This document shows, in pieces, positions 1 to 64,000 of a DNA stretch of 64,000 nucleotides (positions within the stretch are counted from its first letter, which is position 1; each line of letters starts with the position of its first letter). The stretch spans positions 1-64,000 of the IMG/VR virus record IMGVR_UViG_3300044816_000082; one strand, written 5' to 3'. The notes beneath the pieces were generated by a model that worked only from the letters and a program-made list of their open reading frames with translations, was not told the DNA's origin and made no database searches. Source of the stretch: a virus. The position numbers were made by a program, and so were the translations under genes.

Positions 1-720
1 GTACAGCAGATGGTCCGCGGCGAGCGACCCATGGTCCCCAACGTGTACCTGCCCGACACAGTCCCTATCCGCGTCCAGCTGAACCTCGCCTTCCCGAACG
101 GCTTGCCGCTTGCGCCGGGACACAACTCGGCCGTTGCTCTCAAGCGCCCGGGCATCGACCGCGGCGCACAGAAGCGCACCTACCTCACGCCCCTGCACAT
201 GGCCCGCTGGCTCGCCGCCGCCGACGAGTCCCCCGACGCCCTGCTGATGGGGCTGCTGCTCGGCGAGTGCGGCCTCCGCATCGGCGAGGCCACGGGGCTC
301 GACATCGAAGACCTCGGCGAGCACCGCGGCCACGACACCATGACCGTCCTCGGCAAGGGCAACAAGACCGCCGTCATCCCGATCCCCGTCCCCGTCATGC
401 GCGTCCTGCGGGACACCATCGGCGACCGGACCACCGGCCCGGTGCTGCTCAACAAGCGCGGCCGACGGATGACCCGGTCCAACGCTGGCTACCTGATCCG
501 CAAGGTCGCCCTCGCAGCGGGCGTCAGCACCGACATCAGCCCCCACACCTTCCGCAGGGTCATGATCACCACCGCCCTGCAGATGGGGATCCCCGTCCAC
601 AAGGTCCAGCTCGCCGCCCGGCACTCGAGCATCAACACCACGATGATCTACAACCGCTACGACGGCTTCGACGACCACGCCACCCACACCGTCGCCGGGT
701 TCTACAGCCAGTTCGCCTGA
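1..720 (+). CDS. Tyrosine recombinase (integrase), catalytic domain, 5' end cut by window
   Basis: Phage-integrase-family tyrosine recombinase, which would cut and rejoin phage and host attachment sites. The frame is open to the left edge, so the N-terminal DNA-binding arm may lie outside; ATGs at 10 and 31 are possible starts. All catalytic positions are visible: Arg in GLRIGE (about nt 277), Lys in GKGNK (about 355), HTFRR (about 545), His in ARHSS (about 620) and Tyr in MIYNRY (about 648). The domain therefore looks active. It stands directly before head-tail genes, an odd place for an integrase. A related copy lacking its N-terminal part is on the minus strand at 59576-60043. Confidence 0.85.
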   Translation, partial: VQQMVRGERPMVPNVYLPDTVPIRVQLNLAFPNGLPLAPGHNSAVALKRPGIDRGAQKRTYLTPLHMARWLAAADESPDALLMGLLLGECGLRIGEATGLDIEDLGEHRGHDTMTVLGKGNKTAVIPIPVPVMRVLRDTIGDRTTGPVLLNKRGRRMTRSNAGYLIRKVALAAGVSTDISPHTFRRVMITTALQMGIPVHKVQLAARHSSINTTMIYNRYDGFDDHATHTVAGFYSQFA

Positions 721-730
721 GCCGCTCGGA

Positions 731-759
731 GGACGTTCGGTGGGCCCCACCTCTACCTT
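731..759 (+). promoter_or_regulatory. Late-type promoter motif, copy 1
   Basis: GGACGTTC, 15 bases, TACCTT. Same spacing as seven other copies in the window. The GTG at 766 is only 6 bases after the -10, so the message would be nearly leaderless. Promoter activity is inferred from conservation and position. Confidence 0.5.
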
Positions 760-765
760 GAGCCG

Positions 766-1533
766 GTGAGCGCGAGACTGGGATGGGGCACACCTGGCGT
801 GGCGATGCTCGGCGACCCCGGGATCGTTGCCGCCGCCGCCACGTTCGTGGCCGCATCGCTGCTGCTCGTCCCGGGCTCACTTACCGTGCAGGGGTCAGCG
901 TCACTGTCGGCGCCGACGATCCTTACGGCAACCGGGTCGAGGACCGCCGCCGCGGCTGTCGCGCTGACCGCCCCGAGCAGCCTGCAGATCACCGAGCTGA
1001 TCACCGTGGTCGTCCGCACGGGGGTCCGGTCTGAGATAGCAGTCCCGGGCTATGCGATGCCCGGCATGGCTCTGCCGGGTGACCCCGGCCTCGTGGTCCC
1101 ACCTGCGCCCTTCACCGCCCCCACGGTCCTGACCGTCACAGGTGTGACCTCCCGTTTCGGAGCGGTCGTCCTCGCTGCCCCGACGGTGCTGTCGACGTCG
1201 GGCAATGTCACGCGGCTAGGCGCGACTGTCTTGACCGCGCCGACTGTCTTGACCGCGCCACCATCGGTCACAGCTCTCGGATTCTCGGCCCTCGCGGCGC
1301 CGACGGTGCTATCGATCGCGGCCGTCCTGACCCGGCAAGGCGCTGCGGTCCTGATCAGCCCGACAGCCCTGTCGGCACTGGGCGTCGACATCGTTTCCGT
1401 CCCGGTGGCACTGTCCTCGACCTCGCGGTTGACGGTGATTCCGCACATCATCCGGCTTCGGGGACCGAGCCACGGCCGGACCTTCCCGCTCGCGGGCCGA
1501 CCCACTCACGGTGAGGTGTTCGTCGGGGGGTAG
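766..1533 (+). CDS. Ala/Val/Thr-rich repeat protein in head-tail operon
   Basis: 255 residues, GTG start 6 bases after a promoter-like motif. No known domain recognised. The sequence is built of short repeats around APTVL or APTVLS, each followed by a turn and a valine-rich strand, which suggests a beta-rich fibrous or decoration protein. The N-terminal GVAMLGDPGI and the later GMALPGDPGL show an internal duplication of about 90 residues. Its place just before the head-tail adaptor suggests a virion component (inference). The C-terminus turns basic and glycine-rich. Confidence 0.7.
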   Translation: MSARLGWGTPGVAMLGDPGIVAAAATFVAASLLLVPGSLTVQGSASLSAPTILTATGSRTAAAAVALTAPSSLQITELITVVVRTGVRSEIAVPGYAMPGMALPGDPGLVVPPAPFTAPTVLTVTGVTSRFGAVVLAAPTVLSTSGNVTRLGATVLTAPTVLTAPPSVTALGFSALAAPTVLSIAAVLTRQGAAVLISPTALSALGVDIVSVPVALSSTSRLTVIPHIIRLRGPSHGRTFPLAGRPTHGEVFVGG

Positions 1534-1561
1534 GCGACATACAGCGCCGCGAGGGGGCACC

Positions 1562-2527
1562 ATGGCGGGCGTGCAGACCATCGACTACGTGCCGTTCAGC
1601 GATGACGGGCTGCCGCTCGACCTTGCACCGCAGGGCGGAACGGTCGACCGGCTGCAACTGTGGTTCGACCCGGGCATGACAGGTGCGGCTGCGGTCGACG
1701 TCGGACCCGCGACCCGCGTGACAGTCGCCGTCGGCGCGGGCTTCGCGTACCGCTTCCTCGTCGCCGAGGACATCATCGGCCGGTTCTACGGGCGCGTCAC
1801 TCTCACCCCGAGCGACGACGAGGGTGAGACGACGTTCGATGACAACCTCGTCACCGCGATTGATCTACCGACCACCGCACCGGGACGAATCTCGCCGTAC
1901 AGCCTCGCGATCCGGGCAGGCATCGCCGTCCCGACGCCCGCGCAGCTCGCGTTGTGGATCGACCTCATCGACGAGGCGTACGACGAGGTCGAGACGTTCC
2001 TCAACCGGCCCGCGCGGCTCACTGTCCTCACCGAATCGCTCAACGCCGCGCCCGGCGGGTGGCAGTTCCGGCACGACCCGGTGTGGAAGATCCTCAGTGC
2101 TGTCGCCCGCGATGACGGTCTGTACGACGTCACTTACCTGTGCGGGTTGCAGGACCCGATCGCGCTCAAGGCCATCGGGACCTACGTCAAGGCGAGTGCC
2201 CTCGAGAAGGCCCGGTGGACCCCCGGCAGCGGCATGCGTCCCTACGTCAACACGGTCAGCGTCGAAGGGCAGTCGGTCACGTTCGGGGGCACCGCCGGCC
2301 CCGGTGGGGCGCACCCCACCATGGGCGCAGCAGCCGGAGCTCCCCCGACCCTGCGAACCCTGAGCAAGTGGAAACGACGAGGCGTCTACAGCCGTCCCCG
2401 GTTTAGCGGGTACGCCCCGAGCGGCAGCTCCTGGGAAGGGACGGGGCCCAACGCCGGGGACGCCCGCTACGACATCACAGGATGGGGCGGCGGTACGAGC
2501 GGCATCGTCTACGGGGGCGGACTGTGA
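1562..2527 (+). CDS. Putative head-tail adaptor (connector) protein
   Basis: 321 residues from the ATG after GAGGGGG; an upstream in-frame GTG at 1511 lies inside the previous gene and is less likely. The middle part has the helical pattern of siphovirus connector proteins (around LALWIDLIDEAYDEVETFL), which fit between portal and tail. The C-terminal third is glycine-rich and of low complexity. It overlaps the next gene by 4 bases (GTGA), as expected for a head-tail operon. The family call rests on helix pattern and position, not on a recognised signature. Confidence 0.55.
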   Translation: MAGVQTIDYVPFSDDGLPLDLAPQGGTVDRLQLWFDPGMTGAAAVDVGPATRVTVAVGAGFAYRFLVAEDIIGRFYGRVTLTPSDDEGETTFDDNLVTAIDLPTTAPGRISPYSLAIRAGIAVPTPAQLALWIDLIDEAYDEVETFLNRPARLTVLTESLNAAPGGWQFRHDPVWKILSAVARDDGLYDVTYLCGLQDPIALKAIGTYVKASALEKARWTPGSGMRPYVNTVSVEGQSVTFGGTAGPGGAHPTMGAAAGAPPTLRTLSKWKRRGVYSRPRFSGYAPSGSSWEGTGPNAGDARYDITGWGGGTSGIVYGGGL

Positions 2528-2862
2528 TCTTCCTCCCCGACGGGCAGTACACCGTCATCCCGAACACCGAAGTGCTCACCCCCCAAGGCAACATCCGACG
2601 CAGCTACGACCCCACCACCGCACGGGGACCGTGGAACGGTCGGCGGATCCGCCAAACCGACCCGGCGAACTGGCACGTCGCGGTTGAACCCGAGGCGTGG
2701 CCGGTGAACAGGCTCGATCTAGTGCGGTTCCCCGACGGCCGGGAAGTCGTCGTGCAGACCGCGGAGTACCGCGGTCCCACCCCCGGCACGTCCGACGCTG
2801 ACATCGTGGCGTTCGTCCAGATCGAGGGCCGGATGCGTGACGCAGCGCAACAACCGACGTGA
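2524..2862 (+). CDS. Putative head-tail stopper or second connector protein
   Basis: 112 residues from a GTG overlapping the previous stop by 4 bases. It is predicted beta-rich, with alternating hydrophobic strands around LDLVRFPDGREVVVQ, like the small barrel proteins that close the connector of siphoviruses. It sits between the adaptor and the gp10-like gene, the usual place for a stopper. Length and order support the call; no specific motif does. Confidence 0.5.
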   Translation: MIFLPDGQYTVIPNTEVLTPQGNIRRSYDPTTARGPWNGRRIRQTDPANWHVAVEPEAWPVNRLDLVRFPDGREVVVQTAEYRGPTPGTSDADIVAFVQIEGRMRDAAQQPT

Positions 2863-3230
2863 GCCACTACGAACCCCCCGACCCGGCAACGCTGAACCGG
2901 GAGGTCGCCCACGGGTCGGTGCTCCCGGAGGTACTTCGTACGCAGGTCGGGATCCGCACCAAAGGGAAACGGAACGCCCGGATCCGAACGGGCCGGATGC
3001 GTTACGAGATCGAGGCTGACAAGCCCCGCGAGGAAGGTACCCGCGTCCACGGCATCGTCCACTCAAGCGCGATTGACCCTGACCGACCGACCGTCGACTA
3101 TGCCTGCTTTCAGGAGTTCGGGACTCGGTACATCACCCCGAATGCGCACATGCGGAAGGCAGCGCGGGCGGAAGCGGCCGAGCGGGGACATCGGTATGAC
3201 CCACGTCCTGATCCGTGGCCGCACCGCTAA
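2859..3230 (+). CDS. HK97 gp10-like tail completion protein
   Basis: 123 residues, GTG start overlapping the previous stop. The C-terminal segment FQEFGTRYITPNAHMRKA matches the typical pattern of the HK97 gp10 family (aromatic-x-E-F-G-T followed by P and an M-R-x-A helix). These proteins complete the tail or neck and help it join the head. The N-terminal half carries basic beta strands, also normal for the family. Confidence 0.7.
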   Translation: MSHYEPPDPATLNREVAHGSVLPEVLRTQVGIRTKGKRNARIRTGRMRYEIEADKPREEGTRVHGIVHSSAIDPDRPTVDYACFQEFGTRYITPNAHMRKAARAEAAERGHRYDPRPDPWPHR

Positions 3231-3234
3231 GGCG

Positions 3235-3263
3235 CGACCCTGCCGATGCTTGGGCGCTACCGT
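3235..3263 (+). promoter_or_regulatory. Late-type promoter motif, copy 2
   Basis: CGACCCTG, 15 bases, TACCGT, placed 28 bases before the ATG at 3292 in a short gap between tail genes. Spacing matches the other copies exactly. Confidence 0.5.
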
Positions 3264-3291
3264 CGCGGCACACCGATCCTGCGGAGGAAAC

Positions 3292-3555
3292 ATGCCCGGA
3301 CGTCGTCGTACCAGCCCAAGCGCTGCTGCTGAGGGTGATGTGACGCTCAAGCTCGCTCATCACCTCAACGAGGGGAACCCCTACACGGGGGAGGCGCAGA
3401 TCCCCGGTGACGAGGTGGTCCTTCCCCGCGCGCAGGCCGCGAGCCTGATCGCGTCGGGATACGCCGCGGTCGACGCGGAGGACCCGGTCGCGGTCGCGGT
3501 CGCGCTCGGGGACCCGGCGCCGCACGATGACGCCGGCGGAGAACCGGACGCGTGA
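3292..3555 (+). CDS. Small tail-region protein, unknown function
   Basis: 87 residues. The ATG after GCGGAGGAAA is chosen; upstream in-frame codons belong to the gp10-like gene in another frame. After a basic N-terminus it has a hydrophobic middle (VVLPRAQAASLIASGYAAV) and an acidic, proline-containing tail. Small proteins of this shape occur between gp10 and the tail terminator in other actinophages, but no role is known to me. It overlaps the next gene by 4 bases. Confidence 0.65.
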   Translation: MPGRRRTSPSAAAEGDVTLKLAHHLNEGNPYTGEAQIPGDEVVLPRAQAASLIASGYAAVDAEDPVAVAVALGDPAPHDDAGGEPDA

Positions 3556-4031
3556 CCCGCCCCGGGACCGCAGCGGAAACCGACCCGCTCGCGATCGTCC
3601 GGGCGCACCTGATCGGGCACGCCGCGGTCGACGCGGAACTCGCGCGGCACATCAGCGGTGGTGACGACAGCCTCGGGGGAACCGGTGAGCGGATCCTGAC
3701 CGTCGTCCGCCCGCCGTACCCGATGCTGCGGATCGCGCTCCTCAACCACGACCCCGGGGAGATGCTGTGGCGCAGCGTGGCCGACGTCCAGATCGAGGCG
3801 TGGGGCGACACCGACGGCACCATCACCGGCGATGACCTCCGCCGGCTGCTCATGGTCGCGATGACAGCGTGCAAGGACTTGGAGACCAGGACCTACCGGC
3901 CAGACGAACCGGTGGTGAACCACGTCCAAGGCGGCGGCCCCGGCGCACCGTTGGAAGACCCCGATACCAAGCAGCTCTACTACGTCGGGTCGGTGGCGCT
4001 CACCTTGCACCCGGCGTTCGCGGTGACGTAG
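3552..4031 (+). CDS. Putative tail terminator protein
   Basis: 159 residues, GTG start overlapping the previous stop. Position between the gp10-like gene and the major tail protein, the length and a mixed alpha/beta pattern with a central strand pair (around MLRIALLNHD and ADVQIEAWGD) fit the gpU-like tail terminators that stop tail-tube growth and dock it to the head. The call rests mostly on order. Confidence 0.6.
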   Translation: MTRPGTAAETDPLAIVRAHLIGHAAVDAELARHISGGDDSLGGTGERILTVVRPPYPMLRIALLNHDPGEMLWRSVADVQIEAWGDTDGTITGDDLRRLLMVAMTACKDLETRTYRPDEPVVNHVQGGGPGAPLEDPDTKQLYYVGSVALTLHPAFAVT

Positions 4032-4034
4032 GCG

Positions 4035-4063
4035 CGACGTTGCCCACGTCCGCGCTTTAGCCT
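4035..4063 (+). promoter_or_regulatory. Late-type promoter motif, copy 3
   Basis: CGACGTTG, 15 bases, TAGCCT, 41 bases before the major tail protein start. This is the best-conserved copy. Confidence 0.6.
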
Positions 4064-4104
4064 CCCGGCGAGAGGTCCGAACCGCTAACCGGAGGTCCAC
4101 CCCG

Positions 4105-4698
4105 ATGACGACAGACGCAAACAGGATCGTGATTGCCGGTGTGGCGCGCATCCACCTCGGCCCCACAGGCACCGTCGCTCCCGTCGACGCGGTCGTCACC
4201 CCCGGCACCGGATGGCGTGAGGTCGGGCTGACCACGCAGGACAGCCTCGCGTTCACGACCGCTCCCACGTTCGGGCAGGTCCGGTCCCACCAGTCGGGCT
4301 TCCCGACCCGCAACTTCCAGCAGACCGACGCGGCCCGCGTCGACGTCGACCTGCAGGAGTTCAGCGGCGCCAACATCCTCGCCGTCAACGGCGGCGGGGT
4401 CCTGACACAGGTCGTGGCCCCGTCCGTCGGCCCGCCGGTCGTCGCTGGGGTGTGGAAGTACAGCCCCCCCGCGATCGGTGGCCGGTCCAACATCGCGGCC
4501 CTCGCGACCGTCACCGACGGCGCGAAGCACTATCGGTACGTCGTACCGCTGTGCTTCCAAGACGCCGGCGTCACCGAGAAACTCACGAAGACCGCCGAGA
4601 CAACCCTGCCTCTGCGGCTCCAAGTCATCGGATCCGACGGCGTCGACCCGTACTACATCCTTACCGATGACCCCTCGTGGAGCCCGACCGCGGGCTGA
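4105..4698 (+). CDS. Major tail protein
   Basis: 197 residues, ATG after CCGGAGG. Tail-tube subunit: glycine- and threonine-rich beta structure, an N-terminal RIHLGPTG segment and a long TTQDSLAFTTAP stretch, as in siphovirus tube proteins. It has its own promoter-like motif and a strong hairpin terminator behind it, which suits a protein needed in many copies. The tail chaperones and tape measure follow in standard order. Confidence 0.8.
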   Translation: MTTDANRIVIAGVARIHLGPTGTVAPVDAVVTPGTGWREVGLTTQDSLAFTTAPTFGQVRSHQSGFPTRNFQQTDAARVDVDLQEFSGANILAVNGGGVLTQVVAPSVGPPVVAGVWKYSPPAIGGRSNIAALATVTDGAKHYRYVVPLCFQDAGVTEKLTKTAETTLPLRLQVIGSDGVDPYYILTDDPSWSPTAG

Positions 4699-4712
4699 CC
4701 TCAAGCGCCGAG

Positions 4713-4744
4713 CGGCCACTGCCCCGACCGGGCGGTGGCCGTTT
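4713..4744 (+). terminator. Intrinsic terminator after major tail protein
   Basis: A 12-base-pair stem (4713-4724 with 4730-4741, one G-T pair) and a 5-base loop, followed by TTT. It would separate the abundant tube message from the chaperone operon. Confidence 0.75.
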
Positions 4745-4759
4745 GTGCGCTCAGCCTCG

Positions 4760-4788
4760 CGACGTTCGGGGGTCGGGTGCGGCATCCT
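4760..4788 (+). promoter_or_regulatory. Late-type promoter motif, copy 4
   Basis: CGACGTTC, 15 bases, CATCCT, just after the terminator and 37 bases before the chaperone ATG, so transcription can restart here. Confidence 0.5.
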
Positions 4789-4825
4789 CGCCCCTGACCG
4801 ACCCACACCGGACAGGAGACATCCC

Positions 4826-5434
4826 ATGACCGAACCGACCACCACGCCGACCGTCAACGACGGCGTGATCGACCTCAACGCGAGCCGAGCAGCTCGCCGC
4901 GAAGGCAAGGCACGCGAGCTCCGCATCACCCTCGGGGACGCACACATCACCCTCCCCCCCGAGTTCCCTCTCGACGCCCTCAGCCCCCTCACCGACGTCG
5001 ACCTCGACCTCGGGATGGTGGTGGCAGCACGCGACCCTGAGCAGATGCTGAGGGACCTCGCGACGGCCCGCCCCGCGATCGTCGTGGAGGCCGTGAAAGC
5101 AGGCAAGGCCGTGCTCGAGGGCCTGTTCTGCTCCTGCGGTGCCTACGTCGCGAACCTCTCGCTGCTACCCGGGGAGGACCGTGAGGCGCACGAGGAATGC
5201 CAGTGGTCCGCGTTCATCGCGGAACGCCCGAGCGGGCAGGACCTGGCAGCGCTTGGTAAGGGCCTGCTCGCCGCGTACGGGGTGAGCCTGGGGGAAGCGC
5301 TCGCGTCCTCCGGCTCTGCTGGGAGCGGTGGGACGACGTCGAGGCAGACCTCCAGCGGTACTACCACCTCGACGCGCGCCAAGCGTGGGAAACGAACCGT
5401 GCAGGCGGTCCCCGCCTCGGTTTCCGTCGGCTAG
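4826..5434 (+). CDS. Tail assembly chaperone, gpG-like
   Basis: 202 residues from the ATG after GACAGGAGA. It is an acidic helical protein with a middle segment rich in Leu and Asp (PLTDVDLDLGMVV). Such chaperones bind the tape measure and recruit tube subunits. A slippery site at 5290-5296 lets ribosomes shift to the -1 frame to make a longer G-T fusion; unshifted ribosomes continue into a Ser/Gly/Thr-rich tail and stop at 5434. Position before the tape measure is canonical. Confidence 0.8.
   Translation: MTEPTTTPTVNDGVIDLNASRAARREGKARELRITLGDAHITLPPEFPLDALSPLTDVDLDLGMVVAARDPEQMLRDLATARPAIVVEAVKAGKAVLEGLFCSCGAYVANLSLLPGEDREAHEECQWSAFIAERPSGQDLAALGKGLLAAYGVSLGEALASSGSAGSGGTTSRQTSSGTTTSTRAKRGKRTVQAVPASVSVG
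5290..5296 (+). promoter_or_regulatory. -1 ribosomal frameshift site
   Basis: Heptamer GGGGGAA read G GGG GAA in the zero frame. Slipping back one base keeps GGG in the P site and pairs GGA in the A site. The -1 frame then stays open to 5706. GGGGGAA is a known type of slippery sequence in phage tail chaperone genes. Confidence 0.7.
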
Positions 5435-5706
5435 TCGCGCTGCTTGACCGTCTCCCACCGGAGGCGTTGACACGACAGGAGGCCGGGGAACGTGACGAGT
5501 GGTGGAGCGTCAACACCGAACTGCTCGCGCAGCTCGTGGAGGCAGTGACCGTGCTCGCTGCTGACCGCCGGTACGAACAGCCCCGGCAGATCCCACGGCC
5601 GAGCGACCGCCGGCGACGTCGGCATGGTCCCTCGAGGCAGGGTAGTAACGGCACGTCCTCCCCCGCGGAGGTCATGGCGTTCTTTGCAGGGAAGGTCCAC
5701 GGGTGA
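5293..5706 (+). CDS. Tail assembly chaperone, gpT-like -1 extension
   Basis: 137 codons in the -1 frame, read only after the frameshift, giving a fusion of about 293 residues with the first 156 of gpG. The frame has chaperone-type content from the slip onward (WERWDDVEADLQRYYHL, then ALTRQEAGERDEWW) and no start codon of its own with a good ribosome site before this block. The tail is basic and then helical, ending in a GTGA overlap with the tape measure gene. The fused form normally links tape measure and tube subunits. Confidence 0.75.
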   Translation, partial: GSARVLRLCWERWDDVEADLQRYYHLDARQAWETNRAGGPRLGFRRLVALLDRLPPEALTRQEAGERDEWWSVNTELLAQLVEAVTVLAADRRYEQPRQIPRPSDRRRRRHGPSRQGSNGTSSPAEVMAFFAGKVHG

Positions 5707-8700
5707 CTGACTACGGCGGCGGTCGCGTCGTCATCGACGTCGTGGGGGACACGAAGAACTTCACTCGTGACCTCCAGGCGAAGGTCGACGCGGCCGTCTC
5801 CGGTGTCCACGCGCACGTCAAGGTCGGGGATGCCGGGCACGCCGCGGTCGTCCCGGTCGAACCCGAACTTGCTCACGGAGCTGAGGAACGACTCCGGACC
5901 AAGATCGAGGCTGCGGAGGCACGCCTCACGTCGCGGAGCAAAGCCGCGATCGTCAACCTCGAACTGAACAACACGAGCGCCGCTGAGCTCAACGCGAAGG
6001 TACGGGCCGCGATCGACACTGCCGACGCGGGCAGCGAGATCCACGTCAAGGCGAAGGTCGCTGACGGTAGCTACGAACGGATCCGGTTCGAGCTCGCCAG
6101 GTACCAGGAACTCGCCCGCGCGCATGACCTCACGATCAAGGTCGACATCGATCGGTCCAAGACCGACGAGGCCAAGAACGGGTTCGAGAGCCTCATCGGG
6201 GTCGTCGACAAGACCGGGGGGGTGTTCCTCGGTCTCGCGGGCGGCGGCCTACCTGGCATCGCGATGCTCGCCGGGATGACAGGAGCGATCGGGCCGCTGA
6301 TCGGTGCGCTCGGTGGACTCGTCGCGGGGATCGCCCCGGCGATCGGAGCGCTCGCCGCGATCCCCGCCGCAGTAGGTGTCGCCGGCGGGGCGATGCTGTC
6401 CCTCAAACTCGGGATCGGGGACGCCCTCAAGGGAGCGGGTGCGCTCGAGTCAGCGCAGAAGACCGCGGGGACAAGCGCACAGTCGAACGCGAACGCGCAG
6501 CGATCCGCCGCGCAGGCCGTCGTGTCAGCGAACCAAGCCGTGCAGTCCGCCGAGCAGCGGCTGCGGGACACCACGATCACGAACGCGGAGCAGATCAAGG
6601 CCGCGAAGCAGACGCTCGCGAACGCTCAGCAACAGGCATCGCTCAATCAGGTCAGCGCGATCCGGAACATGCAGAACGCCGAGTACGCGTACGCGGCGAC
6701 GACCCGGCAGGTCCGGGATGCTGTCATCGCGCTCGACAGGGCACGCCAGGACGCTGCCCGTAACCTCCAAGATCAGGCGAACGCGGCGAAGGACGCGGAC
6801 CTGAGTGCGCAGCAAGCGCAACTTGCGTTGAAACAGGCGCAACTCAATGCTGCTCAGGTCGCGGGTAACCCCAACAGCACCGCGTTGCAGATCGCTGAGG
6901 CGAACCTCGCGGTCGAGGAAGCGCAGCAGCACCTGACAGAGGCGCAGCTCGCAGCTCAACGCGCCGCGGCGGACAACACGAAAGCGCAGAAGGCGGGGGT
7001 CGACGGCAACGCGCAGGTCAAGAGCGCGACGCAGCAGCTCGCGGACGCGCAGCACAGCCAGCGGTTGCAGGAGGTCGGGCTCGCGGACCTGCGCGCCGCC
7101 AACGCCCGCCAGGCCGTTGCGGACACCCGCTCGATCGCGAACGCTCAGCAGAGCCTTGGGGACACCTACCGCACCACAAGCGAGGCGAGCGCAAGCGCGG
7201 TGCAGGCCGTCGCGAACAGCCAGCAGTCGCTCGCGAACGCGATCCGGTCGCAGCAGCAGCAGTCATCGGCGTACGCGCTCACGACGACGAACGCCCTCAA
7301 GGGCCTCGATGCGCAGCAACAGGCATTCGCGCGGACCGTCGTGGCCTTCCACGACGGTCCCCTCAAGCAGCTCAAGAAGGCCGCCGCTGACGCGCTGCTC
7401 CCCGGTCTCGGGGATGCGCTCCGGACGTTAGGACAACCAGGGGGGCTGTTCAGCGCTCTCGGGAGCGTCGTGACGTCCACAGGTGGGGCGCTAGGCGATA
7501 TGGCGCGGCAAGGCGCAACGCTGCTCTCGAGCGGCCCGTTCCACCGGGACCTGACGACGATCGGGAAGAACAACGTCGGGATCATCAACAGCGTCGGGGC
7601 GGGACTGCGGTACGTCCTCGACGCGGCCCGGTCCCTTGCGGTCGCTGGCGCGCCTCTCGTCCAGTTCTTCGCGGACACCTTCCGGGACGGAGCGAAGCAC
7701 CTCGACACGTGGGTGCAGAAGGCGCGCGGGACCGGGGCGCTCACGAAGTTCTTCGAGCAGGTGCAGCACACCCTGACCGACCTCGGACACATCCTGCGGG
7801 ACGTCACCGTCGGGATCTCACACTTCTTTGGCGCCGGGATCCCGTCCGGCACGGGGCTGCTCGACAGCCTCGCGAAGGCTGCTGCTCACTTCCGTGCCCT
7901 CACCGGAACCCCTGAGGCGCAGGCGAAGTTCGCGAAGTTCTTCGCTGACACGGCAGGTGCAGCACGTGCCCTCGGGACAGCCTTCACGACGTTGGTGGCG
8001 GACTTCTCAAAGATCAGCGGGGCGAACGCCGGGGCGCTCACCGGGATCCTGCAGGGCCTCGCGAAAGCACTACCTGCCCTGTCGGTCGCGCTGTCCGGGT
8101 TCGGGTCCGGCGCCGGTGGAGGCGCGTCCGTCATCAGCTCGCTGTTCGGGTTGCTCGGGAAGGCATCGGGGGCCTCCGGGATCCTCGGTGACGTCGTTGG
8201 GGGTCTGCTCAAGTTCGGTGGTGCACTCGCCGGCATCGCGGCCGTCGCGAAGCTCAGCGGCCTGCTCAGCATCGGGCGGTTCTTGTTCTCCCTCGGTGGT
8301 GAGGAGGGCAAGATCGCGAAGGTCGCCGCTGCGTTCACCACGCTGCGTGAGGCGCTGTTCGGGGTCGCTGCTGCGGAGGGCGTCGTCGCGAAGGAAGGAC
8401 TCCTACAGGCCATTGCAACGAAGATCATGACAGCGGCGCAGTGGGCGTTCAACGTTGCCATGGACGCCAACCCGGTAACCCTGGTCATCATCGCGATCAT
8501 CGCCTTGGCCGTCGGGCTTTACGAGCTCTACAAGCACAGCTCCGCCGTGCGTGCTGTGTTCAACGCGATCGGAGGGTTCCTCAAGGACGTGTTCCTGGGC
8601 GCGGTCCACGCTGTCGGGACGGCCTTCTCGTTCGTCACCCACCACCTCAAACTGTTCGGGGAGGTGCTGCTACTCACGCTCGGGCCGCTCGGGCTCATCA

Positions 8701-9788
8701 TCGATGTGTTCCTCAACTGGAACAAGATCGGCCCGATCGTCGGGAAGGTCCTCGACACCGTGATCGGGTTCTTCACCACCATGCCCGGCAAGATCATGGG
8801 CGCGATCGTCGGGCTGCTCGGCTCGATCGTCGATTTCTTCGGTGGGTTGTTCAGCGCGGTCGGGTCGGCTGTGCTGTCGGGGCTCGTGTCGATCGTGAAG
8901 TTCTACGCCGGGCTGCCGCTACGGATCATCACCGCGATCCTGCACCTAGACCGGATGATCGTAGAGTTCCTCGCTCGCGTGTTCGTGTCCGCGGGGAAGG
9001 CCGTGGTCCAGGGGATCGTGGCGGTCGTCGGGTTCTTCCTGGCCCTACCTGGCAAGGTCATCGGTGCTGTCGCACGCCTCGGGTCGGACTTGGCGAACTC
9101 GGCGCTGTCGTTCCTGACAAGCATGGGGAGCGCGCTCGAGCGGGGCGTCGGGCGGGTGCTGGGGTTCTTCACGAGCTTGCCGCAGCGCATGCTCAACGGT
9201 CTCGGGAACATCGGCAAGACGATGCTCGACGTCGGCACCAACATCGTGCAAGGGATCTGGAACGGGATCAGCAACGCCGGTGGGGCGTTCGGCAAGTTCG
9301 TCGAGAAGTGGGTCAAGGATCACATCCCCGGCCCGATACAGGCTCTGCTCAAGATGTTCTCCCCGTCGCAGGTCATGGCCGACATGGGTGTCAACATCGT
9401 CGAGGGACTCGCGCAGGGCATCGACGCCCACGGACCTCGAGCGGCCGATGCGAGCCGGACGGTGGCGCAGAAGGTCGCGGCGGCGGCCGCGAACGTGCAG
9501 CAGCCTGTCCTGCACGTCGGGGACGTCGCTGGCGGCGGCACGACGATGCGTCGCACGGTCGGGGGGACAGCACGGAACACCCTCGAGGGGTTGCGGAGCA
9601 AGGCGTCGCTCATGACGGCCGGGATGAGCGCTCAGGCGCAGCAGGCGATCGAACTGCTCCTCGCGGAAGGTGCAGTCAAGGTGTACGTCGACGGGGTCGA
9701 ACGGCCCGCGAGCATTCACAGCACCCTGCGCCGCGCGAACCTGCCCGGGAACCCGCCCATGGCACCCCGGACGGTTGTCCATGCCTAG
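5703..9788 (+). CDS. Tape measure protein
   Basis: 1361 residues, GTG start overlapping the chaperone stop. It sets tail length; at about 0.15 nm per residue this predicts a tail near 200 nm. Order: N-terminal basic segment, a hydrophobic Gly/Ala/Ile block at about 172-240, a long Gln/Ala-rich coiled coil at about 240-560, further hydrophobic stretches including one near 920-945 (VTLVIIAIIALAVGLYELY), then repeats carrying LPGKV or MPGKI blocks, and a C-terminal ANVQQPVLHVGD segment. No lysozyme or peptidase motif was recognised. Confidence 0.93.
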   Translation: MTDYGGGRVVIDVVGDTKNFTRDLQAKVDAAVSGVHAHVKVGDAGHAAVVPVEPELAHGAEERLRTKIEAAEARLTSRSKAAIVNLELNNTSAAELNAKVRAAIDTADAGSEIHVKAKVADGSYERIRFELARYQELARAHDLTIKVDIDRSKTDEAKNGFESLIGVVDKTGGVFLGLAGGGLPGIAMLAGMTGAIGPLIGALGGLVAGIAPAIGALAAIPAAVGVAGGAMLSLKLGIGDALKGAGALESAQKTAGTSAQSNANAQRSAAQAVVSANQAVQSAEQRLRDTTITNAEQIKAAKQTLANAQQQASLNQVSAIRNMQNAEYAYAATTRQVRDAVIALDRARQDAARNLQDQANAAKDADLSAQQAQLALKQAQLNAAQVAGNPNSTALQIAEANLAVEEAQQHLTEAQLAAQRAAADNTKAQKAGVDGNAQVKSATQQLADAQHSQRLQEVGLADLRAANARQAVADTRSIANAQQSLGDTYRTTSEASASAVQAVANSQQSLANAIRSQQQQSSAYALTTTNALKGLDAQQQAFARTVVAFHDGPLKQLKKAAADALLPGLGDALRTLGQPGGLFSALGSVVTSTGGALGDMARQGATLLSSGPFHRDLTTIGKNNVGIINSVGAGLRYVLDAARSLAVAGAPLVQFFADTFRDGAKHLDTWVQKARGTGALTKFFEQVQHTLTDLGHILRDVTVGISHFFGAGIPSGTGLLDSLAKAAAHFRALTGTPEAQAKFAKFFADTAGAARALGTAFTTLVADFSKISGANAGALTGILQGLAKALPALSVALSGFGSGAGGGASVISSLFGLLGKASGASGILGDVVGGLLKFGGALAGIAAVAKLSGLLSIGRFLFSLGGEEGKIAKVAAAFTTLREALFGVAAAEGVVAKEGLLQAIATKIMTAAQWAFNVAMDANPVTLVIIAIIALAVGLYELYKHSSAVRAVFNAIGGFLKDVFLGAVHAVGTAFSFVTHHLKLFGEVLLLTLGPLGLIIDVFLNWNKIGPIVGKVLDTVIGFFTTMPGKIMGAIVGLLGSIVDFFGGLFSAVGSAVLSGLVSIVKFYAGLPLRIITAILHLDRMIVEFLARVFVSAGKAVVQGIVAVVGFFLALPGKVIGAVARLGSDLANSALSFLTSMGSALERGVGRVLGFFTSLPQRMLNGLGNIGKTMLDVGTNIVQGIWNGISNAGGAFGKFVEKWVKDHIPGPIQALLKMFSPSQVMADMGVNIVEGLAQGIDAHGPRAADASRTVAQKVAAAAANVQQPVLHVGDVAGGGTTMRRTVGGTARNTLEGLRSKASLMTAGMSAQAQQAIELLLAEGAVKVYVDGVERPASIHSTLRRANLPGNPPMAPRTVVHA

Positions 9789-9797
9789 GAGGCGAGC

Positions 9798-10613
9798 ATG
9801 AGCGTCAGGGAACGGTGGACCGCCAATGGGTTCGAGATCACGCACGGGTGGACCTCTGATGTGGAGACCCGCGTCGGGTTGATGCGCGTCGCTGCCCCGC
9901 GGATCACGAGTAGCCCGCAGCCCGGGGCGACCCACGGTGAACTCGTCGGTGGTCGGCGTAAGCACCTGCCGGCCGGGTTCAACCTCGCGGTGTGGTGCGG
10001 CGACGTGACTCGTGAGGCAGCGGAGCAGCGCTACGAGGAGGTCCTGCGGTCGGTTGGGCAGCAGTGGACCCCGACCGACTGGCGCCGGACCCTCGCTGAC
10101 GGCACCGTCCGGCAGGCATTCGGGCGACTCGTGAACAGCATCGCGCCCGAACCGATCGGGAGCATGGGCATGCGGTTCGGGCTCGAGGTGATGGTTCACA
10201 GCGGGTTCTGGCGCGACCTCGCCGGAACGACCGACACGACCACGGGGGCGCTGCCACGCACCCTCGCGTTGACGAGCAAGGCGCGCAGTACCGGTCCCAT
10301 GGCGGACCTCGTCTGCACGATCACCGGGCCGGTCACGAACCCGCAGGTTCTTAGCCTCGACACCGGACTGGGGTTCATCTACAGCGGGGTCGTCGCGGCC
10401 GGACAGACCCTCACCGTCGACAGCGGCACGTGGCTGGTAACCGGAACGGGGGGGTTGCTCCCGACCGTCGAGCTGCTCACCTGGACCCATGAGCGGTACC
10501 TCGAGGTTCCCGCCGCTGTCGTCGGGTCGACCCCGTCGGTGGTGTTCTCAGGGAGTGGGAGCAGCGGCGCGACGTCGTTGAGTGTGCAGGGGACGTCGTG
10601 CTTCCTGGCATGA
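9798..10613 (+). CDS. Distal tail (Dit-like) protein
   Basis: 271 residues, ATG after TAGGAGGCGAGC. First gene behind the tape measure, with a length typical of distal tail proteins that form the ring joining tube and baseplate. The N-terminal half has the Dit-like mix of strands (FEITHGWTSDV) and a helix rich in Glu and Arg (REAAEQRYEEVLRSV); the C-terminal half is a beta-rich Gly/Ser/Thr domain. No catalytic motif is seen. Confidence 0.7.
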   Translation: MSVRERWTANGFEITHGWTSDVETRVGLMRVAAPRITSSPQPGATHGELVGGRRKHLPAGFNLAVWCGDVTREAAEQRYEEVLRSVGQQWTPTDWRRTLADGTVRQAFGRLVNSIAPEPIGSMGMRFGLEVMVHSGFWRDLAGTTDTTTGALPRTLALTSKARSTGPMADLVCTITGPVTNPQVLSLDTGLGFIYSGVVAAGQTLTVDSGTWLVTGTGGLLPTVELLTWTHERYLEVPAAVVGSTPSVVFSGSGSSGATSLSVQGTSCFLA

Positions 10614-10626
10614 CACGCTCCGGGTT

Positions 10627-13600
10627 GTGACGATCGGGGCGAGCCACCTGCGGCTCTACGACAAGACCGTCACGACCCTGCTCACGATCCTGCCCGACAT
10701 CTTGGAGTGCTCCGCGCAGGAAGAACTCAACGCGACAGGACAACTCACCGCGACCTACCCCCGTACCGGGTACGGCGCCGACACGCTCCTCGCGACCCTC
10801 ACCGGGTACCTCGGGTTGTGGGAGGACGGCGTCGACACCGGGTTGCGGTTCCGGTACGACGGGGACAGCGACGACCCGTCCGACCCGGGGCTGCTCGCAC
10901 GGAGCCTGTCGATCAGTTGCCCCGGCGCGGCCGATGCCCTCAAGGACGGCATCATCTACCCCCAGGCAGGGCTGAACACCTATCCATGGTTCGACTTCCA
11001 CACCGTCACGCCGGGCGCGATCGGGGTGACGCTCCTCGCGCAAATGCACGCCCGCGGGACCCTGACGCAAGTCACTGCCTCGTTCACGTCCTTGGTGGAC
11101 AGCAACGGGTTGGCGTGGCCCAACACAGTCTGGCTCCGCTACGACGCAGGGAAGACACTGCTCGACGTCATCACCGACCTCGCCGGCCGGGGGGTTCTCG
11201 ATTGGAAGGTGCGAGCCAACCCGTCCGGCGGGTTGTACCTCGACGCGTACGTCCCCTCGACCTACCTCGCCCGTGACCGCGGCGGCCAATGGCGCATCGC
11301 GCAGTCCACGACCACCGGGGGGGCGTACTACACCGCCGCGCAACCTCAGCTCGGGACCCTGACCCCCGCGACGATCAACCTCACCCCCGGCGCGAACACC
11401 GCGACACACGCCGAAGTCAACCTCAACGCCCCCCTCGACGGGTCCTACACGTTCTGGCTCACCAAGAGTGCCGGGGACAACGCGCAGCTCCTCGTCGACG
11501 GCACCGCGCTCGCCTCAGGCGGATCCCGGACACTCACGACCGGACTGCACCAGTTCGTCGTGGACCACGCCACCGGGGGGAGCCCCGGGTTGCTGCTCGT
11601 GGAATGGGCCGGCCCCGGGTTCGCTCGCACAGCGATAACGACCTATCCGCTCGCGAAGATCACCCGCGGTCGGGACGTGATCAAGTCACCCCGGCAACGG
11701 TCCCGAGGTGACCTCAAGACCGTCGTCCTGGTCGCCGGCGACCGGATGACCAACACCGAACGTCTCAACGCCCCGGCCGTCACCCTGTACGACCGGCGGG
11801 AGGCGTACGAGAGCGAGAGCGGGGTGTTCGACTACGGCACCCTGTCGTTGTTCGGGGACCGCACCCTGAGCCGTCTGGCGCACCCTCAGACGAAGTACAC
11901 CGCCGAGTGGGTCCGTGGGCAGGGCGACCCTGAACCGGGGGTCGACTTCGGGATCGGGGACTTCCTGCGCTGCGATTGGGTGCGGGACGACACCACGAAC
12001 CTGTTCCTGCCATTACGAGCTCGCAGTGTCGTGCGCGCGTACGACTCGACCAGTGGGACCCGGACGTGCAGCGTCGAGCTCAACGACCCGATGATCGAGC
12101 ACGACGTCGCGTTGTCACGGGCCGTCATCGCGACCAACAACGGCAGTGTCACAGGGAGCACGACAGGACCGATCGCGAAGGTCGGACCAGACATTGTCGG
12201 GCCGATTGCGCCCGCGACCGTCACGATCACCTCCGGGACGGGTGACGTCTACTTCGACAGCAACGGGCAGGTACGGGTCGGGGCGACGATCTCGTGGACC
12301 GCGGTGGTCCTCAACACCGACGGCACGGCGTTCGATGACCTCGGCGCGTACTACGTCATCTGGCGAATCGGGTCGCAGGCGTACAGCGCGGAACTATCGA
12401 CCCGAGCGACCATCACGTACCTGTCCGACCTGGCACCGGGAACGGTCATCACCGCTGGGGTCCGGGCGTCTGACGCGTCGGGGAACACCAGCGCCTTCAC
12501 CTACTCCGCCCCGACCACGATCGCGGTCGACACCACCCCGCCGCCGCAGCCCTCCGCCCCGCAGGTCACCCCTGTCCTCGGTGGGTTGCAGGTCGGGTGG
12601 GACGGCCTGGACAACACCGGCACCGCGATGGTGCCCGACTTCGACCACCTCGAGGTGCATGCCTCGACCGTCGCCGGGTTCACCCCCACGTCAGGGACGC
12701 TCAAGGATTCACTTCCTGCCCCACCCGGGGCATACCGCTCGACCCTGACAGGTCTGTTGAGCACGGTCGACTGGTACATCCGGATCGTCGCAGTCGACCA
12801 CGCTGGCAACCGGAGCGTGCCGAGCGCCGTCGCAGGTCCCTACCGGCCGATCGCGGTGACGATCCCGGCGATCACCCCAGCCGACCTCGCAGGTATTCAC
12901 ATCGGTGGACAGAACCTGTTGAGGAACTCCTCGTTTGAGGACTCGGGGATGCTCGACTGGACCTTGGCGGGGGCAGTCCGGGTCGCCGCAGATCCGCACA
13001 CTGCAGGGATCGCAGGGGTCGCGAGCCTTGAGGTCACCGCGACGGGGGTCGCCGGCGGGGCATATGCGCGGCAGGTGTTCCCGGTCGTCGACGGGCTGCC
13101 GTACGTCCTGACCGCGTGGGTACGGGTCGTGAGCGGCGCTGCGCTGCCCGTCCTGACCATCCGCAGCTCGGTGGGTGGCACGGTCAAAGCCACTGCAACC
13201 CTCGCGTCCGCTGGCGCAACGTACGCCCGCTACCGGCTCCCCTTCACCGCCGACGCGAATGGGAACTGGGTGGTGTACCTCACCACCGACGCCGGGGCTG
13301 CCGGCGGGATCCTCCACTACGACGAGACGCAGATCGAGCAGGCCGACGTCGAGACGGCCTACGCCCCCAAACCGGATGAGTTGCTCCCCAACTCGGTCAC
13401 CACGACCACGATCGCTCCCGACGCTGTCACGACCCCCAAGCTCATCACGGGGGCGATCGTCGCGGACAAGATCGCCGGGAACGCGATCACCGCGAGCAAA
13501 GTCGTCATCGGCGGGGCGGAGAACGCCGCGGAGGACCCCGACTTTGAGGACCGACCCGCTTATGCCTACGGCACCACCGACGCGACCGGACCGTTCACGA

Positions 13601-15336
13601 CGTGGACGAACATGGCGAACAGCTCGGTCGGGACTGGGACGACGACCGGCGGACCGTTTACGATCTGGCACGTCGGAGACGGCAACGGGTTCAGCCCCGA
13701 GTACGGCATCGCTGTCGCGACACACCCGGGTGGGGCAGCCGCGGCGAGCGTGAACGGCCGGCGGGTAGCGATCCGGCCCGGAGACCAGTTCTACGCCACC
13801 GCCCGGGTCTACAACACTGCGGACGGGGCGGACGCGCGGATCCGGATCTCGTGGCGGAACGCGACCGACACAGAGATCGCAGTCACCGACGCGCCGTTGC
13901 GCGGCACCACCGGGGCGTGGTCGCAGAACGAGGTCTACGGGGTTGCGCCCTCGAGCGCGGTGTGGGCACGGGTCGCGTTGCTCAACAACGGGACCACGAC
14001 CGCACGGGGCTACTGGAAGGGTGTCTTTTTCCGGCGCCGCACCGACTCCTCGCTGATCGTCGACGGGTCGATCCTGGCTCGGATGGTCGACGCGACGAAC
14101 ATCACCGCCATGGCCGCGACGATCAACAGCGCGGTCATCACCGACGCGATGATCGCGAGCCTCACCGTCACGAAGCTCGTCACGGGCACCTTGAGTGCGG
14201 ACATCACCGTGAGCGCCCGGATCAAGACCTCCAACACCGGGAACCGGGTCGAGCTCGGCGCCACCGGGCTGCTCGCGTACTGCTACTTCACGGCGACCTT
14301 GACGTCCGCGATCACGAACAGCCAGACCTCGATCCCGGTCAATGTGTCGACGAGCACGGTGCTACCAGCGGTGCCGTTCGTCATCGCGATCGACTCGGAG
14401 TTCCTCAGCGTTACCGCACGGAGCACGACGTCCTACACGGGGGCGCAGAACTGGACGGTCGCTCGAGGGATCCTCTCCACGACCGATGCGAGTCACGCCA
14501 ACGCGGCGCCCGTGATCGACTGGAACGGGACACAGACCGTCAACCTCAGCACCTCAGGAAGTGTGTCGTTCCTGGGGACCATCCTCGGTGGCAGCACCAT
14601 CACCGGCGCGCTGTTCCAAACCGCGGTGCCCAACACCGGGTCTGAGTGCATCGTGGTGTCCTCCAACCCGGGGAACGCCATCCTGTTCTACCCGTCGGTG
14701 GCAATGGCCGGACCTGCCCTGCCTGCGTCGGTGAGGGTCGCGACGAACTTCACGACGGCGTTCGGGCAACTGTTCACGTTCAGCTCGGGACGGGGATCTT
14801 CCACTGCCGGGACGGGCGGGCAGGAGTCGTTCCTGACCGTCGCGCCGGGGTACGGCGGCGCCGCCGGGTTCAGCCTGCAAGCCCCCACTTCCTTCGGGGA
14901 GATCATCGCCGGCGGTGACGTGCTGATCACCGCTGGGACCGACCCGAGCCCCAGCGAGACGGGTGGCAGCATCTTCCTCACCACACCCGCGTCGCCAGGG
15001 GGGGTGACTGTCCAGGGAGGTGACCTGAGGGTCACCAACGGTTCGATGTTCTTCCAGTCGGGCCTGAACTCTGCCAACGGCATCGCCGGGTTCGAGCGTC
15101 GCCGGTTCACGATCTCCTGGTCTGCCTCGACGACCGCCGATGTGACGTGCACCTACATCGGCTACTTCACCGGCCGACCGGTCACTGCGACGCAGATGGA
15201 CGACGGCGCCAACAGCGGCGCCCCCGACGCGTACGTGTGGGGACGGGCAGCAGGCGCGACGAGCATCATCTTGCGTGGAACGAAGGCAGCAGCGGCCACC
15301 GTGTCGAGCCAGCTCGGCATCATCGCGACAGTCTGA
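10627..15336 (+). CDS. Tail hub / minor tail protein with fibronectin and carbohydrate-binding-like domains
   Basis: 1569 residues from GTG 10627; in-frame starts further upstream overlap the previous gene. The N-terminal 500 residues are the hub-like part. A fibronectin type III-like domain lies at about 630-740 (starts TPPPQPSAPQV, ends VDHAGNRSVPS). Two jelly-roll, carbohydrate-binding-like domains follow at about 758-915 (NLLRNSSFEDSGMLDW) and 960-1138. Between and after them are short Thr/Ile repeats (TTTIAPDAVTTPKLITG) typical of phage fibre shafts. The Gly/Ser-rich C-terminus is probably the receptor-binding tip (inference). It is likely both baseplate hub and fibre. Confidence 0.8.
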   Translation: MTIGASHLRLYDKTVTTLLTILPDILECSAQEELNATGQLTATYPRTGYGADTLLATLTGYLGLWEDGVDTGLRFRYDGDSDDPSDPGLLARSLSISCPGAADALKDGIIYPQAGLNTYPWFDFHTVTPGAIGVTLLAQMHARGTLTQVTASFTSLVDSNGLAWPNTVWLRYDAGKTLLDVITDLAGRGVLDWKVRANPSGGLYLDAYVPSTYLARDRGGQWRIAQSTTTGGAYYTAAQPQLGTLTPATINLTPGANTATHAEVNLNAPLDGSYTFWLTKSAGDNAQLLVDGTALASGGSRTLTTGLHQFVVDHATGGSPGLLLVEWAGPGFARTAITTYPLAKITRGRDVIKSPRQRSRGDLKTVVLVAGDRMTNTERLNAPAVTLYDRREAYESESGVFDYGTLSLFGDRTLSRLAHPQTKYTAEWVRGQGDPEPGVDFGIGDFLRCDWVRDDTTNLFLPLRARSVVRAYDSTSGTRTCSVELNDPMIEHDVALSRAVIATNNGSVTGSTTGPIAKVGPDIVGPIAPATVTITSGTGDVYFDSNGQVRVGATISWTAVVLNTDGTAFDDLGAYYVIWRIGSQAYSAELSTRATITYLSDLAPGTVITAGVRASDASGNTSAFTYSAPTTIAVDTTPPPQPSAPQVTPVLGGLQVGWDGLDNTGTAMVPDFDHLEVHASTVAGFTPTSGTLKDSLPAPPGAYRSTLTGLLSTVDWYIRIVAVDHAGNRSVPSAVAGPYRPIAVTIPAITPADLAGIHIGGQNLLRNSSFEDSGMLDWTLAGAVRVAADPHTAGIAGVASLEVTATGVAGGAYARQVFPVVDGLPYVLTAWVRVVSGAALPVLTIRSSVGGTVKATATLASAGATYARYRLPFTADANGNWVVYLTTDAGAAGGILHYDETQIEQADVETAYAPKPDELLPNSVTTTTIAPDAVTTPKLITGAIVADKIAGNAITASKVVIGGAENAAEDPDFEDRPAYAYGTTDATGPFTTWTNMANSSVGTGTTTGGPFTIWHVGDGNGFSPEYGIAVATHPGGAAAASVNGRRVAIRPGDQFYATARVYNTADGADARIRISWRNATDTEIAVTDAPLRGTTGAWSQNEVYGVAPSSAVWARVALLNNGTTTARGYWKGVFFRRRTDSSLIVDGSILARMVDATNITAMAATINSAVITDAMIASLTVTKLVTGTLSADITVSARIKTSNTGNRVELGATGLLAYCYFTATLTSAITNSQTSIPVNVSTSTVLPAVPFVIAIDSEFLSVTARSTTSYTGAQNWTVARGILSTTDASHANAAPVIDWNGTQTVNLSTSGSVSFLGTILGGSTITGALFQTAVPNTGSECIVVSSNPGNAILFYPSVAMAGPALPASVRVATNFTTAFGQLFTFSSGRGSSTAGTGGQESFLTVAPGYGGAAGFSLQAPTSFGEIIAGGDVLITAGTDPSPSETGGSIFLTTPASPGGVTVQGGDLRVTNGSMFFQSGLNSANGIAGFERRRFTISWSASTTADVTCTYIGYFTGRPVTATQMDDGANSGAPDAYVWGRAAGATSIILRGTKAAAATVSSQLGIIATV

Positions 15337-15348
15337 GAGGGAGCGTCA

Positions 15349-15831
15349 ATGATCGAGATCATGAGCGTCGAGCTCGTCACAGACCGAGACGACCCCGGTA
15401 ACGACCACCTGCGGGTCACCTACGACAGCCCCCATGCGATCGATGACACCTCGCACGTCCATGTCATCCCCCTTGGCGCGATCGCGTCCCGCATGGCTCT
15501 CTATGGCACTGCGACCGCTGAGGCGACGGTCGAGGAGATCATCCACGAGGCACAGGTCGCGGCGATGCTCGGTGGTGGTAAGCACCCGACGAAGGCTCAG
15601 CGGGACGCCCGTCGCCGTGAACACAAGGTCGTCGGGTTGGGGAAGGCTCTCAAGCAGGCAGGGGTCACCCTTCCCGAACCGACCGAGCAGGACGTCATCA
15701 CGTGGGAGGACCAGGCGATCAAGGTGTTCGGGCGGCACCGATACGCGACGTTGCGGGGAATGTCGGTGGCGTCCATCCCCGACCCTGTCAAGCAGACCGG
15801 GCGTCGAACCAAACGGATCGGCGCGGTGTAG
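15349..15831 (+). CDS. Small protein after tail fibre, unknown
   Basis: 160 residues, ATG after GAGAGGGAGCG; ATG at 15361 is a possible alternative. The N-terminal half is beta-rich and acidic (VELVTDRDDPGNDHLRVTY); the second half is basic and helical with KHPTKAQRDARRREHK. No family recognised. It could be a minor tail or chaperone protein because it immediately follows the fibre gene. Confidence 0.7.
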   Translation: MIEIMSVELVTDRDDPGNDHLRVTYDSPHAIDDTSHVHVIPLGAIASRMALYGTATAEATVEEIIHEAQVAAMLGGGKHPTKAQRDARRREHKVVGLGKALKQAGVTLPEPTEQDVITWEDQAIKVFGRHRYATLRGMSVASIPDPVKQTGRRTKRIGAV

Positions 15832-15860
15832 GGACGCGAGCGGCACACCGCGGTTACCCT
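15832..15860 (+). promoter_or_regulatory. Late-type promoter motif, copy 5
   Basis: GGACGCGA, 15 bases, TACCCT, starting right after the previous stop. The next ATG (15868) is 7 bases downstream, suggesting a leaderless transcript. Confidence 0.45.
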
Positions 15861-15867
15861 GCGCGGC

Positions 15868-15906
15868 ATGAGGTGGCAGCAGGTAAGGGTGGGTGGTCAC
15901 GCGTGA
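15868..15906 (+). CDS. Possible 12-residue leaderless peptide
   Basis: ATG 7 bases after the TACCCT of a promoter-like motif, 12 sense codons, stop overlapping the next GTG by 4 bases. Translation would couple to the following gene. It may be only a start device rather than a functional peptide. Confidence 0.35.
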   Translation: MRWQQVRVGGHA

Positions 15907-16247
15907 CGATCGCAGCGGACGGGACCGCGACGTGCAACGTGTGCGGTGGGAGCGCTGGGAACGGGGGGGTGTTCGTCGCTGTCGTAGTAAGCACCGTCGA
16001 TGTGCTGACCTCGCAGGTCCACAACCTGCACGCCTGCCGATCCCCGAAGGGTCAAGACGGGATCGACCCGACGTGCGCTGACACCCTTCTCGCGGTGTTC
16101 ACCGACGATGCAGCGTTCCCCCACAGCCGGCATGCCGCCGACGCGGTCCTGCGCGCCGCGGGTGTCGAGCCCGTGCCGACCGAGACCCCGCTGACCGAGG
16201 CCGTCCCGGTTCCGAAACGACGACGGAAGGCAGCGAAGTCCCCGTGA
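15903..16247 (+). CDS. Cys-containing small protein, unknown
   Basis: 114 residues from a GTG overlapping the 12-codon upstream frame. The N-terminus has a CNVCGG knuckle, with further cysteines at HACR and PTCADTL, so metal binding is possible. The C-terminus is basic (PKRRRKAAK). No family recognised; it is the first full gene of the post-tail operon. Confidence 0.65.
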   Translation: MTIAADGTATCNVCGGSAGNGGVFVAVVVSTVDVLTSQVHNLHACRSPKGQDGIDPTCADTLLAVFTDDAAFPHSRHAADAVLRAAGVEPVPTETPLTEAVPVPKRRRKAAKSP

Positions 16248-16534
16248 CCAGCCCCGACCCGACCCCTCCCCCCCAGCATCAACTTGCCGTCGACCCGACC
16301 AGGGTCGCCGGGAAGTGGCGCATCCGGCTCGCAGAAGCAGCCAACCGCGCCCTCGACCTCGAGGAACGGTTGTGCTTGCAGGAGAGCGCCGTTGACCAGC
16401 TCCTTGATGAGCGGGCCGTCCTCTTGCAGCGCCTGACCGATATGGAGAGCGAACTCGTGGTCCTGCGCGATGCAGCGGAGACGATCGAAGACGAGCGGGC
16501 CGCTGACATCTCCCCCAAGCGCATCAGGGCGTAA
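16244..16534 (+). CDS. Small coiled-coil protein, unknown
   Basis: 96 residues, GTG overlapping the previous stop by 4 bases. After a proline-rich start it is almost all charged helix with leucines at heptad spacing (about residues 30-85), predicted to form a coiled coil. It may join another virion or lysis protein. The gene ends just before a promoter-like motif. Confidence 0.7.
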   Translation: MTSPDPTPPPQHQLAVDPTRVAGKWRIRLAEAANRALDLEERLCLQESAVDQLLDERAVLLQRLTDMESELVVLRDAAETIEDERAADISPKRIRA

Positions 16535-16542
16535 CGGCGAGG

Positions 16543-16571
16543 CGACGTTGCGTTGTCACGCGGGCGATCAT
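16543..16571 (+). promoter_or_regulatory. Late-type promoter motif, copy 6
   Basis: CGACGTTG, 15 bases, GATCAT. The -35-like half is perfect but the -10 is the weakest of the set. It is 83 bases before the first small membrane protein of the lysis region. Confidence 0.35.
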
Positions 16572-16654
16572 TGCCCCCGGTGAGGTGCCGCGCCTTGGCG
16601 GTGTTGAACGGGAGGCGAGCTCCGTGAAGACGACGTGGCGAAGGGGAATGGGCC

Positions 16655-16846
16655 ATGAAAATGCCCGCATGGTTGCCCACAGGCAAGCCCTTACGCGACG
16701 GGGTCCTGTTTGTCTCGGGCATCCTTGGGTTCGCACACGAAACGTTGATTGTTGGCACCGAACGCCCGTCGTTGCTCGTCGCCTTCGGGGCAATGGTGGG
16801 ACTCCCTGCGTTCCTGCGACGGGACGACAAGGAGGGCAAACCGTGA
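16655..16846 (+). CDS. Small membrane protein, holin-like candidate
   Basis: 63 residues, ATG after CGAAGGGGAATG. Two hydrophobic stretches (DGVLFVSGILGFAH and PSLLVAFGAMVGLPAFL) separated by a short turn, with a basic tail RRDDKEGK. Size, topology and place upstream of the endolysin fit a holin or holin partner, but a second candidate lies behind the endolysin. Confidence 0.65.
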   Translation: MKMPAWLPTGKPLRDGVLFVSGILGFAHETLIVGTERPSLLVAFGAMVGLPAFLRRDDKEGKP

Positions 16847-16956
16847 CGACATCACGTCGCCGTGCGGTACGCGTCGGACCGTGGACGCTCGGATACTTGA
16901 CCATCGTGTCCACCGCAGAGCTGATCATCCTGGTCGGGGACCGGTGGTGGTGGTGA
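16843..16956 (+). CDS. 37-residue membrane protein
   Basis: GTG overlapping the previous stop by 4 bases. A basic N-terminus is followed by one membrane helix (LGYLTIVSTAELIILVG) and a tryptophan-rich end DRWWW, a typical interfacial anchor. It overlaps the next gene by 4 bases, so it is firmly part of the lysis cassette. Function unknown. Confidence 0.6.
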   Translation: MTTSRRRAVRVGPWTLGYLTIVSTAELIILVGDRWWW

Positions 16957-17309
16957 CGCCGGCGGCGGAGGAATGGCGACGTGGACAGTTGATCGCCTAC
17001 GTCCTGATCGTTCTGGTAGCAGCGCTGGGGTTCGCCGTCACCGAGCACAACATGAACGTCGCGAGCGACCGTGCGGTCGCGAGCCGACAGGCGCTGTGCC
17101 GGGTCGCGAAACAGAACAACGACGCGAGCCGCATCCTCGTGCAGCAGATCGTCGACCTCGTGGTGAAGAACTCACCACGCCGCACCCCGAGCGAGATCAA
17201 GGCTGCTGACAAGAGCACCGCGATCATCTTGCAGTTCCAGCAGACCACGCTGGAACTGCTCGGGCCGACACCGAACTGCGCGGACATCGCAGCAGGAGTT
17301 GCACCATGA
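16953..17309 (+). CDS. Membrane-anchored small protein, unknown
   Basis: 118 residues. Four consecutive GTG codons lie at the start; the last one overlaps the previous stop and is chosen. One N-terminal membrane helix (YVLIVLVAALGFAV) is followed by a helical, probably external domain with two Cys, which could form a disulfide. The shape (signal anchor plus coiled domain) resembles an i-spanin-like accessory protein, which is speculative in a Gram-positive host. Confidence 0.65.
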   Translation: MTPAAEEWRRGQLIAYVLIVLVAALGFAVTEHNMNVASDRAVASRQALCRVAKQNNDASRILVQQIVDLVVKNSPRRTPSEIKAADKSTAIILQFQQTTLELLGPTPNCADIAAGVAP

Positions 17310-17917
17310 CCAGAGATGATCGGGCGTACAACCGCAAGGTCGACCTCGTGACGTTCGTCGCGATCGTCATCCTGATCGCGCTCGCCGCAATCGGGGTCTA
17401 CAAGGTCCAAGCGCATGACCTTGCACAAGCCGAGAAACACACAGCGGCGGTAGCGGATAAGCGGGGGCAGGACATTGATGCCCTCTCCGCTCAGGTCCGG
17501 GCGTTGTGCCGAGGCCGGGCGACGTGCCAACCGGTCCTGTCGGACGGTAAGCCTCCAGCTCCGGGCACCCCGGGTGCTCCGGGGGCGAAAGGTGATCAGG
17601 GCATCCCTGGACGCGGCATCAACGGCATCAACGGCAAGAACGGGAACAACGGCAAGAACGGGAACAACGGCAAGAACGGGAACAACGGGATCAACGGTCG
17701 AGACTCGAACGTGCCGGGAGCGACGGGATCCCCCGGCGCGGCAGGTCGGGACTCGGTCGTCCCCGGTCCCACCGGATCACCGGGAGCGAAGGGCGATCCT
17801 GCGAGTCCACAGCCTGACCCGTGCCCGACGCACTACGACGACCTGACCCACCCTGGCTATCAGGTCTGCGCCCGCCCGAGCCCGACCCCGACCCCTAGCC
17901 CGACCCCCACCCCGTAG
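17306..17917 (+). CDS. Membrane-anchored collagen-like protein
   Basis: 203 residues, ATG overlapping the previous stop by 4 bases. Order: short basic N-terminus, one membrane helix (about 14-34, LVTFVAIVILIALAAIGVY), a coiled segment, CRGRATC, then collagen-type Gly-X-Y repeats (about 85-165) with three exact copies of GKNGNN, a Cys segment and a Thr-Pro tail. It sits in the lysis cassette, not among fibre genes, so it would be displayed from the host membrane. Role unknown. Confidence 0.75.
   Translation: MTRDDRAYNRKVDLVTFVAIVILIALAAIGVYKVQAHDLAQAEKHTAAVADKRGQDIDALSAQVRALCRGRATCQPVLSDGKPPAPGTPGAPGAKGDQGIPGRGINGINGKNGNNGKNGNNGKNGNNGINGRDSNVPGATGSPGAAGRDSVVPGPTGSPGAKGDPASPQPDPCPTHYDDLTHPGYQVCARPSPTPTPSPTPTP
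17633..17686 (+). repeat. Three tandem 18-base repeats in collagen-like gene
   Basis: Three perfect copies of an 18-base unit (begins GGCAAGAACGGG) coding for GKNGNN. Perfect identity at DNA level suggests recent slippage expansion and likely length variation between relatives. Confidence 0.9.
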
Positions 17918-17926
17918 GAGCTTGCT

Positions 17927-18943
17927 GTGCTACTCGGACCTGACACCTCCAACGTCAACGGACGCACCCTGGACAGCGCCGCAGCCGCAGCGCAACGAAT
18001 GGGATTCGGACTGTTCAAGGCGTCCCAAGGAACGGGGTTCGTCGACAGGTTGCTCCCCGGCAACATCGACGGGGCACGCGCCCACGGGCTGCTCCCCGGG
18101 GCGTACCACTTCCTCGAGGCCGGGAACGGAGCGGCGCAAGCCGATCACTTCCTCGCGTGCCTCGGCGCGGTCGGCGGGATCCGCGGGTTGCTCTGCGCCG
18201 TCGACGTCGAGCTGCAGAACAGCACCACCGGTCCCAGTCTTGCGGACGTCACCGCGTTCCGGGGCCGGTGGGAAGCGAAGGTCGGGAAGGGCCGGCTGAT
18301 CCTCTACACCGGCGGGTGGTACTGGTCCGGCCACCTGGGCAACCCCCAGCAGCACGGGGACCTCCCGTTGTGGGACAGCGCCTATGTCCCCGGGGCCGGG
18401 GATCCGTGGCAGATCGTGAAGGGCGTCACCCCCGGGTACTTCCCGGCGTTCGGGGGATGGTCGAACTACCTGCTGCGTCAGTACAGCAGCGCCGCGAGTA
18501 TCGGTGGGATCAGCCCGTGCGACGTGAGTGTCTGCTACGACGAGAACCGACTGCGCGCCGCGGCCGGGATCGTGCCGACCCCACCCCGTCCACAGCCAGC
18601 TCCGCACCCGGGACCTCCGCACCCGACCCCTAAACCGGGTGTGCCGACCCGCACGCAACAGATCCAGGCGTTACAAGGTGCGGTCCACGCCGCCAGCGAC
18701 GGAGCGTGGGGACCAGACACTGACCGGCGACTACGGCTGCTCCGCGTCCACACCCCTACCAGCGAGCTGCAGGCCATGCTGGGAGCGCACGCGGATGGGT
18801 TGTGGGGACCGGAGACCCACCGGGTCTACTTCGCGGCGCTCCACACTGTTCAGGTGGCGCTCCGCGTCCCATTGACCGCAGCGTGGGACGCTCCCACCGA
18901 CCGCGCGTTCCTGGCCCTACGCGCCGCCTGCTATCACCCCTGA
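17927..18943 (+). CDS. Endolysin: GH25 muramidase with peptidoglycan-binding repeats
   Basis: 338 residues, GTG start after GTAGGAGC. The N-terminal 205 residues are a glycoside hydrolase family 25 domain: PDTSNVNG at the start, acidic VDVE at about 91-94, and the YTGGWYW and LWDSAYVPG segments of the family. It would cut the glycan chain of peptidoglycan. A proline-rich linker leads to a C-terminal region with two wall-binding-type repeats (DGAWGPDT and DGLWGPET). No signal peptide, so release depends on a holin. No mycolyl-esterase (LysB) gene was recognised nearby. Confidence 0.88.
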   Translation: MLLGPDTSNVNGRTLDSAAAAAQRMGFGLFKASQGTGFVDRLLPGNIDGARAHGLLPGAYHFLEAGNGAAQADHFLACLGAVGGIRGLLCAVDVELQNSTTGPSLADVTAFRGRWEAKVGKGRLILYTGGWYWSGHLGNPQQHGDLPLWDSAYVPGAGDPWQIVKGVTPGYFPAFGGWSNYLLRQYSSAASIGGISPCDVSVCYDENRLRAAAGIVPTPPRPQPAPHPGPPHPTPKPGVPTRTQQIQALQGAVHAASDGAWGPDTDRRLRLLRVHTPTSELQAMLGAHADGLWGPETHRVYFAALHTVQVALRVPLTAAWDAPTDRAFLALRAACYHP

Positions 18944-18957
18944 GAGAGGAACATGCT

Positions 18958-19440
18958 GTGAGCACACCCGACCCGAGCATCACTCCCACCCTGGACGGAT
19001 CAGCGGTTGTCGTCACTCCCGGTGTCACCCCCGGCAACCAGACGTCTGAGTACCTCAACATCCGCCTCGCGCAGCTCGTCGCGCTCATCGTGTCGATGGT
19101 CGCGCTGATCCATCCCGGGTTCAGCATCGCTGCCACCACACAGTCCATCGTGGTCAGTGTCCTCGGGCTGAGCATCCCGCTGCTGTCCACGTTGTACGCA
19201 AAGTTCCGGAAGGACGTGAAGGTCGCGGCGGTCGCGGCGACCTTCATCATCCCGCCGCCTGTCGACACTCCACCGCTACCGAGCGCGCTGCCGGTACTCA
19301 CCGACGCACCTAACGTCGCTGGCGTCGACGGGAACCTCGCGGCGAGCGCCGGGTCCCTCGGGCCGGTTGTGGCGGACCCGCCGGTGAACTTGACGCGCAG
19401 GGGCAAGGCGACGCCACGCAAGTCCGCGGCACGCAGATGA
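18958..19440 (+). CDS. Putative holin with two membrane helices
   Basis: 160 residues, GTG after GAGAGGAACATGC. Two adjoining membrane helices (about 40-58 and 64-82) separated by a short loop, followed by KFRKDVK and a long Pro/Val-rich, basic cytoplasmic tail. Directly downstream of the endolysin and overlapping the lipoprotein gene by 4 bases. This topology is common for actinophage holins, so it is the better holin candidate of the cassette. Confidence 0.65.
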   Translation: MSTPDPSITPTLDGSAVVVTPGVTPGNQTSEYLNIRLAQLVALIVSMVALIHPGFSIAATTQSIVVSVLGLSIPLLSTLYAKFRKDVKVAAVAATFIIPPPVDTPPLPSALPVLTDAPNVAGVDGNLAASAGSLGPVVADPPVNLTRRGKATPRKSAARR

Positions 19441-20135
19441 TGAAGGCTGCGCTCACGGCGCTTGCACTCGTTGCGGCATGCACAGCCGGACAGCCCCCGA
19501 CACCGAGCTCGTCACCGACGCCGACGGCGCCGACACCGAGCTCGGTCTCGGCGCATCGCCCGCCCCGCCCGTCACCGACGACGGCGTCACCGACGTCGTC
19601 GCCGCCGGCGGTGACGTCCTACCCGGCGTACGCGCCCCTCCCGGGCGATCAAGGAGTCGGGTGCGGGGTGGAACGGCAAGCCGTCAAGACCCTCACCGAC
19701 CCGGCCGCGAAGCAGGTCAACTACACGCCAATGGACAGCACCGTAGCGGCGTTGCGGGCCCTTCCCGTTCCCAACCCGCCACCGACCGTGCGGGCATCTG
19801 CCGAGCTCCGCACCTACCGGGTCCACGCCGTCGTGACGTCGTACAAGGAGGAGGCCGACAGCGACATCCACCTCGCAGTGACCGACGCCGGCGTCAGCAT
19901 GATCTTCGAGCTGATCTCGCCAGCGTGCCTACCGAAGGGTGATCCGCTCATCAACGAGCTCGGATACGCGCGGAACACCTGGCTCAAGGCGCACCCGCTC
20001 GGGACATCGTTCGTGACCGTCAACCAGGCGGTCACGGTGACAGGGGTGCTGTTCTTCGACCGGATCCACGGGCAGCGGGGGGTAGCGCCCAACGGAGTAG
20101 AGATCCATCCGGTGCTGACGCTCACCCTGAACTGA
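19437..20135 (+). CDS. Secreted lipoprotein with OB-fold-like domain
   Basis: 232 residues, ATG overlapping the holin stop. Lipoprotein signal with lipobox LVAAC at about 12-16, then a Pro/Ser/Thr linker of about 60 residues, then a globular domain (about 95-232) with the segments VVTSYKEEADSDIHL, VTVTGVLFFDRIHGQ and GVAPNGVEIHPV. That pattern is known from secreted bacterial proteins of unknown role. In a lysis cassette it could be a spanin-like factor or a superinfection-exclusion lipoprotein; both are inference. Confidence 0.7.
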   Translation: MMKAALTALALVAACTAGQPPTPSSSPTPTAPTPSSVSAHRPPRPSPTTASPTSSPPAVTSYPAYAPLPGDQGVGCGVERQAVKTLTDPAAKQVNYTPMDSTVAALRALPVPNPPPTVRASAELRTYRVHAVVTSYKEEADSDIHLAVTDAGVSMIFELISPACLPKGDPLINELGYARNTWLKAHPLGTSFVTVNQAVTVTGVLFFDRIHGQRGVAPNGVEIHPVLTLTLN

Positions 20136-20148
20136 GACGACAGGTCAC

Positions 20149-20296
20149 CCGTCGCCTACTATGAGCGACGGCACCCCCGGTGTTCATGGTCGCTGCACGA
20201 CCGATCGGTCCTTCCTCCGGTCCTGCGAGCAACTGCCTACTGACCCGCCTCGCTAGCGGGTCGCGACGGTAGGTGGCATACCTGAGCACCGGGGGT
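20149..20296 (+). ncRNA. Candidate structured RNA between lysis and early operons
   Basis: The gap 20136-20386 has no gene. A 7-base-pair hairpin (20149-20155 with 20165-20171) is followed by a multibranch fold. A 10-base-pair closing stem pairs 20173-20182 with 20287-20296. Inside, 20195-20203 pairs with 20218-20226 (8 of 9), and 20236-20240 with 20269-20273 encloses a 7-base-pair hairpin 20242-20248/20256-20262. It could be a small RNA, a terminator complex or a leader. Folded by eye only. Confidence 0.45.
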
Positions 20297-20313
20297 CGGC
20301 CGTTGCCCTCAAC

Positions 20314-20361
20314 GTCAACCGGGTATACACTAGGTGTGCAGGTTGGGGTAGCACCTCGACC
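20314..20361 (+). promoter_or_regulatory. Early promoter box and 5' hairpin leader, copy 1
   Basis: Box GTCAACC GGG TATACA (20314-20329). Twelve bases on, an 8-base-pair stem GGTTGGGG/CCTCGACC with loop TAGCA (20341-20361) would sit at the very 5' end of the message; GAGGAAGG and the ATG at 20387 follow. Confidence 0.65.
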
Positions 20362-20386
20362 GCTCACGGACCCGAGGAAGGACCTC

Positions 20387-20674
20387 ATGACCACCCTGAC
20401 CCCCACCGCTGAGCGTCTCGCCGCGCACATGATGGCCGCGATCAAGGTCGACATCGGGGTGGGATCGGTCCCGGTCGACGTCCCCGACTTCTCGGCGCTG
20501 CACGACACCGTCGACGCCAACACCTACGTGCTCGACGCCGCTCAGGCACTTGGGATCGAGTGGGGTGAGACCGGGATGCCGACCGAGGACGCATACGCCC
20601 TGTTCAACGCCGCTGAGAGCCTCGTTGATGAGGCGCTCAAGACGGCACTCACGGAACGGGTGCTCCTGCCGTGA
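20387..20674 (+). CDS. Small acidic helical protein, unknown
   Basis: 95 residues, ATG after GAGGAAGGACCTC, first gene of an operon driven by early leader copy 1. Predicted mainly helical and acidic, with no cysteines or membrane segment. No family recognised. It overlaps the next gene by 4 bases. Confidence 0.75.
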   Translation: MTTLTPTAERLAAHMMAAIKVDIGVGSVPVDVPDFSALHDTVDANTYVLDAAQALGIEWGETGMPTEDAYALFNAAESLVDEALKTALTERVLLP

Positions 20675-20997
20675 CCGGCCCGACCCCGGACAACCCGTAC
20701 GCGACGTCGAGTTACGCGAAGGCCGCGCGGGAGCGCAAGGCGATCTCCATAGAGACCGCCTTGCGGCTCGGGGGTTTCGACAGCGAACACACAGCGCTGC
20801 TGACCCCTGAGCAGCGCCGTCAGGTTGAACGTGCGGCGGGGACACGACCTGCCTCCGACGCCACGTGGGACCTCGTCCTGCGGTTCATGCGGGACGCTGA
20901 GCAGCGTCCCGCGCCACCCAACCCAAAAGAGGAAGTCCATGACGCCGTACCCGCCCCTACCGGACCCCGACGACCCGGAGCCGGACACACGATCTGA
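20671..20997 (+). CDS. Small protein, unknown
   Basis: 108 residues, GTG overlapping the previous stop. The first two thirds are charged and helical (SSYAKAARERKAISIETALRL, a possible DNA-contacting helix); the end is proline-rich and overlaps the next gene by 59 bases in another frame. The last 20 residues may therefore be shaped by that overlap. No family recognised. Confidence 0.65.
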   Translation: MTGPTPDNPYATSSYAKAARERKAISIETALRLGGFDSEHTALLTPEQRRQVERAAGTRPASDATWDLVLRFMRDAEQRPAPPNPKEEVHDAVPAPTGPRRPGAGHTI

Positions 20998-21085
20998 GGA
21001 CGTGCTGCTCGGGGCGCTCGTTCTTCTCACGACGTTCGGTGTCTTCGCCTTGTTCATCGTCAACGCCGTGCGGGGGATCCTGTGA
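20939..21085 (+). CDS. 48-residue membrane protein
   Basis: ATG after AAAAGAGGAAG, inside the end of the previous gene. An acidic proline-rich N-terminus is followed by one membrane helix (LLGALVLLTTFGVFALFIV) and a short basic end. Overlaps the next gene by 4 bases. Unknown role; small early membrane proteins often alter the host envelope. Confidence 0.6.
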   Translation: MTPYPPLPDPDDPEPDTRSEDVLLGALVLLTTFGVFALFIVNAVRGIL

Positions 21086-21315
21086 CCCGACGTCAACTCA
21101 CCGACCACGACCGAGCCCTAGCAGCGTTGGCCGTCGCGGAGTCCCGGTACGCCCGGGTGAAGGCACGCCACGACGCGGCGATCGCGGCGGCGCAGGCGAT
21201 CGAAGCTGACGTGACGGCCGCAGCGGCGGTCGTCACGTACGCCGCGGAACACCCCGCGCTGCGACAAGCCACCCTCCCGACCGCGGGGCCGCCCGACGGT
21301 TGGCCCGCAGAATGA
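21082..21315 (+). CDS. Small coiled-coil protein, unknown
   Basis: 77 residues, GTG overlapping the previous stop. Almost entirely helical and Ala-rich (about residues 8-58), ending in a proline-rich tail. No family recognised. Confidence 0.65.
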   Translation: MTRRQLTDHDRALAALAVAESRYARVKARHDAAIAAAQAIEADVTAAAAVVTYAAEHPALRQATLPTAGPPDGWPAE

Positions 21316-21319
21316 CGCG

Positions 21320-21529
21320 ATGCTCCGTTACTTCGCCCGCGAGTCCATCGAGTTCGCAGCGCCGGTAGTGGCGGCGTGGGGCGCGAGCGTCCCACGCATC
21401 AGCCGCGTCGACCTGCGGTGCCTCGGCACGACCAAGAGCGGTCACCCTCGTCACCCTCTGTACGTCAAGGGCGACCACCCGCTCGTGCCCTTCCCATCAC
21501 TCGGTAGCGGCGGTGAGGAGCATGTCTGA
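21320..21529 (+). CDS. Truncated DUF1643-like protein
   Basis: 69 residues, ATG 4 bases after the previous stop. The pattern AWGAS, then LGTTKSGHPRHPLYVKGD and PLVPF matches the C-terminal end of DUF1643 phage proteins, which are normally about twice as long; the upstream sequence in this frame shows no further homology. It ends in LGSGGEEHV, encoded by a repeat shared with other small genes. It may be a remnant or a minimal version. Identification is from memory of the family pattern. Confidence 0.5.
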   Translation: MLRYFARESIEFAAPVVAAWGASVPRISRVDLRCLGTTKSGHPRHPLYVKGDHPLVPFPSLGSGGEEHV

Positions 21530-21530
21530 G
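21498..21530 (+). repeat. Gene-junction repeat, copy 1
   Basis: Starts CACTCGGTAGCGGCGGTG and ends ATGTCTGAG, 33 bases. It holds the last codons and stop of one gene and the start (Met-Ser-Glu) of the next. Near-copies at 54246, 54732 and, altered, at 54529, 60363 and 61168. Confidence 0.8.
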
Positions 21531-21760
21531 CAGCGCTCCTGTGTGGAGACAGAGGTCGAACTCGTCTTGCGTCAGCACCTTCCGGTCCCCCTTGAGCGCA
21601 GCGCCGGGGTTTTGTGCCTCTGCGACCTGACGCGCTCGTACAACGGTCCCGTGGGTCAGCGGCTGCACGTTGCTGCTGAACTGCGGGAGGGCTGGCTTGC
21701 TGAGCGATCTGCCTGTCGAGCCAGACGACGGGATCACTACGTGGTGACCGCGCGACTCTC
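21522..21760 (+). pseudogene. Possible small gene after junction repeat, no proper end
   Basis: Starts at the ATG inside the junction repeat (Met-Ser-Glu-Gln). The first 60 codons look coding (LCLCDLTRSY and QRLHVAAELREGWL resemble small phage proteins with a conserved HVAAEL helix). The frame has no stop until 22322, where it would run through the opposing minus-strand gene and into recT, so the true end is lost or the gene has decayed. The end given is approximate. Confidence 0.3.
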
Positions 21761-21767
21761 TCTTTCG

Positions 21768-22139
21768 TCAGGCCGCAGCGAGCGTTCCTGCGTCACTGCG
21801 GCGGTAGTTCATCACCGCCATGCTGCCCGTCGCGGCGTTCAGCCCGTCGTCACTGAACCGCTCGCCGGGCGCAACCTGCTCGCGGGTCGGCAGGCCGTAC
21901 CCGCCGTACCGCGACGTGAGCGCACGGACCGCCACGACGACGCCGCCGGGATAGAGGTCGGAGCTACGCCCGGTGTCCGGGACGACCCACACTTCACTCT
22001 TGTGGCCGGCACCGAGTTGTGGTGCCTGACCGATGACCATGCCGGTCCGTACCTCGACGGTCCCGTTGCCGCGAACGTGCTTCCACTCGACGGTCGATCC
22101 GACACCGCCGGGTTTCGGGGTGAAAGGCTTACGGGCCAT
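21768..22139 (-). CDS. Lone minus-strand gene, unknown, possible regulator
   Basis: 123 residues, ATG after GAGGGAAGGAAACC on the minus strand. It is the only intact minus-strand gene of the window and has its own early promoter box and 5' hairpin (22158-22208). The N-terminus MARKPFTPKPGG is basic; the middle is beta-rich (VEWKHVRGNGTVEVRTGMV, then SEVWVVPDTG), like a small SH3 or KOW-type barrel. Its divergent position next to recT suggests a control role, which is inference. Confidence 0.7.
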   Translation of the reverse strand: MARKPFTPKPGGVGSTVEWKHVRGNGTVEVRTGMVIGQAPQLGAGHKSEVWVVPDTGRSSDLYPGGVVVAVRALTSRYGGYGLPTREQVAPGERFSDDGLNAATGSMAVMNYRRSDAGTLAAA

Positions 22140-22157
22140 GGGGTTTCCTTCCCTCGA

Positions 22158-22208
22158 GGGACGGAGAGCTGCTCCGTTCCCTGCCTACTAGTTGTATACC
22201 CGCTTAGC
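22158..22208 (-). promoter_or_regulatory. Early promoter box and 5' hairpin leader, minus strand
   Basis: On the minus strand: GCTAAGC GGG TATACA (22208 down to 22193), then a 9-base-pair stem (GGG plus ACGGAG with CTCCGT plus CCC, one bulged A, 22181-22158) and loop CAGCT. The start codon at 22139 follows a purine-rich site. Confidence 0.65.
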
Positions 22209-22250
22209 GAGTGTGCATGCGTTCCCTGCACAACTGTCGGACTCGTGTCG

Positions 22251-22287
22251 TACGGTTCTACCCGCAGGCCCGCCGAGCGAGCGGGCC
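22251..22287 (+). promoter_or_regulatory. recT leader: weak -10 and 5' hairpin
   Basis: TACGGT (22251-22256) is a plausible -10. Ten bases on, a perfect 7-base-pair stem GGCCCGC/GCGGGCC with loop CGAGCGA (22267-22287). The loop is identical to those of the leaders at 25426, 51277 and 56718. Confidence 0.55.
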
Positions 22288-22305
22288 GCTACAGGAAGGC
22301 GTTAG

Positions 22306-24768
22306 ATGACCATGACCGATGAGGTAGCGCGGCAGGGTGCTCAGCTCACGTCCCGCGAGCACGGGGCGCTCACGATCAGTCCCGAGCAGACGTGGTGGAC
22401 TGAGGCGCAGAACGCGGCGCTTGAGAGCATCGGTCTTCGCGACACCCCGAACGGGGACAGGGTCGCGTTCCTGCACCTGTGCCAGACGACCGGCCTCGAC
22501 CCCTTCCGTCGGGAGGTCTATCTGATCGGCCGGAACGACCGCACGGCACCGAGCGGTAAGAAGTGGACCGCACAGACCGGCATCGACGGGTTCCGGCACC
22601 TCGCGGAGCGGACCGGGGTGTACGGCGGGAAGGTCGGCACGCAGTGGTGCGGACCCGACGGTGAGTGGCGCGACGTGTGGCTGTCGACCGAACCGCCGTC
22701 CGCCGCGCGGGTCGCGGTCGCCCGGACCGACCTCGAGCACCTCGTGTACGGCGTCGCTGTCTACACCGAGTTCTGCCCGATGCTCGATGTGTGGACCGGC
22801 TCAGGGAACGCTCGCCGTAAGACTGGCGAGCAGGTCCCCGGTGACATGTGGATCAAGATGCCCTCACATATGTTAGCTAAATGCACCTCGGGCGACACCG
22901 AGGTGCTGACCGATCACGGCTTCCGCCGGTTCGACTCCGTGGCCGAGCACGAGCGCATCCTCATGGTCACCGAGCAAGGGCTCGTCGCGACCGACGCCCG
23001 GCCGTTCCGTCAGCCGTACAGCGGCCCGATGGTCACCTGGCGCGCGGGAGGTGGCGCAACCATCGACCTCGTGATGTCCCCGAACCACGACGTGCTGCTC
23101 AGCTCGGGCGAGAAGGTCGAAGCCGCCGACCTGCACGCCCGTACCACGGTCCGCAGCCCGGACAGCATTCCGCTCACGGTCACCGGCTCCCGGCCCGATG
23201 CTGACGTGAAGGACGACGCGCTGTACGCCGCCGCCGTGTACCTCGCGGACGGGTCCGACTACAACAAGACCGGCTTCGTTGTCGCAGTCTCACGCCCGAG
23301 GAAGGTGGACGCAATCCGTACCTTCGGTGGCTACCTTGACGAACGAATCCGTCGCTCGGCTGGCGACACCGCGACGTCCGCGAGCGGCCGGGTCATCACG
23401 ACCCGCAGCGACAAGCGCGTATTCGTCTACGAATGGACGGCGATCGCCGGGACGCCCGTGCGCCCGGGCAAGCAGCTCGACATCGACGCTCTGCTGGCGC
23501 TATCGCCGCGGCAGGCTCGGCTGCTCGTTGACACGTGGGCATGGTTCGACGGAGACACAGCGCACCCCGGCGGGACACGACGCATCAAGGTCGGCGACCC
23601 GCACCTCGCGGACGCCTTTGAAGTCGCCGCCGTTCACGCCGGGTACTCACTGTCCCCGCGCCGCCTACGCCATTCCGACCTCGGCGACGTGTGGGAGTTC
23701 ACGCTCTCGACTAAGACCGAGGTCCACGTCCGGCGTCGGAACGAGACAGGCGCTCGCGCGCTCGCGGGGCTAGACATTGAGCCGACCAACCCCAGCGGTG
23801 AGGTGTGGTGCGTCACCGTGCCCTCTCACGTCATCGTCATCCGACGTGAGGGCCTGTCCTGCCTCACCGGCCAATGCGCGGAAGCCCTCGCGCTGCGGAC
23901 CGCGTTCCCGCGCCAGCTCGCGGGGCTGCGGACCAGCGATGAGATGCAGTTCGCTGACGCGAAGCTCCGTAACGCTGAGGCTGACCTGGCGGCGCAGAAG
24001 GCCGCGCGGGAACTCGCCCGGGCTGAGGGCGCGAGCCGGCCGTGGGCGAAGGACGCCGACACGGTCGTCGTCGATGAGAACGGGGTGGTCATCTCGGGTG
24101 GGGACGTGCCGCTCCCGAGCCATGACGAGTTGTGGCATGACCTGACCGAGCAGGCACGGGTCCTGGGCAAGACGATCACCGCCCACACGACTCGATGGGT
24201 CGCGGCGCACAAGAAGAACGCCGACGAGGCCACCGATGAGGAACTGTACGAGTTCGTCGAGAGCCGTCGGGAACAGGTTGGGCGGCACCTCGCGGAGCAC
24301 CCCGACGTCGCACCGCCGACGCCGTACGTCGCACCTGAGCAGGAGGGCACCGCTGCCTCCACCGTCCCCTCCAACGGACCGGACGAGGACCCGGCGGTGC
24401 CCTCCGACGGGCCGGCCGTGCCTGTCGGTGACCTGTCGGTGAAGCCCCCGAAGATCCCACCCGCACCGAAGACCGACGGTCACCGTTCCGAGTTCGGGGA
24501 CCCGGTCCCGGTCGACATCGATGAGCGCCGCACCGCGCGTCGGTACTACATCGACAGCACCGACGACCTGTCGCCCACCGAGGAGGCCGACGCGTGCCGT
24601 CGGTCCGCGGCGATCGACGCGATGCTCGCGGAGGACGTCGGCCCGGCTCACAAGGACTACGACACGCTCGTGGAGAGCGCCGGGTTGTGGACCACCGAAG
24701 CCGAGATGGCGGAGACACGGATCGAGGTCGATGGTCAGGAGAACCTGTTCGACCCCGACGCTGAGTAG
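22306..24768 (+). CDS. recT: RecT/Bet single-strand annealing recombinase interrupted by an intein
   Basis: 820 residues, ATG after AGGAAGG. Residues 1-192 and 524 onward form a RecT/Bet annealing protein (LHLCQTTGLDPFRREVYLIG, GFRHLAERTGVYGG, then AEALALRTAFPRQLAGL), which pairs DNA ends during phage recombination and replication. The intein (193-523) splits the conserved MLAK-CAEALALR segment. After splicing the product has 489 residues, including a charged, proline-rich C-terminal extension of about 250 residues. The Cas4/RecB-like nuclease at 25469 is the expected exonuclease partner. Confidence 0.9.
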   Translation: MTMTDEVARQGAQLTSREHGALTISPEQTWWTEAQNAALESIGLRDTPNGDRVAFLHLCQTTGLDPFRREVYLIGRNDRTAPSGKKWTAQTGIDGFRHLAERTGVYGGKVGTQWCGPDGEWRDVWLSTEPPSAARVAVARTDLEHLVYGVAVYTEFCPMLDVWTGSGNARRKTGEQVPGDMWIKMPSHMLAKCTSGDTEVLTDHGFRRFDSVAEHERILMVTEQGLVATDARPFRQPYSGPMVTWRAGGGATIDLVMSPNHDVLLSSGEKVEAADLHARTTVRSPDSIPLTVTGSRPDADVKDDALYAAAVYLADGSDYNKTGFVVAVSRPRKVDAIRTFGGYLDERIRRSAGDTATSASGRVITTRSDKRVFVYEWTAIAGTPVRPGKQLDIDALLALSPRQARLLVDTWAWFDGDTAHPGGTRRIKVGDPHLADAFEVAAVHAGYSLSPRRLRHSDLGDVWEFTLSTKTEVHVRRRNETGARALAGLDIEPTNPSGEVWCVTVPSHVIVIRREGLSCLTGQCAEALALRTAFPRQLAGLRTSDEMQFADAKLRNAEADLAAQKAARELARAEGASRPWAKDADTVVVDENGVVISGGDVPLPSHDELWHDLTEQARVLGKTITAHTTRWVAAHKKNADEATDEELYEFVESRREQVGRHLAEHPDVAPPTPYVAPEQEGTAASTVPSNGPDEDPAVPSDGPAVPVGDLSVKPPKIPPAPKTDGHRSEFGDPVPVDIDERRTARRYYIDSTDDLSPTEEADACRRSAAIDAMLAEDVGPAHKDYDTLVESAGLWTTEAEMAETRIEVDGQENLFDPDAE
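22882..23874 (+). other. Intein with LAGLIDADG-type endonuclease domain, inside RecT
   Basis: 331 residues. N-terminal splice block CTSGDTEVLTDHGF with Cys1; block B-like MSPNHDV with His at residue 261 of the precursor. Two LAGLIDADG-type helices, YLADGS (Asp315) and WAWFDGDT (Asp415), both retain the acidic residue, so the homing endonuclease may be active. The C-terminal block VWCVTVPSHVIVIRR ends in LTGQ before Cys+1: Gln replaces the usual Asn and Gly the penultimate His. Confidence 0.9.
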
Positions 24769-24796
24769 TACCCGCGCGTTGTCCCACTGTGACAGG

Positions 24797-24841
24797 TACA
24801 CGGTGTGGCAGGCTGCGGCCACCTTCGCGGGTAGCACCCGC
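24797..24841 (+). promoter_or_regulatory. Leader with hairpin before the 24874 gene
   Basis: A box-like GGTACACG (-10 candidate 24797-24802) and a 5-base-pair stem GCGGG/CCCGC with loop TAGCA (24827-24841), the loop of copy 1. AGGAGG and the ATG at 24874 follow. Confidence 0.45.
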
Positions 24842-24873
24842 ACCCGACCCGACCCCGTCCCAGGAGGACAATC

Positions 24874-25374
24874 ATGGCTGAGGCATTCAACGGACTACGG
24901 CTGCTCGCCGGGCTCCCGAAAGCGAACGGACTCGCGCCGCTCGCGGACGACCTCGTAGCAGCACCGGACAGCATCGTGGTGGTCGTCGCGACCCTCAAGG
25001 TCAAGGACCTCAACCATCACGTCGAGACGGACAGCACGACCGCGGTCACCCGTTTCCAGCAGATCGAGGCGATCGACGGCGCGGCGCGGCAGACGGTCCT
25101 CGACATCTTGACCAAGACCCGGGAGGACCGCACCGGGGAGAAGGCGATGATCTCCCCGAGTGGGGAGATCGTGGTGCAAGAAAGCCCTGCGGCGGAGCGG
25201 GTCACCGGCGGGGACAGTCCCGACGCGGCCGTCGAGGTCCCGTCATCGGCGTTGGGGGTGGCGTTCACCGAGAAGGGTGACGACGGGTGGGAAGACCCTG
25301 AGCCGCCGTTGCCCGTCAAGGATCTCGCGGCGGAGAAGGCCAAGCGGGCTGCACGGCGCCCCCCGAAGCCGTAA
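24874..25374 (+). CDS. Recombination-module protein, unknown
   Basis: 166 residues, ATG after CCCAGGAGGACAATC. The N-terminal 80 residues look globular (SIVVVVATLKVKDLNHHVE, then AARQTVLDILTKTRED); the rest is acidic, proline-rich and probably disordered, with a basic end. Placed between RecT and its likely nuclease partner, it may be an accessory recombination protein. No family recognised. Confidence 0.7.
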   Translation: MAEAFNGLRLLAGLPKANGLAPLADDLVAAPDSIVVVVATLKVKDLNHHVETDSTTAVTRFQQIEAIDGAARQTVLDILTKTREDRTGEKAMISPSGEIVVQESPAAERVTGGDSPDAAVEVPSSALGVAFTEKGDDGWEDPEPPLPVKDLAAEKAKRAARRPPKP

Positions 25375-25401
25375 TCCCAGCCTGATCTGTCAGCGCTAGG
25401 C

Positions 25402-25442
25402 GCTAACGTGGTTGACGATCGACGGCCCGGCGAGCGACCGGG
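25402..25442 (+). promoter_or_regulatory. Early promoter box (variant) and 5' hairpin leader
   Basis: GCTAACG TGG TTGACG (25402-25417), a variant shared only with 53425, then a 5-base-pair stem CCCGG/CCGGG with loop CGAGCGA (25426-25442). GAGGAGG precedes the GTG at 25469. Confidence 0.6.
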
Positions 25443-25468
25443 ACGAGGAACGCACGAGGAGGACACCT

Positions 25469-26671
25469 GTGACCATCATGCCGCTGACCGAACTTCTGGC
25501 CGGCACCCCGGCGCGCTCGGAGTGCCGCGAACCTGAGTGCGACCGGCCGATCCGGCGTCGGGGCCTGTGCTCGCGGCACTATCGGCAGGCGCGGCAGGTC
25601 GAGCGTTGGCGTGAGCTGGCACCGACCGCTCCGTCGCTCAAGGACGCCATGCGCATAGCGGACGAGATGCGGGACCGGTCGATGAAGACGGCCCGGGCAC
25701 GTGCCGAAGGCCGGTTCGGAGTCGGTCCGTCGGACCTCACGACGTGCCGGAAGCAGATCGAGTACCGGGAGAACCCCCCCGAGGGCTACGTCCCTGACCC
25801 GGTCGACAAGGGCGCCGCGTACGTCGGGACCATGATCCATGAGGGGATCGCGGCGGTCCGGCGCATCCTGTACCCGTGGTGTGAGATCGAGCGGGAGATC
25901 CACGTCCCGGGACTTGATGAACCGGGGCACGCGGATGTGTGGGACCCGATCGCTCACCGGGTCGAGGACGACAAGAGCGCCGGGGAGTGGGCGTGGGAGA
26001 AGATCGGACGGGACGGCGCCCGCGAGGAAGACATCGACCAGGCGATGCTGTACGCCCTCGGGTTGGCTGAGGAAGGGCTGACCGTCGTGACGGTGCGGTT
26101 GAACTACATCCGGCGAGCCAACGGCGAAGTCGAAGTGTTCGACTTCCCCTACGACCGAGGTCGGGCGCTCACCGCCTTGGGGCGGTTGCACACCATCCTC
26201 GATGACCTGACCGACGGCCGCGAGCTGCCCCGTGATCGGGAAGGACCGAGCATCGACCCGATCTGTGCCAGGTATTGCCCGGCGGTCAGACACTGCTGGG
26301 ACCTGCCGAACGTGCCGCAAGGCCGGACACCCGAGTCGTGGGTCAAGGTCCGCGATGACGAGACGATCGCGGCGTTGCTCGTCGACTACAACACGGCCCC
26401 GACCCCGGAGGCCAAGAAGCGGATCCGGGTGCTGCTGACCGGGTTGGACGCGGGGAGGTACGGCGACTTGATCCTCGGGTGGCGGGGTGGGAAGACAACC
26501 GAGGTGCAGGACCATGAGGCACGCTTGGTGCAGCTTGAGGCGGCGCTGCTCGCAGGGACGCCGCTGTCAGAGTTGGAGTACCCGATGAAGTCTGTGACGA
26601 GCAACGTGTCGATCAGCGTCGAGGCTGTCCGGCAGGCCACCCTCGACGCCGAAGCCGCGGAGGGACAGTGA
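25469..26671 (+). CDS. Cas4/RecB-type PD-(D/E)XK exonuclease
   Basis: 400 residues, GTG after GAGGAGGACACC (ATG 25478 also possible). An N-terminal zinc-finger-like CREPECDRPIRRRGLCSRHY is followed by the nuclease core: TTCRKQ (about 93), GTMIHEG (about 121), GHADVWD (about 153), EDDKSA (about 166) and CARYCPAVRHCW (about 266-277). The four Cys outside the core are those that hold an iron-sulfur cluster in Cas4/AddB-like nucleases. It would resect DNA ends for RecT. Confidence 0.82.
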   Translation: MTIMPLTELLAGTPARSECREPECDRPIRRRGLCSRHYRQARQVERWRELAPTAPSLKDAMRIADEMRDRSMKTARARAEGRFGVGPSDLTTCRKQIEYRENPPEGYVPDPVDKGAAYVGTMIHEGIAAVRRILYPWCEIEREIHVPGLDEPGHADVWDPIAHRVEDDKSAGEWAWEKIGRDGAREEDIDQAMLYALGLAEEGLTVVTVRLNYIRRANGEVEVFDFPYDRGRALTALGRLHTILDDLTDGRELPRDREGPSIDPICARYCPAVRHCWDLPNVPQGRTPESWVKVRDDETIAALLVDYNTAPTPEAKKRIRVLLTGLDAGRYGDLILGWRGGKTTEVQDHEARLVQLEAALLAGTPLSELEYPMKSVTSNVSISVEAVRQATLDAEAAEGQ

Positions 26672-27003
26672 GCCGCCCGGTCCTGGTCATCGTGCCGGTC
26701 ATCATCGGGCCGGCGCTCGTCAGCGACCGGGTGTGGTGGCTCAAGCAGCACCAAGACCGGTTCGCGGAGTTCCTCGCGGCGGTCTGCCTGAACGAGGGGG
26801 TTTACGCCCCGTCCTACGTTCCGCAGTGGTGGGTGGTGCTACCCGGTGATGCGCACCCCTTCGCGGGTGTCGAGGAGGTCACAAGCCTGTTCGACGGGGA
26901 CATCGTGGAGCAGGCTCTCGAGACGATGGACGATCTGCTCCCGCAGGGCATCGGGGTCGTGTGGAGCGTCCTCGAGGTCGCGAACCGGGGGCGTGACTCG
27001 TGA
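26668..27003 (+). CDS. Small protein, unknown
   Basis: 111 residues, GTG overlapping the nuclease stop. The N-terminus is hydrophobic (PVLVIVPVIIGPALV), perhaps a buried strand rather than a membrane helix, followed by a Trp-rich middle and an acidic helical end. No family recognised. Part of the nuclease operon. Confidence 0.65.
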   Translation: MSRPVLVIVPVIIGPALVSDRVWWLKQHQDRFAEFLAAVCLNEGVYAPSYVPQWWVVLPGDAHPFAGVEEVTSLFDGDIVEQALETMDDLLPQGIGVVWSVLEVANRGRDS

Positions 27004-27563
27004 CCCCCGATGCGTTGCGCTGGGCCGCGCTCGGGCAGGCACTCGCGCGGCGCCTGGACCTGACGAACACCCTCAAGGCAGCGACGTGGTGGCCGCACCC
27101 GGGCGGGTTCAGCGACGGCGACGCGATCCTGGGTGTTGGGGACCTGCAGAGCATGTTGAGCTACGACTCCGGGCTGTGGGACGCCGCCGGGGCCCCGTGG
27201 GAGTTCGTCCTGCAATTCGACTTCGCCGGTTACCCACTGGGGGACCAGGAACGGGCGGTCCTGGCGTGGCTGGCCTTGAACGACCCCGCGTACGGGCACC
27301 GTGCCACTGTGGAGGCGCTAGCGCGCGCCTACCGACACCGACCTATGCACCCGACGGGATTCGGCGTCACAGAGGCGTGCTCAGCCTGTTTGGGGGGTGT
27401 TGGGGTCGGTGACCCGGGGGAGGAACGGGCGTGCGGGTGCTGGGGGTTGAGCCAACCGGTCTGCGGGACGTGCGTTGATCCGGCGAGCCACCGGCACCTC
27501 ACCCTCGCGGAGTGGCCCTGCGAGGACGCCCGGGCGCTGGTCCGGATCCACACCCCGGGATGA
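27000..27563 (+). CDS. Cys-rich protein, possible zinc binder
   Basis: 187 residues, GTG overlapping the previous stop. The first 115 residues are a mixed domain with many Trp; the C-terminal part has CSACLGG, CGCWG, VCGTC and a Cys/His-containing end, which would suit one or two zinc sites. Unknown function; overlaps the next gene by 4 bases. Confidence 0.65.
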   Translation: MTPDALRWAALGQALARRLDLTNTLKAATWWPHPGGFSDGDAILGVGDLQSMLSYDSGLWDAAGAPWEFVLQFDFAGYPLGDQERAVLAWLALNDPAYGHRATVEALARAYRHRPMHPTGFGVTEACSACLGGVGVGDPGEERACGCWGLSQPVCGTCVDPASHRHLTLAEWPCEDARALVRIHTPG

Positions 27564-28156
27564 ACGCCTCCGAGGTACTCCAAGCGCTACTCACCCGGCA
27601 CGAGCCGCCTCGGTGGGCTGCCTTTCCAGAGATGCGCATGGGGAAGATCGACACGCTGCGAGGGATCGACAGCCAACGCTGCGACCTGTGGACTGTTGAC
27701 CTGTGGCCGAGTTCCCTCGAGCGGATCGCATACGAGATCAAGGTCAGCCGTGCGGACTACGTCCACGAACTCAAGCACCCTGAGAAGCGTCGGCTCGCCA
27801 TGCTCATCAGCAACAGGTACTGCTTCGCTGTCCCGGCCGGCCTGATCCGACACAACGAGGTCCCCCTCGACTGCGGATTGGTCGAGGTCCACCCGAACGG
27901 GATCCGTGAGGTCGTCAGCGCACCCTGGCGTGACATCCCCCCACCGACCGCACGTTTCATCGCAGAGCTCGCTCGGCGCGCGATCGCCCCGGAGCAGCTC
28001 AGAGCCGCGGAGGTCCGACGTCGGGTCAGCATGCTCGAGGACACCGAACGTCGTCTCAAGATCGAGATCGGCCGGCAACGCGCTGCTCTCAGCGGCGCGC
28101 TGAGCACACCCGGGCAGGTCGCTGCTGCTCGGGCTCTGTCCCACATCGACCCGTAG
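27560..28156 (+). CDS. PD-(D/E)XK-like protein (MmcB-like)
   Basis: 198 residues, ATG overlapping the previous stop. The core DLWTVDLWPSSLERIAYEIK followed by VSRADYVHEL, then KRRLAMLISNRYCFAVPAG, has the acidic...E-x-K pattern of PD-(D/E)XK proteins of the MmcB type, linked to DNA repair in bacteria. The C-terminal 70 residues form a charged helix. It sits in the recombination operon. Enzymatic activity is inferred from the pattern only. Confidence 0.6.
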   Translation: MNASEVLQALLTRHEPPRWAAFPEMRMGKIDTLRGIDSQRCDLWTVDLWPSSLERIAYEIKVSRADYVHELKHPEKRRLAMLISNRYCFAVPAGLIRHNEVPLDCGLVEVHPNGIREVVSAPWRDIPPPTARFIAELARRAIAPEQLRAAEVRRRVSMLEDTERRLKIEIGRQRAALSGALSTPGQVAAARALSHIDP

Positions 28157-28165
28157 GAGCTCCGC

Positions 28166-28825
28166 GTGGAGTACACCGTCCGTCCCCACACCCCCCCGTG
28201 GCCGCAGCGCTACGCGCCGCGGCAGGGTGCCTCCACGTTCCGTGCGTCGTGGAGCGACACCCTCCGGTTGCTCAGCTCCGAGATATGGACGCTTGACGGA
28301 CGACAGGTCATCACCCAACTCGACGTCAAGGCCGATGACGTCCAGCAGGACGGGACGCTCCGCGCCGATGCCCGCGTCGGTCACCCCGGGGTGAGGATCT
28401 CGTTCCGCACCCCAGCGGCGCCCCTGATGTTCGCGACCGATGAGTACCCCGATTGGCAGATGAACGTCCGCGCGATCGCCCTCACCCTCAAAGCGCTCCG
28501 CGCCGTCGACAGGTACGGCATCATCCCCGAGGCGGCGCAGTACGCCGGGTTCCGGGCGAGCCCGACCGGAACAGGTGTGGACGAGTCACCGATGTGGACG
28601 TCAGCGGAGGCTGCCGCGCGTCACCTGGCCGACCTCGCGAACCGAGCTGGACTGTCAGTGACCAGCGAGATGCTCCTTGACAGCCCCGCGCAGCTACGCC
28701 GGGCATGGCTGGTCGTGGCGAAGACCGTGCATCCTGACGTTGGAGGGATGACCTTGGACTTCCAGAACGCTGAGGCAGCGCAGCGCAGGGTCGACGCCGA
28801 CCAGCGATCGAGGGGGGTGACATGA
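28166..28825 (+). CDS. Protein with C-terminal J-domain-like HPD segment
   Basis: 219 residues, GTG after GTAGGAGC. The N-terminal 130 residues are a beta-rich unknown domain. The C-terminus has LRRAWLVVAKTVHPDVGG, then NAEAAQRRVDAD: an HPD motif followed by GG and a helix, like the J domain of DnaJ co-chaperones. It may recruit host DnaK to replication complexes. The helix before HPD is shorter than in canonical J domains. Confidence 0.6.
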   Translation: MEYTVRPHTPPWPQRYAPRQGASTFRASWSDTLRLLSSEIWTLDGRQVITQLDVKADDVQQDGTLRADARVGHPGVRISFRTPAAPLMFATDEYPDWQMNVRAIALTLKALRAVDRYGIIPEAAQYAGFRASPTGTGVDESPMWTSAEAAARHLADLANRAGLSVTSEMLLDSPAQLRRAWLVVAKTVHPDVGGMTLDFQNAEAAQRRVDADQRSRGVT

Positions 28826-29259
28826 CCTACCCCGACCCGAACAGGTTCCGGGGTCGCCTCAAGGACTACCTCGCCTGGGCCGCCGACGGGTTCCGACCGA
28901 CGCCGCTCTGGTGCGTGAAGCACTGGGTTCCGTGTCCCGTCGAGGGGAAACCGGGGCTGCTCGTCACGATCATCTTGCAGACCGAGTTGATGAGCCAGAT
29001 GCCCGCCGACGTCGGGGACGCGACCGGGATGAACTCGTGGCAGGCGAACCGGGTCACCCCGCTGTGCTGCGAACTCGGAGACGAGCTCATGGCGTGGCTG
29101 TGGGAGGAGGTCGACGCACCGCACTGCGGTGTCCGACCTCCCGCCGGCCACCGATGGCAGCACGGCCGGGTCTGCTGGTACCGCCCCGGACATCTGTTCG
29201 GCCACGAATGGGACAACCCCGGATCGATCTTCGCCCTGCGCCCTGGTGGGGCCGGCTAG
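28822..29259 (+). CDS. Small Trp/Cys-rich protein, unknown
   Basis: 145 residues, ATG overlapping the previous stop. Contains WCVKHWVPCPVEG, LCCELGDEL and a His/Cys-rich second half (PHCGVRPPAGHRWQHG, then RPGHLFGHEW), so metal binding is possible. No family recognised. Confidence 0.7.
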   Translation: MTYPDPNRFRGRLKDYLAWAADGFRPTPLWCVKHWVPCPVEGKPGLLVTIILQTELMSQMPADVGDATGMNSWQANRVTPLCCELGDELMAWLWEEVDAPHCGVRPPAGHRWQHGRVCWYRPGHLFGHEWDNPGSIFALRPGGAG

Positions 29260-29507
29260 TGGCGGGCATGGCCGCGGTCGCGTGCCGATCATGCCGGGCA
29301 CGGATTGTGTGGGCTGTCACGGTGAACGGAAAGAGCATGCCTGTCGACTACGAACCCAACCCCGACGGCAACGTGATCCTCGACGCTTCGACGTCTGGTC
29401 CGCCCGTCGCGATCGTCAGGAGCGCCCCCGCTGAGCCTGGGGAGATCCGTCGGATGTCACATTTCGCAACTTGCCCGCGGGCCGGGTTGCACCGCAGGTC
29501 GCGGTGA
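29259..29507 (+). CDS. Small zinc-ribbon-like protein
   Basis: 82 residues from a GTG overlapping the previous stop by one base (ATG 29268 is an alternative). CRSCRARIVW at the N-terminus and HFATCP near the end are the likely Cys/His ligands; between is a beta-rich stretch. Last gene before the replication leader. Confidence 0.6.
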   Translation: MAGMAAVACRSCRARIVWAVTVNGKSMPVDYEPNPDGNVILDASTSGPPVAIVRSAPAEPGEIRRMSHFATCPRAGLHRRSR

Positions 29508-29534
29508 GACGTGGAGGTTGCGCCAGAACGGGCG

Positions 29535-29587
29535 TAACGTCCCTGCGGGCAAAAGGGAGGGCCGGTCCGCTGACGACGGACCGGCCC
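29535..29587 (+). promoter_or_regulatory. Replication operon leader: TAACGT box and 11-base-pair hairpin
   Basis: TAACGT (29535-29540) may be a -10. A perfect 11-base-pair stem (29559-29569 with 29577-29587) has a 7-base loop CTGACGA. No T run follows, so it is not a normal terminator; it resembles the other leader hairpins in size. GGAGG and a TTG start (29625) follow. Confidence 0.5.
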
Positions 29588-29624
29588 AAAGCTCCCCACC
29601 CGTCACCCAACGGAGGAACCGGCC

Positions 29625-29681
29625 TTGAGCGTACCCGCCGACAGAACGCACGGACCGACTGAGCTCCGAGCGATTCGGTGA
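29625..29681 (+). CDS. 18-residue leader peptide, TTG start
   Basis: TTG 9 bases after CGGAGGAA, 18 sense codons, stop overlapping the next GTG by 4 bases. The good ribosome site and the tight overlap support translation. It probably couples or regulates the replication initiator gene. Confidence 0.4.
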   Translation: MSVPADRTHGPTELRAIR

Positions 29682-30457
29682 GCCTCCGCGCGACCCTGTG
29701 GGCTCTCGACGACGCACCGACTGACGACCCCGCGGAGGTGGTCGTCCTGCTCGCTCTAGCCGACGACGCGGACACTGAGGGCCGAAACGCGTGGCCTTCA
29801 CAGGTCCGCCTCGCGTCCCGATCTCGCTGCAGCCTGAGGACCGTGCAGCGTCGCCTCGTGGCGCTCGAGGACCGTGGCCTCATCGTCCGAAGCGAGACGA
29901 CTGACTCCCGGTACCAGTCACTCCCTGTGAGGAAACGGCCCGTCTGCTACGAGCTCTCACTGCACTTGACACGTCAGCCTGACGCGTCAGGGGAGACCGC
30001 CGACCCCTCGTCTGACACGACAGATTCCGCATTTTTGACACGACAGTCAGTGGCGGACAACCCGAAGACCAACCCGTACGTTCAAGAGCAACCCGTTAGG
30101 GCCGCGAAACGCGGCACAAGAATCGCGGATCCCTTCACGCTCACCGACGGTGACATCGCCTTCGCTCGAGAGCGTCGTGTTGTGACGAGCCGCCTCGAGC
30201 TCGAAGTGATGCGTGAGGCATTCGTGGCGCACCACGCCGCGAAGGGCACGGTCAGCAAAGACTGGCGGGCGTCATGGCGAACCTGGGTGCTGAACGCGGT
30301 GAAGTTCGGGGGCGGATCGGGTACGGTGCGCCGAGCGGTTGTGGGTGCGAACTCGCAGCACGAGGGACCGAGCAGGGCAATGACCGGAGCCGAGTGGCTC
30401 GCAGAAGGCACGGCCGGGGTAGCTCCCGGGCCGGTACAGGAAGGGCTACCGCTGTGA
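29678..30457 (+). CDS. Replication initiator-like winged-helix protein
   Basis: 259 residues, GTG overlapping the leader peptide. N-terminal winged helix (about 40-75; SLRTVQRRLVALEDRGLIV) as in phage replication initiators of the O/DnaD type. A disordered middle rich in Ser/Thr follows, then a C-terminal domain with GTVSKDWRASWRTWVLNAV, the helix common in these proteins for contacting the helicase loader. The next gene is that loader, which strengthens the call. Confidence 0.75.
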   Translation: MSLRATLWALDDAPTDDPAEVVVLLALADDADTEGRNAWPSQVRLASRSRCSLRTVQRRLVALEDRGLIVRSETTDSRYQSLPVRKRPVCYELSLHLTRQPDASGETADPSSDTTDSAFLTRQSVADNPKTNPYVQEQPVRAAKRGTRIADPFTLTDGDIAFARERRVVTSRLELEVMREAFVAHHAAKGTVSKDWRASWRTWVLNAVKFGGGSGTVRRAVVGANSQHEGPSRAMTGAEWLAEGTAGVAPGPVQEGLPL

Positions 30458-31152
30458 GCAGCGAACCAACGTTGGTGGGCGAGAGCACCCCGGTTTGGCA
30501 GGACAGGATCCCGCCGGAGGTACGGGATCGGCTCGATGATGCTGGGTGGGATCAGGTGATGGTCGACGAGGGTCCGGCGGCGATCGCCGCAGAGGTTCGG
30601 GCCGTGCAGGAGCGGGCGCGTCGAGCGTGGTGGGAGCAGGCCGTCCCGGTCGACTTCCGGGCCGCGACCCTCGAGGCCGTGGGGATGCTCGGGGAGGGGC
30701 AGGCTGAGGCGATCCAGCGGTGGTTGCCGGGGACGACTCCGAACCTGCTGATCGTCGGTCAGACCGGGACGGGTAAGACCTACGCGGGGTATGCGGTGCT
30801 GCGGGAGGCTGCGCGCCTGGGGCAGTGGACGTGGGCATCAACTGCGTTCGAGCACGTCCGTAACAGCGGGTTCAGCGACGGCGACCCGAAGCTCGTGGAG
30901 AGGTCCTGCCGTGCTGACGTGCTGCTGCTCGACGACTTGGGGGCTGAGCGGACAACGGACTTCGCGGTGGAGTCGCTCGCGGCGCTGGTCGATGAGCGGC
31001 GGCGGGAGCACCGCCGTACGATCTTCACGACGAACCTCGGTCGGTCTGAGCTTGTGAAGCGGTACGACGACCGGATTGTGTCGCGGATCGCTGGCGGGGC
31101 ATCGGTCGTGTTGCTGAACGGGACCGACCGCCGGTTCACGCAGTCGTGGTAG
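30454..31152 (+). CDS. DnaC-like helicase loader ATPase
   Basis: 232 residues, GTG overlapping the initiator stop. AAA+ ATPase of the DnaC/IstB type: Walker A GQTGTGKT (102-109), Walker B LLLDDLGAE (about 155-163), sensor region TIFTTN, and an Arg-rich C-terminus (DDRIVSRI) that would hold the arginine finger. It would load the host replicative helicase onto DNA melted by the initiator; no phage helicase gene was recognised. Confidence 0.85.
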   Translation: MSSEPTLVGESTPVWQDRIPPEVRDRLDDAGWDQVMVDEGPAAIAAEVRAVQERARRAWWEQAVPVDFRAATLEAVGMLGEGQAEAIQRWLPGTTPNLLIVGQTGTGKTYAGYAVLREAARLGQWTWASTAFEHVRNSGFSDGDPKLVERSCRADVLLLDDLGAERTTDFAVESLAALVDERRREHRRTIFTTNLGRSELVKRYDDRIVSRIAGGASVVLLNGTDRRFTQSW

Positions 31153-31280
31153 CCGACGCGCCGGGGCACCCGACGGTCGAGGCGCGGTTGTTCCGCGTGT
31201 CCTTGTCGGTGTGGGCCGCGATGATCGTGGCTGCGGTGACCTGGCGGGGTTGCCGGCGGACCCGAAGGACCCGACTGTGA
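31146..31280 (+). CDS. 44-residue membrane protein
   Basis: GTG inside the end of the loader gene, stop overlapping the methyltransferase GTG. A polar N-terminus is followed by one short hydrophobic helix (LSVWAAMIVAAV) and a very basic tail (RRTRRTR). Overlaps on both sides suggest it is translated. Role unknown. Confidence 0.5.
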   Translation: MVADAPGHPTVEARLFRVSLSVWAAMIVAAVTWRGCRRTRRTRL

Positions 31281-33172
31281 CCAGCGCTGAGCTCGCCCCT
31301 GGTCCGCCTGTCGACGGTTGGGAGTTGCTCGCGCAGACCTACACAGGCGACCTGCGGATCCCGACGTTGGACAGCCCGACCGTCGTGAGCCTGTTCTCGG
31401 GCGTCGGCGGGCTCGACGCTGGATTCGAGATGGCCGGGTACCGCGTCGCGGTGCAGGTCGAGAAGGACAAGAACTGCCAGACCGTGCTGGGAGCACGGTT
31501 CCCCGATAGCCGAATCTTCGGTGACGTCACGGAGGTGTCCGTTGAGCAAGTCCTCGAGGCTTTGGGAGGACGACGACCCCACATTCTCATCGGGGGGTTC
31601 CCCTGCACAGACCTCTCTGTGGCCGGGGGCCGTGCTGGACTGGCTGGCACACGGTCCGGTCTCTACGGCGAGCTTATTCGGCTTGCTGATGGCCTCCTGC
31701 CCGAGTGGGTGGTGGTCGAGAACGTCCCCGGGCTGCTCTCTGCCGACATCGATCCCGAAGCCAACGACGGCGCCGGATGGGGACCAGGAACCGCCATGGG
31801 ACTTGTTCTCGGAGACCTCACCGGGTACCGCCCCCCCATCCCCGACGGTGGCTGGCGCAACAGCGGAGTGTGTGTGGGACCCCTCAGATCCGTCGCTTGG
31901 CGCGTCCTTGACGCTCGACACTTCGGAGTCGCCCAGCGTCGCCGCCGGGTGTTCCTTGTCGCGCACGTTGGAGACGGGACCGCACCTGCTGAGGTACTCC
32001 TTGAGCCCGAGGTCATGCGCGGGGATCCTCCGCAGGGCGTCGCGCCGCGGCCGCGCGCTTCCCGCCCAGTTGCACCGGCCGCTGTACGCGCAGGCGTCGG
32101 AACTGCTGACGGAGCAGGAGAGGGTGACGCTGGCCCCGCCCGGCCCTTGATGACCGCGGAGCAGGGCATCGTGAGCGCCCTAACGTCGAGCTTGGGTGAG
32201 GGTGGGCCGGACGCCGCGCATGCCCACGCGGGATGGTTCGTGGAGGTCGAGGAGCAGGACGTGACGAGCAGCCTGCTCGCGAGCGCCGGGGCAGGCCGTA
32301 TCCGCACTGAGGAAGCCGCCGGCGGGCAACTCGTGCCGCTCGATGAGGGAGCTGGGTTCACCCTCGAGTACCTCGCAGGGAGCTGCCCTACCCAAGCGTG
32401 GGGATGGCTGCCTGACAGCAGCCCGTTCTACTTCCGCGCTCGACACGGCCGGTGGACGATCGAGGTCGGCAACATCGGTTGGCCGCTGCTGTACGACCAG
32501 TGGCCCGAGGACCCTGAGGTGCTCACGAGCGGCGAGGACCCGACCCACGGGCACATGTCCGCTCAGGACGTGCGCCGTATCCTGAGCGAGACGTTCGCCG
32601 TCGGGGACACCCGAGCGACCGAGCTCGTCGTGGAGGCCGTGGACTTACGGAACGGCGGTCTGTCGACGGAGGTGACCAGCACCCTGCAATCACATGGCCG
32701 GTCCTACTCGCTGAACGCACAACCGACGATCCTCGAGCACGTCCCGGACGTGACCGCGACGGTCACCGCCAAATGGGCCAAGGGCAGTGGGGGGCCGGCC
32801 GGCGATGAGGCGCAGAACCTCGTCGCGACCGACCCGGAGACGTACAACCCTGTCCCGATCGACCTCAAGGCTGCGACCAAGACCGACCACCGGACCGGCG
32901 TCGGGACCGTCGGCGCTGGTTTCGGTGACCCCGGAGACCCCATCGGCACCCTCACGACCGGCTCCACGCAGGGCGTCAGCGGTCCCCGTGTGCGACGCCT
33001 GACCCCCACGGAATGCGAGCGGCTGATGGGAATGCCGGACGGATGGTGCAACCCCGACGGGAAGACCTCTGACAGCGCGGTCTACCGCGCGTGTGGGAAC
33101 GCTGTCGTGATGGCGGTCAGCGCATGGGTCGCGTGGCGCTTGGCTGCCTACGACGCCGGGTGGCGTCCCTGA
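31277..33172 (+). CDS. C5-cytosine DNA methyltransferase with inserted domain
   Basis: 631 residues; the GTG overlapping the previous stop is preferred to an upstream ATG. Motif I SLFSGVGGLDAGF, motif IV GGFPCTD with catalytic Cys110, motif VI VENVPG, motif VIII QRRRRVFLV and motif X GNAVV are all present, so it should methylate cytosine at C5. Between motifs VIII and X lie about 350 residues instead of the usual 100-150, including an aromatic segment PFYFRARHGRWTIEVGNIGW at about 380-400 that does not look like a target-recognition domain. Likely protects phage DNA from restriction. Confidence 0.85.
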   Translation: MTSAELAPGPPVDGWELLAQTYTGDLRIPTLDSPTVVSLFSGVGGLDAGFEMAGYRVAVQVEKDKNCQTVLGARFPDSRIFGDVTEVSVEQVLEALGGRRPHILIGGFPCTDLSVAGGRAGLAGTRSGLYGELIRLADGLLPEWVVVENVPGLLSADIDPEANDGAGWGPGTAMGLVLGDLTGYRPPIPDGGWRNSGVCVGPLRSVAWRVLDARHFGVAQRRRRVFLVAHVGDGTAPAEVLLEPEVMRGDPPQGVAPRPRASRPVAPAAVRAGVGTADGAGEGDAGPARPLMTAEQGIVSALTSSLGEGGPDAAHAHAGWFVEVEEQDVTSSLLASAGAGRIRTEEAAGGQLVPLDEGAGFTLEYLAGSCPTQAWGWLPDSSPFYFRARHGRWTIEVGNIGWPLLYDQWPEDPEVLTSGEDPTHGHMSAQDVRRILSETFAVGDTRATELVVEAVDLRNGGLSTEVTSTLQSHGRSYSLNAQPTILEHVPDVTATVTAKWAKGSGGPAGDEAQNLVATDPETYNPVPIDLKAATKTDHRTGVGTVGAGFGDPGDPIGTLTTGSTQGVSGPRVRRLTPTECERLMGMPDGWCNPDGKTSDSAVYRACGNAVVMAVSAWVAWRLAAYDAGWRP

Positions 33173-33627
33173 TGGCCGGCGAGCGGGACCCGGATCTGCT
33201 CCGGATGCTCACCGTCCAACAGCCCCACGCCTACGCCCTCGCGGTCGGCCTGAAACCGGTCGAGAACAGGACGACCCGAACGCGGCACCGGGGTCCGGTC
33301 GGGATCCACGCCGGGTTGCTGTGGAGCGTCCGCGGCCACCCCGATGCCCGCCTCGCGACCTTGGAGCACGCCCGTGCGGGAGGGCTGACGACGCTGTCGC
33401 GGGGGAGCCGTCCCGGTCCTGGGTGGGCGCGCGGGGCGGTGATCGCGGTCGCGCAGATCACCGGGTGCCACCTGGACGTCGGGTGCTGCCGACCGTGGGG
33501 TGAGGAAGGCACTTGGCATTGGGAGGTCGAGACCCCCCGGTTGCTGAGCGCCCCCGTCCCAGCTCGCGGTCAACTCGGCCTGTGGCAGGCATCGAAGGCG
33601 CTGCGCGACGCGGTGTCCGCGGCATGA
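33172..33627 (+). CDS. ASCH domain protein
   Basis: 151 residues, ATG overlapping the methyltransferase stop by one base. LTVQQPHAYALAVGLKPVEN, then RHRGPVGIHAG, GAVIAVAQI and GQLGLWQ give the whole ASCH pattern, a PUA-related fold that binds RNA or modified nucleic acid. In phages it often lies beside DNA-modification genes, as here between two methyltransferases. Confidence 0.75.
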   Translation: MAGERDPDLLRMLTVQQPHAYALAVGLKPVENRTTRTRHRGPVGIHAGLLWSVRGHPDARLATLEHARAGGLTTLSRGSRPGPGWARGAVIAVAQITGCHLDVGCCRPWGEEGTWHWEVETPRLLSAPVPARGQLGLWQASKALRDAVSAA

Positions 33628-33839
33628 GCGAGGCACGGTGTGAACGCACCGAGCTCCTTGTCAGCGCCTGCGGGCATTGCCGCAGCGCGGCGGATCCCCG
33701 GGTCCCGGTCATGACCGTGATCGCCGCGAACTACAACGGGCACTGCGCCGCGTGCGACGAGCTCGTGGAGGCCGGCGACGCGATCGGGCACAGCACGGAT
33801 GGGTGGGTCGGTATGCGGTGCTGCGGGATTAGGGCATGA
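33624..33839 (+). CDS. Small zinc-finger-like protein
   Basis: 71 residues, ATG overlapping the ASCH gene stop by 4 bases. Cys pairs CGHC and CAAC with a final CC suggest one zinc knuckle. Overlaps the N4/N6 methyltransferase gene by 4 bases. Confidence 0.65.
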   Translation: MSEARCERTELLVSACGHCRSAADPRVPVMTVIAANYNGHCAACDELVEAGDAIGHSTDGWVGMRCCGIRA

Positions 33840-35008
33840 CCGCGCATGTGCTCCGCGCGGATGCCCGGGCGTTGCCGCTCCCCAACGACAGCGTCGACGC
33901 TGTCGTGACGTCCCCGCCGTTCTTCTCGCTCCGTTCCTACCAGGACGGCGGGGAGCACTACGCCGGACAGATCGGGGATGAGGCCGACCCGGAGCTGTTC
34001 GTCGAGGCGCTGCTCGACGTGACCCGCGAATGCATGCGGGTCCTCAAACCGACCGGGTCGTTGTGGCTGAACCTCGGAGACAAGTACGCAGAGCGGGCCG
34101 GTCCTGCCCGGGCGGGCGGCGTCGACGATGACCCGGCCGGGCCGCGTCGCCCCGCGAACCGGCCACCTCGGGGACGGCGGGGCAGTATCCGGGCGAAGTC
34201 CCTGATGGGCATTCCGTGGCGGTACGCCCTCGGGTGCATCGATGAACTCGGCCTGATCCTGCGCGCCGAGGTCGTGTGGCAGAAACCGAACGGCCTCCCG
34301 GAGTCCGTCACGGACCGAGTCCGGCGCTCGCACGAGACGTGGTTCCATCTTGTCCAGCAGCCCCGGTACTACAGCGCCGTCGACGAGCTCCGCCAGCCTC
34401 ACCAAGCGTCGACAATGAGCCGAGCGCGGCATGCGACGGACAAGGCGATGAGTGGGCGCATGCACGGATCACCCGGGGAGAAGCGTGACCACGCGAATGC
34501 GTGGACGCCGTCCCCCCTCGGGGCGCTCCCCGGATCGGTGTGGACGGTCCCGACGTCGCCGCTCGATGTCCCCGACCACCTCGGGGTTGACCACTACGCC
34601 GCGTTCCCCCCCGAATGGCCCAAACGGTTGATCACCGGCTGGTCACCGCCGGGGATCTGCGTGCGCTGCGGGGCCGGGCGCCGCCCGGTAGCGGCCGTTG
34701 CTGTCCGGGAACCGAACGATCAGCCGGGCCGGACGATCCTCGGGTACGCCTGCGACTGCCCGACCCCTGACGCCCCGACCCGCCCCGCGGTGATCTTGGA
34801 CCCGTTCGGGGGGACCGGCACGACCGCGATGGTCGCGTCGTGCCTGGGCCGGGTTGGGATCAGCGTCGACCTGAGCCACGACTACAACCGCGTCGCCCGA
34901 TGGCGCACAGGTGATCCGCGGCAACGCGCCCGGGTCCTTGAACTCCCCCCGCCAGCCGAACAGGCTGACGGCCAAACCAGCCTGTTCGACACCGTGGAGG
35001 ACCTGTGA
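33836..35008 (+). CDS. N4-cytosine or N6-adenine DNA methyltransferase
   Basis: 390 residues, ATG overlapping the previous stop. Beta-class order: catalytic TSPPFF (25-30) at the N-terminus and S-adenosylmethionine-binding DPFGGTGTT (322-330) near the C-terminus. TSPP favours N4-cytosine but does not exclude N6-adenine. A Cys cluster (CVRCGAG and YACDC, about 280-310) interrupts the core and could bind zinc. With the C5 enzyme it forms a phage DNA-modification block. Confidence 0.82.
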   Translation: MTAHVLRADARALPLPNDSVDAVVTSPPFFSLRSYQDGGEHYAGQIGDEADPELFVEALLDVTRECMRVLKPTGSLWLNLGDKYAERAGPARAGGVDDDPAGPRRPANRPPRGRRGSIRAKSLMGIPWRYALGCIDELGLILRAEVVWQKPNGLPESVTDRVRRSHETWFHLVQQPRYYSAVDELRQPHQASTMSRARHATDKAMSGRMHGSPGEKRDHANAWTPSPLGALPGSVWTVPTSPLDVPDHLGVDHYAAFPPEWPKRLITGWSPPGICVRCGAGRRPVAAVAVREPNDQPGRTILGYACDCPTPDAPTRPAVILDPFGGTGTTAMVASCLGRVGISVDLSHDYNRVARWRTGDPRQRARVLELPPPAEQADGQTSLFDTVEDL

Positions 35009-35388
35009 CCGTGACGAAGCCCGACTACACCGACCCGCTCATGGACGCGATCGGGTCCGCCGATTGCCACTGCGAGCCCGGCGACGGGACCTGCGCTGAC
35101 TGGCCCAACCTGCTCGAGCGGCACCGGGCGATCGGTGAGGCCGTCCGCACCCGGATCCTCGCCGCGCCCCGCGTCGTCGCGACCTTGGTCGGTGACAACG
35201 CCGGCGTAGGCGACGGCGGGTACCGCGTCATCGGGGAGCTCATCACCCCTGACGACCCCGAAGCGACCGGCGTGTTCGTCCTCGCGAAGGGCACCGTCTA
35301 CCGACTCAAGGCCGACGCCGGGTATGTCGTGAGTGTCCGGCCCGCTCCCGCAGGTGCCGAGGACGTCGCCCCGAGCGTGCCCGCATGA
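35005..35388 (+). CDS. Small protein, unknown
   Basis: 127 residues, GTG overlapping the methyltransferase stop. CHCEPGDGTC near the N-terminus may bind metal; the second half is beta-rich (YRVIGELITPD, then GTVYRLKADAGYVVSVR). No family recognised. Confidence 0.7.
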   Translation: MTVTKPDYTDPLMDAIGSADCHCEPGDGTCADWPNLLERHRAIGEAVRTRILAAPRVVATLVGDNAGVGDGGYRVIGELITPDDPEATGVFVLAKGTVYRLKADAGYVVSVRPAPAGAEDVAPSVPA

Positions 35389-35882
35389 CCGACCTGCTCC
35401 GTCCCGGGATCCCCGGTTTCCTGGCTCACCTCGACGTGTGGAACGGGCACCCGGTCGCCTGGTCTCAGTCCAGGGACGCGGACGGGAAACCGATGCTGTA
35501 CCTCGACCCCCAGCGCCGGGACACCTGCTGGGCCGAACGTAGGTGCGGCGTCTGCTACCTCGACCTCGACTACAGACTGGGGTTCCTCGTCCAAGCACCC
35601 ACCGACGAGCGTGCCCGCGCGGCCCGCTGGCACCTCCAAGCAGGGGTCCACCCACGCTGCGCGCCCTACGCCGGCCTCGACGCCCACCCCGGCATGACCG
35701 TCTACGTGTGCATCACCCGTGGGTACAAGGTCCGGATGTGGACCGACCCCACCGACCGTGGACGCCCCGCGATCCGCAAAGCACACGCCGCGCCCTACAC
35801 AAGCCTGGAGCGGCTCCCCGTCCCCACCGCAGTCCGACCCGACGGGACCCGCCGCACCCCAAGCGGGCTGGTCGTACCGTGA
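35385..35882 (+). CDS. Small protein, unknown
   Basis: 165 residues, ATG overlapping the previous stop. Cys-containing middle (DTCWAERRCGVCYLDL), then a His/Cys stretch (HPRCAPYAG) and a basic C-terminus. A metal site is possible. No family recognised. Confidence 0.7.
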   Translation: MTDLLRPGIPGFLAHLDVWNGHPVAWSQSRDADGKPMLYLDPQRRDTCWAERRCGVCYLDLDYRLGFLVQAPTDERARAARWHLQAGVHPRCAPYAGLDAHPGMTVYVCITRGYKVRMWTDPTDRGRPAIRKAHAAPYTSLERLPVPTAVRPDGTRRTPSGLVVP

Positions 35883-36079
35883 CCCGCCCCGAACAGTTCG
35901 GGATCGCCCTGTGCAAGGAGTGCAAGCAGTACCCCGGCGAACTCTGGCCCGGTCAGCTCCACGCCTACTGCGACGCGTGTCGTGACATCCCCCCGATCCG
36001 CCGCCGGACCCCACAGACCGTCCTCGACGCCCTCGCCCTCGCTGAGGCAGCCGGACAGCCCATCCCGGGCCGGCGATGA
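35879..36079 (+). CDS. Small zinc-ribbon protein
   Basis: 66 residues, GTG overlapping the previous stop. CKECKQYPGEL and CDACRD form a C-x2-C plus C-x2-C ribbon; the rest is a short helix. Typical of the array of small Cys proteins here. Confidence 0.7.
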   Translation: MTRPEQFGIALCKECKQYPGELWPGQLHAYCDACRDIPPIRRRTPQTVLDALALAEAAGQPIPGRR

Positions 36080-36345
36080 TCCGCACCGCCGGCGGCACCG
36101 CGCCCGGCAGCCGACCCCTGCACATCCTCGCCCCCGACCCCGACCACCACGGCCTCGAACGCCCGGTGTGCGGCGCCAACGAGTACGCCGTGGTGAGCCT
36201 GCGCGCTGACCTTGTCACCCTCGACCGGCGGTGCGCCGCTGACGGGTGTTACCAGGCGTGGCCCGTCACCGACACCGAACAAGCCTTCACCGCCGCCCTC
36301 ACGAGCCCGTGGGGACGCCGCTCAGCAGGAAGGACCACCCCTTGA
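36076..36345 (+). CDS. Small protein with two Cys, unknown
   Basis: 89 residues, ATG overlapping the previous stop. VCGANEY and CAADGC could be metal ligands. Starts polar and proline-rich. No family recognised. Confidence 0.6.
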   Translation: MIRTAGGTAPGSRPLHILAPDPDHHGLERPVCGANEYAVVSLRADLVTLDRRCAADGCYQAWPVTDTEQAFTAALTSPWGRRSAGRTTP

Positions 36346-36656
36346 TGGATGAAGCCGAGACGCCCCGCTCGCGTTACCACCGCAAGACAGGTTTGACGAC
36401 GAGCCCCGGACTGTTCTTCTGCGACTCCTGCGGTGCCCCCAAACCCGACACCACCCCCGGCCGGGCATGCCCCGACGGGTGCGGAAGCCGCGTCACAAGC
36501 AGCCGCCCCCCAGCGACCGTCAACGCAGCCCTCGCGATCCTCGAGCACAACGGATGGACAATCCGCACCGACTACACCCGCCGCAGCGCCTCCGAGCCAT
36601 GGGAGCTCAACCCCTCTACGCTCCCCCAAAGCACCCACATCAGCGAGGAACGATGA
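36345..36656 (+). CDS. Small zinc-finger-like protein
   Basis: 103 residues, ATG overlapping the previous stop by one base. FFCDSCGAPKPDTTPG and CPDGCGS form a C-x2-C...C-x3-C ribbon, followed by a helix with Asn-Gly-Trp. Likely nucleic-acid or protein binding. Confidence 0.65.
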   Translation: MDEAETPRSRYHRKTGLTTSPGLFFCDSCGAPKPDTTPGRACPDGCGSRVTSSRPPATVNAALAILEHNGWTIRTDYTRRSASEPWELNPSTLPQSTHISEER

Positions 36657-36817
36657 CGACCTGCACAGCCTGCGACGACCCCGACTGCTACACCCGCACC
36701 ACCGACCGCCCCCCAGCCCCCCCACCCCGCCTCGGCCGGAAACGCTGCACCACCTGCGGATACCTCATGGACATCCTCACGACCACCACCACCACCCACC
36801 CCTGCTGCACCCCATGA
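36653..36817 (+). CDS. 54-residue Cys-rich protein
   Basis: ATG overlapping the previous stop by 4 bases. CTACDDPDC, CTTCGY and HPCC give six or more possible zinc ligands in 54 residues. Overlaps the next gene by 4 bases. Confidence 0.6.
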   Translation: MTTCTACDDPDCYTRTTDRPPAPPPRLGRKRCTTCGYLMDILTTTTTTHPCCTP

Positions 36818-37530
36818 CCACCATGACCCCAACACCACCCCGCAAGACCGGCCGGACCCTTCGCCTCACCCCTGACCTCCAAGAACGACTCTGCGCCCAC
36901 CTCAGCGCCGGTCACTACCTAGACGCGTCCTGCCACCTAGAAGGCGTCGGCGCCAGCACCGTGTTCAGATGGCTCGCCCTCGGCCAAGACGAAGCCTTCC
37001 GCATCACCAACGGCATGACCGCCGCCGACCGCCGCGAACACAACGAACCGAGCGCCGCCAGCCAACGCCCCTACTTAGAGTTTCGAGAGGCCGTGCTCCG
37101 CGCACGTGCTGTTGCTGAGGACGTCGCCGTCAGTGTGGTCCGCAAGGTGATGGTCGGTGGGTTCGTCGTGGAGAAGCGCACGATCACCGAGGGTGACCGG
37201 ACCGAGTCGATCGAGCGGGTCGCGCAACCCGATGGGAAGCTCGCCCTTGAGTACCTGTCGAGGGTCGCCCCGCAACGCTGGGGACGGCAGCAACGGGTCG
37301 CGTTCACCACCGCGGAGGAACACGGCGCGACCGGCCACGACCAGCAAGACATTGCCTCTGGACGTGAGCTCCGCGCGCACCTCGACGCGTTCTATCTCGC
37401 GCGGGGTGAGGAGCCACCGCCGGCGTTGCCCCCTGGCCCGAACGAGAGCCGTCCGTGGGAGGACGCGCCGGAATGGGACGGGTACGACGGGACCGACGAT
37501 GAACCGCTCGAGGGGACCGTGGAACCATGA
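36814..37530 (+). CDS. Helix-turn-helix protein resembling terminase small subunit
   Basis: 238 residues, ATG overlapping the previous stop. LTPDLQERLCAHLSAGHYLD followed by VGASTVFRWLALGQ is a homeodomain-like helix-turn-helix, and the later YLEFREAVLRARAVAEDVAV helix is common in small terminase subunits and related phage DNA-binding proteins. The acidic, proline-rich C-terminus is disordered. The large subunit is about 26 kb away, so identity as terminase small subunit is only likely; it may be a regulator of the same fold. Confidence 0.55.
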   Translation: MTTMTPTPPRKTGRTLRLTPDLQERLCAHLSAGHYLDASCHLEGVGASTVFRWLALGQDEAFRITNGMTAADRREHNEPSAASQRPYLEFREAVLRARAVAEDVAVSVVRKVMVGGFVVEKRTITEGDRTESIERVAQPDGKLALEYLSRVAPQRWGRQQRVAFTTAEEHGATGHDQQDIASGRELRAHLDAFYLARGEEPPPALPPGPNESRPWEDAPEWDGYDGTDDEPLEGTVEP

Positions 37531-37766
37531 CCGAGCTCCTGACCGACGCTGAGCACGCGCTCCTGGGCATGCTCGCGTCCGCGATGGAGGTGTACGCCCG
37601 GGATGTCGTCGTCGGCGGCCGGACCTATGAGCGGGACGTCGCGGAGTTCGCGGTGGCTCTCCACGTGCTGCAGAACATGGTCCTAGCGCAGGCCGCAGCC
37701 CGCGCCTACCCACGCAGGTACCGCCTCGCGGGGTTGAGCGTCGTCGACCGCACCGACGGGGTGTGA
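37527..37766 (+). CDS. Small helical protein, unknown
   Basis: 79 residues, ATG overlapping the previous stop. Predicted almost all helix (TDAEHALLGMLASAMEVYA, then VALHVLQNMVLAQAAARAY). No family recognised. Confidence 0.65.
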   Translation: MTELLTDAEHALLGMLASAMEVYARDVVVGGRTYERDVAEFAVALHVLQNMVLAQAAARAYPRRYRLAGLSVVDRTDGV

Positions 37767-37767
37767 G

Positions 37768-38010
37768 GTGCCGACCCCCGAGCAGCAGGCTGCGTTGGAC
37801 GCGCTCGTCGTCGCGTGTGGAGGTCCCGCGATCCGACCCAACACCACCCGGCGGGGTGGAAGACCCCCGCAGCACTGCTTCGCGTGCGGCGGGTATGAGG
37901 GGAAACTCAAGCGCCTCCGGGCGGGACGGTCCACGCAGGCGTGGTTCCACCCGGCGTGCCACAAACGCTGGCAGGCGGGTGCAGCGCCCGTCCCACCTGT
38001 GGTGTCGTGA
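37768..38010 (+). CDS. Small zinc-finger-like protein
   Basis: 80 residues, GTG. CFACGGYEG and FHPACHKRW give a C-x2-C...H-x3-C-H set, consistent with a treble-clef-type site. A basic stretch between them may contact nucleic acid. Confidence 0.65.
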   Translation: MPTPEQQAALDALVVACGGPAIRPNTTRRGGRPPQHCFACGGYEGKLKRLRAGRSTQAWFHPACHKRWQAGAAPVPPVVS

Positions 38011-38612
38011 ACCCGCGGACGCACGCGGAGACGTTCAGCCTCGGCTCCGAGCTGACGCGCCTCACGAGCCTCGGTCTGCGCGATGACGTGCTCCTGTTCG
38101 CCCTCGGGGTGTACCTGGGGCAGCAGGAATGGACCCCGGGCACGACCCTGACGGTCGCGGGTTGCGCCCGGACCGTCCACGCCCCCCGCGTCACGTCGGT
38201 GACGATCAACGGGATCCCCGACGTTCACGACGGCGCCCTCGACTGGGCACGGAATGTCCTACGAAACGACCTGCCCCGGCACGTCCCCGAGCACGTCGCG
38301 CACCCCCGGGCGCCCCTCAAGTGTGCACGGTGTGGTGCCCCCGCGAACGGGTGGAACAGCGCCCACGCCCCCGTCATGGTCAACAACGAGGTGGTGTGGC
38401 GGCACTACTGCAAGCGCCACAAGGCAACGGCCCGGACCAACCCGACTGAGGGATGGAAGTTCGTCCGGACTCTCCCCCACAACAGCGGAGGGCTGCTCCG
38501 CACCGCCCTCCCCGACATCGACGTCGACCAGCTCTACGCATGGGCTGTCCCGGGGTGGGCCGACTCGGACGGTCGTACCCGACCTGCTCTCCTGCGGCTC
38601 GTCACATGGTGA
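38007..38612 (+). CDS. Protein with zinc ribbon, unknown
   Basis: 201 residues, GTG overlapping the previous stop. The N-terminal half is beta-rich; the second half has CARCGAP and YCKRHK. Could be an assembly of an unknown domain with a zinc site. No family recognised. Confidence 0.65.
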   Translation: MNPRTHAETFSLGSELTRLTSLGLRDDVLLFALGVYLGQQEWTPGTTLTVAGCARTVHAPRVTSVTINGIPDVHDGALDWARNVLRNDLPRHVPEHVAHPRAPLKCARCGAPANGWNSAHAPVMVNNEVVWRHYCKRHKATARTNPTEGWKFVRTLPHNSGGLLRTALPDIDVDQLYAWAVPGWADSDGRTRPALLRLVTW

Positions 38613-38779
38613 AACGGGACGGTCCGGGTCGAGCTCCACGCTCACGCCGAGCTCCGGGTCGGGGACCCGCGAGCCGTGCATCGGGAGCCCGGTACGACGA
38701 TGCTCCCGCCGCCCTGGTCCTCGGTCTCGTCCTGAACTTCGTTCCCCTCGGGTCAGGGCCGGGTCGTCACTGGTGGTGA
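38609..38779 (+). CDS. 56-residue protein with one hydrophobic helix
   Basis: GTG overlapping the previous stop. Strongly basic N-terminus (VKRDGPGRAPRSRR) then a hydrophobic segment (ALVLGLVLNFVPLG) and RHWW end. Possibly membrane-bound with the basic part inside. Overlaps the next gene by 4 bases. Confidence 0.5.
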   Translation: MKRDGPGRAPRSRRAPGRGPASRASGARYDDAPAALVLGLVLNFVPLGSGPGRHWW

Positions 38780-39117
38780 TAGCCGTTGCCCGGCGCGTCG
38801 TCAACAGCGACGGGACATCGCTCGGGTATCACCTGCTGCTGTGGTGCCCGGGTTGCGACCAGCTCCACGTCATCGACTACACCGGCCCCGACGGGGTCGT
38901 CCCGAAGGTCTGCTGGGAGTGGGACGGGAACCTCACCGCCCCCACCATCAGCCCCTCACTGCTATACACGTGGACGTCCGGTCCCGAACGGGTCGAGCAC
39001 GTCTGTCATTCCCACATCGTCGCCGGGTCGTGGCAGTTCCTCGCGGACTGCACGCACACCCTTCGGGGTCAGACCGTGCCGCTCCCCGCCCTGCCCACAT
39101 GGGTCACCCGCGAGTAG
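38776..39117 (+). CDS. DUF6527-like protein
   Basis: 113 residues, GTG overlapping the previous stop. LLLWCPGCDQLHVI, then WDGNLTAPTISPSLL, CHSHIV, FLADCTHTLRGQTVPLP matches the pattern of DUF6527 phage proteins: a Cys/His site and a conserved T-L-x-G-Q end. Function of the family is unknown to me. Assignment from memory. Confidence 0.6.
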   Translation: MIAVARRVVNSDGTSLGYHLLLWCPGCDQLHVIDYTGPDGVVPKVCWEWDGNLTAPTISPSLLYTWTSGPERVEHVCHSHIVAGSWQFLADCTHTLRGQTVPLPALPTWVTRE

Positions 39118-39143
39118 TATCACCACCCGTCGAGGGCACCTTG

Positions 39144-39308
39144 GTGGCGGTCCACGGCCGGGGCACCTGCCCCGTGCACGGCGAGGCCCCCGGGCAGCGC
39201 GGAGGCGCGGCGCTCGGGGATCCTCGCGACACGCGGACCCGCGCGGTGGTGGGAAGACAGCCAGCACCGGCGGGTCCGTTCTACGCTGCGACCCATGACG
39301 ACACCTGA
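39144..39308 (+). CDS. Possible small protein
   Basis: 54 residues from a GTG, overlapping the next gene start by 14 bases. A CPVHG motif near the start is the only recognisable point; the rest is Gly/Arg-rich. The gap 39118-39294 is otherwise empty and ends in a TACGCT box 7 bases before the next ATG. Weak evidence. Confidence 0.3.
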   Translation: MAVHGRGTCPVHGEAPGQRGGAALGDPRDTRTRAVVGRQPAPAGPFYAATHDDT

Positions 39309-39984
39309 GGTCCTCCCCGAAGCTGTGATACCCGGCCGTCGCCTCGGCCGGCACATCGAACACGATGAACGGTCCCGCGCCTACGCGGTCACGACTCGGC
39401 GGAAGAAACCCATCAGCCGCCGGTGGGCACGACGCAGCCCCGTGCTGGACCAGGGTCAGGTCGGAAGCTGCGTCGGGAACACGTTCGCGGGGTGGCTCGC
39501 GACCGACACCGCCCTTCGGCAGGGCACCACGACCGTCGATGAGTCCCTCGCCGTCGAGGTCTACGGACGCGCGACAGCCCTGGACAGGATCCCCGGGACA
39601 TACCCGCCCGACGACACCGGGTCGACGGGGCTCGCGGGCGCGAAGGCGATGGTCGCCCTCGGCCTCGCGAAGGGCCCCTACCACCACGCGTTCAGCGTGG
39701 CCGACGCCCTGCTGGCTCTGTCCTACGTCGGCCCGTTGTGCGTCGGGATCGAGTGGCGTGAGGGACTCGACACCCCCGACCCGTCCGGGATGTGCACGTT
39801 CAGCGGCGCCGTCCGGGGTGGCCACGAGCAGTTGTGGGACGAGCTCGACGTGGAACACGGCGTCGTGTGGTTCACGAACTCCTGGTCAGACACTTGGGGC
39901 GTCGCCGGTCGGGCATGCCTGTCGATCGCGGACTTCGGCCGCGCGCTCGCTGCGCAGGGCGACGTGGTGGTCCTGACCGGATGA
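39295..39984 (+). CDS. Papain-like cysteine protease
   Basis: 229 residues, ATG. C1-type catalytic set: QGQVGSCVGN with Cys59, GGHEQ with His177, and FTNSWSDTWG with Asn195 and the following Trp. No signal peptide or propeptide is visible, so it would act in the host cytoplasm unless packaged. It is not in the head gene cluster and so is not an obvious capsid maturation protease. A -10-like TACGCT lies 7 bases before the ATG, suggesting leaderless expression. Target unknown. Confidence 0.75.
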   Translation: MTTPEVLPEAVIPGRRLGRHIEHDERSRAYAVTTRRKKPISRRWARRSPVLDQGQVGSCVGNTFAGWLATDTALRQGTTTVDESLAVEVYGRATALDRIPGTYPPDDTGSTGLAGAKAMVALGLAKGPYHHAFSVADALLALSYVGPLCVGIEWREGLDTPDPSGMCTFSGAVRGGHEQLWDELDVEHGVVWFTNSWSDTWGVAGRACLSIADFGRALAAQGDVVVLTG

Positions 39985-40163
39985 GTACCTCCGATGACGA
40001 CGACCTGACGGGGATCCTCAACGTCGAGGGGATCCGTGCGTACGCGGCAGGCAACGACGTCGCATCAGGGTCGACCGTCATCGACGCGGTCAAGGCCGCG
40101 TTGGAGGACAGGTTGCGGCACCCCCGGACGATCCCGACCTCCCTCACGTCACCTGGCACCTGA
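39981..40163 (+). CDS. 60-residue acidic protein
   Basis: ATG overlapping the protease stop by 4 bases. Starts with a run of Asp (STSDDDDLTG) and is predicted helical later. No family recognised; it may be a partner or inhibitor of the protease next to it (speculative). Confidence 0.6.
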   Translation: MSTSDDDDLTGILNVEGIRAYAAGNDVASGSTVIDAVKAALEDRLRHPRTIPTSLTSPGT

Positions 40164-40164
40164 C

Positions 40165-40593
40165 GTGGAACTCCACCGGGGGATCTGCCGAACAGTGCTC
40201 CTCATCGGCCCGTACGCGGTCAAGGTCCCCACGACCCGCCCCTACGGGCACCGCGGTGGTCTCAGCGAACGCCTCACAGCCCTCGCCCGCGGTGTCCTGG
40301 CGAACCAAAGCGAATACGCATGGCGGGGGCAGGACGGGCTCTGCCCGATCGTGTTGAGCCTCGCGAGCATCGTCCAGGTCTACGTCCGTTGCCGGCCCGT
40401 CACCGACGAGGAAGTCCCCGACCCCGAGCTCGACCCGGCGTGGTGGCGTGCGATCGCCCCGACGGTCCCGTTCGGGGACAAGAAGGCCGCGAACCTTGGG
40501 TGGCTCGGGGACCACCTCGTGTGGGTCGACTTCGATTCGACCTGGAATGGGTGCCCGCACACCCCTTGGAATGCCTTCCTCGACGATGACTGA
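40165..40593 (+). CDS. Protein with kinase-like features, unknown
   Basis: 142 residues, GTG one base after the previous stop. RTVLLIGPYAVKVP resembles the Lys-bearing strand of protein-kinase-like folds, and GDKKAANLGWLGDHLVWVDFDST resembles the catalytic loop with a D-F-D end. The protein is far shorter than a full kinase and the N-lobe is not complete, so it is likely a degenerate or minimal relative. Pattern match by eye only. Confidence 0.45.
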   Translation: MELHRGICRTVLLIGPYAVKVPTTRPYGHRGGLSERLTALARGVLANQSEYAWRGQDGLCPIVLSLASIVQVYVRCRPVTDEEVPDPELDPAWWRAIAPTVPFGDKKAANLGWLGDHLVWVDFDSTWNGCPHTPWNAFLDDD

Positions 40594-40843
40594 CGGGTTC
40601 GTGCGGCTGACATACGACGCGACCCGGACCGTCCACCCGGGGGACGTCCTCGCGACCCGCCACGGCACCCGGTACCTGTGTGTCCGTAGCCGGGACGTCC
40701 AACGCCGCGACCCGCGCGCGGGCCGGCGGCAGGCACTGACCTGCGAGCGGCTCCCACCCGGGCACGATCTGGACACCGACACGGTGGTGCACCTCGTGAT
40801 CTGGCACTCCCGGTCCCGGCGGGGGCGTACCCTGCCCGTCTAG
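40586..40843 (+). CDS. Small beta-rich protein, unknown
   Basis: 85 residues, ATG overlapping the previous stop. Predicted beta barrel-like pattern (VHPGDVLATRHGTRYLCV) and a basic C-terminus. No family recognised. Confidence 0.6.
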   Translation: MTDGFVRLTYDATRTVHPGDVLATRHGTRYLCVRSRDVQRRDPRAGRRQALTCERLPPGHDLDTDTVVHLVIWHSRSRRGRTLPV

Positions 40844-40864
40844 TCGCCGGGTAGCCACCGGGCG
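40828..40864 (+). promoter_or_regulatory. Leader with -10-like TACCCT and 5' hairpin
   Basis: TACCCT (40828-40833), then a stem of six pairs with a bulged G (40845-40850 with 40858-40864) and loop GTAGCCA, identical to the loop at 54167. GAGGAGG precedes the GTG at 40890. Confidence 0.45.
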
Positions 40865-40889
40865 ATGAGCAGCACGATGAGGAGGACAA

Positions 40890-41348
40890 GTGAACGAGTT
40901 GCTCGCGCACCTACTCGGGGACTACGTGATCCAGACCGATCACATGGCCGCGCGTAAGACCGTCGCCCACGGCCCGGCCGTCGCCCACGCCGTCACGTAC
41001 ACCCTGCCGTTCCTGGCACTGACCCGTCGCCCGCAGGCACTCGCTGTCATCGCCGGCACGCACTTCGTCATCGATCGGTGGCGCCTCGCTAAGTACGTCG
41101 TGTGGGCCAAGAACCAAGCCGCCCCGGCGGCGTGGCGACACAGCTACGACGAGCACGTCGTGGGCACCGGCTACCACCGCGAGCGAGGTGACTGGGATGG
41201 TCCCACCGGGGATGACTGGGATGATGCGAAGTGCTCGGTGCAGGCCAAGCCCGCGTTCCTGGCCGTCTGGCTGCTGATCATCGCTGACAACACCCTGCAC
41301 GGCTGCCTGAACGCGTGGGCGCTGCGCCGCTGGCCCTCCCGTGCCTGA
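40890..41348 (+). CDS. DUF3307-like membrane protein
   Basis: 152 residues, GTG after GAGGAGGACAA. LLAHLLGDYVIQTDHMA, then HFVIDRWRLAKYVVWAKN follows the DUF3307 pattern of phage and bacterial membrane proteins. Three to four hydrophobic stretches (near 5-12, 34-60 and 125-135) are predicted. Probably resides in the host membrane; function unknown. Confidence 0.6.
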   Translation: MNELLAHLLGDYVIQTDHMAARKTVAHGPAVAHAVTYTLPFLALTRRPQALAVIAGTHFVIDRWRLAKYVVWAKNQAAPAAWRHSYDEHVVGTGYHRERGDWDGPTGDDWDDAKCSVQAKPAFLAVWLLIIADNTLHGCLNAWALRRWPSRA

Positions 41349-41517
41349 GGACCGACCCGACCCGAGCAGGTTGTGGCTGTGGGCTGCCCTGTCGTTCCCC
41401 AACTCACCTGATGAGCGCCGCACCCGCTACCTCGAACTGATGCGCGAGCACGGGCACCTCGAGCCCGCCGAACCGGGGGAGGACAGCGACCTGCCGTGCG
41501 GGTGGCCCGGTGCCTGA
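41341..41517 (+). CDS. 58-residue protein, unknown
   Basis: GTG, overlapping the previous gene by 8 bases and the next by 8. Begins EDRPDPSRLWLWAALSF, then helical and acidic with a Cys-Gly-Trp end. No family recognised. Confidence 0.6.
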   Translation: MPEDRPDPSRLWLWAALSFPNSPDERRTRYLELMREHGHLEPAEPGEDSDLPCGWPGA

Positions 41518-41809
41518 GCGGATCCAGCGCAAGCGCACGAAGGGCTACCGCCTGCCACCCACTGCGGTGTACGTCGGCCGGCCGAGCAGGTGGGGCAACC
41601 CCTACCGGGTCGGTGACGACGGCACCGCCGAGCGGTGTGTGGAGCTGTACCGCGTCAGCGCCCTCGGGTGGTGGACAACGGGTTGGCGTGAGCACGTCCG
41701 CGCTGAACTCGCCGGGCGCGACCTGGCGTGCTGGTGTCCGCTGACGGACGCCAGCGGCAACCGATTCCCCTGTCACGCCGACGTCCTACTCGAACTCGCC
41801 AACGAGTAA
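41510..41809 (+). CDS. DUF4326-like protein
   Basis: 99 residues, GTG overlapping the previous stop. RIQRKRTKGYRLPPTAVYVG followed by RPSRWGNPY, then DLACWCPL and PCHADVLLELAN is the DUF4326 pattern: a conserved R-W-G-N-P core and two Cys near the C-terminus. The family is common in phages and of unknown function. Confidence 0.75.
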   Translation: MPERIQRKRTKGYRLPPTAVYVGRPSRWGNPYRVGDDGTAERCVELYRVSALGWWTTGWREHVRAELAGRDLACWCPLTDASGNRFPCHADVLLELANE

Positions 41810-41833
41810 CGTTCACCGACCGCATAGAACCCT

Positions 41834-41883
41834 GCTAACCGGGTATACACTTAGTGCAGGGGCCGGACGTGCGATCCGGTCCC
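41834..41883 (+). promoter_or_regulatory. Early promoter box and 5' hairpin leader
   Basis: GCTAACC GGG TATACA (41834-41849), then a 9-base-pair stem GGGGCCGGA/TCCGGTCCC (one G-T) with loop CGTGCGA (41859-41883), then GGAAGG and the ATG at 41900. Confidence 0.7.
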
Positions 41884-41899
41884 GCTGGAAGGACCCAAG

Positions 41900-42217
41900 A
41901 TGACCACCATGGCCAAGCCCACCGTCGAGCCCTACCAACTCAAGAACGCGGCCGGCTCCTTGCGGGGTTACGCCGCGATGCAGGCCGATGACTGGCAGCC
42001 GGAGTACGAGGCATGGCGACACGGCGGGTGGTACGTCATCACCGTGCGGTACCCCTCCGGGGCCGTGGGCTGCGTGAGCCGCAACTACCCGGACGGGAAG
42101 TGGCGGGTGGTGTGCGGTGACCACGACATCACCTACCCGAACCGGACCGCCGCCGCCAAGGCCGAGCGGGACATCGCCACCCTTGAGTGGCACACCCTGA
42201 TCGCCACTGCCTCGTGA
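41900..42217 (+). CDS. Small early protein, unknown
   Basis: 105 residues, ATG after GGAAGGACCCAAG. Aromatic, beta-rich (GWYVITVRYPSGAVGCVSRN, then DGKWRVVCGD). It is the first gene after an early leader. No family recognised. Confidence 0.7.
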   Translation: MTTMAKPTVEPYQLKNAAGSLRGYAAMQADDWQPEYEAWRHGGWYVITVRYPSGAVGCVSRNYPDGKWRVVCGDHDITYPNRTAAAKAERDIATLEWHTLIATAS

Positions 42218-42471
42218 GCGCCGCGGTCAGGATCGTGAAGCTCTACCTACGGGCCGACGGGACCGTCCGGTCCGCGACGGTGTTCCTGCCCGGCTACGTC
42301 GAGGTCACCGTCGATGTCACCACGGGCGTTGTCAGCTACGCCTCGGACTGGACCGTGGACGGCGACACCCTGGCCTGGGGCCGTAACTACGGCCCCAGCA
42401 CGTACGGCCACACTGACGTTGTGCTCGTCCCGTCGCTCCTCAAGGCTGTGCAGGCCGCGGTGGAAGCGTAG
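42214..42471 (+). CDS. Small early protein, unknown
   Basis: 85 residues, GTG overlapping the previous stop. Beta-rich N-terminal half and a helical end (SLLKAVQAAVEA). No family recognised. Confidence 0.65.
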   Translation: MSAAVRIVKLYLRADGTVRSATVFLPGYVEVTVDVTTGVVSYASDWTVDGDTLAWGRNYGPSTYGHTDVVLVPSLLKAVQAAVEA

Positions 42472-42478
42472 GAACAGC

Positions 42479-42520
42479 GCTTACCGGGTATACAATCAGT
42501 AGGCAGGGTTGCTCCCCGCC
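42479..42520 (+). promoter_or_regulatory. Early promoter box and 5' hairpin leader
   Basis: GCTTACC GGG TATACA (42479-42494); stem GGCAGGG/CCCCGCC with one mismatch and loop TTGCT (42502-42520); GGAAGG, then the ATG at 42538. Confidence 0.65.
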
Positions 42521-42537
42521 ACGACGGAAGGACCATC

Positions 42538-42840
42538 ATGTACGTGACCGCGAAGCTCCACACGATGCGCAAACCGCAGCGCTTCCACGTCAGCCCCATG
42601 AGCGACGGCCGGATCCTCGTCCAGAGCGACAAGAGCATCGGGGTGTTTGACTTCCGCACCTGCGAGGGTGTCCTGAACGTGAAGGGCCACTACTTCCCGC
42701 ACCTCAACCGTGCGCTCGGCGCGATGGCGTTCACGTTCCCGCTCGAGTTCGTCACCGAGTGCCTCGAGGCATCGCCGGCGCTCGACAGCGTCACCCACAT
42801 GGGCGGCGTGACGTTCGTCAACACGATCGAGGTGATCTGA
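42538..42840 (+). CDS. Small early protein, unknown
   Basis: 100 residues, ATG after GGAAGGACCATC. Beta-rich with several Phe and Val, ending LDSVTHMGGVTFVNTIEV. No family recognised. Overlaps the next gene by one base. Confidence 0.7.
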   Translation: MYVTAKLHTMRKPQRFHVSPMSDGRILVQSDKSIGVFDFRTCEGVLNVKGHYFPHLNRALGAMAFTFPLEFVTECLEASPALDSVTHMGGVTFVNTIEVI

Positions 42841-43085
42841 TGGACTACGGGATCCTGTTCAGCCACGCGTCCGAGGACACCATCCCCGGTCTCGTGTCGG
42901 GATCGTTCCCGAACATGGTCGCAGCCAGCAACGCGGCCATAAAGGTCACCCGCGCGGCGGGGGTCCGTTTCACCCTGGTGCAACGCTCGTCCCCCGACGC
43001 CCCGTGGCTGTCCCGGAAGGGACTGACCCCACGGGAGCGTCTCCACGAGGGGATCAACGCGGACTGGCACGGCTGGTCCCGCTGA
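42840..43085 (+). CDS. Small early protein, unknown
   Basis: 81 residues, ATG overlapping the previous stop. Contains SFPNMVAASNAAIKVTRAAG, a likely helix, and a basic C-terminal half. No family recognised. Confidence 0.65.
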   Translation: MDYGILFSHASEDTIPGLVSGSFPNMVAASNAAIKVTRAAGVRFTLVQRSSPDAPWLSRKGLTPRERLHEGINADWHGWSR

Positions 43086-43093
43086 CCCCACCC

Positions 43094-43117
43094 GGGGGCG
43101 GGTAGCTACCCGCCCCC
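43094..43117 (+). promoter_or_regulatory. Internal leader hairpin, no promoter box
   Basis: Perfect 9-base-pair stem GGGGGCGGG/CCCGCCCCC with loop TAGCTA, followed by AAGGAAGG and the ATG at 43139. It occurs inside an operon, so the hairpin is kept without the promoter. Confidence 0.6.
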
Positions 43118-43138
43118 CCAACCCAAGGAAGGACCATC

Positions 43139-43546
43139 ATGATCGCGATTCTCGACCTCGTCGCCCGCAACGGCATCCCGTTCCGGGTCGTGTTCTACCA
43201 CCCCGGCGAGTCAGGGCCCTACCCGGCCGCGGCTGACCCCGAGCACCCGATCGTCGAGTTCTACGTCCGGCGTTTCCCCCACACCGACCACGGTCAGTTC
43301 GTGTCCCGGTACTACGCCGACACGATCCTTCGTCGGGGGTCGTTCCCGATGGGTCCCGGTCCGCTCAACCTCGACGGGGGTATCCCTGCGTGGAACATCG
43401 ACGCGGACAGCATGGTGCTCGTCAGGGACTTCCTGACCCACCACCACCCCGCTGTGGTCGACTGCTGCCTCCGAGCCGGTCACGTCCCGCCCTGCACCGA
43501 AGGGGTCGCGCAGGTACCCCCCGCGAACCTGTGCAGAATCACCTGA
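43139..43546 (+). CDS. Small early protein, unknown
   Basis: 135 residues, ATG after AAGGAAGGACCATC. Starts MIAILDLVARNGIPFRVVFY, an alpha/beta pattern; His-rich near the end (DFLTHHHPAVVDCCLRAGH), where a metal site is possible. No family recognised. Confidence 0.7.
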   Translation: MIAILDLVARNGIPFRVVFYHPGESGPYPAAADPEHPIVEFYVRRFPHTDHGQFVSRYYADTILRRGSFPMGPGPLNLDGGIPAWNIDADSMVLVRDFLTHHHPAVVDCCLRAGHVPPCTEGVAQVPPANLCRIT

Positions 43547-43554
43547 CACAGCAC

Positions 43555-43597
43555 GTCAACCCGCTATACAATGAGGGTGAGAGGGGTAGCGCCCCTC
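43555..43597 (+). promoter_or_regulatory. Early promoter box and 5' hairpin leader
   Basis: GTCAACC CGC TATACA (43555-43570) with CTGACA 16 bases upstream of TATACA, so both promoter halves are good; stem GAGGGG/CCCCTC with loop TAGCG (43581-43597); GGAAGG; ATG at 43617. Confidence 0.7.
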
Positions 43598-43616
43598 CCC
43601 GATGGAAGGACTGATC

Positions 43617-44117
43617 ATGACCACAAGCACCGTCCACATGGACACGCTGAACGCTGTCCTCAACGCCTACGTCACCGAGACCAGCGGCGACGCGTGGCTC
43701 GAGGGCGGCGGGGGTGCCGGCCCGTGGATCTACGCACCCACCATGAACGGGTGGACCGTCGTCATCGACGTCACCCTCGAGCGGTGGGAAGCGTCCCGGC
43801 AGCACGACGACTACGACCCGGTGGCGCTCCCCGACGGCCCGGCCATCGACGCGCCCGTCACGGACGTCGTCGCGTGGATGCGACGTTGCTGCGACGCCGA
43901 ACCGGACCGGGACTCGCGGCAGTACGTGATCGGTCTTCCCGTCGTCATCACCGTCGCGAGCGACGGGACCGTGACGGCGGAGGTCGACCTGAGCGAGGCC
44001 GACGACATCTACGACGTGTCAGTCCCCGAGGGGCAGGACACGAGCGCGTCAGCCCTCGACCACGACGCGTCCCGGATCGCGCACGCAGCCAGCACCGGGC
44101 AGGTCACGGTCCGATGA
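43617..44117 (+). CDS. Early protein, unknown
   Basis: 166 residues, ATG after GGAAGGACTGATC. Acidic, with a beta-rich middle (WTVVIDVTLERW, YVIGLPVVITVASDG). Pattern of strands with a Gly-rich loop GGGGAGPWIY. No family recognised. Confidence 0.7.
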   Translation: MTTSTVHMDTLNAVLNAYVTETSGDAWLEGGGGAGPWIYAPTMNGWTVVIDVTLERWEASRQHDDYDPVALPDGPAIDAPVTDVVAWMRRCCDAEPDRDSRQYVIGLPVVITVASDGTVTAEVDLSEADDIYDVSVPEGQDTSASALDHDASRIAHAASTGQVTVR

Positions 44118-44482
44118 TCACCCCGGGCCTCGTCAAGGGTCGCGCTGAGAGCCACCCATGTACTCGCTGCGACCACCTTGGGCGGGTGACCTACCTCGCG
44201 TTCGGCACGTTCGTGTCGACCAAGACCTGCCCGGCGTGCGGTGGGCTCGGCATGGTCACCCTTCCCCGCGCCCCCCTCGTCCTTGCCCCGCACGTCCTCG
44301 ACACGATCACCGAGCTTGACCTGATCGACGGTGGGTGGACGACACGTTGCACTGCCTGCGGGGACCTGCTTGACGACCCGGTCGACGCCTCCCGGTACAG
44401 CACGCTGTGCGCCGGGTGCCGCGCTGAGGAAGCATTCCGCGACGGCGACCACGATGCCTACGATCGCAGGGGAGACAGGTAA
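44114..44482 (+). CDS. Cys-rich zinc-ribbon protein
   Basis: 122 residues, ATG overlapping the previous stop. Four C-x2-C pairs: CTRCDH, CPACGG, CTACGD, CAGCRA, enough for two zinc sites. Similar to J-domain-type or ribbon modules without a J domain. Likely a nucleic-acid or protein-binding factor. Confidence 0.7.
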   Translation: MITPGLVKGRAESHPCTRCDHLGRVTYLAFGTFVSTKTCPACGGLGMVTLPRAPLVLAPHVLDTITELDLIDGGWTTRCTACGDLLDDPVDASRYSTLCAGCRAEEAFRDGDHDAYDRRGDR

Positions 44483-44685
44483 TGGAACCGCTCAACGGCG
44501 CCGGCCACTACCGCGAGGCTGAGCGGCTCCTGAACGACGCCGCGAGGATCGCCCACGAGGGGGAGCCTCAGACCTACTGGTACTCGGAGCAGGTCCAGGG
44601 CCGGGTCCAGGCAGCGGCCGTCCACGCGCAACTCGCGACGGCCGCCGCGCTGCTCGGTGAGTTCGAGCAGGGACACGACACGTGA
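44482..44685 (+). CDS. Small helical protein, unknown
   Basis: 67 residues, ATG overlapping the previous stop by one base. Almost all helix (HYREAERLLNDAARIAH, VQAAAVHAQLATAAALLGE), similar in shape to a short TPR-like pair. No family recognised. Confidence 0.65.
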   Translation: MEPLNGAGHYREAERLLNDAARIAHEGEPQTYWYSEQVQGRVQAAAVHAQLATAAALLGEFEQGHDT

Positions 44686-44852
44686 ACCGGCACGACGCTG
44701 AGCACCTCAACCGTTGGCATGATGACGGGACCTACCTTGAGCGGTTGTGGGCCGCGTTGACCCGCGAACCTCTCCCACCGATCCCCCGACCCCGAGCTGA
44801 GGCCGAAGTGACCGCGACGGACGAGCCCCGCGTGAGCAGGAGCACCCGATGA
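44682..44852 (+). CDS. 56-residue protein, unknown
   Basis: GTG overlapping the previous stop. Starts NRHDAEHLNRWHDDGTYLER, helical and charged, then disordered. Overlaps the next gene by 4 bases. Confidence 0.6.
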   Translation: MNRHDAEHLNRWHDDGTYLERLWAALTREPLPPIPRPRAEAEVTATDEPRVSRSTR

Positions 44853-45223
44853 GTGGCCGACGATCCCGGCAACAACGCACCCTCGTCGCGGTCGTTGAGG
44901 AGCATTACGACACCGCCGCGTCCCCCGGGTTGTGCGTGAACACCCCCGAGGCGATCGCGGAGATGAAGCAGCTCACCCACGATGGGATCATCGCGGAGGC
45001 CGGGCACCGGAGGCGCTCCGGGGTCCGCTGGGGGATCTGGTACGGCGCTGAGGCAACGTCCATGTACGAGGAGATGATCAGCGAAACGGACACCCAACCC
45101 GACCCCAGGACCGTCGAGGTGTACCGCGCGTACCTCGCTGAGCACGGTCCGAACGCCGTCCTGGTCGTCGCGATGATCGACGTCGTCCCGCCCTCCGGTC
45201 GGGTCCTGCTGGGACCGGGATGA
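44849..45223 (+). CDS. Early protein, unknown
   Basis: 124 residues, ATG overlapping the previous stop. Basic start, helical middle (AIAEMKQLTHDGIIAEAGHR), and a hydrophobic C-terminal strand (NAVLVVAMIDVVPP). No family recognised. Confidence 0.65.
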   Translation: MSGRRSRQQRTLVAVVEEHYDTAASPGLCVNTPEAIAEMKQLTHDGIIAEAGHRRRSGVRWGIWYGAEATSMYEEMISETDTQPDPRTVEVYRAYLAEHGPNAVLVVAMIDVVPPSGRVLLGPG

Positions 45224-45582
45224 GTGCCCTCCCGCACGCGAAACGGCCCTGCGGTGCGTGCCCATGGCGCGTCGACGTCGACCCGGGCGAGTTCCCCCCC
45301 GACAGGTACGCGTGCCTCGCTCGGACCTCCGCGGATCAACGGACCGGCGCGAGCGCGAGCGTCGAGGCACCGATGTTCGCGTGCCACCTGTCCCCTGACG
45401 GGAAGGAACGAGCATGCGCCGGGTGGCTCGCTGTTGAGGGCGCGGGGCACGTCGGGGTGCGACTCGCGGTCGTGACCGGCCGGCTCCCGAGCACGACCCT
45501 TCGCCCGGGGAAGGGCTGGCCCGAGCTGCACCCTGACTACGCCACCTTGGCAGCGATCAATGGACTAGGAGAGATCCCATGA
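45220..45582 (+). CDS. DUF6283-like Cys protein
   Basis: 120 residues, ATG overlapping the previous stop. KRPCGACPWR, EFPPDRYACLART, FACH and CAGWLAVEG fit the DUF6283 pattern of actinobacterial and phage proteins: four Cys and one His that could bind metal. Assignment from memory. Confidence 0.6.
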   Translation: MSALPHAKRPCGACPWRVDVDPGEFPPDRYACLARTSADQRTGASASVEAPMFACHLSPDGKERACAGWLAVEGAGHVGVRLAVVTGRLPSTTLRPGKGWPELHPDYATLAAINGLGEIP

Positions 45583-45899
45583 CAGACGGCGACCCCGTCG
45601 ACGAGCTCGACGTCATCGAGGCTGTGGTGGAGGACCTGGAGGACTTGTATAGCGATGCCGAACGTATCGGTAGGCGTCCCGTCGGCCTGGTACGGGACGC
45701 TGTCCACGATCGCGGGTGTCCTGGCGATGCCCGTGAGGCACGCCTCGAGCGGGACCTCGACAACGCCCGGGAGCGCCTCGCGACAGCCCTGAACGGCAGG
45801 AAGTGGAGCGCCGACGTGATCCCGCCGCCCCTCGAGGAATCACTGCGGCGCGTCGAGGCACTCCTCCTGATCGCACCCGACAGCCCGGAGCATAGATGA
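45579..45899 (+). CDS. Small acidic helical protein, unknown
   Basis: 106 residues, ATG overlapping the previous stop. Acidic coiled-coil N-terminus (VDELDVIEAVVEDLEDLY) and a second amphipathic helix. No family recognised. Confidence 0.65.
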   Translation: MTDGDPVDELDVIEAVVEDLEDLYSDAERIGRRPVGLVRDAVHDRGCPGDAREARLERDLDNARERLATALNGRKWSADVIPPPLEESLRRVEALLLIAPDSPEHR

Positions 45900-46156
45900 G
45901 CAAAGGCCGGTCCCGTGCGACGGTGACGCCAGCAGCACCGGACTTCCACCGGGTCCGGCACTTCGGGTACAGCCCGGTTGGGACGGAGGTCTGCCTGTAC
46001 TGCGCGGTCATGTTCGACCCCGGTGAGATGCGCTACCAACTCGTCGATACCCGGTTCGTGTACCCAATGGGAGCGATCTTGCCGCTGCACCTGTCGTGCG
46101 CCCGTGCGCGTAAGGCCAACCCGCCACCGCCCCGCGAAAGGATCTGGCATCAGTAG
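45896..46156 (+). CDS. Small protein with Cys/His site
   Basis: 86 residues, ATG overlapping the previous stop. VCLYCAVMFDPGE and LPLHLSCARARK form a C-x2-C...H-x3-C set, a treble-clef-like arrangement. Basic ends suggest DNA or RNA contact. Confidence 0.65.
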   Translation: MSKGRSRATVTPAAPDFHRVRHFGYSPVGTEVCLYCAVMFDPGEMRYQLVDTRFVYPMGAILPLHLSCARARKANPPPPRERIWHQ

Positions 46157-46357
46157 ATGAACACCGACCCGACCCGACCCTGCTGCGACCTTCACTGGAA
46201 CGGCGGCATCAACTGGTGGGGAACCACCCATGACTGTCCGCGTGACGGGGAGGGCATGACGCTCTGCTGCGGGCGGACGCCCTTCGACCTGCCCCGTTCC
46301 GACCACATGACGATCGACGCCACACTCGTCACTTGCACCGGGAACCGTCATCTCTGA
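46157..46357 (+). CDS. Small Cys protein with HWNGGI motif
   Basis: 66 residues, ATG directly after the previous stop. CCDLHWNGGINWW and CCGRTPF are the main features. The HWNGGI-x-W motif is repeated in the protein at 60149, so the two are paralogs or share a module. Its stop overlaps the apparent ATC start of the next gene. Confidence 0.65.
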   Translation: MNTDPTRPCCDLHWNGGINWWGTTHDCPRDGEGMTLCCGRTPFDLPRSDHMTIDATLVTCTGNRHL

Positions 46358-46928
46358 CTTCGAGGCCACCGCCCTGCAGGACCTGCTCACCAAGGCCAAG
46401 GCGCTCGGCGTCCCGGACGACCACCCGCGCGTGTTGGAGGTACAGGCCATGCTCGAGCACGGACCCGGGTCGTGGGCTGCCCGACGCTGGCACGAACTCC
46501 ACCCCGACGAAGGCCCGAATATTATTCGAGGCTGCTGTTACGGCGAGCTCCAGTCCTGGGACCGCTGCACATGCTGGACGCCGGTGTTCGACACCGAGCA
46601 GGCGATTCCTCAAGTCATCACCGACCGCGCCGAGCTCGTCGCTGCGGACACGCTGTGCGGGGACTGCGCCTACCGACCCGGGTCGCCCGAGCGGGAGGAC
46701 ACGTACACCCGCGAGACGCTCTACAGCCTCGCGTCCCGCGACCAGGCGTTCTACTGTCACCGCGGAATGCGCCGCCCTGTGGCGTACGAGCATCCGGACG
46801 GGCGCCGGGTGGAGAGCTCCGGGGATGACTGGACACCCGCGATCGTGGACAGCGTCCCGTACCAGGCCGACGGGACGCCGGGGGTGCTGTGCGCTGGGTG
46901 GGCCGCGCAGCGCCGCCGGGTCACATGA
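46350..46928 (+). CDS. Protein with Cys-rich centre, apparent ATC start
   Basis: 192 residues if initiation is at ATC 46350, which overlaps the previous stop in the same 8-base way as the ATGTCTGA junctions elsewhere (here ATCTCTGA). The next usable start, GTG 46431, would drop a good-looking N-terminus (SDFEATALQDLLTKAKALGV). The protein has CTCW, LCGDCAY, FYCHRG and LCAGWAAQRR, a likely metal site. No ATG, GTG or TTG exists in frame before 46431. Confidence 0.5.
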   Translation: MSDFEATALQDLLTKAKALGVPDDHPRVLEVQAMLEHGPGSWAARRWHELHPDEGPNIIRGCCYGELQSWDRCTCWTPVFDTEQAIPQVITDRAELVAADTLCGDCAYRPGSPEREDTYTRETLYSLASRDQAFYCHRGMRRPVAYEHPDGRRVESSGDDWTPAIVDSVPYQADGTPGVLCAGWAAQRRRVT

Positions 46929-47212
46929 CGCTGCTCGCGCCGTTCGAGGAGGACGCCCTCGAACGATGGGCCGACCACGGCGGGGCGCTCGTGGTCTGCA
47001 TCGATGACGCCGAGGACCCGACCCGGGCTAGCGTCATCGCGCTGCGCCCCGGCGCGGACCCGGCCGACTCCCTGCTGCACTGGCGCAAGTGGGTCGCTCG
47101 GCACTACGACCGGGTCCTGACGGAGGTTGTGGTTGTGCGGTGCGAGTGGCGAAACACCTGGGTTGACGTCGCCCGCGCCGGGATCATCAGCGAACCCGCG
47201 ACCGCGACCTGA
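46925..47212 (+). CDS. Small protein, unknown
   Basis: 95 residues, ATG overlapping the previous stop by 4 bases. Acidic N-terminus, then strands (ALVVCIDDAED, EVVVVRCEW). No family recognised. Its end holds the -35-like half of the next promoter. Confidence 0.65.
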   Translation: MTLLAPFEEDALERWADHGGALVVCIDDAEDPTRASVIALRPGADPADSLLHWRKWVARHYDRVLTEVVVVRCEWRNTWVDVARAGIISEPATAT

Positions 47213-47233
47213 GCACCGGGCCGGCGTTAGCCT
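47205..47233 (+). promoter_or_regulatory. Late-type promoter motif, copy 7
   Basis: CGACCTGA, 15 bases, TAGCCT, 31 bases before a 22-codon gene. A late-type motif deep in the accessory region. Confidence 0.5.
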
Positions 47234-47264
47234 GCCGTTCAACACCGACCCGTCGGAGGACCTC

Positions 47265-47333
47265 ATGGCATCAACCCGCGCAGCGCTCGGCAAGACGGTC
47301 CGCGTCATCGCCGTGTCGTTCACCAAGAACTAG
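47265..47333 (+). CDS. 22-residue basic peptide with own promoter
   Basis: ATG after GTCGGAGGACCTC, 22 codons (ASTRAALGKTVRVIAVSFTK is the main part). It has a late-type promoter and a good ribosome site. The stop codon adjoins a 12-base palindrome GCCGAGCTCGGC. The composition (basic, with a hydrophobic VIAVSF core) resembles a small inhibitor or a leader peptide. Unusual for so short a gene to be so well equipped. Confidence 0.5.
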   Translation: MASTRAALGKTVRVIAVSFTKN

Positions 47334-47359
47334 CCGAGCTCGGCGTAGCGTCCCCGGCC

Positions 47360-47608
47360 ATGACAACACAGATCGCCCTCGAAACCGTCACCGCGGTGAT
47401 GATCAACACCGATGAGTGGGTCGAGGTTGAGGTCGGTCATACGACCGTCGACACGGTCGCGATCACGAGCCCCGGTCCGCGAGACGGGCAGCGCACTATG
47501 CACCTGGACGCGCAGGCAGCGGGAGGTCCGCACCTGGCGTTCACCGACAAGCACGGAGCGCGGGTCGTCGTCCCCGTGTCCGCTGTGCAAGCGTGGCGTC
47601 TGCGCTGA
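47360..47608 (+). CDS. Small protein, unknown
   Basis: 82 residues, ATG. Predicted all-beta (WVEVEVGHTTVDTVAITSPG, ARVVVPVSAVQAW). No family recognised. Confidence 0.65.
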   Translation: MTTQIALETVTAVMINTDEWVEVEVGHTTVDTVAITSPGPRDGQRTMHLDAQAAGGPHLAFTDKHGARVVVPVSAVQAWRLR

Positions 47609-47622
47609 GCACCCCCAACCCC

Positions 47623-47642
47623 GGCCGGTAGGCGACCCGGCC
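47623..47642 (+). promoter_or_regulatory. Internal leader hairpin
   Basis: 6-base-pair stem GGCCGG/CCGGCC with an 8-base loop TAGGCGAC, then GGAAGG and the ATG at 47661. No promoter box upstream. Confidence 0.4.
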
Positions 47643-47660
47643 TTCATGGAAGGACCAAGC

Positions 47661-48782
47661 ATGCGTGTGACCACGTTCAACTACCGCCGCGACGGCAGCC
47701 GCGAGTATCGGATCCACCGAGCATGGACGGTCCGGGACATCCCCCGCTGGGCGTTGCTGCTGTGCCGCCTGTTCGGTCATCGGCCTGTCACCGCCGGGTT
47801 CGACAGCAAGCACATCCCGCCGAGCCGGTGGGTCGAGTGCCGACGCTGCGGATCCCGTCCCCAATGGCAAGGCCGGTTGAGCGCCCTGGCTCACCCCCAT
47901 ATCGGGAAGCGGTACCGCGGTCAGTGGGCACCGGACGACACCGCCGACCTGATCCTGCGCGCTGGGGAACTCACCCATCCCCGGTACAAGATCAAGGACG
48001 ATGAACTGCCCTCCTTGCCGTGCAAACCATGGAGCGCCTCTCCCCGACGGGCCACGTTCCGCACTGAACTGAGCATGCGGCGCCGATGGTTACGCGACGG
48101 GCTGCTAGACCTGACGTTCCGGTTCACCACCGACGCGTACGACGGTGGCATGGGGATCTGGCTGACCATCGGGCCGTTGTTCATCAGCGCCGACCTTGAG
48201 CATGCGTTCGAGCGGTTCCACCGCTGGCTCAAGCACGGGTCGTTGGATGAACGCGAGTTCGAGGTCGGGATACGAGGCTGGACTCTGCACCTCACCCCGT
48301 GGGGCGTCGCGCATTCGTGGACCCGGGCGGATCCGTGGTGGAAACGTGGCGTGTCGATCGACCTCAAGGACAGGATCCTCGGCCGGCCGATCTACACCAC
48401 CGTCACGGTCGAGGAACCAACGAGCGTGATCGTTCCCATGCCGGAAGGTCCCTACGCTGCGACGATCACTCTCGAGCGGGCCATGTGGGAACGCCCGCGC
48501 CTGACCCGCCTGACCCGGAACGTCGTGTACCGGTACGACCTGACGCCGGCCCATCACATCCCCGCACCGGGGAAGGGCGAGAACTCGTGGGACTGCGGTG
48601 ATGACGGGACGTGGTCGATAAGCGGTCCTTGCGCAGGACCGGACACGGAGTGGAAAGCGAAGGCTGTGGGCGATCTCGTCGCGTCGTGCTTGCGTAGTCG
48701 TGAGCGGTACGCGTCATCGTCGTGGGTACCGGACGCGGGGTGGCCGAGCGAGGACGAGCGACTCGGTCGCGTCCCGGCGTGA
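47661..48782 (+). CDS. Large accessory protein, unknown
   Basis: 373 residues, ATG after GGAAGGACCAAGC. N-terminal membrane-like or buried helix with LLLCRLFGHRPV, then ECRRCGSRP (zinc-like), a middle with many Trp and strands, and a C-terminal domain with AHHIPAPGKGENSWDCGDDG and LRSRERYASSSWVPDAGWP that resembles proteins in other actinophages. Function unknown. The N-terminal LCxxxGHRP pattern recurs in the small protein at 55139. Confidence 0.7.
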   Translation: MRVTTFNYRRDGSREYRIHRAWTVRDIPRWALLLCRLFGHRPVTAGFDSKHIPPSRWVECRRCGSRPQWQGRLSALAHPHIGKRYRGQWAPDDTADLILRAGELTHPRYKIKDDELPSLPCKPWSASPRRATFRTELSMRRRWLRDGLLDLTFRFTTDAYDGGMGIWLTIGPLFISADLEHAFERFHRWLKHGSLDEREFEVGIRGWTLHLTPWGVAHSWTRADPWWKRGVSIDLKDRILGRPIYTTVTVEEPTSVIVPMPEGPYAATITLERAMWERPRLTRLTRNVVYRYDLTPAHHIPAPGKGENSWDCGDDGTWSISGPCAGPDTEWKAKAVGDLVASCLRSRERYASSSWVPDAGWPSEDERLGRVPA

Positions 48783-49216
48783 GCCCGGCAACCCGCAACC
48801 CGGGTGTGCCGTCGAAAGCGGGTGCTCCCCGTCCTGACGGGTTCCTGCTCCGCCCCGCCCCGACCGCGGAGCACCTGTGCACCCCACCCATGCGGGAAGT
48901 CCGGATCTACGCCCCCCGCGGGCCGGCCGTCGGGGAGCGCTGCACATGCCGGGCTGACACCGGGGAGGTCGATGTCGAGTGTCCCGCCGACGGCACCCCC
49001 ACGCCCCGCGCATACCACCCTGAGGACGTCCCCGACGGTGAACCTGGGACGTTGTGGCGATGCAGGTGCGGCCAACCGTGGCAGCTCCGGGTCCGGCAGG
49101 TCGAGCGGGATCGTGGGGTGTATCACGGGGTGCGGGTGTGGGACCGGACCTCCGAACGACAGGTCAGGCGAGCGCTGCGCCGCGCCCGCCGGCGAGGGTG
49201 GTGGCGACGTGGCTGA
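48779..49216 (+). CDS. Small Cys-rich protein, unknown
   Basis: 145 residues, GTG overlapping the previous stop. Cys at HLC, RCTCRAD, VECPADG and WRCRCGQPW; basic C-terminal helix (RRALRRARRRGWWRR) likely to bind nucleic acid. Confidence 0.65.
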   Translation: MSPATRNPGVPSKAGAPRPDGFLLRPAPTAEHLCTPPMREVRIYAPRGPAVGERCTCRADTGEVDVECPADGTPTPRAYHPEDVPDGEPGTLWRCRCGQPWQLRVRQVERDRGVYHGVRVWDRTSERQVRRALRRARRRGWWRRG

Positions 49217-49481
49217 CACTGTCGACCGCCGGGTCGTGGAGCTAACGGCCCGTGCCCGCGCCCAAGCGCAGCACAGGTACCGCACCGGGCGGATACTCCC
49301 CGACCCTGCTCTGAACGGTCGCGGACGGGTGCTGTTCACTGTGCTCTGCACCTGCGGGGAACAGACGGAGAGCCTGCACGAGCCGGACCTTGAACCGTGG
49401 ATCGCGCGGCATGTCGAGAACAACGCCCGCGTCGCCGCGGCCTCGGCGCTCGCTGATCTCGGACAGGAGGGCCATGAGTGA
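49209..49481 (+). CDS. Small protein, unknown
   Basis: 90 residues, GTG overlapping the previous gene by 8 bases. Helical, with LCTCGEQTESL in the middle and an Ala-rich C-terminal helix. No family recognised. Confidence 0.6.
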   Translation: MADTVDRRVVELTARARAQAQHRYRTGRILPDPALNGRGRVLFTVLCTCGEQTESLHEPDLEPWIARHVENNARVAAASALADLGQEGHE

Positions 49482-49758
49482 CCATCCCTTGCCGCTCGGG
49501 GCATGCCCGATCCCCGGGTGCAGCAGTTTCGGGGGAAGCCTCCACGACGCCCCGGCGCATGAGCGGTGGGCGATGACCGGGGCACCCCTCTCCGTCAACA
49601 CGCCGGTGGTCGCGGCCGTGTCCTCAACGATCTTGTCGCCGCGCTGCGGGCACCCCGGTCCCCTGGTGCTCAACGGAGGGGGGTACGCCGGGTGTGACCT
49701 CCCCTTTGACCACGAGGGGGATCAGCACAGTTTCACCGTGAAGTGGGCACGAGGATGA
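49474..49758 (+). CDS. Small Cys/His protein, unknown
   Basis: 94 residues, ATG after GGACAGGAGGGCC. CPIPGCSSF, CGHPGP, CDLPFDHEGDQHSF contain a C-H-x-x-x... set typical of small phage proteins whose last His-rich turn may bind zinc. Overlaps the next gene by 4 bases. Confidence 0.65.
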   Translation: MSDHPLPLGACPIPGCSSFGGSLHDAPAHERWAMTGAPLSVNTPVVAAVSSTILSPRCGHPGPLVLNGGGYAGCDLPFDHEGDQHSFTVKWARG

Positions 49759-50048
49759 ACAGATGGACGCAGGTCTTGCCGTGGATCCCGGTCGACGTCG
49801 CGGACGCCCTCCGCACGGGGTGCATCACCGTCGCGGGCATCATCGTCGTGACCGCGTTGTGGTCTATGCGGACACGGTCCACGTCGCACCGGCAACAAGC
49901 CCGGTACCTCGGGCTCGCGCTGTTCGCGGTCGCTGCGATCTACACCGAGATCGATCGGTTCCACACAGGGGCGACGATCAGGCTCCCCGTGACGGTCTTC
50001 GCGGTCCTCGCGTCGATGTACGGGCTCAGCCACGAACGGCAATCCTGA
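49755..50048 (+). CDS. Membrane protein with three helices
   Basis: 97 residues, ATG overlapping the previous stop. Hydrophobic helices at about 22-39 (TVAGIIVVTALWSM), 52-66 (LGLALFAVAAIYTEI) and 76-92 (LPVTVFAVLASMYGL). Could be a second holin or an exclusion protein; its position is far from the lysis cassette. Confidence 0.65.
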   Translation: MNRWTQVLPWIPVDVADALRTGCITVAGIIVVTALWSMRTRSTSHRQQARYLGLALFAVAAIYTEIDRFHTGATIRLPVTVFAVLASMYGLSHERQS

Positions 50049-50617
50049 TGACCCAACCCGCGCCCGAGCGCGGCCGGACCGTGACTGGCCCTGGCGGGAT
50101 CCCCTTCCCTGCCTCGCAGGTCCTCGATCAGTCGGGGCCGGCGAACCTGCTCGGGGGCTGCGCCGGGTGCGGGAGCTGCTGCAGCAACCTGACCATCTCG
50201 TTCAGCCCCGACCAGATCCGCGAAGCCGTCCTGCTCCTCGACGCCGCCGACGCTGACGCAGCCGCAGGGGAACCCCACCCGGACTACAGCGAGCAGGAAC
50301 GCCGCAACATTCGGTGGCTCGGGCAGCTCATCGAGAAGGGACCTCGTGTCCTCGGGCAGCATGCCTACTCCTGCCCGATGCTCGACCCGATCAGCCGCTT
50401 GTGTACCGCCCATGAACGCCGCCCGCAGGTGTGCATCGGGTTCCCGTTCTACGGGAGGTCCCCGGCCGATGACCCGGCCGAGATGAGCGACGGGTGTTCC
50501 TACCAGTGGGAACTTCCCGTCGAGCTCCGCGCACCCCTGACAGGTGGTCTCGGCACGGCAGGGTGGGAGGGCCCCACAGGTCCCGTTGGGCGCCTGATCC
50601 CGCTCTGGCCGGCGTAG
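50048..50617 (+). CDS. YkgJ-type Cys-cluster protein
   Basis: 189 residues, ATG overlapping the previous stop by one base. CAGCGSCCSNL, CPMLD, CTAHERRPQVC, FPFYG and DGCSYQW fit the YkgJ/UPF0153 family, thought to chelate zinc or iron. The exact cellular role of the family is not known. Last gene before a late-type promoter. Confidence 0.75.
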   Translation: MTQPAPERGRTVTGPGGIPFPASQVLDQSGPANLLGGCAGCGSCCSNLTISFSPDQIREAVLLLDAADADAAAGEPHPDYSEQERRNIRWLGQLIEKGPRVLGQHAYSCPMLDPISRLCTAHERRPQVCIGFPFYGRSPADDPAEMSDGCSYQWELPVELRAPLTGGLGTAGWEGPTGPVGRLIPLWPA

Positions 50618-50620
50618 GCG

Positions 50621-50649
50621 CGACCCTGCCACGGGTCGGGTCGTAGCCT
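50621..50649 (+). promoter_or_regulatory. Late-type promoter motif, copy 8
   Basis: CGACCCTG, 15 bases, TAGCCT, 36 bases before the ATG at 50686. Confidence 0.55.
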
Positions 50650-50685
50650 GCCCCCGAGTAGCCCACACAGCTTCGGAGGAACCTC

Positions 50686-51105
50686 ATGACCGTTCGCCAG
50701 TACGGCCCCTCGGCTCAGACGGTCGTACCGACCGCGGCCAACAAGGTCACCGTCAAGGACAAGGCTGGCAGCGCGGTGACGCTGTCGACGGCCGTCGCGC
50801 TCGACGGAAGCGGGAGGGTGTCGTTTGCGGTCGACGACGCGGTCGTGACCGCTCGGGACCTGTACGTGACGGTCCTCAACGACGACGGGAAGACCAGCAC
50901 CGACCGCTGGCACATCGGGTCGGCCGCGACCGCGGGGCAGCTCCGGAAGGACATCGCGGCGGCGACCGCCGGGTTGCAGACCGCGATCAGCGGCTGGGGC
51001 GCCCCGTCGGGGACGTACACGGTCGGGAAGGACACGGCGATCCTCGCAGCGCTTAAGGTCGTCGCGTCCCTCGCGCAGCACGACAGCGCTGCGACTGCTG
51101 GCTAA
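50686..51105 (+). CDS. Possible structural protein with own late promoter and terminator
   Basis: 139 residues, ATG after TTCGGAGGAACCTC. Beta-rich N-terminal 80 residues (KVTVKDKAGSAVTLSTAV, DLYVTVLNDDGKTSTDRW), then helical, Ala/Thr-rich. It is a single-gene unit between a late-type promoter and a 12-base-pair hairpin, which suggests abundant late expression such as a minor virion or decoration protein (inference). Confidence 0.65.
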   Translation: MTVRQYGPSAQTVVPTAANKVTVKDKAGSAVTLSTAVALDGSGRVSFAVDDAVVTARDLYVTVLNDDGKTSTDRWHIGSAATAGQLRKDIAAATAGLQTAISGWGAPSGTYTVGKDTAILAALKVVASLAQHDSAATAG

Positions 51106-51114
51106 CGGAGCGGG

Positions 51115-51152
51115 CGTGCTCGTGCGGGGTTCCACGCCCTCGCACGAGCACG
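51115..51152 (+). terminator. Hairpin terminator candidate
   Basis: Perfect 12-base-pair stem CGTGCTCGTGCG/CGCACGAGCACG around a 14-base loop, 9 bases after the previous stop. No T run follows, so it is a weaker terminator or an mRNA 3' stabiliser. Confidence 0.5.
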
Positions 51153-51262
51153 ACCTCACCCCTATCCTGCAGGGGATGAAGGTCACGAAGTGGGGACGGC
51201 TGTGGCGTGGACACATCCGGGTCGTCCCACCACATCGCTCCCGAAACGTCGCCGGGCCGTTG

Positions 51263-51295
51263 TACTCTGCGGCGATGTCGGGCGAGCGACCCGAC
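51263..51295 (+). promoter_or_regulatory. Leader with -10-like TACTCT and 5' hairpin
   Basis: TACTCT (51263-51268), then a 6-base-pair stem GTCGGG/CCCGAC with loop CGAGCGA (51277-51295), GGAGGAAGG and the ATG at 51315. Confidence 0.55.
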
Positions 51296-51314
51296 GTGGA
51301 GGAAGGCACCTGCC

Positions 51315-51701
51315 ATGGGAACGAGGACGACCCGCGTAGGCGGAGGTAAGGTCCCGACCGGATCGGTGGCTGCTGCTCAACCCCCGGTGGGGGGGAGCAA
51401 GACCAAACCGATCGCGATAGATGACCCGGCCGATCGTGCCCGGCGTGCTCAGCTCTACCGTGAACGCACAGGTCGGGTCGTGTCCGTGGCGCTCAGCACC
51501 GGGGTCCCCCACTGGTTGACGGTCCTGCTCGAGGCGTGCGTCAAGCCCGCCCGGCGTAACCCCACACTCGCGGACGCCCTCGCCGGCGTACCGGAGAAGT
51601 ACCGCGCGGCACCGGCCGTGCCCGACCCGAAGGACAGCCATGACCGAAACCAAGACAGCCCTCGACCCCGCAGTCCTCGGGCTCAGCGAAAGGGCGAATG
51701 A
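51315..51701 (+). CDS. Early protein, unknown
   Basis: 128 residues, ATG after GGAGGAAGGCACC. Basic, disordered ends around a central helical part (ALSTGVPHWLTVLLEACV). Overlaps the next gene by 62 bases in another frame. No family recognised. Confidence 0.65.
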   Translation: MGTRTTRVGGGKVPTGSVAAAQPPVGGSKTKPIAIDDPADRARRAQLYRERTGRVVSVALSTGVPHWLTVLLEACVKPARRNPTLADALAGVPEKYRAAPAVPDPKDSHDRNQDSPRPRSPRAQRKGE

Positions 51702-52257
51702 GGAGACCGTCACGGCGCTGGCTGCAAACGCCGTCGCGATCAGCGATCGCCTCCTGCTCCTCGCGGACGGCGGAGGTGATGACCTGATGCTCGCGGAGCT
51801 GCAGACCCTTCGTACCCGCCCCGCTGTCGAGCTCCGCGACCTCGCGGCCGTCGCCCGACACCTCGGGCTGGCCGACGTCGTGACGACCGCCGACGACGCG
51901 TACAGCGTCCGGACCACCTCAGGTGGCCCAGCGCGGCCGCCGTTGTGGTTCACCGTCCCGCCCTACGCGCCCCCATCGGCGCTCGCGGTCCCCGACCCGA
52001 CCGGGCCCGACGTCCAGGCGTACCTCGAGGTCGTTCTGGCGGAGGCCGACGACGCCCTCGACGGTGGTCTGGTCAGGACCCTCGCGACAGGGTGGGTGCA
52101 GGTCCTGTTCCTGCACGGCGCCGACAGTTCGAGTGACGATGCGCACCGCGCGGGCCGGGCGTTGTGCTCCGCCCCGGGATGTACCACCAAGCATGGGGTC
52201 CGGTCGGTGTATCCGTGCGCGACGCGTGAGGTACTCACCGCCACCCTCCCCGAATGA
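51640..52257 (+). CDS. Protein, unknown
   Basis: 205 residues, ATG inside the previous gene. N-terminal 90 residues helical (DLMLAELQTLRTRPAVELRD), then a Pro/aromatic segment and a C-terminal part with CSAPGCTTKHG and PCATREVL (possible metal site). No family recognised. Confidence 0.65.
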   Translation: MTETKTALDPAVLGLSERANEETVTALAANAVAISDRLLLLADGGGDDLMLAELQTLRTRPAVELRDLAAVARHLGLADVVTTADDAYSVRTTSGGPARPPLWFTVPPYAPPSALAVPDPTGPDVQAYLEVVLAEADDALDGGLVRTLATGWVQVLFLHGADSSSDDAHRAGRALCSAPGCTTKHGVRSVYPCATREVLTATLPE

Positions 52258-52730
52258 CCGGGTTCGACGAGGAACGGTTACTCGCCGCTGTCCTTCTGGT
52301 AGGCCACACAGGAGCCAAGGACTTCGAGGTCGGGTTCCTGTACGACGACGTTCCCATCGACAAGGCCGACTGGTGGGCCAAAGCTCAGTACCAGGGCACC
52401 CGGATCACCGTCGAGCACCACGACGGTCCCGTCGCCGCCGCTGAGGCGCTCGCAGGACGGTTGTTGACGAGCGCCAAGTGCATGTGGTGCGACGGTCTGA
52501 TCACGCTCAACCCGGCCGGCGCCGTGGCGTGGCCGAGCGCGGTGCTCGGTGACGGCTCGGTGCTGCCTGACAGTCAGGCTGGCTTCGAGGCGATGGGACA
52601 GTGTTTCTGGCGTCGCGAGGGAGCGCGGTGGGAACCGGGGTGCATCCACGGTGCCAGCACCGCACCCAAGGCGCCGAAGAACCGTGCTGACCGACGTCGC
52701 CTCCACCGCGACTACGAAGCATCCCGGTGA
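52254..52730 (+). CDS. Protein with CxxC, unknown
   Basis: 158 residues, ATG overlapping the previous stop. CMWCDGLIT in the middle, QCFWRREGARWEPGC later, and a basic C-terminus (PKNRADRRRLHRDY). May bind nucleic acid. No family recognised. Confidence 0.7.
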   Translation: MTGFDEERLLAAVLLVGHTGAKDFEVGFLYDDVPIDKADWWAKAQYQGTRITVEHHDGPVAAAEALAGRLLTSAKCMWCDGLITLNPAGAVAWPSAVLGDGSVLPDSQAGFEAMGQCFWRREGARWEPGCIHGASTAPKAPKNRADRRRLHRDYEASR

Positions 52731-52745
52731 GCGAGAGGCCGGGTT

Positions 52746-53036
52746 GTGGCTGAGCTCGACCCCGACGTCGTGGCACGCGCTGTCCTGGCGTGGAACACCG
52801 AACCGACCGGGACTCACCCCAGCGCGGAACTCGTCGCGCTCGCGTCGGCTGTCCTTGCCCGCCGGCCCCGCGCCCTCGTCCAGATCCACGCGCTATACGC
52901 GGTCACCGACAGCCTCACCGGACTCACCACACCGTGCTGTACCTGCGGGTGGACGTCACCGCAGACCGTCCCCTACGACCCCCCGAGCTCGGTCGAGAAG
53001 CGGTACCTCGCCCTCGGCGTCGCTACCCACCCGTGA
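52746..53036 (+). CDS. Small protein, unknown
   Basis: 96 residues, GTG. Helical N-terminal half; PCCTCGWTSPQTV later as a possible metal knuckle. Overlaps the HNH gene by 4 bases. Confidence 0.6.
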   Translation: MAELDPDVVARAVLAWNTEPTGTHPSAELVALASAVLARRPRALVQIHALYAVTDSLTGLTTPCCTCGWTSPQTVPYDPPSSVEKRYLALGVATHP

Positions 53037-53410
53037 CCGCTGAGTCCTCTACACGCGCGGCCGTCGCGGACCGCAGCCAAGGTCGCTGCGAAATGGGGTG
53101 CGGGCAGCGGGCAGTGAACGTCCACCACCGCCTCAACCGATCTCAGGGTGGGGTGTGGTGCCCCAGCAACGCCCTCCACCTCGACGGGAGCGGGACGACC
53201 GGGTGCCACGGGAGGATCGGCGCGAACCCCGAGTGGGCGTACGCAGAGGGACTCCTCATCCACAGGGGGCAGGACCCGCGACTGGTCCCTGTCCGCCTCC
53301 AACACCCCGTGTACCTGGCGTGGTGGTTCCTTCTGGACGCAGGGGGTGGGGTGGTGTTCCACGAGGACTACCCAACCCCGTCAGCACAGGTCACCGGACT
53401 CATCGCCTGA
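53033..53410 (+). CDS. HNH endonuclease
   Basis: 125 residues, GTG overlapping the previous stop. CEMGCGQRAVNVHHRLNR, then SNALHLDGSGTTGCHGRI and NPEWAYAEG is the HNH (beta-beta-alpha-metal) pattern with the zinc Cys pairs around it. Small free-standing HNH proteins in phages act as homing or packaging endonucleases; no adjacent intron was recognised. Confidence 0.75.
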   Translation: MTAESSTRAAVADRSQGRCEMGCGQRAVNVHHRLNRSQGGVWCPSNALHLDGSGTTGCHGRIGANPEWAYAEGLLIHRGQDPRLVPVRLQHPVYLAWWFLLDAGGGVVFHEDYPTPSAQVTGLIA

Positions 53411-53424
53411 ACAGGACCTAGCGC

Positions 53425-53460
53425 GCTAACGTGGTTGACAATGAGGGGGCAAGCGGCCCC
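53425..53460 (+). promoter_or_regulatory. Early promoter box (variant) and 5' hairpin leader
   Basis: GCTAACG TGG TTGACA (53425-53440), stem GGGGC/GCCCC with loop AAGCG (53446-53460), GAGGAGG, ATG at 53481. Confidence 0.6.
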
Positions 53461-53480
53461 TTCCGTCGAGGAGGACACCC

Positions 53481-53753
53481 ATGAGACACCACCACTACCC
53501 GCACCACCCGCGGGTACTCGACCTCATCCACCACGCCGTGTCGCACCGTAAGCCCCGGCCACCGTCGTACGCGTCGGTAGCGTTCAGCGCCCCCGTGCTG
53601 CTGTGGAGCTTCCTTCTCGCCGCGATCCCCGGTGCCGGTGCCGCGTGGCTGTGGCAGCCCCTCGGCCCGATCGTCCTGATCATCGTCGCGGTGTACCTCA
53701 TCGACCTGTTCGGCAGGCTCGGCCGGCGTGAACAGCAACGGCAACGACGATGA
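53481..53753 (+). CDS. Small membrane protein
   Basis: 90 residues, ATG after GAGGAGGACACCC. Very His-rich start (RHHHYPHHPR), then two hydrophobic helices (VAFSAPVLLWSFLLAAIPG and PIVLIIVAVYLIDLFG) and a basic end. The N-terminal His cluster could bind metal. Role unknown. Confidence 0.7.
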   Translation: MRHHHYPHHPRVLDLIHHAVSHRKPRPPSYASVAFSAPVLLWSFLLAAIPGAGAAWLWQPLGPIVLIIVAVYLIDLFGRLGRREQQRQRR

Positions 53754-53977
53754 GTCTGCTGCACGGGCGGTCCCCCGCTGATCGGGTCGAGCAGGCGAAG
53801 GCGCACTGTGAGTACCTGCGGGTCGCGATCCTGCGCGCCCCGTGGGCGCACCTCGAGAAGACCGCGGACCATCCGACGAACTGCCCGACGCCGTGTGCGC
53901 ACGAGCAGCGGCTCCGCGCACAGCTCGACGTGTACCTCGACGCGTTCCTCGAGGAACACCCCCACCCGACCGGGTGA
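53750..53977 (+). CDS. Small helical protein, unknown
   Basis: 75 residues, ATG overlapping the previous stop by 4 bases. Helical with CPTPCAHEQRLRAQLD: two Cys and a His near its middle. No family recognised. Confidence 0.65.
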   Translation: MSLLHGRSPADRVEQAKAHCEYLRVAILRAPWAHLEKTADHPTNCPTPCAHEQRLRAQLDVYLDAFLEEHPHPTG

Positions 53978-54140
53978 ACGTCGGTGTGTCACGGCACCCG
54001 CCGGGGTTAGGGTCGTGTCACCCTTCCCGGATGAACGTCACCGACCTCCGGGGAGCACGCCTAGCCCGGCTGCGCCGGATCGCCCCGACGCACCCGGTCT
54101 TCCGCGTCCCCACCCAGCGGGACACCCCGGTTACACCGAC

Positions 54141-54190
54141 GCTAACCGGGTATACACTTGTTGTAGGGGACCGGGTAGCCACCGGGTCCC
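54141..54190 (+). promoter_or_regulatory. Early promoter box and 5' hairpin leader
   Basis: GCTAACC GGG TATACA (54141-54156), stem of eight pairs with one bulged G (54167-54174 with 54182-54190) and loop GTAGCCA, then GCGAGGAGG and the ATG at 54206. Confidence 0.7.
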
Positions 54191-54205
54191 GCGAGGAGGT
54201 TCCTG

Positions 54206-54277
54206 ATGACCCTGACCTACGGCTGGTGTGGAACCACCATGCATCCACTCGGTAGCGGCGGTGGGCACGATGCCTGA
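54206..54277 (+). CDS. 23-residue peptide ending in junction repeat
   Basis: ATG after GCGAGGAGGTTCCTG, first gene of the operon under the promoter box at 54141. Its second half (PLGSGGGHD) is encoded by the junction repeat, and the stop overlaps the next ATG. Either a real peptide or a coupling device. Confidence 0.45.
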   Translation: MTLTYGWCGTTMHPLGSGGGHDA

Positions 54278-54278
54278 G
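54246..54278 (+). repeat. Gene-junction repeat, copy 2
   Basis: 33 bases, CACTCGGTAGCGGCGGTGGG to ATGCCTGAG; same length and layout as copy 1. Confidence 0.8.
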
Positions 54279-54563
54279 CAGCCTTCCCGTGTGGTTGCTG
54301 AGACGTGCGCCAGCCTGCTCACCGACCCGAACAGACACCATCACCGCTGCGACCTAGCCCCTGGACACGACGGGGACGAGCATCGCCATCAGATGCCCGG
54401 CTACGCGCTGACCTGGCTAACAAGGGACGAGTCGTCCCTCACCGGACGACTCGAAGGGTTCTGTGGACAGGAGCCCGACCACGGCCCGCACACCACTCGT
54501 TTCATGTGGTGCATCGGTCACGGACCAACGCCCGGTAGCGGCGGCACGGAGGGCGAGCGGTGA
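54270..54563 (+). CDS. Small Cys/His-rich protein
   Basis: 97 residues, ATG within the junction repeat. HHHRCDLAPGHDGDEHRHQM and FCGQEPDHGPHT suggest two metal sites. The C-terminal TPGSGGTEGER is coded by a further copy of the repeat. No family recognised. Confidence 0.6.
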   Translation: MPEQPSRVVAETCASLLTDPNRHHHRCDLAPGHDGDEHRHQMPGYALTWLTRDESSLTGRLEGFCGQEPDHGPHTTRFMWCIGHGPTPGSGGTEGER

Positions 54564-54565
54564 GC
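54529..54565 (+). repeat. Gene-junction repeat, copy 3 (diverged)
   Basis: Core CCCGGTAGCGGCGGCA kept; the following part is replaced by GGGCGAGCGGTGAGC. It still joins stop and start of two genes. Confidence 0.6.
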
Positions 54566-54763
54566 GCCCGAGCGTGGATTGCGCGCAAGAACGGGCAGCA
54601 CAGCGACCAGGCCAAGGCCGACCGCAAGGAGGCCAAGAGGCGTTGTCGTCACTGCCCGGAGCCGTGGTACGACCATGCCTACGGCGACACTGGCAAGCGC
54701 GGCCTGACCCATCGACTGGACGCGCAGCCAGCACCCGGTAGCGGCGGTGGGTCCGATGTCTGA
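54560..54763 (+). CDS. Small basic protein, unknown
   Basis: 67 residues, GTG. Basic N-terminus (KADRKEAKRRCRHC), then WYDHAYGDTGKRGLTHR, with Cys/His that may bind zinc; the end PAPGSGGGSDV is coded by the repeat. Confidence 0.6.
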   Translation: MSARAWIARKNGQHSDQAKADRKEAKRRCRHCPEPWYDHAYGDTGKRGLTHRLDAQPAPGSGGGSDV

Positions 54764-54764
54764 G
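54732..54764 (+). repeat. Gene-junction repeat, copy 4
   Basis: 33 bases, CACCCGGTAGCGGCGGTGGG to ATGTCTGAG. Same frame relation between the two genes as copies 1 and 2. Confidence 0.8.
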
Positions 54765-55046
54765 GGGAGCACGCCGAAGCCCATAACGAGCGACAACGTA
54801 GACACCTGGCTCTGCACCGTCCAGGGGGTTGCGCACGACTTCCGGCTCCGCGAGTGGCAAACCGCTTGGAACACTGTTCGCACTTCCTGGGTGTGCATCT
54901 GGTGCAACGGGATCGCCTGTGGCGACCACGACGAGGTCGACCCGTGCTGGCTCATCTACCACCACCCGACTGCGCACAAGACACGTTCTGGTGTCGTCTG
55001 GCCGCTAGGAGGAGCGCGCCCGCGACCGACCGCTAAGGCGGGCTGA
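54756..55046 (+). CDS. Small Cys protein, unknown
   Basis: 96 residues, ATG inside the repeat (Met-Ser-Glu). Trp-rich, with CIWCNGIACGDHDE as likely metal ligands and a basic proline-rich end. No family recognised. Confidence 0.65.
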   Translation: MSEGSTPKPITSDNVDTWLCTVQGVAHDFRLREWQTAWNTVRTSWVCIWCNGIACGDHDEVDPCWLIYHHPTAHKTRSGVVWPLGGARPRPTAKAG

Positions 55047-55068
55047 AAGCGGGTTCGTGGCGCACCCC

Positions 55069-55119
55069 GTCAACCGGGTATACGATGGTGGGCAGCCCGG
55101 TCGGGATAGCCACCCGACC
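55069..55119 (+). promoter_or_regulatory. Early promoter box and 5' hairpin leader
   Basis: GTCAACC GGG TATACG (55069-55084), perfect 7-base-pair stem GGTCGGG/CCCGACC with loop ATAGCCA (55099-55119), AGGAGG, then ATC at 55139 where an ATG is expected. Confidence 0.65.
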
Positions 55120-55138
55120 CGAACGCTAGGAGGACCTC

Positions 55139-55276
55139 ATCGCATACCTACGGCGCCTGCTCTGCGGTGCCCTCGGCCACCGTCCGTCCCTAACCGAATG
55201 GGTCACCACCGACAAGCGCAGCGTGCTCCGTCCCTGCACACGTTGCGGTGCCTACCTCAAGAGAGAAGCCCGATGA
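55139..55276 (+). CDS. 45-residue Cys protein with apparent ATC start
   Basis: AGGAGG 4 bases upstream of ATC; promoter and leader spacing point to this codon. The product (AYLRRLLCGALGHRPSLTE, then CTRCGAYLKREA) has the LCxxxGHRP plus C-x2-C pattern of other phage proteins, including the one at 47661. No ATG, GTG or TTG in frame upstream would give this protein. Either AUC initiation or a lost ATG. Confidence 0.5.
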   Translation: MAYLRRLLCGALGHRPSLTEWVTTDKRSVLRPCTRCGAYLKREAR

Positions 55277-55632
55277 CGACTGATGTACCCCCTGACGCCG
55301 GCCGTGCTGTCCTCGACGTCGAGCTCGTCCTGATGGACGCCGCCGCGAAGTTGTACGGGAGCTTCCGTGACGCCGCAGAGGCGCAACCCGATGCCAGGGT
55401 GACTCCGGAAACCATCGACGCGCTGCGGATCAGGACCGCCGATGAGATCGAGACAGGAGCGAGTGAGGTCGCCCTGAAACTCCGCAACGCGGTCCGGGAC
55501 CGGATCCGGGAACGCAGGACGAGGGACGGACTCGAGTGGCATGAGGACGCATGCAACCTGCCTACGTCCGAGACCGAGGTGCTGTGCATCCTCGCGGTCG
55601 GGCACGTCGGTGCTCACCTACCGGAGGTCTGA
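55273..55632 (+). CDS. Small helical protein, unknown
   Basis: 119 residues, ATG overlapping the previous stop by 4 bases. Mainly helix (VLDVELVLMDAAAKLYGSF, VALKLRNAVRDRIRERR) with two Cys near the end. No family recognised. Confidence 0.65.
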   Translation: MTTDVPPDAGRAVLDVELVLMDAAAKLYGSFRDAAEAQPDARVTPETIDALRIRTADEIETGASEVALKLRNAVRDRIRERRTRDGLEWHEDACNLPTSETEVLCILAVGHVGAHLPEV

Positions 55633-55635
55633 CCC

Positions 55636-56148
55636 GTGGCGACGTTCACGCACAATCGGTGGGTCGAACGACGCGCCGTCGCCCACCTCGGTAGCTCTGA
55701 CGACCTGTCGCGTGGGTACTTCCAACTCGCCGTCGACGCCGCGGCCGAAGCCGGGCTGTCCCCCACAGGCAAGTGCACCGGCCACGTCCGCGACAGTGAC
55801 CCGAGCAAGGGCGAGACACCCGACGGTGTGATCATCACGATCGACGTCCAATGCGAGGACCACGACGAGAAGGCTCCCGCCATGGTGGCCGCGTTCAGCC
55901 CCGACGAGCTGCTCCGGGAGGCACTGTTCAACCCTGGACAGGTATGTGTCGACACCGGCCGGCACACGTTCCTCCCCGCCGACAGCGAACGGTTCCGGAC
56001 CTACCCCGAGTCGTTCGCGACGTGCCTCGCGTGCGGGGCCGTCGTCACCGCCTACGCGATCGCGACCTCCGCCGGCCTCGCCTGGTGCGCCTGCTCCCGT
56101 TGGGAACAGGCCGACCTGATCAAGGCCGGGTGCATCCACGGTGTCTGA
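55636..56148 (+). CDS. Protein with Cys pairs, unknown
   Basis: 170 residues, GTG. Beta-rich middle (GVIITIDVQCEDHDE) and a C-terminal CLACGAVVTAY, then LAWCACSRWEQAD that may bind metal. No family recognised; overlaps the next gene by 8 bases. Confidence 0.65.
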   Translation: MATFTHNRWVERRAVAHLGSSDDLSRGYFQLAVDAAAEAGLSPTGKCTGHVRDSDPSKGETPDGVIITIDVQCEDHDEKAPAMVAAFSPDELLREALFNPGQVCVDTGRHTFLPADSERFRTYPESFATCLACGAVVTAYAIATSAGLAWCACSRWEQADLIKAGCIHGV

Positions 56149-56785
56149 CGCGCTCCTCGAGCGGGCTCTCGCTCCCGTCCAAGCTCTCGCCTTCGCGGTT
56201 CACACCCTGGACGCGGCGGAGGTTGAACGGACGATCGGGTGGCTCCGTCAACACGCACTCGCGGACGCCGCCCTGGTCCTGCTCGCGGGGATGGTCGACA
56301 TCGACCGCCCGGTCAGCGATCTCCTCGCGTGGAAGGACGAGCAGATCGCAGCGCAAGCCCGCGCAACCGCGCGCCGGGGCGCACGGCTCCTACCGTGCGG
56401 GACCCCAGCGGCGTACGCCCGGCACCGCAAGCACGGTGAGGAGCCATGCGAGGCGTGCATGATCGCGAACCGGCTCAGGAACCGAGACCGCTACCAGCAG
56501 CAACTGCTCGGCGGGAAGGTCGTTCGTAAGCCCCTCGCTCCGTGCGGGACCCACGCCGCGTACACCCGGCACAAGAAACGAGGGGAACCTATCGATGAGG
56601 TCTGCGACCTCGGGGAGAGCGCCTACCAGCACGAGCGGTACGTCGCCCGGACCGGTCGAGATGATGCCCCTCGACGCCCCCGAAACCGCCCGCTAACCGA
56701 CTATACTCCGGTGGTCGGGTCGAGCGAACCGTCGGAGGAAGGACACCCCCGCATGACCATCACCTCGTCAAGGAGCTCCCCATGA
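56141..56785 (+). CDS. Protein with duplicated PCGT zinc-like motif
   Basis: 214 residues, GTG. First 90 residues helical. Then two related units: PCGTPAAYARHRKHGEEPCE and PCGTHAAYTRHKKRGEPIDE, a duplicated Cys/His module known in many actinophage proteins. The last 30 codons run through a promoter box and hairpin (56692-56730), so the C-terminal end may have grown by reading through regulatory DNA. Confidence 0.65.
   Translation: MSDALLERALAPVQALAFAVHTLDAAEVERTIGWLRQHALADAALVLLAGMVDIDRPVSDLLAWKDEQIAAQARATARRGARLLPCGTPAAYARHRKHGEEPCEACMIANRLRNRDRYQQQLLGGKVVRKPLAPCGTHAAYTRHKKRGEPIDEVCDLGESAYQHERYVARTGRDDAPRRPRNRPLTDYTPVVGSSEPSEEGHPRMTITSSRSSP
56692..56730 (+). promoter_or_regulatory. Early promoter box and weak hairpin leader
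   Basis: GCTAACC GAC TATACT (56692-56707), a weak stem around loop CGAGCGA (56718-56730), GGAGGAAGG, then ATG 56753 (10 codons) whose stop overlaps the ATG at 56782. It lies inside the end of the previous gene. Confidence 0.5.
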
Positions 56786-57012
56786 TCGATCCGGCTGTTG
56801 TGGCGAAGATGACCGACGCTGAAATGAGGGGCGCAGCAGCAGCGCGGGGGGCCGCGGAGGCCGATGCGCTCGGGGACGAGTTCAGGGTGATCCGTGACAA
56901 GGCTGTCGTGGCGATGCTCAAGGGCGGGAAGCGACCGGCGGAGGTCGCCCGGGTCATTGGGGTGACCCGCGCGTACATGGCACGTTGGCGTGGGGTCAAC
57001 GCCGATGGCTGA
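56782..57012 (+). CDS. Small helix-turn-helix protein
   Basis: 76 residues, ATG overlapping the previous stop. The C-terminal half has KGGKRPAEVARVIGVTRAYM, a helix-turn-helix pattern with ARWRG after it. Probably a DNA-binding regulator of early genes. Confidence 0.6.
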   Translation: MIDPAVVAKMTDAEMRGAAAARGAAEADALGDEFRVIRDKAVVAMLKGGKRPAEVARVIGVTRAYMARWRGVNADG

Positions 57013-57277
57013 GGTCGTGCTCTACGAGGTCCCCCTCACAGTCTGCTGGGCATGCCTGAGCGGCGAGGAAGGTGAGTGTCACAGCCCCGGGTGCGCGTTC
57101 TTCATCTGCCCGGCCCCGACCGCTGAGCAGGCCGAGCGGCTGCTGTCCGCCATGGCGAACGCGACGTGCGTCGAGTGCGGCCACGAGCGCGGGCAGCACT
57201 GGCAGTACCACCACACCTGCCAGCTCTGTCAGGACGACGGGCAGCGGTGCTCCGCGTTCAGCGGCGGCCACGGATGA
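57005..57277 (+). CDS. Small Cys-rich protein
   Basis: 90 residues, ATG overlapping the previous gene by 8 bases. CWACLSGEEGECHSPGC, CVECGHERG, CQLCQDDGQRC give eight or more Cys, enough for two zinc sites. Confidence 0.65.
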   Translation: MAEVVLYEVPLTVCWACLSGEEGECHSPGCAFFICPAPTAEQAERLLSAMANATCVECGHERGQHWQYHHTCQLCQDDGQRCSAFSGGHG

Positions 57278-57519
57278 CGCCTGAGCAAGAGACCGCAGGG
57301 GGGTCTCTCGTGGCTGATGAGCACAGGTACCCGGATCGCGTCGAGAGGGCACGGGCGGTCCTCACGAGCGAGTGGCAGACGTTTCACGAACTGTTCCCCG
57401 GCATATGGGGGCTGGACGCGAAGTGGGAGACGGGCGCTCTGGTATGGCTACGGAACCGGCGCCTCGTGGAATCCCGCTTCACCGCCGCTGGCGTCACGCA
57501 GTGGAGGACTCGTGGCTGA
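57274..57519 (+). CDS. Small protein, unknown
   Basis: 81 residues, ATG overlapping the previous stop. Winged-helix-like C-terminal half (GALVWLRNRRLVESRFTAAG, then VTQW). Could be a small DNA-binding protein. No family recognised. Confidence 0.6.
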   Translation: MTPEQETAGGSLVADEHRYPDRVERARAVLTSEWQTFHELFPGIWGLDAKWETGALVWLRNRRLVESRFTAAGVTQWRTRG

Positions 57520-57886
57520 CGTCAGGGCTCGTGCTGTCGACGCGGTCTTGGCGTTGTGGCGTACGAGCGGGGAGGACGACCCGTCGTGGCCCGACCACGC
57601 CGGCCGGATCGTCGACGTCGTCATCGCAGCTCTCCCCCCTGTCCTCGCCCCGGGGGAGTCCCCGCTGATCGACCTGCTCGCAGCGCTCAAGGTCGCGCCG
57701 GGGAACCTCGAGCGGGTACGCATGGCGCAGGTCGTGATCGACCGGGTCGCGGAGGTACGGGACTTGTCGATCAAGGCGGTGTGGGCGACCCGCCCTGACG
57801 GCGCGACCGCGTCGGGCCTCGCCCGGCACACAGGTGTCCCGGTAGGTATCGTGAACGTCGTCATACACGGAAGGGACCGACGATGA
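57512..57886 (+). CDS. Helical protein with possible helix-turn-helix end
   Basis: 124 residues, GTG overlapping the previous gene by 8 bases. Mostly helix; the C-terminal ATASGLARHTGVPVGIVNVV resembles a helix-turn-helix. No family recognised. Confidence 0.6.
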   Translation: MADVRARAVDAVLALWRTSGEDDPSWPDHAGRIVDVVIAALPPVLAPGESPLIDLLAALKVAPGNLERVRMAQVVIDRVAEVRDLSIKAVWATRPDGATASGLARHTGVPVGIVNVVIHGRDRR

Positions 57887-58119
57887 GGGCAGACCTCCCC
57901 GACCCTGCAAGCGCGTGGAAGCGATACGAGAACGGCGCTGGGCCGATGCACGAACTGACCGTCACGATCGCTCGTGTCCTCCACAACACCTTTCGCTCGG
58001 ATGGTTCGATCCGCAAGTCGTGGGACGAGGACGTGGTCACAGACCAGTGGCTCGCGGTTGGCTCCTGGCAGGCCGCTGAGCGTGTCGTTGCCGTGCTGCC
58101 GATGGTGGTGAAGCCATGA
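57883..58119 (+). CDS. Small protein, unknown
   Basis: 78 residues, ATG overlapping the previous stop. Trp-rich mixed alpha/beta. No family recognised. Base composition from here to 58760 is less G+C-rich than the neighbours. Confidence 0.6.
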   Translation: MRADLPDPASAWKRYENGAGPMHELTVTIARVLHNTFRSDGSIRKSWDEDVVTDQWLAVGSWQAAERVVAVLPMVVKP

Positions 58120-58247
58120 CCAGCGAGGGGGGTCCATCCCGTGTGGCCGTCCCGCTCGTCCTGCTCCGCGAGGTTCTCGCGCTTAGCCCTCGGACTATGG
58201 ACCGTCCCAAGCCGCATCGCCAACCAACTCGTCACGGAAGGTGCACG

Positions 58248-58448
58248 ATGACAGACCAAGACGTCACCGAAGGTCGAGAACAGTGCGAGAACATCCTCGC
58301 CACAGTCCACATCGCACGGCAACAGATCTACGAGCTCGTCGCTGCGAATCGACTCACGCGCATTGACGCCGCGAAGCTCCTCGTCGATTCGTATGCCGTT
58401 GAGGGTGAAGCGCAGGGCGCGTTGTTGCTGTACGGCGGTGCTGCATGA
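58248..58448 (+). CDS. Small helical protein, unknown
   Basis: 66 residues, ATG after GGAAGGTGCACG. In-frame ATG 58116 would add 44 residues of Pro/Arg-rich sequence without protein character, so 58248 is preferred. All-helical (CENILATVHIARQQIYELV). No family recognised. Confidence 0.6.
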   Translation: MTDQDVTEGREQCENILATVHIARQQIYELVAANRLTRIDAAKLLVDSYAVEGEAQGALLLYGGAA

Positions 58449-58582
58449 CGTGCCGGGGGTTGCAACGGAATGTTCATGTCTTTCCGTTGTTCCTCGTCAC
58501 GTTGCCGATGTGCTTGCTGTTGATCGTTCTCATCTTTCTCGCGGCGACTGGACATCACCCGACGTCGTGCGGTGCCCGATGA
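58445..58582 (+). CDS. 45-residue membrane protein
   Basis: ATG overlapping the previous stop. One strong membrane helix (PLFLVTLPMCLLLIVLIFLA) with a short Cys-containing end. Lower G+C than the surroundings, which suggests a recent arrival. Confidence 0.6.
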   Translation: MTCRGLQRNVHVFPLFLVTLPMCLLLIVLIFLAATGHHPTSCGAR

Positions 58583-58758
58583 ATACGGGTTCTTGTTGCG
58601 CTCACTCTGACGATGAGCACACCGGAGTTGAGGGCGACTGTTGCCGCTGTAGCTGCGTGAGGTGGGCGCACGGAAAGGGTCCTTCTATGCCGGTTGAGCC
58701 GGGGCGTTCTCTCTCACCTGAACCCACCCCATCGGATGAGCGGGTGTCGTCGCCATGA
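58579..58758 (+). CDS. Small Cys-rich protein
   Basis: 59 residues, ATG overlapping the previous stop. SCCAHSDDEHTG and CCRCSCVRWAHG form a tight Cys/His cluster that would bind zinc; the C-terminus is disordered. Overlaps the next gene by 4 bases. Confidence 0.6.
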   Translation: MNTGSCCAHSDDEHTGVEGDCCRCSCVRWAHGKGPSMPVEPGRSLSPEPTPSDERVSSP

Positions 58759-59573
58759 AGGTGGTCGCAGCCACCTCGGGCGGCCTGGGGAGCTTCGGGG
58801 CCAACGTCCGCGCCGTCGAGCGGTACGGCGCAGAGAACGTCACTGCTCTGTTCACCGACGTGCTCATGGAGGACCAGGACGTCTACCGCTTCCTGGTGGA
58901 GTCGTGCGAGGCGCTGGGGATCAAGTTGGAGATCGCCTGCGACGGGCGCACGCCCTGGGACGTCGCCCACGAGGAAGGCTTCATCCCGAACAACATGGTG
59001 CCGCTGTGCTCCCGCATCCTCAAGATCGAGCCTGCCCGACGCTGGATCGAGGCCAACGCCCCCGATGCCCTGCTCGTCTACGGCATCGGCTGGGACGAGG
59101 CGCACCGCGCCGGACCCATCGCGGAGGCCCAGCGCCCACGTGATGTGTGGTCGCCAATGCTCGAAGCGCCCTACTTCGACAATGACGACCTAGCCCGCCT
59201 CGCACGCTCCTACGGCATCGAGCCGCCCCGCATGTACGCCGCTGGCTACGCCCACGCCAACTGCGCCGGAGCCTGCTTCCGGGCCGGTCACGCAGCCTGG
59301 CGGCTCGTGCTCCGCGACAGCCCCGACCTGTTCCTCTGGCACGAGTGGCAGGAGCACCACTGGCGGCGCACCTGGGGACGATGGGCAGCGGTGCTCAAGT
59401 GGCGCACCAAGGAGCGCGACGGCCAGCCCATGACGCTGCAGACCTTCCGGCACCTCATCGAGGCCGAGGACTACGGCCAGCTCGACCTTATGGACTTCGG
59501 CGGCTGCGGCTGCAACCCCGGCGACAGCGCAGGGCTGTTGCTCCAGATTGGCTCACGAAGGGACGCGGCATGA
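58755..59573 (+). CDS. PP-loop ATPase / PAPS reductase-like protein
   Basis: 272 residues, ATG. N-terminal SGGLGSFG is a PP-loop in which the usual K-D of SGGKDS is replaced by L-G. Then VTALFTDVLMEDQDVYRFL as in PAPS reductase-like proteins, and a C-terminal Cys set (ANCAGACFRAGH, GGCGCNPG). Phage relatives are often linked to DNA or RNA modification. With an altered loop, activity is uncertain. Confidence 0.65.
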   Translation: MKVVAATSGGLGSFGANVRAVERYGAENVTALFTDVLMEDQDVYRFLVESCEALGIKLEIACDGRTPWDVAHEEGFIPNNMVPLCSRILKIEPARRWIEANAPDALLVYGIGWDEAHRAGPIAEAQRPRDVWSPMLEAPYFDNDDLARLARSYGIEPPRMYAAGYAHANCAGACFRAGHAAWRLVLRDSPDLFLWHEWQEHHWRRTWGRWAAVLKWRTKERDGQPMTLQTFRHLIEAEDYGQLDLMDFGGCGCNPGDSAGLLLQIGSRRDAA

Positions 59574-59575
59574 CG

Positions 59576-60043
59576 CTAGCCCGTCATCCCGGCCAGGAAG
59601 GACGCCACCCGGTGCGAGGCGTGCCGGTCGCGGTTGTTCTTCGCCATGTCGTACAGCCCGGTCGTGCGCGGGTCGGCGTGCCGCATGGCGATCTGCATGT
59701 CCCTCATCGGCACACCGCTGACCAGGCCGCTCGTGCAGAACGTGCGCCTGAGCCCGTGCGGGGTGATGTGGTGGCAGCCGGCGACCTGCCCGATGCGCGT
59801 GACGAGGCGTCGGGCGTCCTGCTCGGTGAGCGCGTTCCCCGCCTGGTTGTGGAGCAGCGGTCCGCTCGTCCGCGTGCCGACGACCTCACGGACGGCCCGC
59901 ATGACTGGGATGGGGAGCGGGATCGTCGCGGGCTTGCTGCCCTTCCCGATGAAGGTGAGCATGTCGTACCCGCCGAAGGGTGACCGGCCTCCATTCGGCT
60001 GCTGCCTGCTCATCTTCACATCCACCGCCGAGGAGGCTGCCAC
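59576..60043 (-). pseudogene. Truncated tyrosine integrase copy
   Basis: 155 codons from GTG 60043. Contains GKGSK, PHGLRR, AMRHAD and TTGLYDMA, so the later catalytic residues remain, but the first catalytic Arg segment and the N-terminal arm are missing; the upstream frame closes within 10 codons and shows no integrase sequence. Clearly related to the gene at 1-720. Likely a remnant of a second integrase or of an exchanged module. Confidence 0.75.
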
Positions 60044-60148
60044 ATGACCGCTGAGGGGCGTACTCGCTCACCATGCCCAAGCATCTACCCGCCGAGCGCC
60101 GACGCACCTCACGCGGGCACCGGCTGGTCCAGGCCGCTGCGATGCGTG

Positions 60149-60406
60149 ATGAGCACGGACCACTGGCCCGAAGGTGTGACGCCCCCGGTCCACTGGAACG
60201 GCGGCATCTCCTGGCGCGACGAGCCCACCCCGACGCCCGGAACGACGTGCGGCACGTTCGGCTGCGACGAGCCCGCCGTGGTCCGCATCATCAGGGGCGA
60301 GGAGTGGTTCCCCGGCTGGTACTGCGCCGAGCACGGCGAGACAGCACCCGCCAGGACTCCGTCACTCGGTAGCGGCGGTTCGGATCAGGCTGGGCAACCC
60401 GGATGA
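60149..60406 (+). CDS. Small Cys protein with HWNGGI motif
   Basis: 85 residues from ATG 60149; the in-frame ATG at 60044 is possible but adds a low-complexity start. VHWNGGISWRDE repeats the motif of the protein at 46157. TTCGTFGCDEPA and YCAEHGE form a likely zinc site. Ends in SLGSGGSDQAG, coded by the junction repeat. Confidence 0.6.
   Translation: MSTDHWPEGVTPPVHWNGGISWRDEPTPTPGTTCGTFGCDEPAVVRIIRGEEWFPGWYCAEHGETAPARTPSLGSGGSDQAGQPG
60363..60385 (+). repeat. Gene-junction repeat, copy 5 (extended end)
   Basis: CACTCGGTAGCGGCGGTTCG kept; the part with the next start is 17 bases further on, where ATGAGTGAG again encodes Met-Ser-Glu. Confidence 0.65.
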
Positions 60407-61026
60407 GTGAGCGTGACCACGTGACTCCGAAGCGAACATGCGAACGGGCTGGATGCACCGAGCCCCACAAGGCGAACGGGCTGTGCCACAAGCACTACAA
60501 CCGAGAACGGGACCGCACCGGGCGAGAGCGGCCCGATCGGGTACTCGCCTGTCGGGCACGCGGTCGAGCGGTCGCCGCCCTCATCAAGGCTCATCCGGGT
60601 GAGTACGCCGAGTTGCTTACAGAAGCAACCGCCAGCGTGCACGAGGAGCACCTGCACCTCGCGGCCTTAGCAGCAGAGGCCGGCCTCGACCCGAAGCAGG
60701 GCATCGTGCGCCTGCGAAAAGGGCCACGCCCGACAGACCAGGAGGTCGAAGACCGTATCGACTTGAGCGTGACCTCATCCTGTGACGCCTGCGCGAGCTT
60801 CCACCGCACCGACCACTCCTGCTCATCCTGCGAGGACCGCACTTGGCAAGCCGCTTGCCAAGTGCGGCCGACATCGACGCCGCTTGCCAAGTTGAGCCCG
60901 GAGCAACGGATCGAGCGGGCACTGCGCGCGGGCAAGTCGGCACGCTGGATCGCTGACAACCTTGCCGAACCGATACAGCTCATCCTGCGTGTCCTCGATC
61001 GACTCCGATCGGAGAATTGGTCATGA
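60403..61026 (+). CDS. Zinc-finger protein with C-terminal helices, unknown
   Basis: 207 residues, ATG overlapping the previous stop. The N-terminal CERAGCTEPHKANGLCHKHY finger is like that of the nuclease at 25469. A helical middle, then SCDACASFHRTDHSCSSC (second Cys/His cluster) and a C-terminal helix-turn-helix-like part (RALRAGKSARWIADNLAE). Possibly a regulator. An inverted repeat lies inside the gene (60838-60866). Confidence 0.6.
   Translation: MSERDHVTPKRTCERAGCTEPHKANGLCHKHYNRERDRTGRERPDRVLACRARGRAVAALIKAHPGEYAELLTEATASVHEEHLHLAALAAEAGLDPKQGIVRLRKGPRPTDQEVEDRIDLSVTSSCDACASFHRTDHSCSSCEDRTWQAACQVRPTSTPLAKLSPEQRIERALRAGKSARWIADNLAEPIQLILRVLDRLRSENWS
60838..60866 (+). repeat. 13-base perfect inverted repeat with extra half-copy
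   Basis: Arms CGCACTTGGCAAG and CTTGCCAAGTGCG around 3 bases; a third element CCGCTTGCCAAGT is at 60880-60892. Inside a coding region, so it may be an operator or recombination site. Confidence 0.8.
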
Positions 61027-61352
61027 CGCAGGTACAGGCAGCCGTCCGGCGGATTGAGGCGTTGCTGGACTCCTACACCCGCGCGGGCGGCAACCTCGAC
61101 CCTGAACTCATCTACGCCCACAACGACAACGAGTTGCGCGTGAGTGACCTGCGTCTACTTCTGGCGACACTCGGTAGCGGCGTTCCGATGTCTGAGGGGC
61201 ACGCTCCGGTTGTCTGCCGGTGCATCGAGATCGAGGGTGGCATGGACCGGACGGTGTGCCGTGCGGACGAGCACCGCGACTACTGCGAGAACCGAGCTTG
61301 TTGCGCAGAACGCGGACACGAAGGCGACTGCGACGAGACGGCTGCGTTGTGA
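61023..61352 (+). CDS. Fused small protein created at a junction repeat
   Basis: 109 residues, ATG overlapping the previous stop by 4 bases. Residues 1-55 are one helical protein ending LLATLGSG; from residue 56 the sequence starts again with MSEGHAPVVCRC and a Cys-rich unit (CRADEHRDYCENRACCAERGH). The boundary is a junction repeat shortened by 4 bases, which puts both genes in one frame. ATG 61188 may still start a separate 54-residue protein. Confidence 0.6.
   Translation: MTQVQAAVRRIEALLDSYTRAGGNLDPELIYAHNDNELRVSDLRLLLATLGSGVPMSEGHAPVVCRCIEIEGGMDRTVCRADEHRDYCENRACCAERGHEGDCDETAAL
61168..61196 (+). repeat. Gene-junction repeat, copy 6 (4-base deletion)
   Basis: CACTCGGTAGCGGCGTTCCG then ATGTCTGAG, 29 bases instead of 33. 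The deletion removes the stop of the first gene and fuses the frames. Confidence 0.75.
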
Positions 61353-61705
61353 CTGAGGCGGCGGTGCCGGTGCAGGACGCGTTGTGGGACGAACCACCCC
61401 CACCCGTCGTGAACATCGAATACCGAGGGCTGACACTGCAGGAGCAGTTCGAGGCGTTCCACAACGCGAACCCGTGGGTCATGCAGGCACTCGTAAGGCT
61501 GTCGTTGCAGGCACTCGCGGACGGCCGGCGTCGCCTCGGGATCAAGATGCTCGTCGAAGTCCTGCGCTGGCAGTATGGGCGGGCCACGACCGGGTCCGAC
61601 TTCCGGCTCAACAACAACTACTCATCGAGGTACGTCCGCGCGATCATCGGGGCGCACCCCGAGCTCGCTGACCTGTTCGCGACCCGAGAACTGAGGACAC
61701 CATGA
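61349..61705 (+). CDS. Conserved actinophage protein, unknown
   Basis: 118 residues, GTG overlapping the previous stop. YRGLTLQEQFEAFHNANPWV, then LGIKMLVEVLRWQYG and SDFRLNNNYSSRYVR are familiar from other actinophage genomes, where the protein has no known role. The pattern suggests an all-helical fold. Confidence 0.65.
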   Translation: MTEAAVPVQDALWDEPPPPVVNIEYRGLTLQEQFEAFHNANPWVMQALVRLSLQALADGRRRLGIKMLVEVLRWQYGRATTGSDFRLNNNYSSRYVRAIIGAHPELADLFATRELRTP

Positions 61706-62082
61706 GTAGGAACCTCCGATCAGGAGTCCCCGTCGGGCAGCAACTCGCGCTCCTCGTCGACGTCACCCCCGCCGCCGAACCTGCCGTCGCGGACATCCTG
61801 ACCGAACGTCTCCGACAGGTCGCTCTGTGGGGCGGTCCCGACGCTGACGACAAACGAGACGCCGATCAGTGGCTCGCGCTCACAGGTGGCTACCTCGGGA
61901 AGGCACACGAGGCGAGCATCGCTGTGCACGACGCCACCGTGTACGGCGCTGATCCCGAGCAACAAAACGCGGCCGTCGCTGAGTACCGCCGGCGCCTCGT
62001 CCAGGTCGCGGCCCTCGCGACTGCGGCCGTCGAAAGCCTTGATCGTCTGATCGCCCACGAGTCCCTCACCGACAAGGAATGA
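61702..62082 (+). CDS. Helical protein, MazG-like pattern
   Basis: 126 residues, ATG overlapping the previous stop. ILTERLRQVALWGGPDADD, WLALTGGYLGKA and YRRRLVQVAALATAAVE resemble the four-helix arrangement of MazG-like NTP pyrophosphohydrolases in phages, but the acidic metal motif is not fully clear. Weak functional call. Confidence 0.5.
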   Translation: MSRNLRSGVPVGQQLALLVDVTPAAEPAVADILTERLRQVALWGGPDADDKRDADQWLALTGGYLGKAHEASIAVHDATVYGADPEQQNAAVAEYRRRLVQVAALATAAVESLDRLIAHESLTDKE

Positions 62083-62597
62083 ACCTGATGCCCCTGCTGA
62101 CCTGCACCGAATGCCTCGACACCGGATTCCGTAGCTGGGACGGAGTCCCACGAGCATGCCCGTCGTGCGACATCGGCCGGGCGTGGGAAACGAACCGTCG
62201 CCGCGCCCTCGACCCCAGCACCGGGAACAGCGAGGGGCGGCAACTCCTCCCCCCAGGTGGCGATGTGCTCCTCGCCCAAGCTCGCCGCGATGCTGTCGGG
62301 CTCCCCCTCGGCGCGATCGAGGAAGGACTACCCGTCCGCGGGGTCGTCCCCGCGCATGTGTTGCTCGCGACCGAGCAGGCCGTGCAGGAGGCACGTGCGA
62401 CTGCGGTGTCGCTGAGCTCAGCGTTCGCGGCGTGCCTCGCTGACCTCGAGGAAGGTGTCGCGGTATCGAACGTGCTCGACAGGTGGAAGCCAGCGCTCGT
62501 TGACCTCCCCGAGTGGGCCGAACCGATGATGAACCGCTCAGCCGGCCGGAACCGGACACGGAAGGCGACCGCGATCGCGGCGCCCCTCACCCCATGA
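62079..62597 (+). CDS. Protein with N-terminal zinc ribbon, unknown
   Basis: 172 residues, ATG overlapping the previous stop. LTCTECLDTGFRSW and RACPSCDIG form the ribbon seen before many phage replication proteins; the rest is helical. Overlaps the next gene by 4 bases. Confidence 0.6.
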   Translation: MNLMPLLTCTECLDTGFRSWDGVPRACPSCDIGRAWETNRRRALDPSTGNSEGRQLLPPGGDVLLAQARRDAVGLPLGAIEEGLPVRGVVPAHVLLATEQAVQEARATAVSLSSAFAACLADLEEGVAVSNVLDRWKPALVDLPEWAEPMMNRSAGRNRTRKATAIAAPLTP

Positions 62598-63296
62598 TCG
62601 AACAGCACTACCGAGTGCTCGACCTGTTTAGCGGAGCTGGCGGTGCCGGCATGGGCTACTACCGGGCGGGCTTCGACGTGTACGGGGTGGACATTGAGGA
62701 CCACGCCGACTACCCCTTCGACTCGGCTATCGCGGACGCGCTCGACTTCATGGCCGAGCCCGGCTGGGGCTGACCCATTCGACGCGATCCACGCCTCCCC
62801 GCCTTGCCAGGCCAAGACCACCATGAGCAACAGATACCGCGGCAAGGGCGGGTACACCGACAGCCACGTGAGCCTCATCACGCCCGTTCGTGAGCGGCTT
62901 GAGGCGACCGGGAAGCCCTACGTCATCGAGAACGTGTGCGGTGCACGGCCTGAGATGCGCGCTCCGATCACGCTCAGGGGGGGCATGTTCGGGCTCCGCG
63001 TCGAGCGTCCTCGCCTGTTCGAGAGCAACGTGCCGCTGACCGCCCCGCCGGCTCGTAAGGTTGTCGACCCGATCGGCATCTACGGCAAGCGACAGGGACC
63101 GGACGGTCGGCGTCTGTGGACCCGCAAGGACGGCTCGATCCAGCGCGCCCCTCGGACGCTCGCGGAGGCGCAGGAGGCGATGGATGTGGGCTGGATGACG
63201 GTATGGGAGGACATCACCGAGTGCATCCCGCCTGCGTACACCGCGCACATCGGGATCCAACTTCTCGACTACTTAAGCTATGAGGCAGCAGTATGA
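62594..63296 (+). pseudogene. C5-cytosine methyltransferase, frameshifted
   Basis: ATG 62594 opens the frame with motif I (LDLFSGAGGAGMGY). It hits a stop at 62771-62773 after a run of four G (62766-62769). One G fewer continues into the rest: PFDAIHASPPCQAKTTMSN (motif IV with the catalytic Cys), YVIENVCGA (motif VI), then RLFESNV and a C-terminal domain to 63296. Either a recent mutation, a sequencing error in the G run, or a programmed shift. Confidence 0.75.
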
Positions 63297-63356
63297 CCGG
63301 GCTGTTCTGACACACCGAGTCACCACAGAACACGGTCTGTTAAGCCACTACGGGGC

Positions 63357-64000
63357 ATGATCTGCGATGCGATGCCTGCCCCGACCTCAACGATCGCCCG
63401 TGACGTCCTCTGGACCCTTGTCCGAGAGCGACGTCCTGAGTTCGTGCGTGCCTGGTGGAGAGCAGCCGGCCCACGGGAACGCGCTGCTGTCCAAGCGAGC
63501 GCGTTGCATGAGATGGGCGCGGAACACGCGGTGTGGCGCAACGACCCCCGCGGGTTCACCGAGTGCGTCCTCGGGCAAGGGCTGTGGAGCAAGCAACGAG
63601 CGATCCTCGACAGCGTCGGGCGGAACAAACGGACCGCGGTCCCGAGCTGTTTCGGTGTTGGCAAGACGCTTGCGGCGGCCGCCGCGACGTGCCATCACGT
63701 CTGCGTCTACCCGCCCGGGACGGCACTCGCGATCACGACCGCGACCCGGTTCCGTCAGGTCAAACGGCAGATGTGGCCTGAGATTCGTAAGCTCGCGAAC
63801 CGAGCTGGGTTGCCGGGGCAGGTCGATACGACGCAGTGGAAGATGACGACAGGTGCGGGGGTCGAGACCGTCGTCGCGTACGGGTTCTCAGCTCCCCCGA
63901 ACGATGAGGCCGCGACGCATGGGATCCACGCTCCGCACATCCTGCTCGTCGTTGATGAGGCCGGTGGTATCGGTAAACCGCTCGGTCGGGGGATGCGAGG
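63357..64000 (+). CDS. Terminase large subunit, N-terminal ATPase, cut by window
   Basis: 214 codons, open to the right edge. Packaging motor: Walker A-like PSCFGVGKTLAAA (about residues 99-111), a conserved adenine-side segment (GQGLWSKQRAILDSV, about 77-91) and Walker B with catalytic Glu in ILLVVDEAGG (about 197-206). The C-terminal nuclease domain is outside the window. ATG 63357 is preferred; MPAPTSTIARDVLWTL is a possible start six codons later. In this genome it follows a long accessory region and no small subunit gene is adjacent. Confidence 0.85.
   Translation, partial: MICDAMPAPTSTIARDVLWTLVRERRPEFVRAWWRAAGPRERAAVQASALHEMGAEHAVWRNDPRGFTECVLGQGLWSKQRAILDSVGRNKRTAVPSCFGVGKTLAAAAATCHHVCVYPPGTALAITTATRFRQVKRQMWPEIRKLANRAGLPGQVDTTQWKMTTGAGVETVVAYGFSAPPNDEAATHGIHAPHILLVVDEAGGIGKPLGRGMR

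Follow-up and report, generated by a model that had tools for sequence, protein, structure and literature searches.

A promoter box followed by a small hairpin with a variable stem and a constant [A/U]GC-centered loop is dispersed over the genome of IMG/VR virus record IMGVR_UViG_3300044816_000082, positions 1 to 64,000 of which are referred to here as the window (Table 1). Hairpins with a 5- or 7-nucleotide (nt) loop of this kind lie behind 11 of 13 boxes, compared with 1.2% of random sequence windows (P ~5e-20). The boxes tested comprise 8 standard boxes in the window, 3 standard boxes in the remainder of the 90,880-bp record (71511, 72059, and 75415 in full-record coordinates), and 2 variant boxes (25402 and 53425). 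The loop core behind the boxes is AGC in nine cases and TGC in two, as reported in a preliminary description of the window, and the remaining 62 trinucleotide cores do not occur at all. Since that description covered the window only, the hairpins behind 2 of the 3 boxes outside it, one of them at 72082, represent an out-of-sample success. A structured RNA element inside this genome is well supported by stems that differ yet pair, by the conserved loop, and by the orientation and position of the hairpins.

The standard box reads GYYAACC-NNN-TATACANT, and the copies in the window score 23 to 31 bits with a weight matrix for which the top score in ten simulated genomes was 16. Ten copies of one box had been listed previously. 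Eight of them are standard, whereas those at 25402 and 53425 read GCTAACGTGGTTGAC, lack TATACA, and reach at most 12 bits on the standard matrix. The hexamer TATACA had also been taken as the −10 element; the actual −10 is more probably TAnnnT (TACACT, TACAAT, or TACGAT), located two bases into that hexamer, and no conserved −35 element was found upstream of the boxes. For the variant boxes, a putative −10 element TAACGT within the first half is as likely. The box is partly self-complementary, and a 12-bp extension upstream of the −10 is conserved among the boxes. A sigma-B-like −10 element, GGGTAT, was rejected because the GGG is not conserved (CGC, CGG, and GAC also occur).

The stems are GC-rich and 5 to 12 bp long, and the 7-nt loop class has an invariant bulged A. 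Because the first base pair is located 5 to 12 nt past TAnnnT in all nine standard boxes bearing a hairpin, the leader hairpins are predicted, from the position of the −10 alone, to be 5′-terminal on their messages. TAnnnT occurs at the same distance for 3 of the 8 hairpins without a box (background, 1%; P = 5e-5). The hairpin keeps an almost constant distance both from the predicted start of transcription and from the start codon. The start codon said to follow each hairpin was found at a distance of 12 to 32 nt, except that the 55069 leader has no ATG, GTG, or TTG, and the frame behind its ribosome-binding site opens with ATC. Of the ten boxes said to be followed by a hairpin, one is an exception: the 56692 leader, with a stem of only 3 to 4 pairs, scores 0 in the hairpin test. 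Outside the window, the box at 75415 is bare. Among the further hairpins described previously, those ahead of recT (22267) and of genes 24874, 40890, and 51315 have AGC-centered loops, whereas the hairpin at 47661 has the loop TAGGCGAC, which differs from the [A/T]GC loop, and the element ahead of gene 43139 is a palindrome with a 4- to 6-nt loop. The hairpins at 30411 and 20888 are additional ones of the same kind. In this GC-rich genome of a bacterial virus, about a dozen messages are predicted to open with the same type of hairpin. A role of the hairpins as terminators was rejected, as they are located behind promoters and are not followed by a T-run.

Table 1. Promoter boxes, hairpins, and the helix-turn-helix gene in the window
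Feature	Position	Strand	Location or basis
Promoter box GTCAACCGGGTATACACT	20314..20331	+	pattern and weight matrix, 30 bits
Leader hairpin, loop TAGCA	20341..20361	+	ahead of gene 20387
Start-proximal hairpin, loop GAGC, no box	20888..20913	+	ahead of gene 20939
Leader hairpin, loop CAGCT	22157..22181	-	ahead of minus-strand gene 21768-22139
Promoter box GCTAAGCGGGTATACAAC	22191..22208	-	weight matrix, 27 bits
Leader hairpin, loop CGAGCGA	22267..22287	+	ahead of recT (22306); TACGGT ends 10 nt upstream
Hairpin, loop TAGCA, no box	24827..24841	+	ahead of gene 24874
Variant box GCTAACGTGGTTGACGAT	25402..25419	+	sequence; <9 bits, standard matrix
Leader hairpin, loop CGAGCGA	25423..25445	+	ahead of exonuclease gene 25469
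Hairpin, loop TAGCT, no box	30411..30433	+	within end of preceding gene, 20 nt ahead of helicase-loader gene 30454
Leader hairpin, loop GTAGCCA	40845..40864	+	ahead of gene 40890; TACCCT ends ~9 nt upstream
Promoter box GCTAACCGGGTATACACT	41834..41851	+	31 bits
Leader hairpin, loop CGTGCGA	41859..41883	+	ahead of gene 41900
Promoter box GCTTACCGGGTATACAAT	42479..42496	+	30 bits
Leader hairpin, loop TTGCT	42502..42520	+	ahead of gene 42538
Promoter-less hairpin, palindromic loop region GTAGCTAC	43094..43117	+	ahead of gene 43139
Promoter box GTCAACCCGCTATACAAT	43555..43572	+	27 bits
Leader hairpin, loop TAGCG	43581..43597	+	ahead of gene 43617
Leader hairpin, loop CGAGCGA	51275..51297	+	ahead of gene 51315; TACTCT ends 6 nt upstream
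Variant box GCTAACGTGGTTGACAAT	53425..53442	+	12 bits, standard matrix
Leader hairpin, loop AAGCG	53443..53463	+	ahead of gene 53481
Promoter box GCTAACCGGGTATACACT (same sequence as at 41834)	54141..54158	+	31 bits
Leader hairpin, loop GTAGCCA	54166..54190	+	ahead of 23-codon frame at 54206
Promoter box GTCAACCGGGTATACGAT	55069..55086	+	28 bits
Leader hairpin, loop ATAGCCA	55099..55119	+	ahead of 45-codon frame starting ATC (55139)
Promoter box GCTAACCGACTATACTCC	56692..56709	+	23 bits
Loop CGAGCGA, short stem only; weak or decayed hairpin	56718..56730	+	
76-aa helix-turn-helix protein	56782..57012	+	downstream of 56692 box; HTH_31, E 0.0018, below curated cut-off

The stems differ and yet stay paired, as stated in the preliminary description. 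Covariation scores among 15 hairpins, which are copies within one genome and not orthologues, were 0.71 and 0.55, compared with 0.21 and 0.16 after shuffling, and exceeded all 500 shuffles; 11 of the 15 hairpins were chosen via the box and not via pairing. Changes on both sides with pairing kept occurred in 6 of 7 and 5 of 8 pairs, and covariation collapsed once the partners were slid by one column. Covariance model R1, from which 7-nt loops had been withheld, found the leaders with such loops at 55100 and 51277. Model R2, from which 5-nt loops had been withheld, found the hairpin at 30412. These matches were weak (E values of 0.2 to 1.2). No Rfam family matched in the window at the gathering threshold.

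The conserved RNA element proposed previously is well supported within the genome, whereas its conservation in relatives is weak. The box is absent from the records of the 16 relatives searched. Of its two exact forms, in 2.9 million viral contigs, GCTAACCGGGTATACA gave two chance matches, in AT-rich phages, and GTCAACCGGGTATAC gave eleven unlinked matches, all without a leader hairpin. Protein comparisons (RecT, minor head protein, portal, major capsid, and AAA ATPase) retrieved only distant phages and one 14-kb contig, which has a capsid identity of 63% and contains structural genes and no boxes, and the leader-adjacent proteins 43617 and 72123 had no phage match. The major capsid protein suggests an actinobacterial host. 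In Rainydai, GAL1, Lululemon, and prophiT49-1, the homologue of 40890 follows its upstream neighbor so closely that a leader would have little or no space, and inspection of leaders in Rainydai and Lululemon revealed other elements. A covariance-model search, the check proposed in the preliminary description, gave no convincing foreign match in 0.7 Mb of relatives (best E value, ~0.5); one match at this level was a leader hairpin of Cantare with the loop GUAACA. Two distant phages (IMGVR_UViG_3300030376_007544 and IMGVR_UViG_3300020470_003436) have TTGACA-17-TAnnnT followed by a 5′-terminal hairpin with an AAGU[C/U] loop, a ribosome-binding site, and a start, but they differ from the present virus in using another promoter, in bearing the hairpin at a minority of promoters only, and in having the core AGU instead of AGC. 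The AAGU-loop hairpin is missing from the orthologous leaders in four other contigs. A further hairpin, at 5393 of an AAGUN-loop phage, has the loop AAGUG but was not counted, as its sequence overlaps that of the promoter. The AAGUN hairpins of the two distant phages are only suggestive as counterparts, and it is rather unlikely that the element is a phage-wide RNA tag by which a loop-reading factor would mark the messages of a regulon for stability or translation over those of the host, with a diverged form (AAGUN, perhaps UAACA) in distant actinophages.

Our tentative reading, which we put slightly short of an even chance, is a dispersed promoter-plus-leader cassette with a 5′-terminal stem-loop shielding the message, an insulated ribosome-binding site, and a loop that is either read by a factor or constrained by the fold. 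RNA polymerase would start no more than a few bases from the hairpin, giving the message a stem-loop at its 5′ end, and this stem-loop would shield the end from 5′-end-dependent decay and keep the ribosome-binding site clear of larger structures in the 68% GC transcript. The constancy of the loop would reflect either recognition by an RNA-binding factor of the host or the phage or a requirement of the fold itself. In addition, a single phage regulator probably acts at the box extension, in which case the cassette would define a regulon switched together. A stem that is free and a loop that is fixed suggest that some factor in the cell reads the loop for message protection or translation, and the hairpin may serve in 5′-end protection or factor binding, as first proposed. 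Stabilization of Escherichia coli messages by 5′-terminal stem-loops is established, according to the citation of Emory et al. (1992) in PMC3997798. The ompA and papA leaders of E. coli, as cited there, resemble those described here in having a hairpin predicted a few bases from the message start and then a free ribosome-binding site, whereas they belong to single genes and the present element is multi-copy. Starts behind the hairpins have an unpaired probability of 0.56, compared with 0.45 for other starts with a ribosome-binding site (P = 2e-4), and shuffling of the upstream part reduces start accessibility in most leaders; the gain owed to the hairpin itself is ~0.04 and is negative in three leaders. 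Counting against the cassette are the small size of this gain, the unexceptional folding energy of the leaders, the bare box at 75415, and the restriction of the covariation to copies in one genome. Moreover, the hairpins at 20888, 24827, 30411, and 43094 have no recognizable promoter and would be internal, and pure end protection needs no constant loop; stabilizing hairpins of the ompA/papA type are not known to require one.

Alternatively, the hairpin may be a translational operator or activator site, where a phage- or host-encoded RNA-binding protein on the [A/U]GC loop, beside the ribosome-binding site, would repress or activate the entire gene set at one infection stage. The conserved loop on a free stem and the near-fixed distance to start codons, which the promoter-less hairpins share, are consistent with such a site, and the bulged A of the 7-nt class is reminiscent of the iron-responsive element, in which one pair forms within the loop and a 3′ base is unpaired. 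Identity with the iron-responsive element was rejected, as the loop and bulge differ and no Rfam match was found. However, no known RNA-binding family was detected among the ~100 predicted proteins scanned, and the hairpin ends at approximately −12 to −25, in most cases slightly beyond the footprint of the ribosome, so that simple occlusion is not obvious; translational control is possible but on balance doubtful. Antitermination, in which the nascent hairpin would modify the polymerase directly or with a phage factor and let it transcribe past pauses and terminators within long operons, fits the predicted location at the extreme 5′ end of many transcripts but is quite unlikely. The boxB element of lambda, the model for action with a phage factor, has a GNRNA-type pentaloop, whereas the single hairpins here have N[A/U]GCN loops. 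The put element of HK022, likewise a phage RNA element and located where early transcripts begin, is a precedent for a 5′ RNA element sufficing alone, but it has two stems and a specific, compact fold in place of one small hairpin (PMC9378689). Moreover, no excess of terminators to be overcome was found, with 4 intrinsic terminators in the 40- to 58-kb region against 4.3 expected by chance, and an element acting on the polymerase would have no need to adjoin every start codon, yet the promoter-less copies are placed in this way.

The inverted repeat might also act as DNA, either as an operator or as a cruciform or single-strand binding site, with the RNA being irrelevant. Its position directly behind the partly self-complementary box would suit such a role, which is nevertheless very unlikely: an operator would keep its arms and vary its middle, whereas here the arms vary and the center is constant, and the orientation is always that of the gene, the minus-strand copy included. 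An artifact of composition, by which hairpins form easily in 68% GC DNA and were picked by eye, can hardly be entertained. The folding energy of the leaders is indeed unremarkable for their GC content, as the mean of the leaders is equaled or bettered by ~19% of random 42-nt windows, but the box-anchored test, with its low background and the absence of all other loop cores, and the hairpins found outside the window contradict this explanation.

The idea is not wholly new, since stem-loops upstream of start-associated repeats (CR3/CR4 conserved repeats) have been described in cluster M mycobacteriophages (Bongo, PegLeg, Rey, Estes, and Aziz) (PMC7953290). As in cluster M, the genome has numerous stem-loops with variable but paired stems, and each copy lies shortly before a start codon; in the Estes stretch read for comparison, the stems likewise differ and stay paired. 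The cluster M stems, however, are long, with no shared loop core visible, whereas the present stems are short and the loop is constant, and most copies here lie directly behind a shared promoter box, unlike those of cluster M. In cluster M, the start is also preceded by a constant CACGGAGAAGGGA-type repeat, of which the Estes stretch has 13 copies, whereas no ACACACGGAGAAGGGA-type repeat occurs here between stem-loop and start on either strand with up to 2 mismatches. The start-associated sequence (SAS) of cluster K, GGGATAGGAGCCC, is invariant, spans 13 bp, and lies at the ribosome-binding site, and hairpins in the cluster K ESAS have little support according to the authors (PMC3203893). The likeness to SAS/ESAS lies in dispersed repeats tied to the translation starts of non-structural genes; GGGATAGGAGCCC itself does not occur here with 0 or 1 mismatch and occurs once with 2.

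Since 2011, several actinophage clusters have been reported to contain start-associated repeats and stem-loops, for which a proven role was not found in the literature. Because the present element is small, conserves only a loop of a few bases, and comes with a recognizable promoter, stem-swap and loop-swap experiments on it are simple. A loop-binding factor, if one exists, would be a way for the phage to label its own messages. The helix-turn-helix protein encoded at 56782 is a candidate box-binding regulator, and its gene overlaps the stop of a 10-codon leader frame by ATGA.

The 90,880-bp virus record, covered as the 64-kb window plus the remainder, encodes a tape measure protein, an endolysin, RecT, an exonuclease, DNA methyltransferases, a portal, and major capsid proteins. 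The host is likely actinobacterial because the capsid protein shares ~44% identity with those of Gordonia phage Chidiebere and Brevibacterium phage Cantare, and the earlier label of actinophage is therefore reasonable. Portal and head-morphogenesis domains are fused in a single protein with a long additional C-terminal part, and two tyrosine integrase pieces lie widely separated on opposite strands. The tRNA-Arg (gcg) called by ARAGORN is probably either spurious or a gene that overlaps the frame around it.

A weight matrix of the repeated promoter motif (the box), built from the sites in the preliminary description and run over the whole record, identified 11 sites scoring 23 to 31 bits, 8 of them inside the window; the maximum across 10 simulated sequences of matching dinucleotide statistics was 16 bits. 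The conserved block is C-G[CT][TC]AACC-nnn-TATACAnT. Of the ten copies described for the window, eight were recovered, and the variant copies at 25402 and 53425 share GCTAACGTGGTTGAC and lack TATACA. The usual actinobacterial -10 is TAnnnT, which starts two bases into the originally defined hexamer at 8 of the 11 sites, and a conserved -35 was not found in the 45 bases upstream of the boxes. Most copies are partially self-complementary (8 to 10 of 15 positions), a hint that the box would suit a dimeric regulator. The helix-turn-helix protein encoded directly behind the 56692 box could be a candidate regulator acting on the box. A 10-codon leader frame behind the same box shares an ATGA overlap with the start of this gene, and the two possibly form a coupled, autoregulated regulator gene.

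Coordinates of features in the virus record and in related phages
Feature	Location	Detail
Boxes outside the window	71511, 72059, 75415	record positions
Helix-turn-helix protein	56782-57012	76 aa
10-codon frame plus helix-turn-helix gene	56753-57012	window
Frame behind 55069 leader	55139-55276	45 residues, begins ATC, CxxC motif
Box-less hairpins with TAnnnT	22267, 51275, 40845	22267 precedes recT
tRNA-Arg (gcg) call	10812-10898	within 1569-codon frame 10627-15336
Portal/head-morphogenesis fusion	L007:2249-7705 (record 65749-71205)	1818 aa
Tyrosine integrase pieces	10-720; 59576-59962(-)	236 residues; 128 residues
Cantare hairpins	L016: 10866, 25705, 30289	intergenic
Rainydai element	L078 (Rainydai 15552-33914)	repeated
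GTTGGTGGGG-type stem	L076 ~5861; L051 ~2480	two phages

The 48 bases behind each box were searched for hairpins with at least 4 pairs and a 5-nt or 7-nt loop centered on [A/T]GC. Such a hairpin, previously ascribed to all ten boxes described for the window, was present at 11 of 13, including 2 of the 3 boxes outside the window that the first description had not covered, and was found in 1.2% of 20,000 random windows (binomial P = 5e-20); two boxes have no qualifying hairpin. When all 64 loop cores were counted in the same windows, AGC occurred nine times, TGC twice, and every other core never, which bears out the loops as first described. Genome-wide at a stricter threshold, AGC-core hairpins lay 8 to 40 nt upstream of a predicted start in nine cases and any other core at most twice, with hairpin orientation matching gene orientation in every case.

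The stems differ yet stay paired, as had been proposed, in a set of 15 hairpins that are all copies from one genome, 4 of them picked by pairing rather than by box. The eight copies of the 5-nt class (loops TAGCA, TAGCT, TAGCG, TTGCT, AAGCG, and CAGCT) had 89% of cells paired, both-sided changes somewhere in six of seven pairs, and a covariation score of 0.709 versus 0.208 after shuffling. For the seven copies of the 7-nt class (CGAGCGA, CGTGCGA, GTAGCCA, and ATAGCCA), 92.9% were paired and the score was 0.548 versus 0.164; neither score was reached by any of 500 shuffles. Because positions 1 and 6 of the 7-nt loop mostly pair (five copies have C-G, and one each has G-C and A.C), this loop is better seen as a [G/U][A/U]GC tetraloop that sits atop one extra pair and is flanked on the 3' side by an invariant bulged A.

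Wherever a standard box carries a hairpin (nine cases), the first pair lies 5 to 12 nt past the end of TAnnnT. If transcription starts some 7 nt downstream of the -10, the 5' end of the transcript would fall within a few bases of the hairpin, which is thus predicted to be 5'-terminal. TAnnnT also lies 6 to 10 nt upstream of three of eight box-less hairpins (background, 1%; P = 5e-5), and no visible promoter was found for the other five. Between the hairpin and the start codon lie 12 to 32 nt, which include a ribosome-binding site. The leader at 55069 (box, hairpin, and AGGAGG) has no ATG, GTG, or TTG behind it, and the frame there possibly reflects an ATC start codon or a sequence error.

The best reading is that the predicted 5'-terminal hairpin would shield the message and leave the ribosome-binding site unobstructed, and that a loop-specific factor would read its loop. 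Start regions behind leaders are unpaired more often (0.56) than other starts are (0.45; P = 2e-4), and shuffling the upstream part lowers this value by only ~0.04 on average. A role as an antitermination element is weakened because intrinsic terminators in the 40- to 58-kb region are not above chance. A scan of ~100 predicted proteins found no known RNA-binding family, so the loop reader, if any, would be host encoded or of unknown family.

The proposed search of related genomes gave no convincing match to covariance models of the 5-nt-loop (R1) or 7-nt-loop (R2) hairpins in 0.7 Mb; the box was absent from the records of 16 relatives, including Chidiebere and Cantare, and collection scans returned only chance matches. 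Two distant phages (IMGVR_UViG_3300030376_007544 and IMGVR_UViG_3300020470_003436; ~42% capsid identity) have TTGACA-17-TAnnnT promoters that lead directly into hairpins (loops AAGUU, AAGUC, and AAGUC), after which come a ribosome-binding site and a start codon. The AAA ATPases encoded behind two of these leaders are orthologous (71% identical), yet the stems of the two leaders are unrelated; one further leader carries a tandem pair of hairpins, both with AAGUA loops. The hairpin is missing from four other orthologous leaders and from most promoters of these phages. Three Cantare hairpins, GCCGGG-[GTAACA, ATAACA, GTCACA]-CCCGGC, lie 20 to 26 nt before starts. Together, these hairpins are suggestive of a wider theme and are not proof of it.

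Stem-loops upstream of start-associated repeats are known in cluster M mycobacteriophages (PMC7953290), and in our own reading of the sequence of Estes, a cluster M phage, the stems vary and pairing is kept. Both elements thus have variable, paired stems upstream of starts, whereas the element in the window has short stems, a constant loop, and a linked box, the cluster M loops being judged from the Estes sequence. The window element also lacks the cluster M and cluster K repeats, and on these grounds it represents a variant of an already known kind of stem-loop. In Streptomyces phage Rainydai, a repeated element, TCGCAAG-n-TTACAGGGGTTATAATGAGACCCCTAC, precedes several small genes and contains an inverted repeat whose loop holds the -10. 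In one phage, a GTTGGTGGGG-type stem forms a 5' leader hairpin; in a second phage, such a stem precedes the promoter of the orthologous gene.

Follow-up and report, generated by a model that had tools for sequence, protein, structure and literature searches.

An intein with a predicted homing endonuclease and a Gly-Gln terminus in the RecT annealing protein of a viral contig

The recT gene of a viral contig was found to be interrupted by an intein of 331 aa, for which we propose the name RecT-a. It is encoded on the plus strand of the window, i.e., the whole stretch of 64,000 nucleotides that was analysed (positions 1 to 64,000 of IMG/VR record IMGVR_UViG_3300044816_000082, which comprises 90,880 bases), at positions 22882-23874. 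The initial annotation had proposed an intein of this size at these positions; its coordinates proved to be exact. Related inteins align with this intein from end to end, and its predicted fold matches those of known inteins. Thus, it was confirmed that 22882-23874 is an intein with a predicted LAGLIDADG homing endonuclease inserted in RecT. As a whole, the data are best explained by a homing RecT intein, for which we infer DNA cleavage and class 1 splicing with Gln cyclisation (probability about 0.8).

Phage recombination and genome engineering both rely heavily on RecT annealases. While the element itself is of a known kind, its host protein, its site and the combination of a Gly-Gln end with a block-F His are, provisionally, new. 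A search of full-text literature, which did not extend to subscription papers and intein databases, yielded no report of an intein in RecT or in another annealing protein, and a mycobacteriophage survey does not name RecT among its intein host proteins. An intein in the DNA groove of RecT adds a host-protein family and an insertion site to those described in the intein papers that were searched, and it places a homing element inside an enzyme that may execute its homing.

Host protein and structure of the intein

The interrupted ORF (22306-24768, plus strand, 820 aa) was matched by the Pfam RecT family at residues 49-193 (E 3e-13) and by PHROG 2780, 'RecT-like ssDNA annealing protein' (E 3.5e-51), while its residues 193-523 have no counterpart in RecT. 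The N-extein of 192 aa (22306-22881) contains the Pfam RecT match and aligns with phage RecTs from residue 1; the C-extein (23875-24768), delimited by the junction and by alignment to intein-free RecTs, starts with the Cys+1 of CAEALALR. When joined, the exteins yielded a RecT domain with the conserved C-terminal motif K..E....R.aFP, which places the protein among the RecT/Redβ annealases. Judged by its sequence, the host protein would be an otherwise ordinary phage RecT once the insert is removed. Its gene is present as a single copy in the 90,880-base record, whose terminase is nearest to those of actinophages (45% to Streptomyces phage Gilgamesh). According to PHROG matches, the genes located 3′ of recT include an exonuclease-like gene, a replication initiator and a DnaC-like loader. 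The exonuclease-like ORF (25412-26671, plus strand; PHROG 1674 exonuclease, E 7e-11) lies two genes downstream of recT and encodes the likely recombination partner of RecT. It has a TTG start, and N-terminal to its exonuclease match lies a short region that resembles a zinc finger or HNH domain (Zf_WRKY19, E 3.5e-4; PHROG HNH, E 9e-4).

The intein is inserted between Lys192 and the following Cys (PSHMLAK/CTSGDTEV ... LSCLTGQ/CAEALALR, the slashes marking the junctions). It possesses the splicing motifs A, B, F and G, in which positions G:6 and G:7 (Gly and Gln) are atypical. The first nucleophile Cys1 (22882-22884) and Cys+1, the pair expected of a class 1 intein, are both invariant in the 20 distinct inteins that we found at this site (see below). 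In block B (Ser66-Pro-Asn-His69, covering B:7 and B:10; 23077-23088) the sequence PNH is invariant in all 20, whereas B:7 is Ser in the window intein and Thr in the other 19. The C-terminal blocks F and G, VWCVTVPSHVIVIRREGLSCLTGQ, occupy positions 23803-23874; block F reads VWCVTVP and includes at its position 4 Cys310 (23809-23811), which is again a Cys in all 20. The endonuclease domain spans approximately intein residues 103-284 (23188-23733). Both LAGLIDADG Asp residues, reported as intact in the initial annotation, are indeed in place: Asp123 of the first motif YLADG (23248-23250) is conserved in the aligned inteins of this site except L056 (LCCG), and Asp223 of the second motif WFDG (23548-23550) is present in all 20.

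An AlphaFold model of the intein, for which four sequences from the same site were supplied, gave a mean pLDDT of 74.6 and showed Hint strands at both ends flanking a LAGLIDADG middle part. The best PDB matches to this model obtained with Foldseek were TliVMA (E 1.6e-10) and PI-SceI. With VIA-align, the endonuclease domain was superimposed on PI-SceI 1ef0 (Z 12.8, rmsd 3.5, 163 residues) and on I-DmoI (Z 11.4, rmsd 3.2, 144 residues), the motifs and the fold together indicating a LAGLIDADG homing endonuclease. The two intein ends taken together matched Hint domains (Z about 9 to 11, rmsd 3.4-4, 110-119 residues), while the whole intein gave Z 12.9 with PI-SceI at an rmsd of 17, since the domains are placed differently. 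PI-SceI and TliVMA thus share the Hint fold and the LAGLIDADG endonuclease predicted for the window intein, but they are larger, reside in VMA and are only about 10-14% identical to it. Neither the window intein nor those of L035, L051 and L042 were matched by an intein family of Pfam or NCBIfam, so that the assignment is based on the alignment of its kin, the motifs and the fold. The mycobacteriophage RDF-type intein, a relative of which is known to splice, also remained under the Pfam cut-off (16.4 of 35.8 bits), indicating that curated models miss this group of inteins.

Recurrence of the insertion site and traces of homing

RecT relatives without an insert, which the initial annotation had named as a comparison, align seamlessly across the junction. 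When the RecT sequence with the intein removed was used as query, all 90 matching GenBank phage records aligned in one piece, and all 60 among the matches listed cross the junction. The same holds for 16 RecTs of other viral contigs, whose 16-row alignment has no gap at the junction, an invariant Lys just before it and an invariant Glu two residues after it.

Related inteins were sought in viral contigs with a degenerate DNA pattern encoding M-L-A-K-C-x-x-x-D-T. With this pattern, four records were recognised whose recT is interrupted by an intein at the identical junction, three of them distinct. A search with these sequences aligned to the window intein led to 22 IMG/VR records besides that of the window (L035-L056), in which the intein interrupts recT at exactly the same codon. 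In total, 20 distinct sequences including that of the window were obtained, 17 once near copies had been removed. The 19 others align with the window intein over the entire length at 33-52% identity. Its nearest relative is the L035 intein (52-53%), from which it differs at 39, 29 and 68% of the first, second and third codon positions, respectively, a distribution that reveals constraint on the intein sequence. The RecT junction is therefore a recurrent intein site of viral contigs, occupied in diverse RecTs; several of the contigs bear identifiers in the style of isolate genomes. The suggestion in the initial annotation that an intein is not known at this position of an annealing protein agrees with the literature searched, but the position is not unique to this phage. 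No RecT-site intein was found among 50,697 GenBank phage records, a scan of bacterial genomes limited to two peptide patterns disclosed distant inteins but no member of the RecT-site family, and when viral contigs were searched with only the window intein as query, no relative was confirmed. The only full-length match among the GenBank phages was the intein in the thymidylate synthase of Corynebacterium phage P1201 (24.7%, E 4e-7), which differs in its host protein and is too distant to represent the same allele.

Two natural pairs of occupied and empty sites were found. One is formed by L042 and Aeromonas phage phiARM81mr, in which the protein that the depositors annotated as RecT lacks the intein. 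The two sequences are 97% identical upstream and 92% downstream of a clean insertion of 951 bp in L042. Upstream of the junction, differences occur at distances of 1, 4, 7, 19, 22, 28, 58 and 70 bp, the next one following only at 499; downstream, they occur at 6, 9 and 21 bp and next at 105. All eight upstream differences within 450 bp are synonymous, and six of them are confined to the 28 bp next to the junction (hypergeometric p 1.4e-6, 30 of 450 bp). Such clustering is what co-conversion should leave behind once a break has been mended with an intein-bearing donor as template. It represents a homing footprint and lends indirect support to cleavage of the intein-free site by the endonuclease. 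In the other pair, the L035 contig shares about 85% identity with Synechococcus phage S-H1, whose recT is intein-free, and no clear co-conversion tract was seen. The L035 contig also exhibits, relative to S-H1, a 148-bp deletion (about position 4664 of L035; L003 2945-3092), which removes the start of an otherwise near-identical RecT and could be due to decay or to an assembly error.

In the window, a possible remnant of co-conversion is located directly before the intein. The six codons TCA CAT ATG TTA GCT AAA (22864-22881, plus strand), a run of A/T-ending codons in a gene with a GC3 of 0.85, form the six-codon stretch of lowest GC3 within the 821-codon ORF and hold its only TTA; shuffling of the third codon positions gave P 2.5e-4 for a low-GC3 stretch at exactly this place. 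In 16 of 17 representatives the GC3 of the intein was below that of the host gene (Wilcoxon p 4e-4). In the window, intein and host gene agree in GC3 (0.85 and 0.85), which points to long residence. Six IMG contigs whose identifiers are of the isolate type (L037-L041, L043) carry near-identical inteins with a GC3 of about 0.32 versus about 0.52 in their RecT; here one intein seems to have spread recently among related prophages. The flanks of L037 had no match among phage or E. coli records.

Trees of inteins and RecTs disagree in places. The nearest intein to that of the window is found in L035, whereas the most similar RecT is encoded by L051. Grouping of the window with L051 was rejected by the intein data (AU p 0.001), while the RecT data, which are weak, gave p 0.042 for window plus L035 and p 0.12 for window plus L051. 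In view of the weak RecT data, the conflict is only suggestive of a transfer of inteins between RecT lineages.

The Gly-Gln terminus and the splicing mechanism

The intein ends with Gly330-Gln331 (GGC CAA, 23869-23874; Gln codon CAA, 23872-23874) followed by Cys, as described in the initial annotation, which regarded this terminus as non-standard. Concerning Gln, this is justified, as only three of the 20 inteins end in this residue (TGQ in the window, GRQ in L035 and SGQ in L050), and a second scan with these three as query gave no further Gln-ended RecT member. Gly, by contrast, is no private defect of the window intein. All 17 Asn-ended inteins terminate with Cys-Gly-Asn, and a penultimate Gly instead of His is the rule in this group. 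Nor is it established that such an end should slow splicing; the initial annotation had expected it to slow or change the resolution of the branch. The RDF intein of mycobacteriophage Bethlehem splices to completion with a penultimate Gly, and its exchange for His causes the precursor to accumulate (PMC5050341). Gln slows splicing of the Pab and Mma PolII inteins, which is improved by Asn, but the ribonucleotide reductase (RNR) intein of Chilo iridescent virus (CIV) splices better with Gln than with Asn (PMC4031507). In the literature searched, we found no tested intein that combines a penultimate Gly with a C-terminal Gln, and no splicing data for any RecT intein.

The terminal residue covaries with a position in block F. 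His316 (23827-23829) of the window intein belongs to the sequence VP[ST]H, which is present in all three Gln-ended inteins, while the 17 Asn-ended ones have VP[ST]G (His in none of 14 after removal of near copies). The inteins of the window and L035 form a sister pair (100/100), from which L050 is separate, although one common Gln clade was not rejected (AU p 0.10). The association may therefore go back to one or two evolutionary events, which are too few independent pairs for statistics. Some more distant inteins combine the block-F His with Asn, so that this His does not need Gln. In the Gln-ended PolII intein of Pab, 4.1 Å separate the block-F His from this Gln, and the His has been proposed to promote Gln cyclisation (PMC8175363). 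On the basis of this geometry and of the observed pairing, we propose that His316 serves Gln331.

Known inteins resemble that of the window in single traits. The mycobacteriophage RDF (metallophosphoesterase) inteins of the Bethlehem gp51/Euphoria gp49 type, which are among its nearest GenBank relatives by tblastn (about 23-30% identity), share Cys1 and a VWC block F, and the Euphoria intein ends with LTGN, i.e., with the same penultimate Gly but with Asn instead of Gln. They differ in their host protein, in having Ser+1 rather than Cys+1, and in the lack of a block-F His (VPNG). The PolII inteins of Pyrococcus abyssi and P. horikoshii have Cys1, a C-terminal Gln and Cys+1, and that of Pab additionally the block-F His; however, they are mini-inteins of 166-185 residues in an archaeal polymerase, with a penultimate His and Ser at F:4. 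The CIV RNR intein, which we liken by its description, is viral, natively ends with Gln and splices, but belongs to another host protein and another virus.

According to the preferred reading, Cys1 would form a thioester after translation, Cys+1 would accept the N-extein, and Gln331 would cyclise to an aminoglutarimide, with the block-F His316 assisting in the role usually played by a penultimate His, whereupon ligated RecT would be released. The endonuclease would cut intein-free recT genes at the conserved K/CAEALALR codons, and repair would copy the intein in, perhaps by way of the phage's own annealing system. The RecT family may serve to study how splicing could survive the loss of both standard C-terminal catalytic residues; with Asn- and Gln-ended inteins at the same site of the same protein and a covarying block-F His, it amounts to a natural experiment.

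Alternatively, an intein that lacks both His and Asn might splice poorly and leave RecT mostly unspliced or N-terminally cleaved, which the phage would tolerate because host or other functions replace RecT. The slowing effect of Gln on the PolII inteins would agree with this, as would the Gln-ended L035 copy, which may sit in a damaged recT. We consider this unlikely, because three divergent Gln-ended inteins have kept Cys1, blocks B and F, the endonuclease Asps and Cys+1, the GC3 of the window intein points to long residence without decay, the interrupted recT is the sole copy in the record, and CIV provides a case in which Gln is the better residue.

Slightly less probable still is that the slow Gln step has been retained to time RecT activity, for instance by a release that only occurs with single-stranded DNA. 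Here the position of the intein is relevant. A profile of intein-free RecTs reached lambda Redβ (7ujl, E 1.7e-6) and placed the junction, with moderate confidence as the segment alone is weak (i-Evalue 0.21), between His153 and Lys154, which both bond the template strand (PMC9512822); phmmer searches of the PDB, started from the intein or from the joined RecT, yielded no useful match. At such contacts unspliced RecT should not anneal, and the substrate could sense the intein. A precedent is the RadA intein of Pyrococcus horikoshii, as cited in PMC8987985. But inteins are generally inserted at conserved active sites, because homing needs conserved DNA, and most RecT inteins have Asn. If RecT were nevertheless gated by a slow Gln-cyclising intein responsive to single-stranded DNA between two template-strand contacts, this intein would control the very recombination system that performs its own homing.

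A mechanism like that of class 3 inteins, in which Cys310 (F:4) attacks first and Cys1 acts as a relay, appears quite improbable: all RecT-site inteins have Cys at F:4, the window intein has Thr at G:5 (VWC..LTGQ) and class 3 structures were among the fold matches, but Cys is the second most common F:4 residue of inteins generally (PMC4031507), and the class 3 signature is absent, since Cys1 is present and invariant and B:12 is Val in the window and Met in the other 19 instead of Trp.

Further candidate inteins in the record

Outside the window, the 90.9-kb record appears to encode two further inteins in an ORF of 1228 aa for a prohead protease (G000:C1:75869-79555; L004:15869-19555). One of them ends with VYFTGN/S and has HRW in block B together with Cys1, thus combining class-3-like WCT residues with Cys1. 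The other one ends with WVHN/C and was matched by Pfam Intein_splicing (E 9e-4) and LAGLIDADG_3 (E 1e-4). A weak second match of the RecT intein at 76871 of the record led to other inteins of the same genome and not to a copy of the RecT intein. The C5 methylase gene at 31211-33172 was also read and revealed no intein motifs. In an ORF of 1818 aa (G000:C1:65749-71205; L004:5749-11205), a portal protein is joined to a weak Mu F match, and an intein-like segment extends from NCVPPWQ to SSRN/C (Intein_splicing, E 0.0035). Together, RecT, portal and prohead protease account for four candidate inteins in this record.
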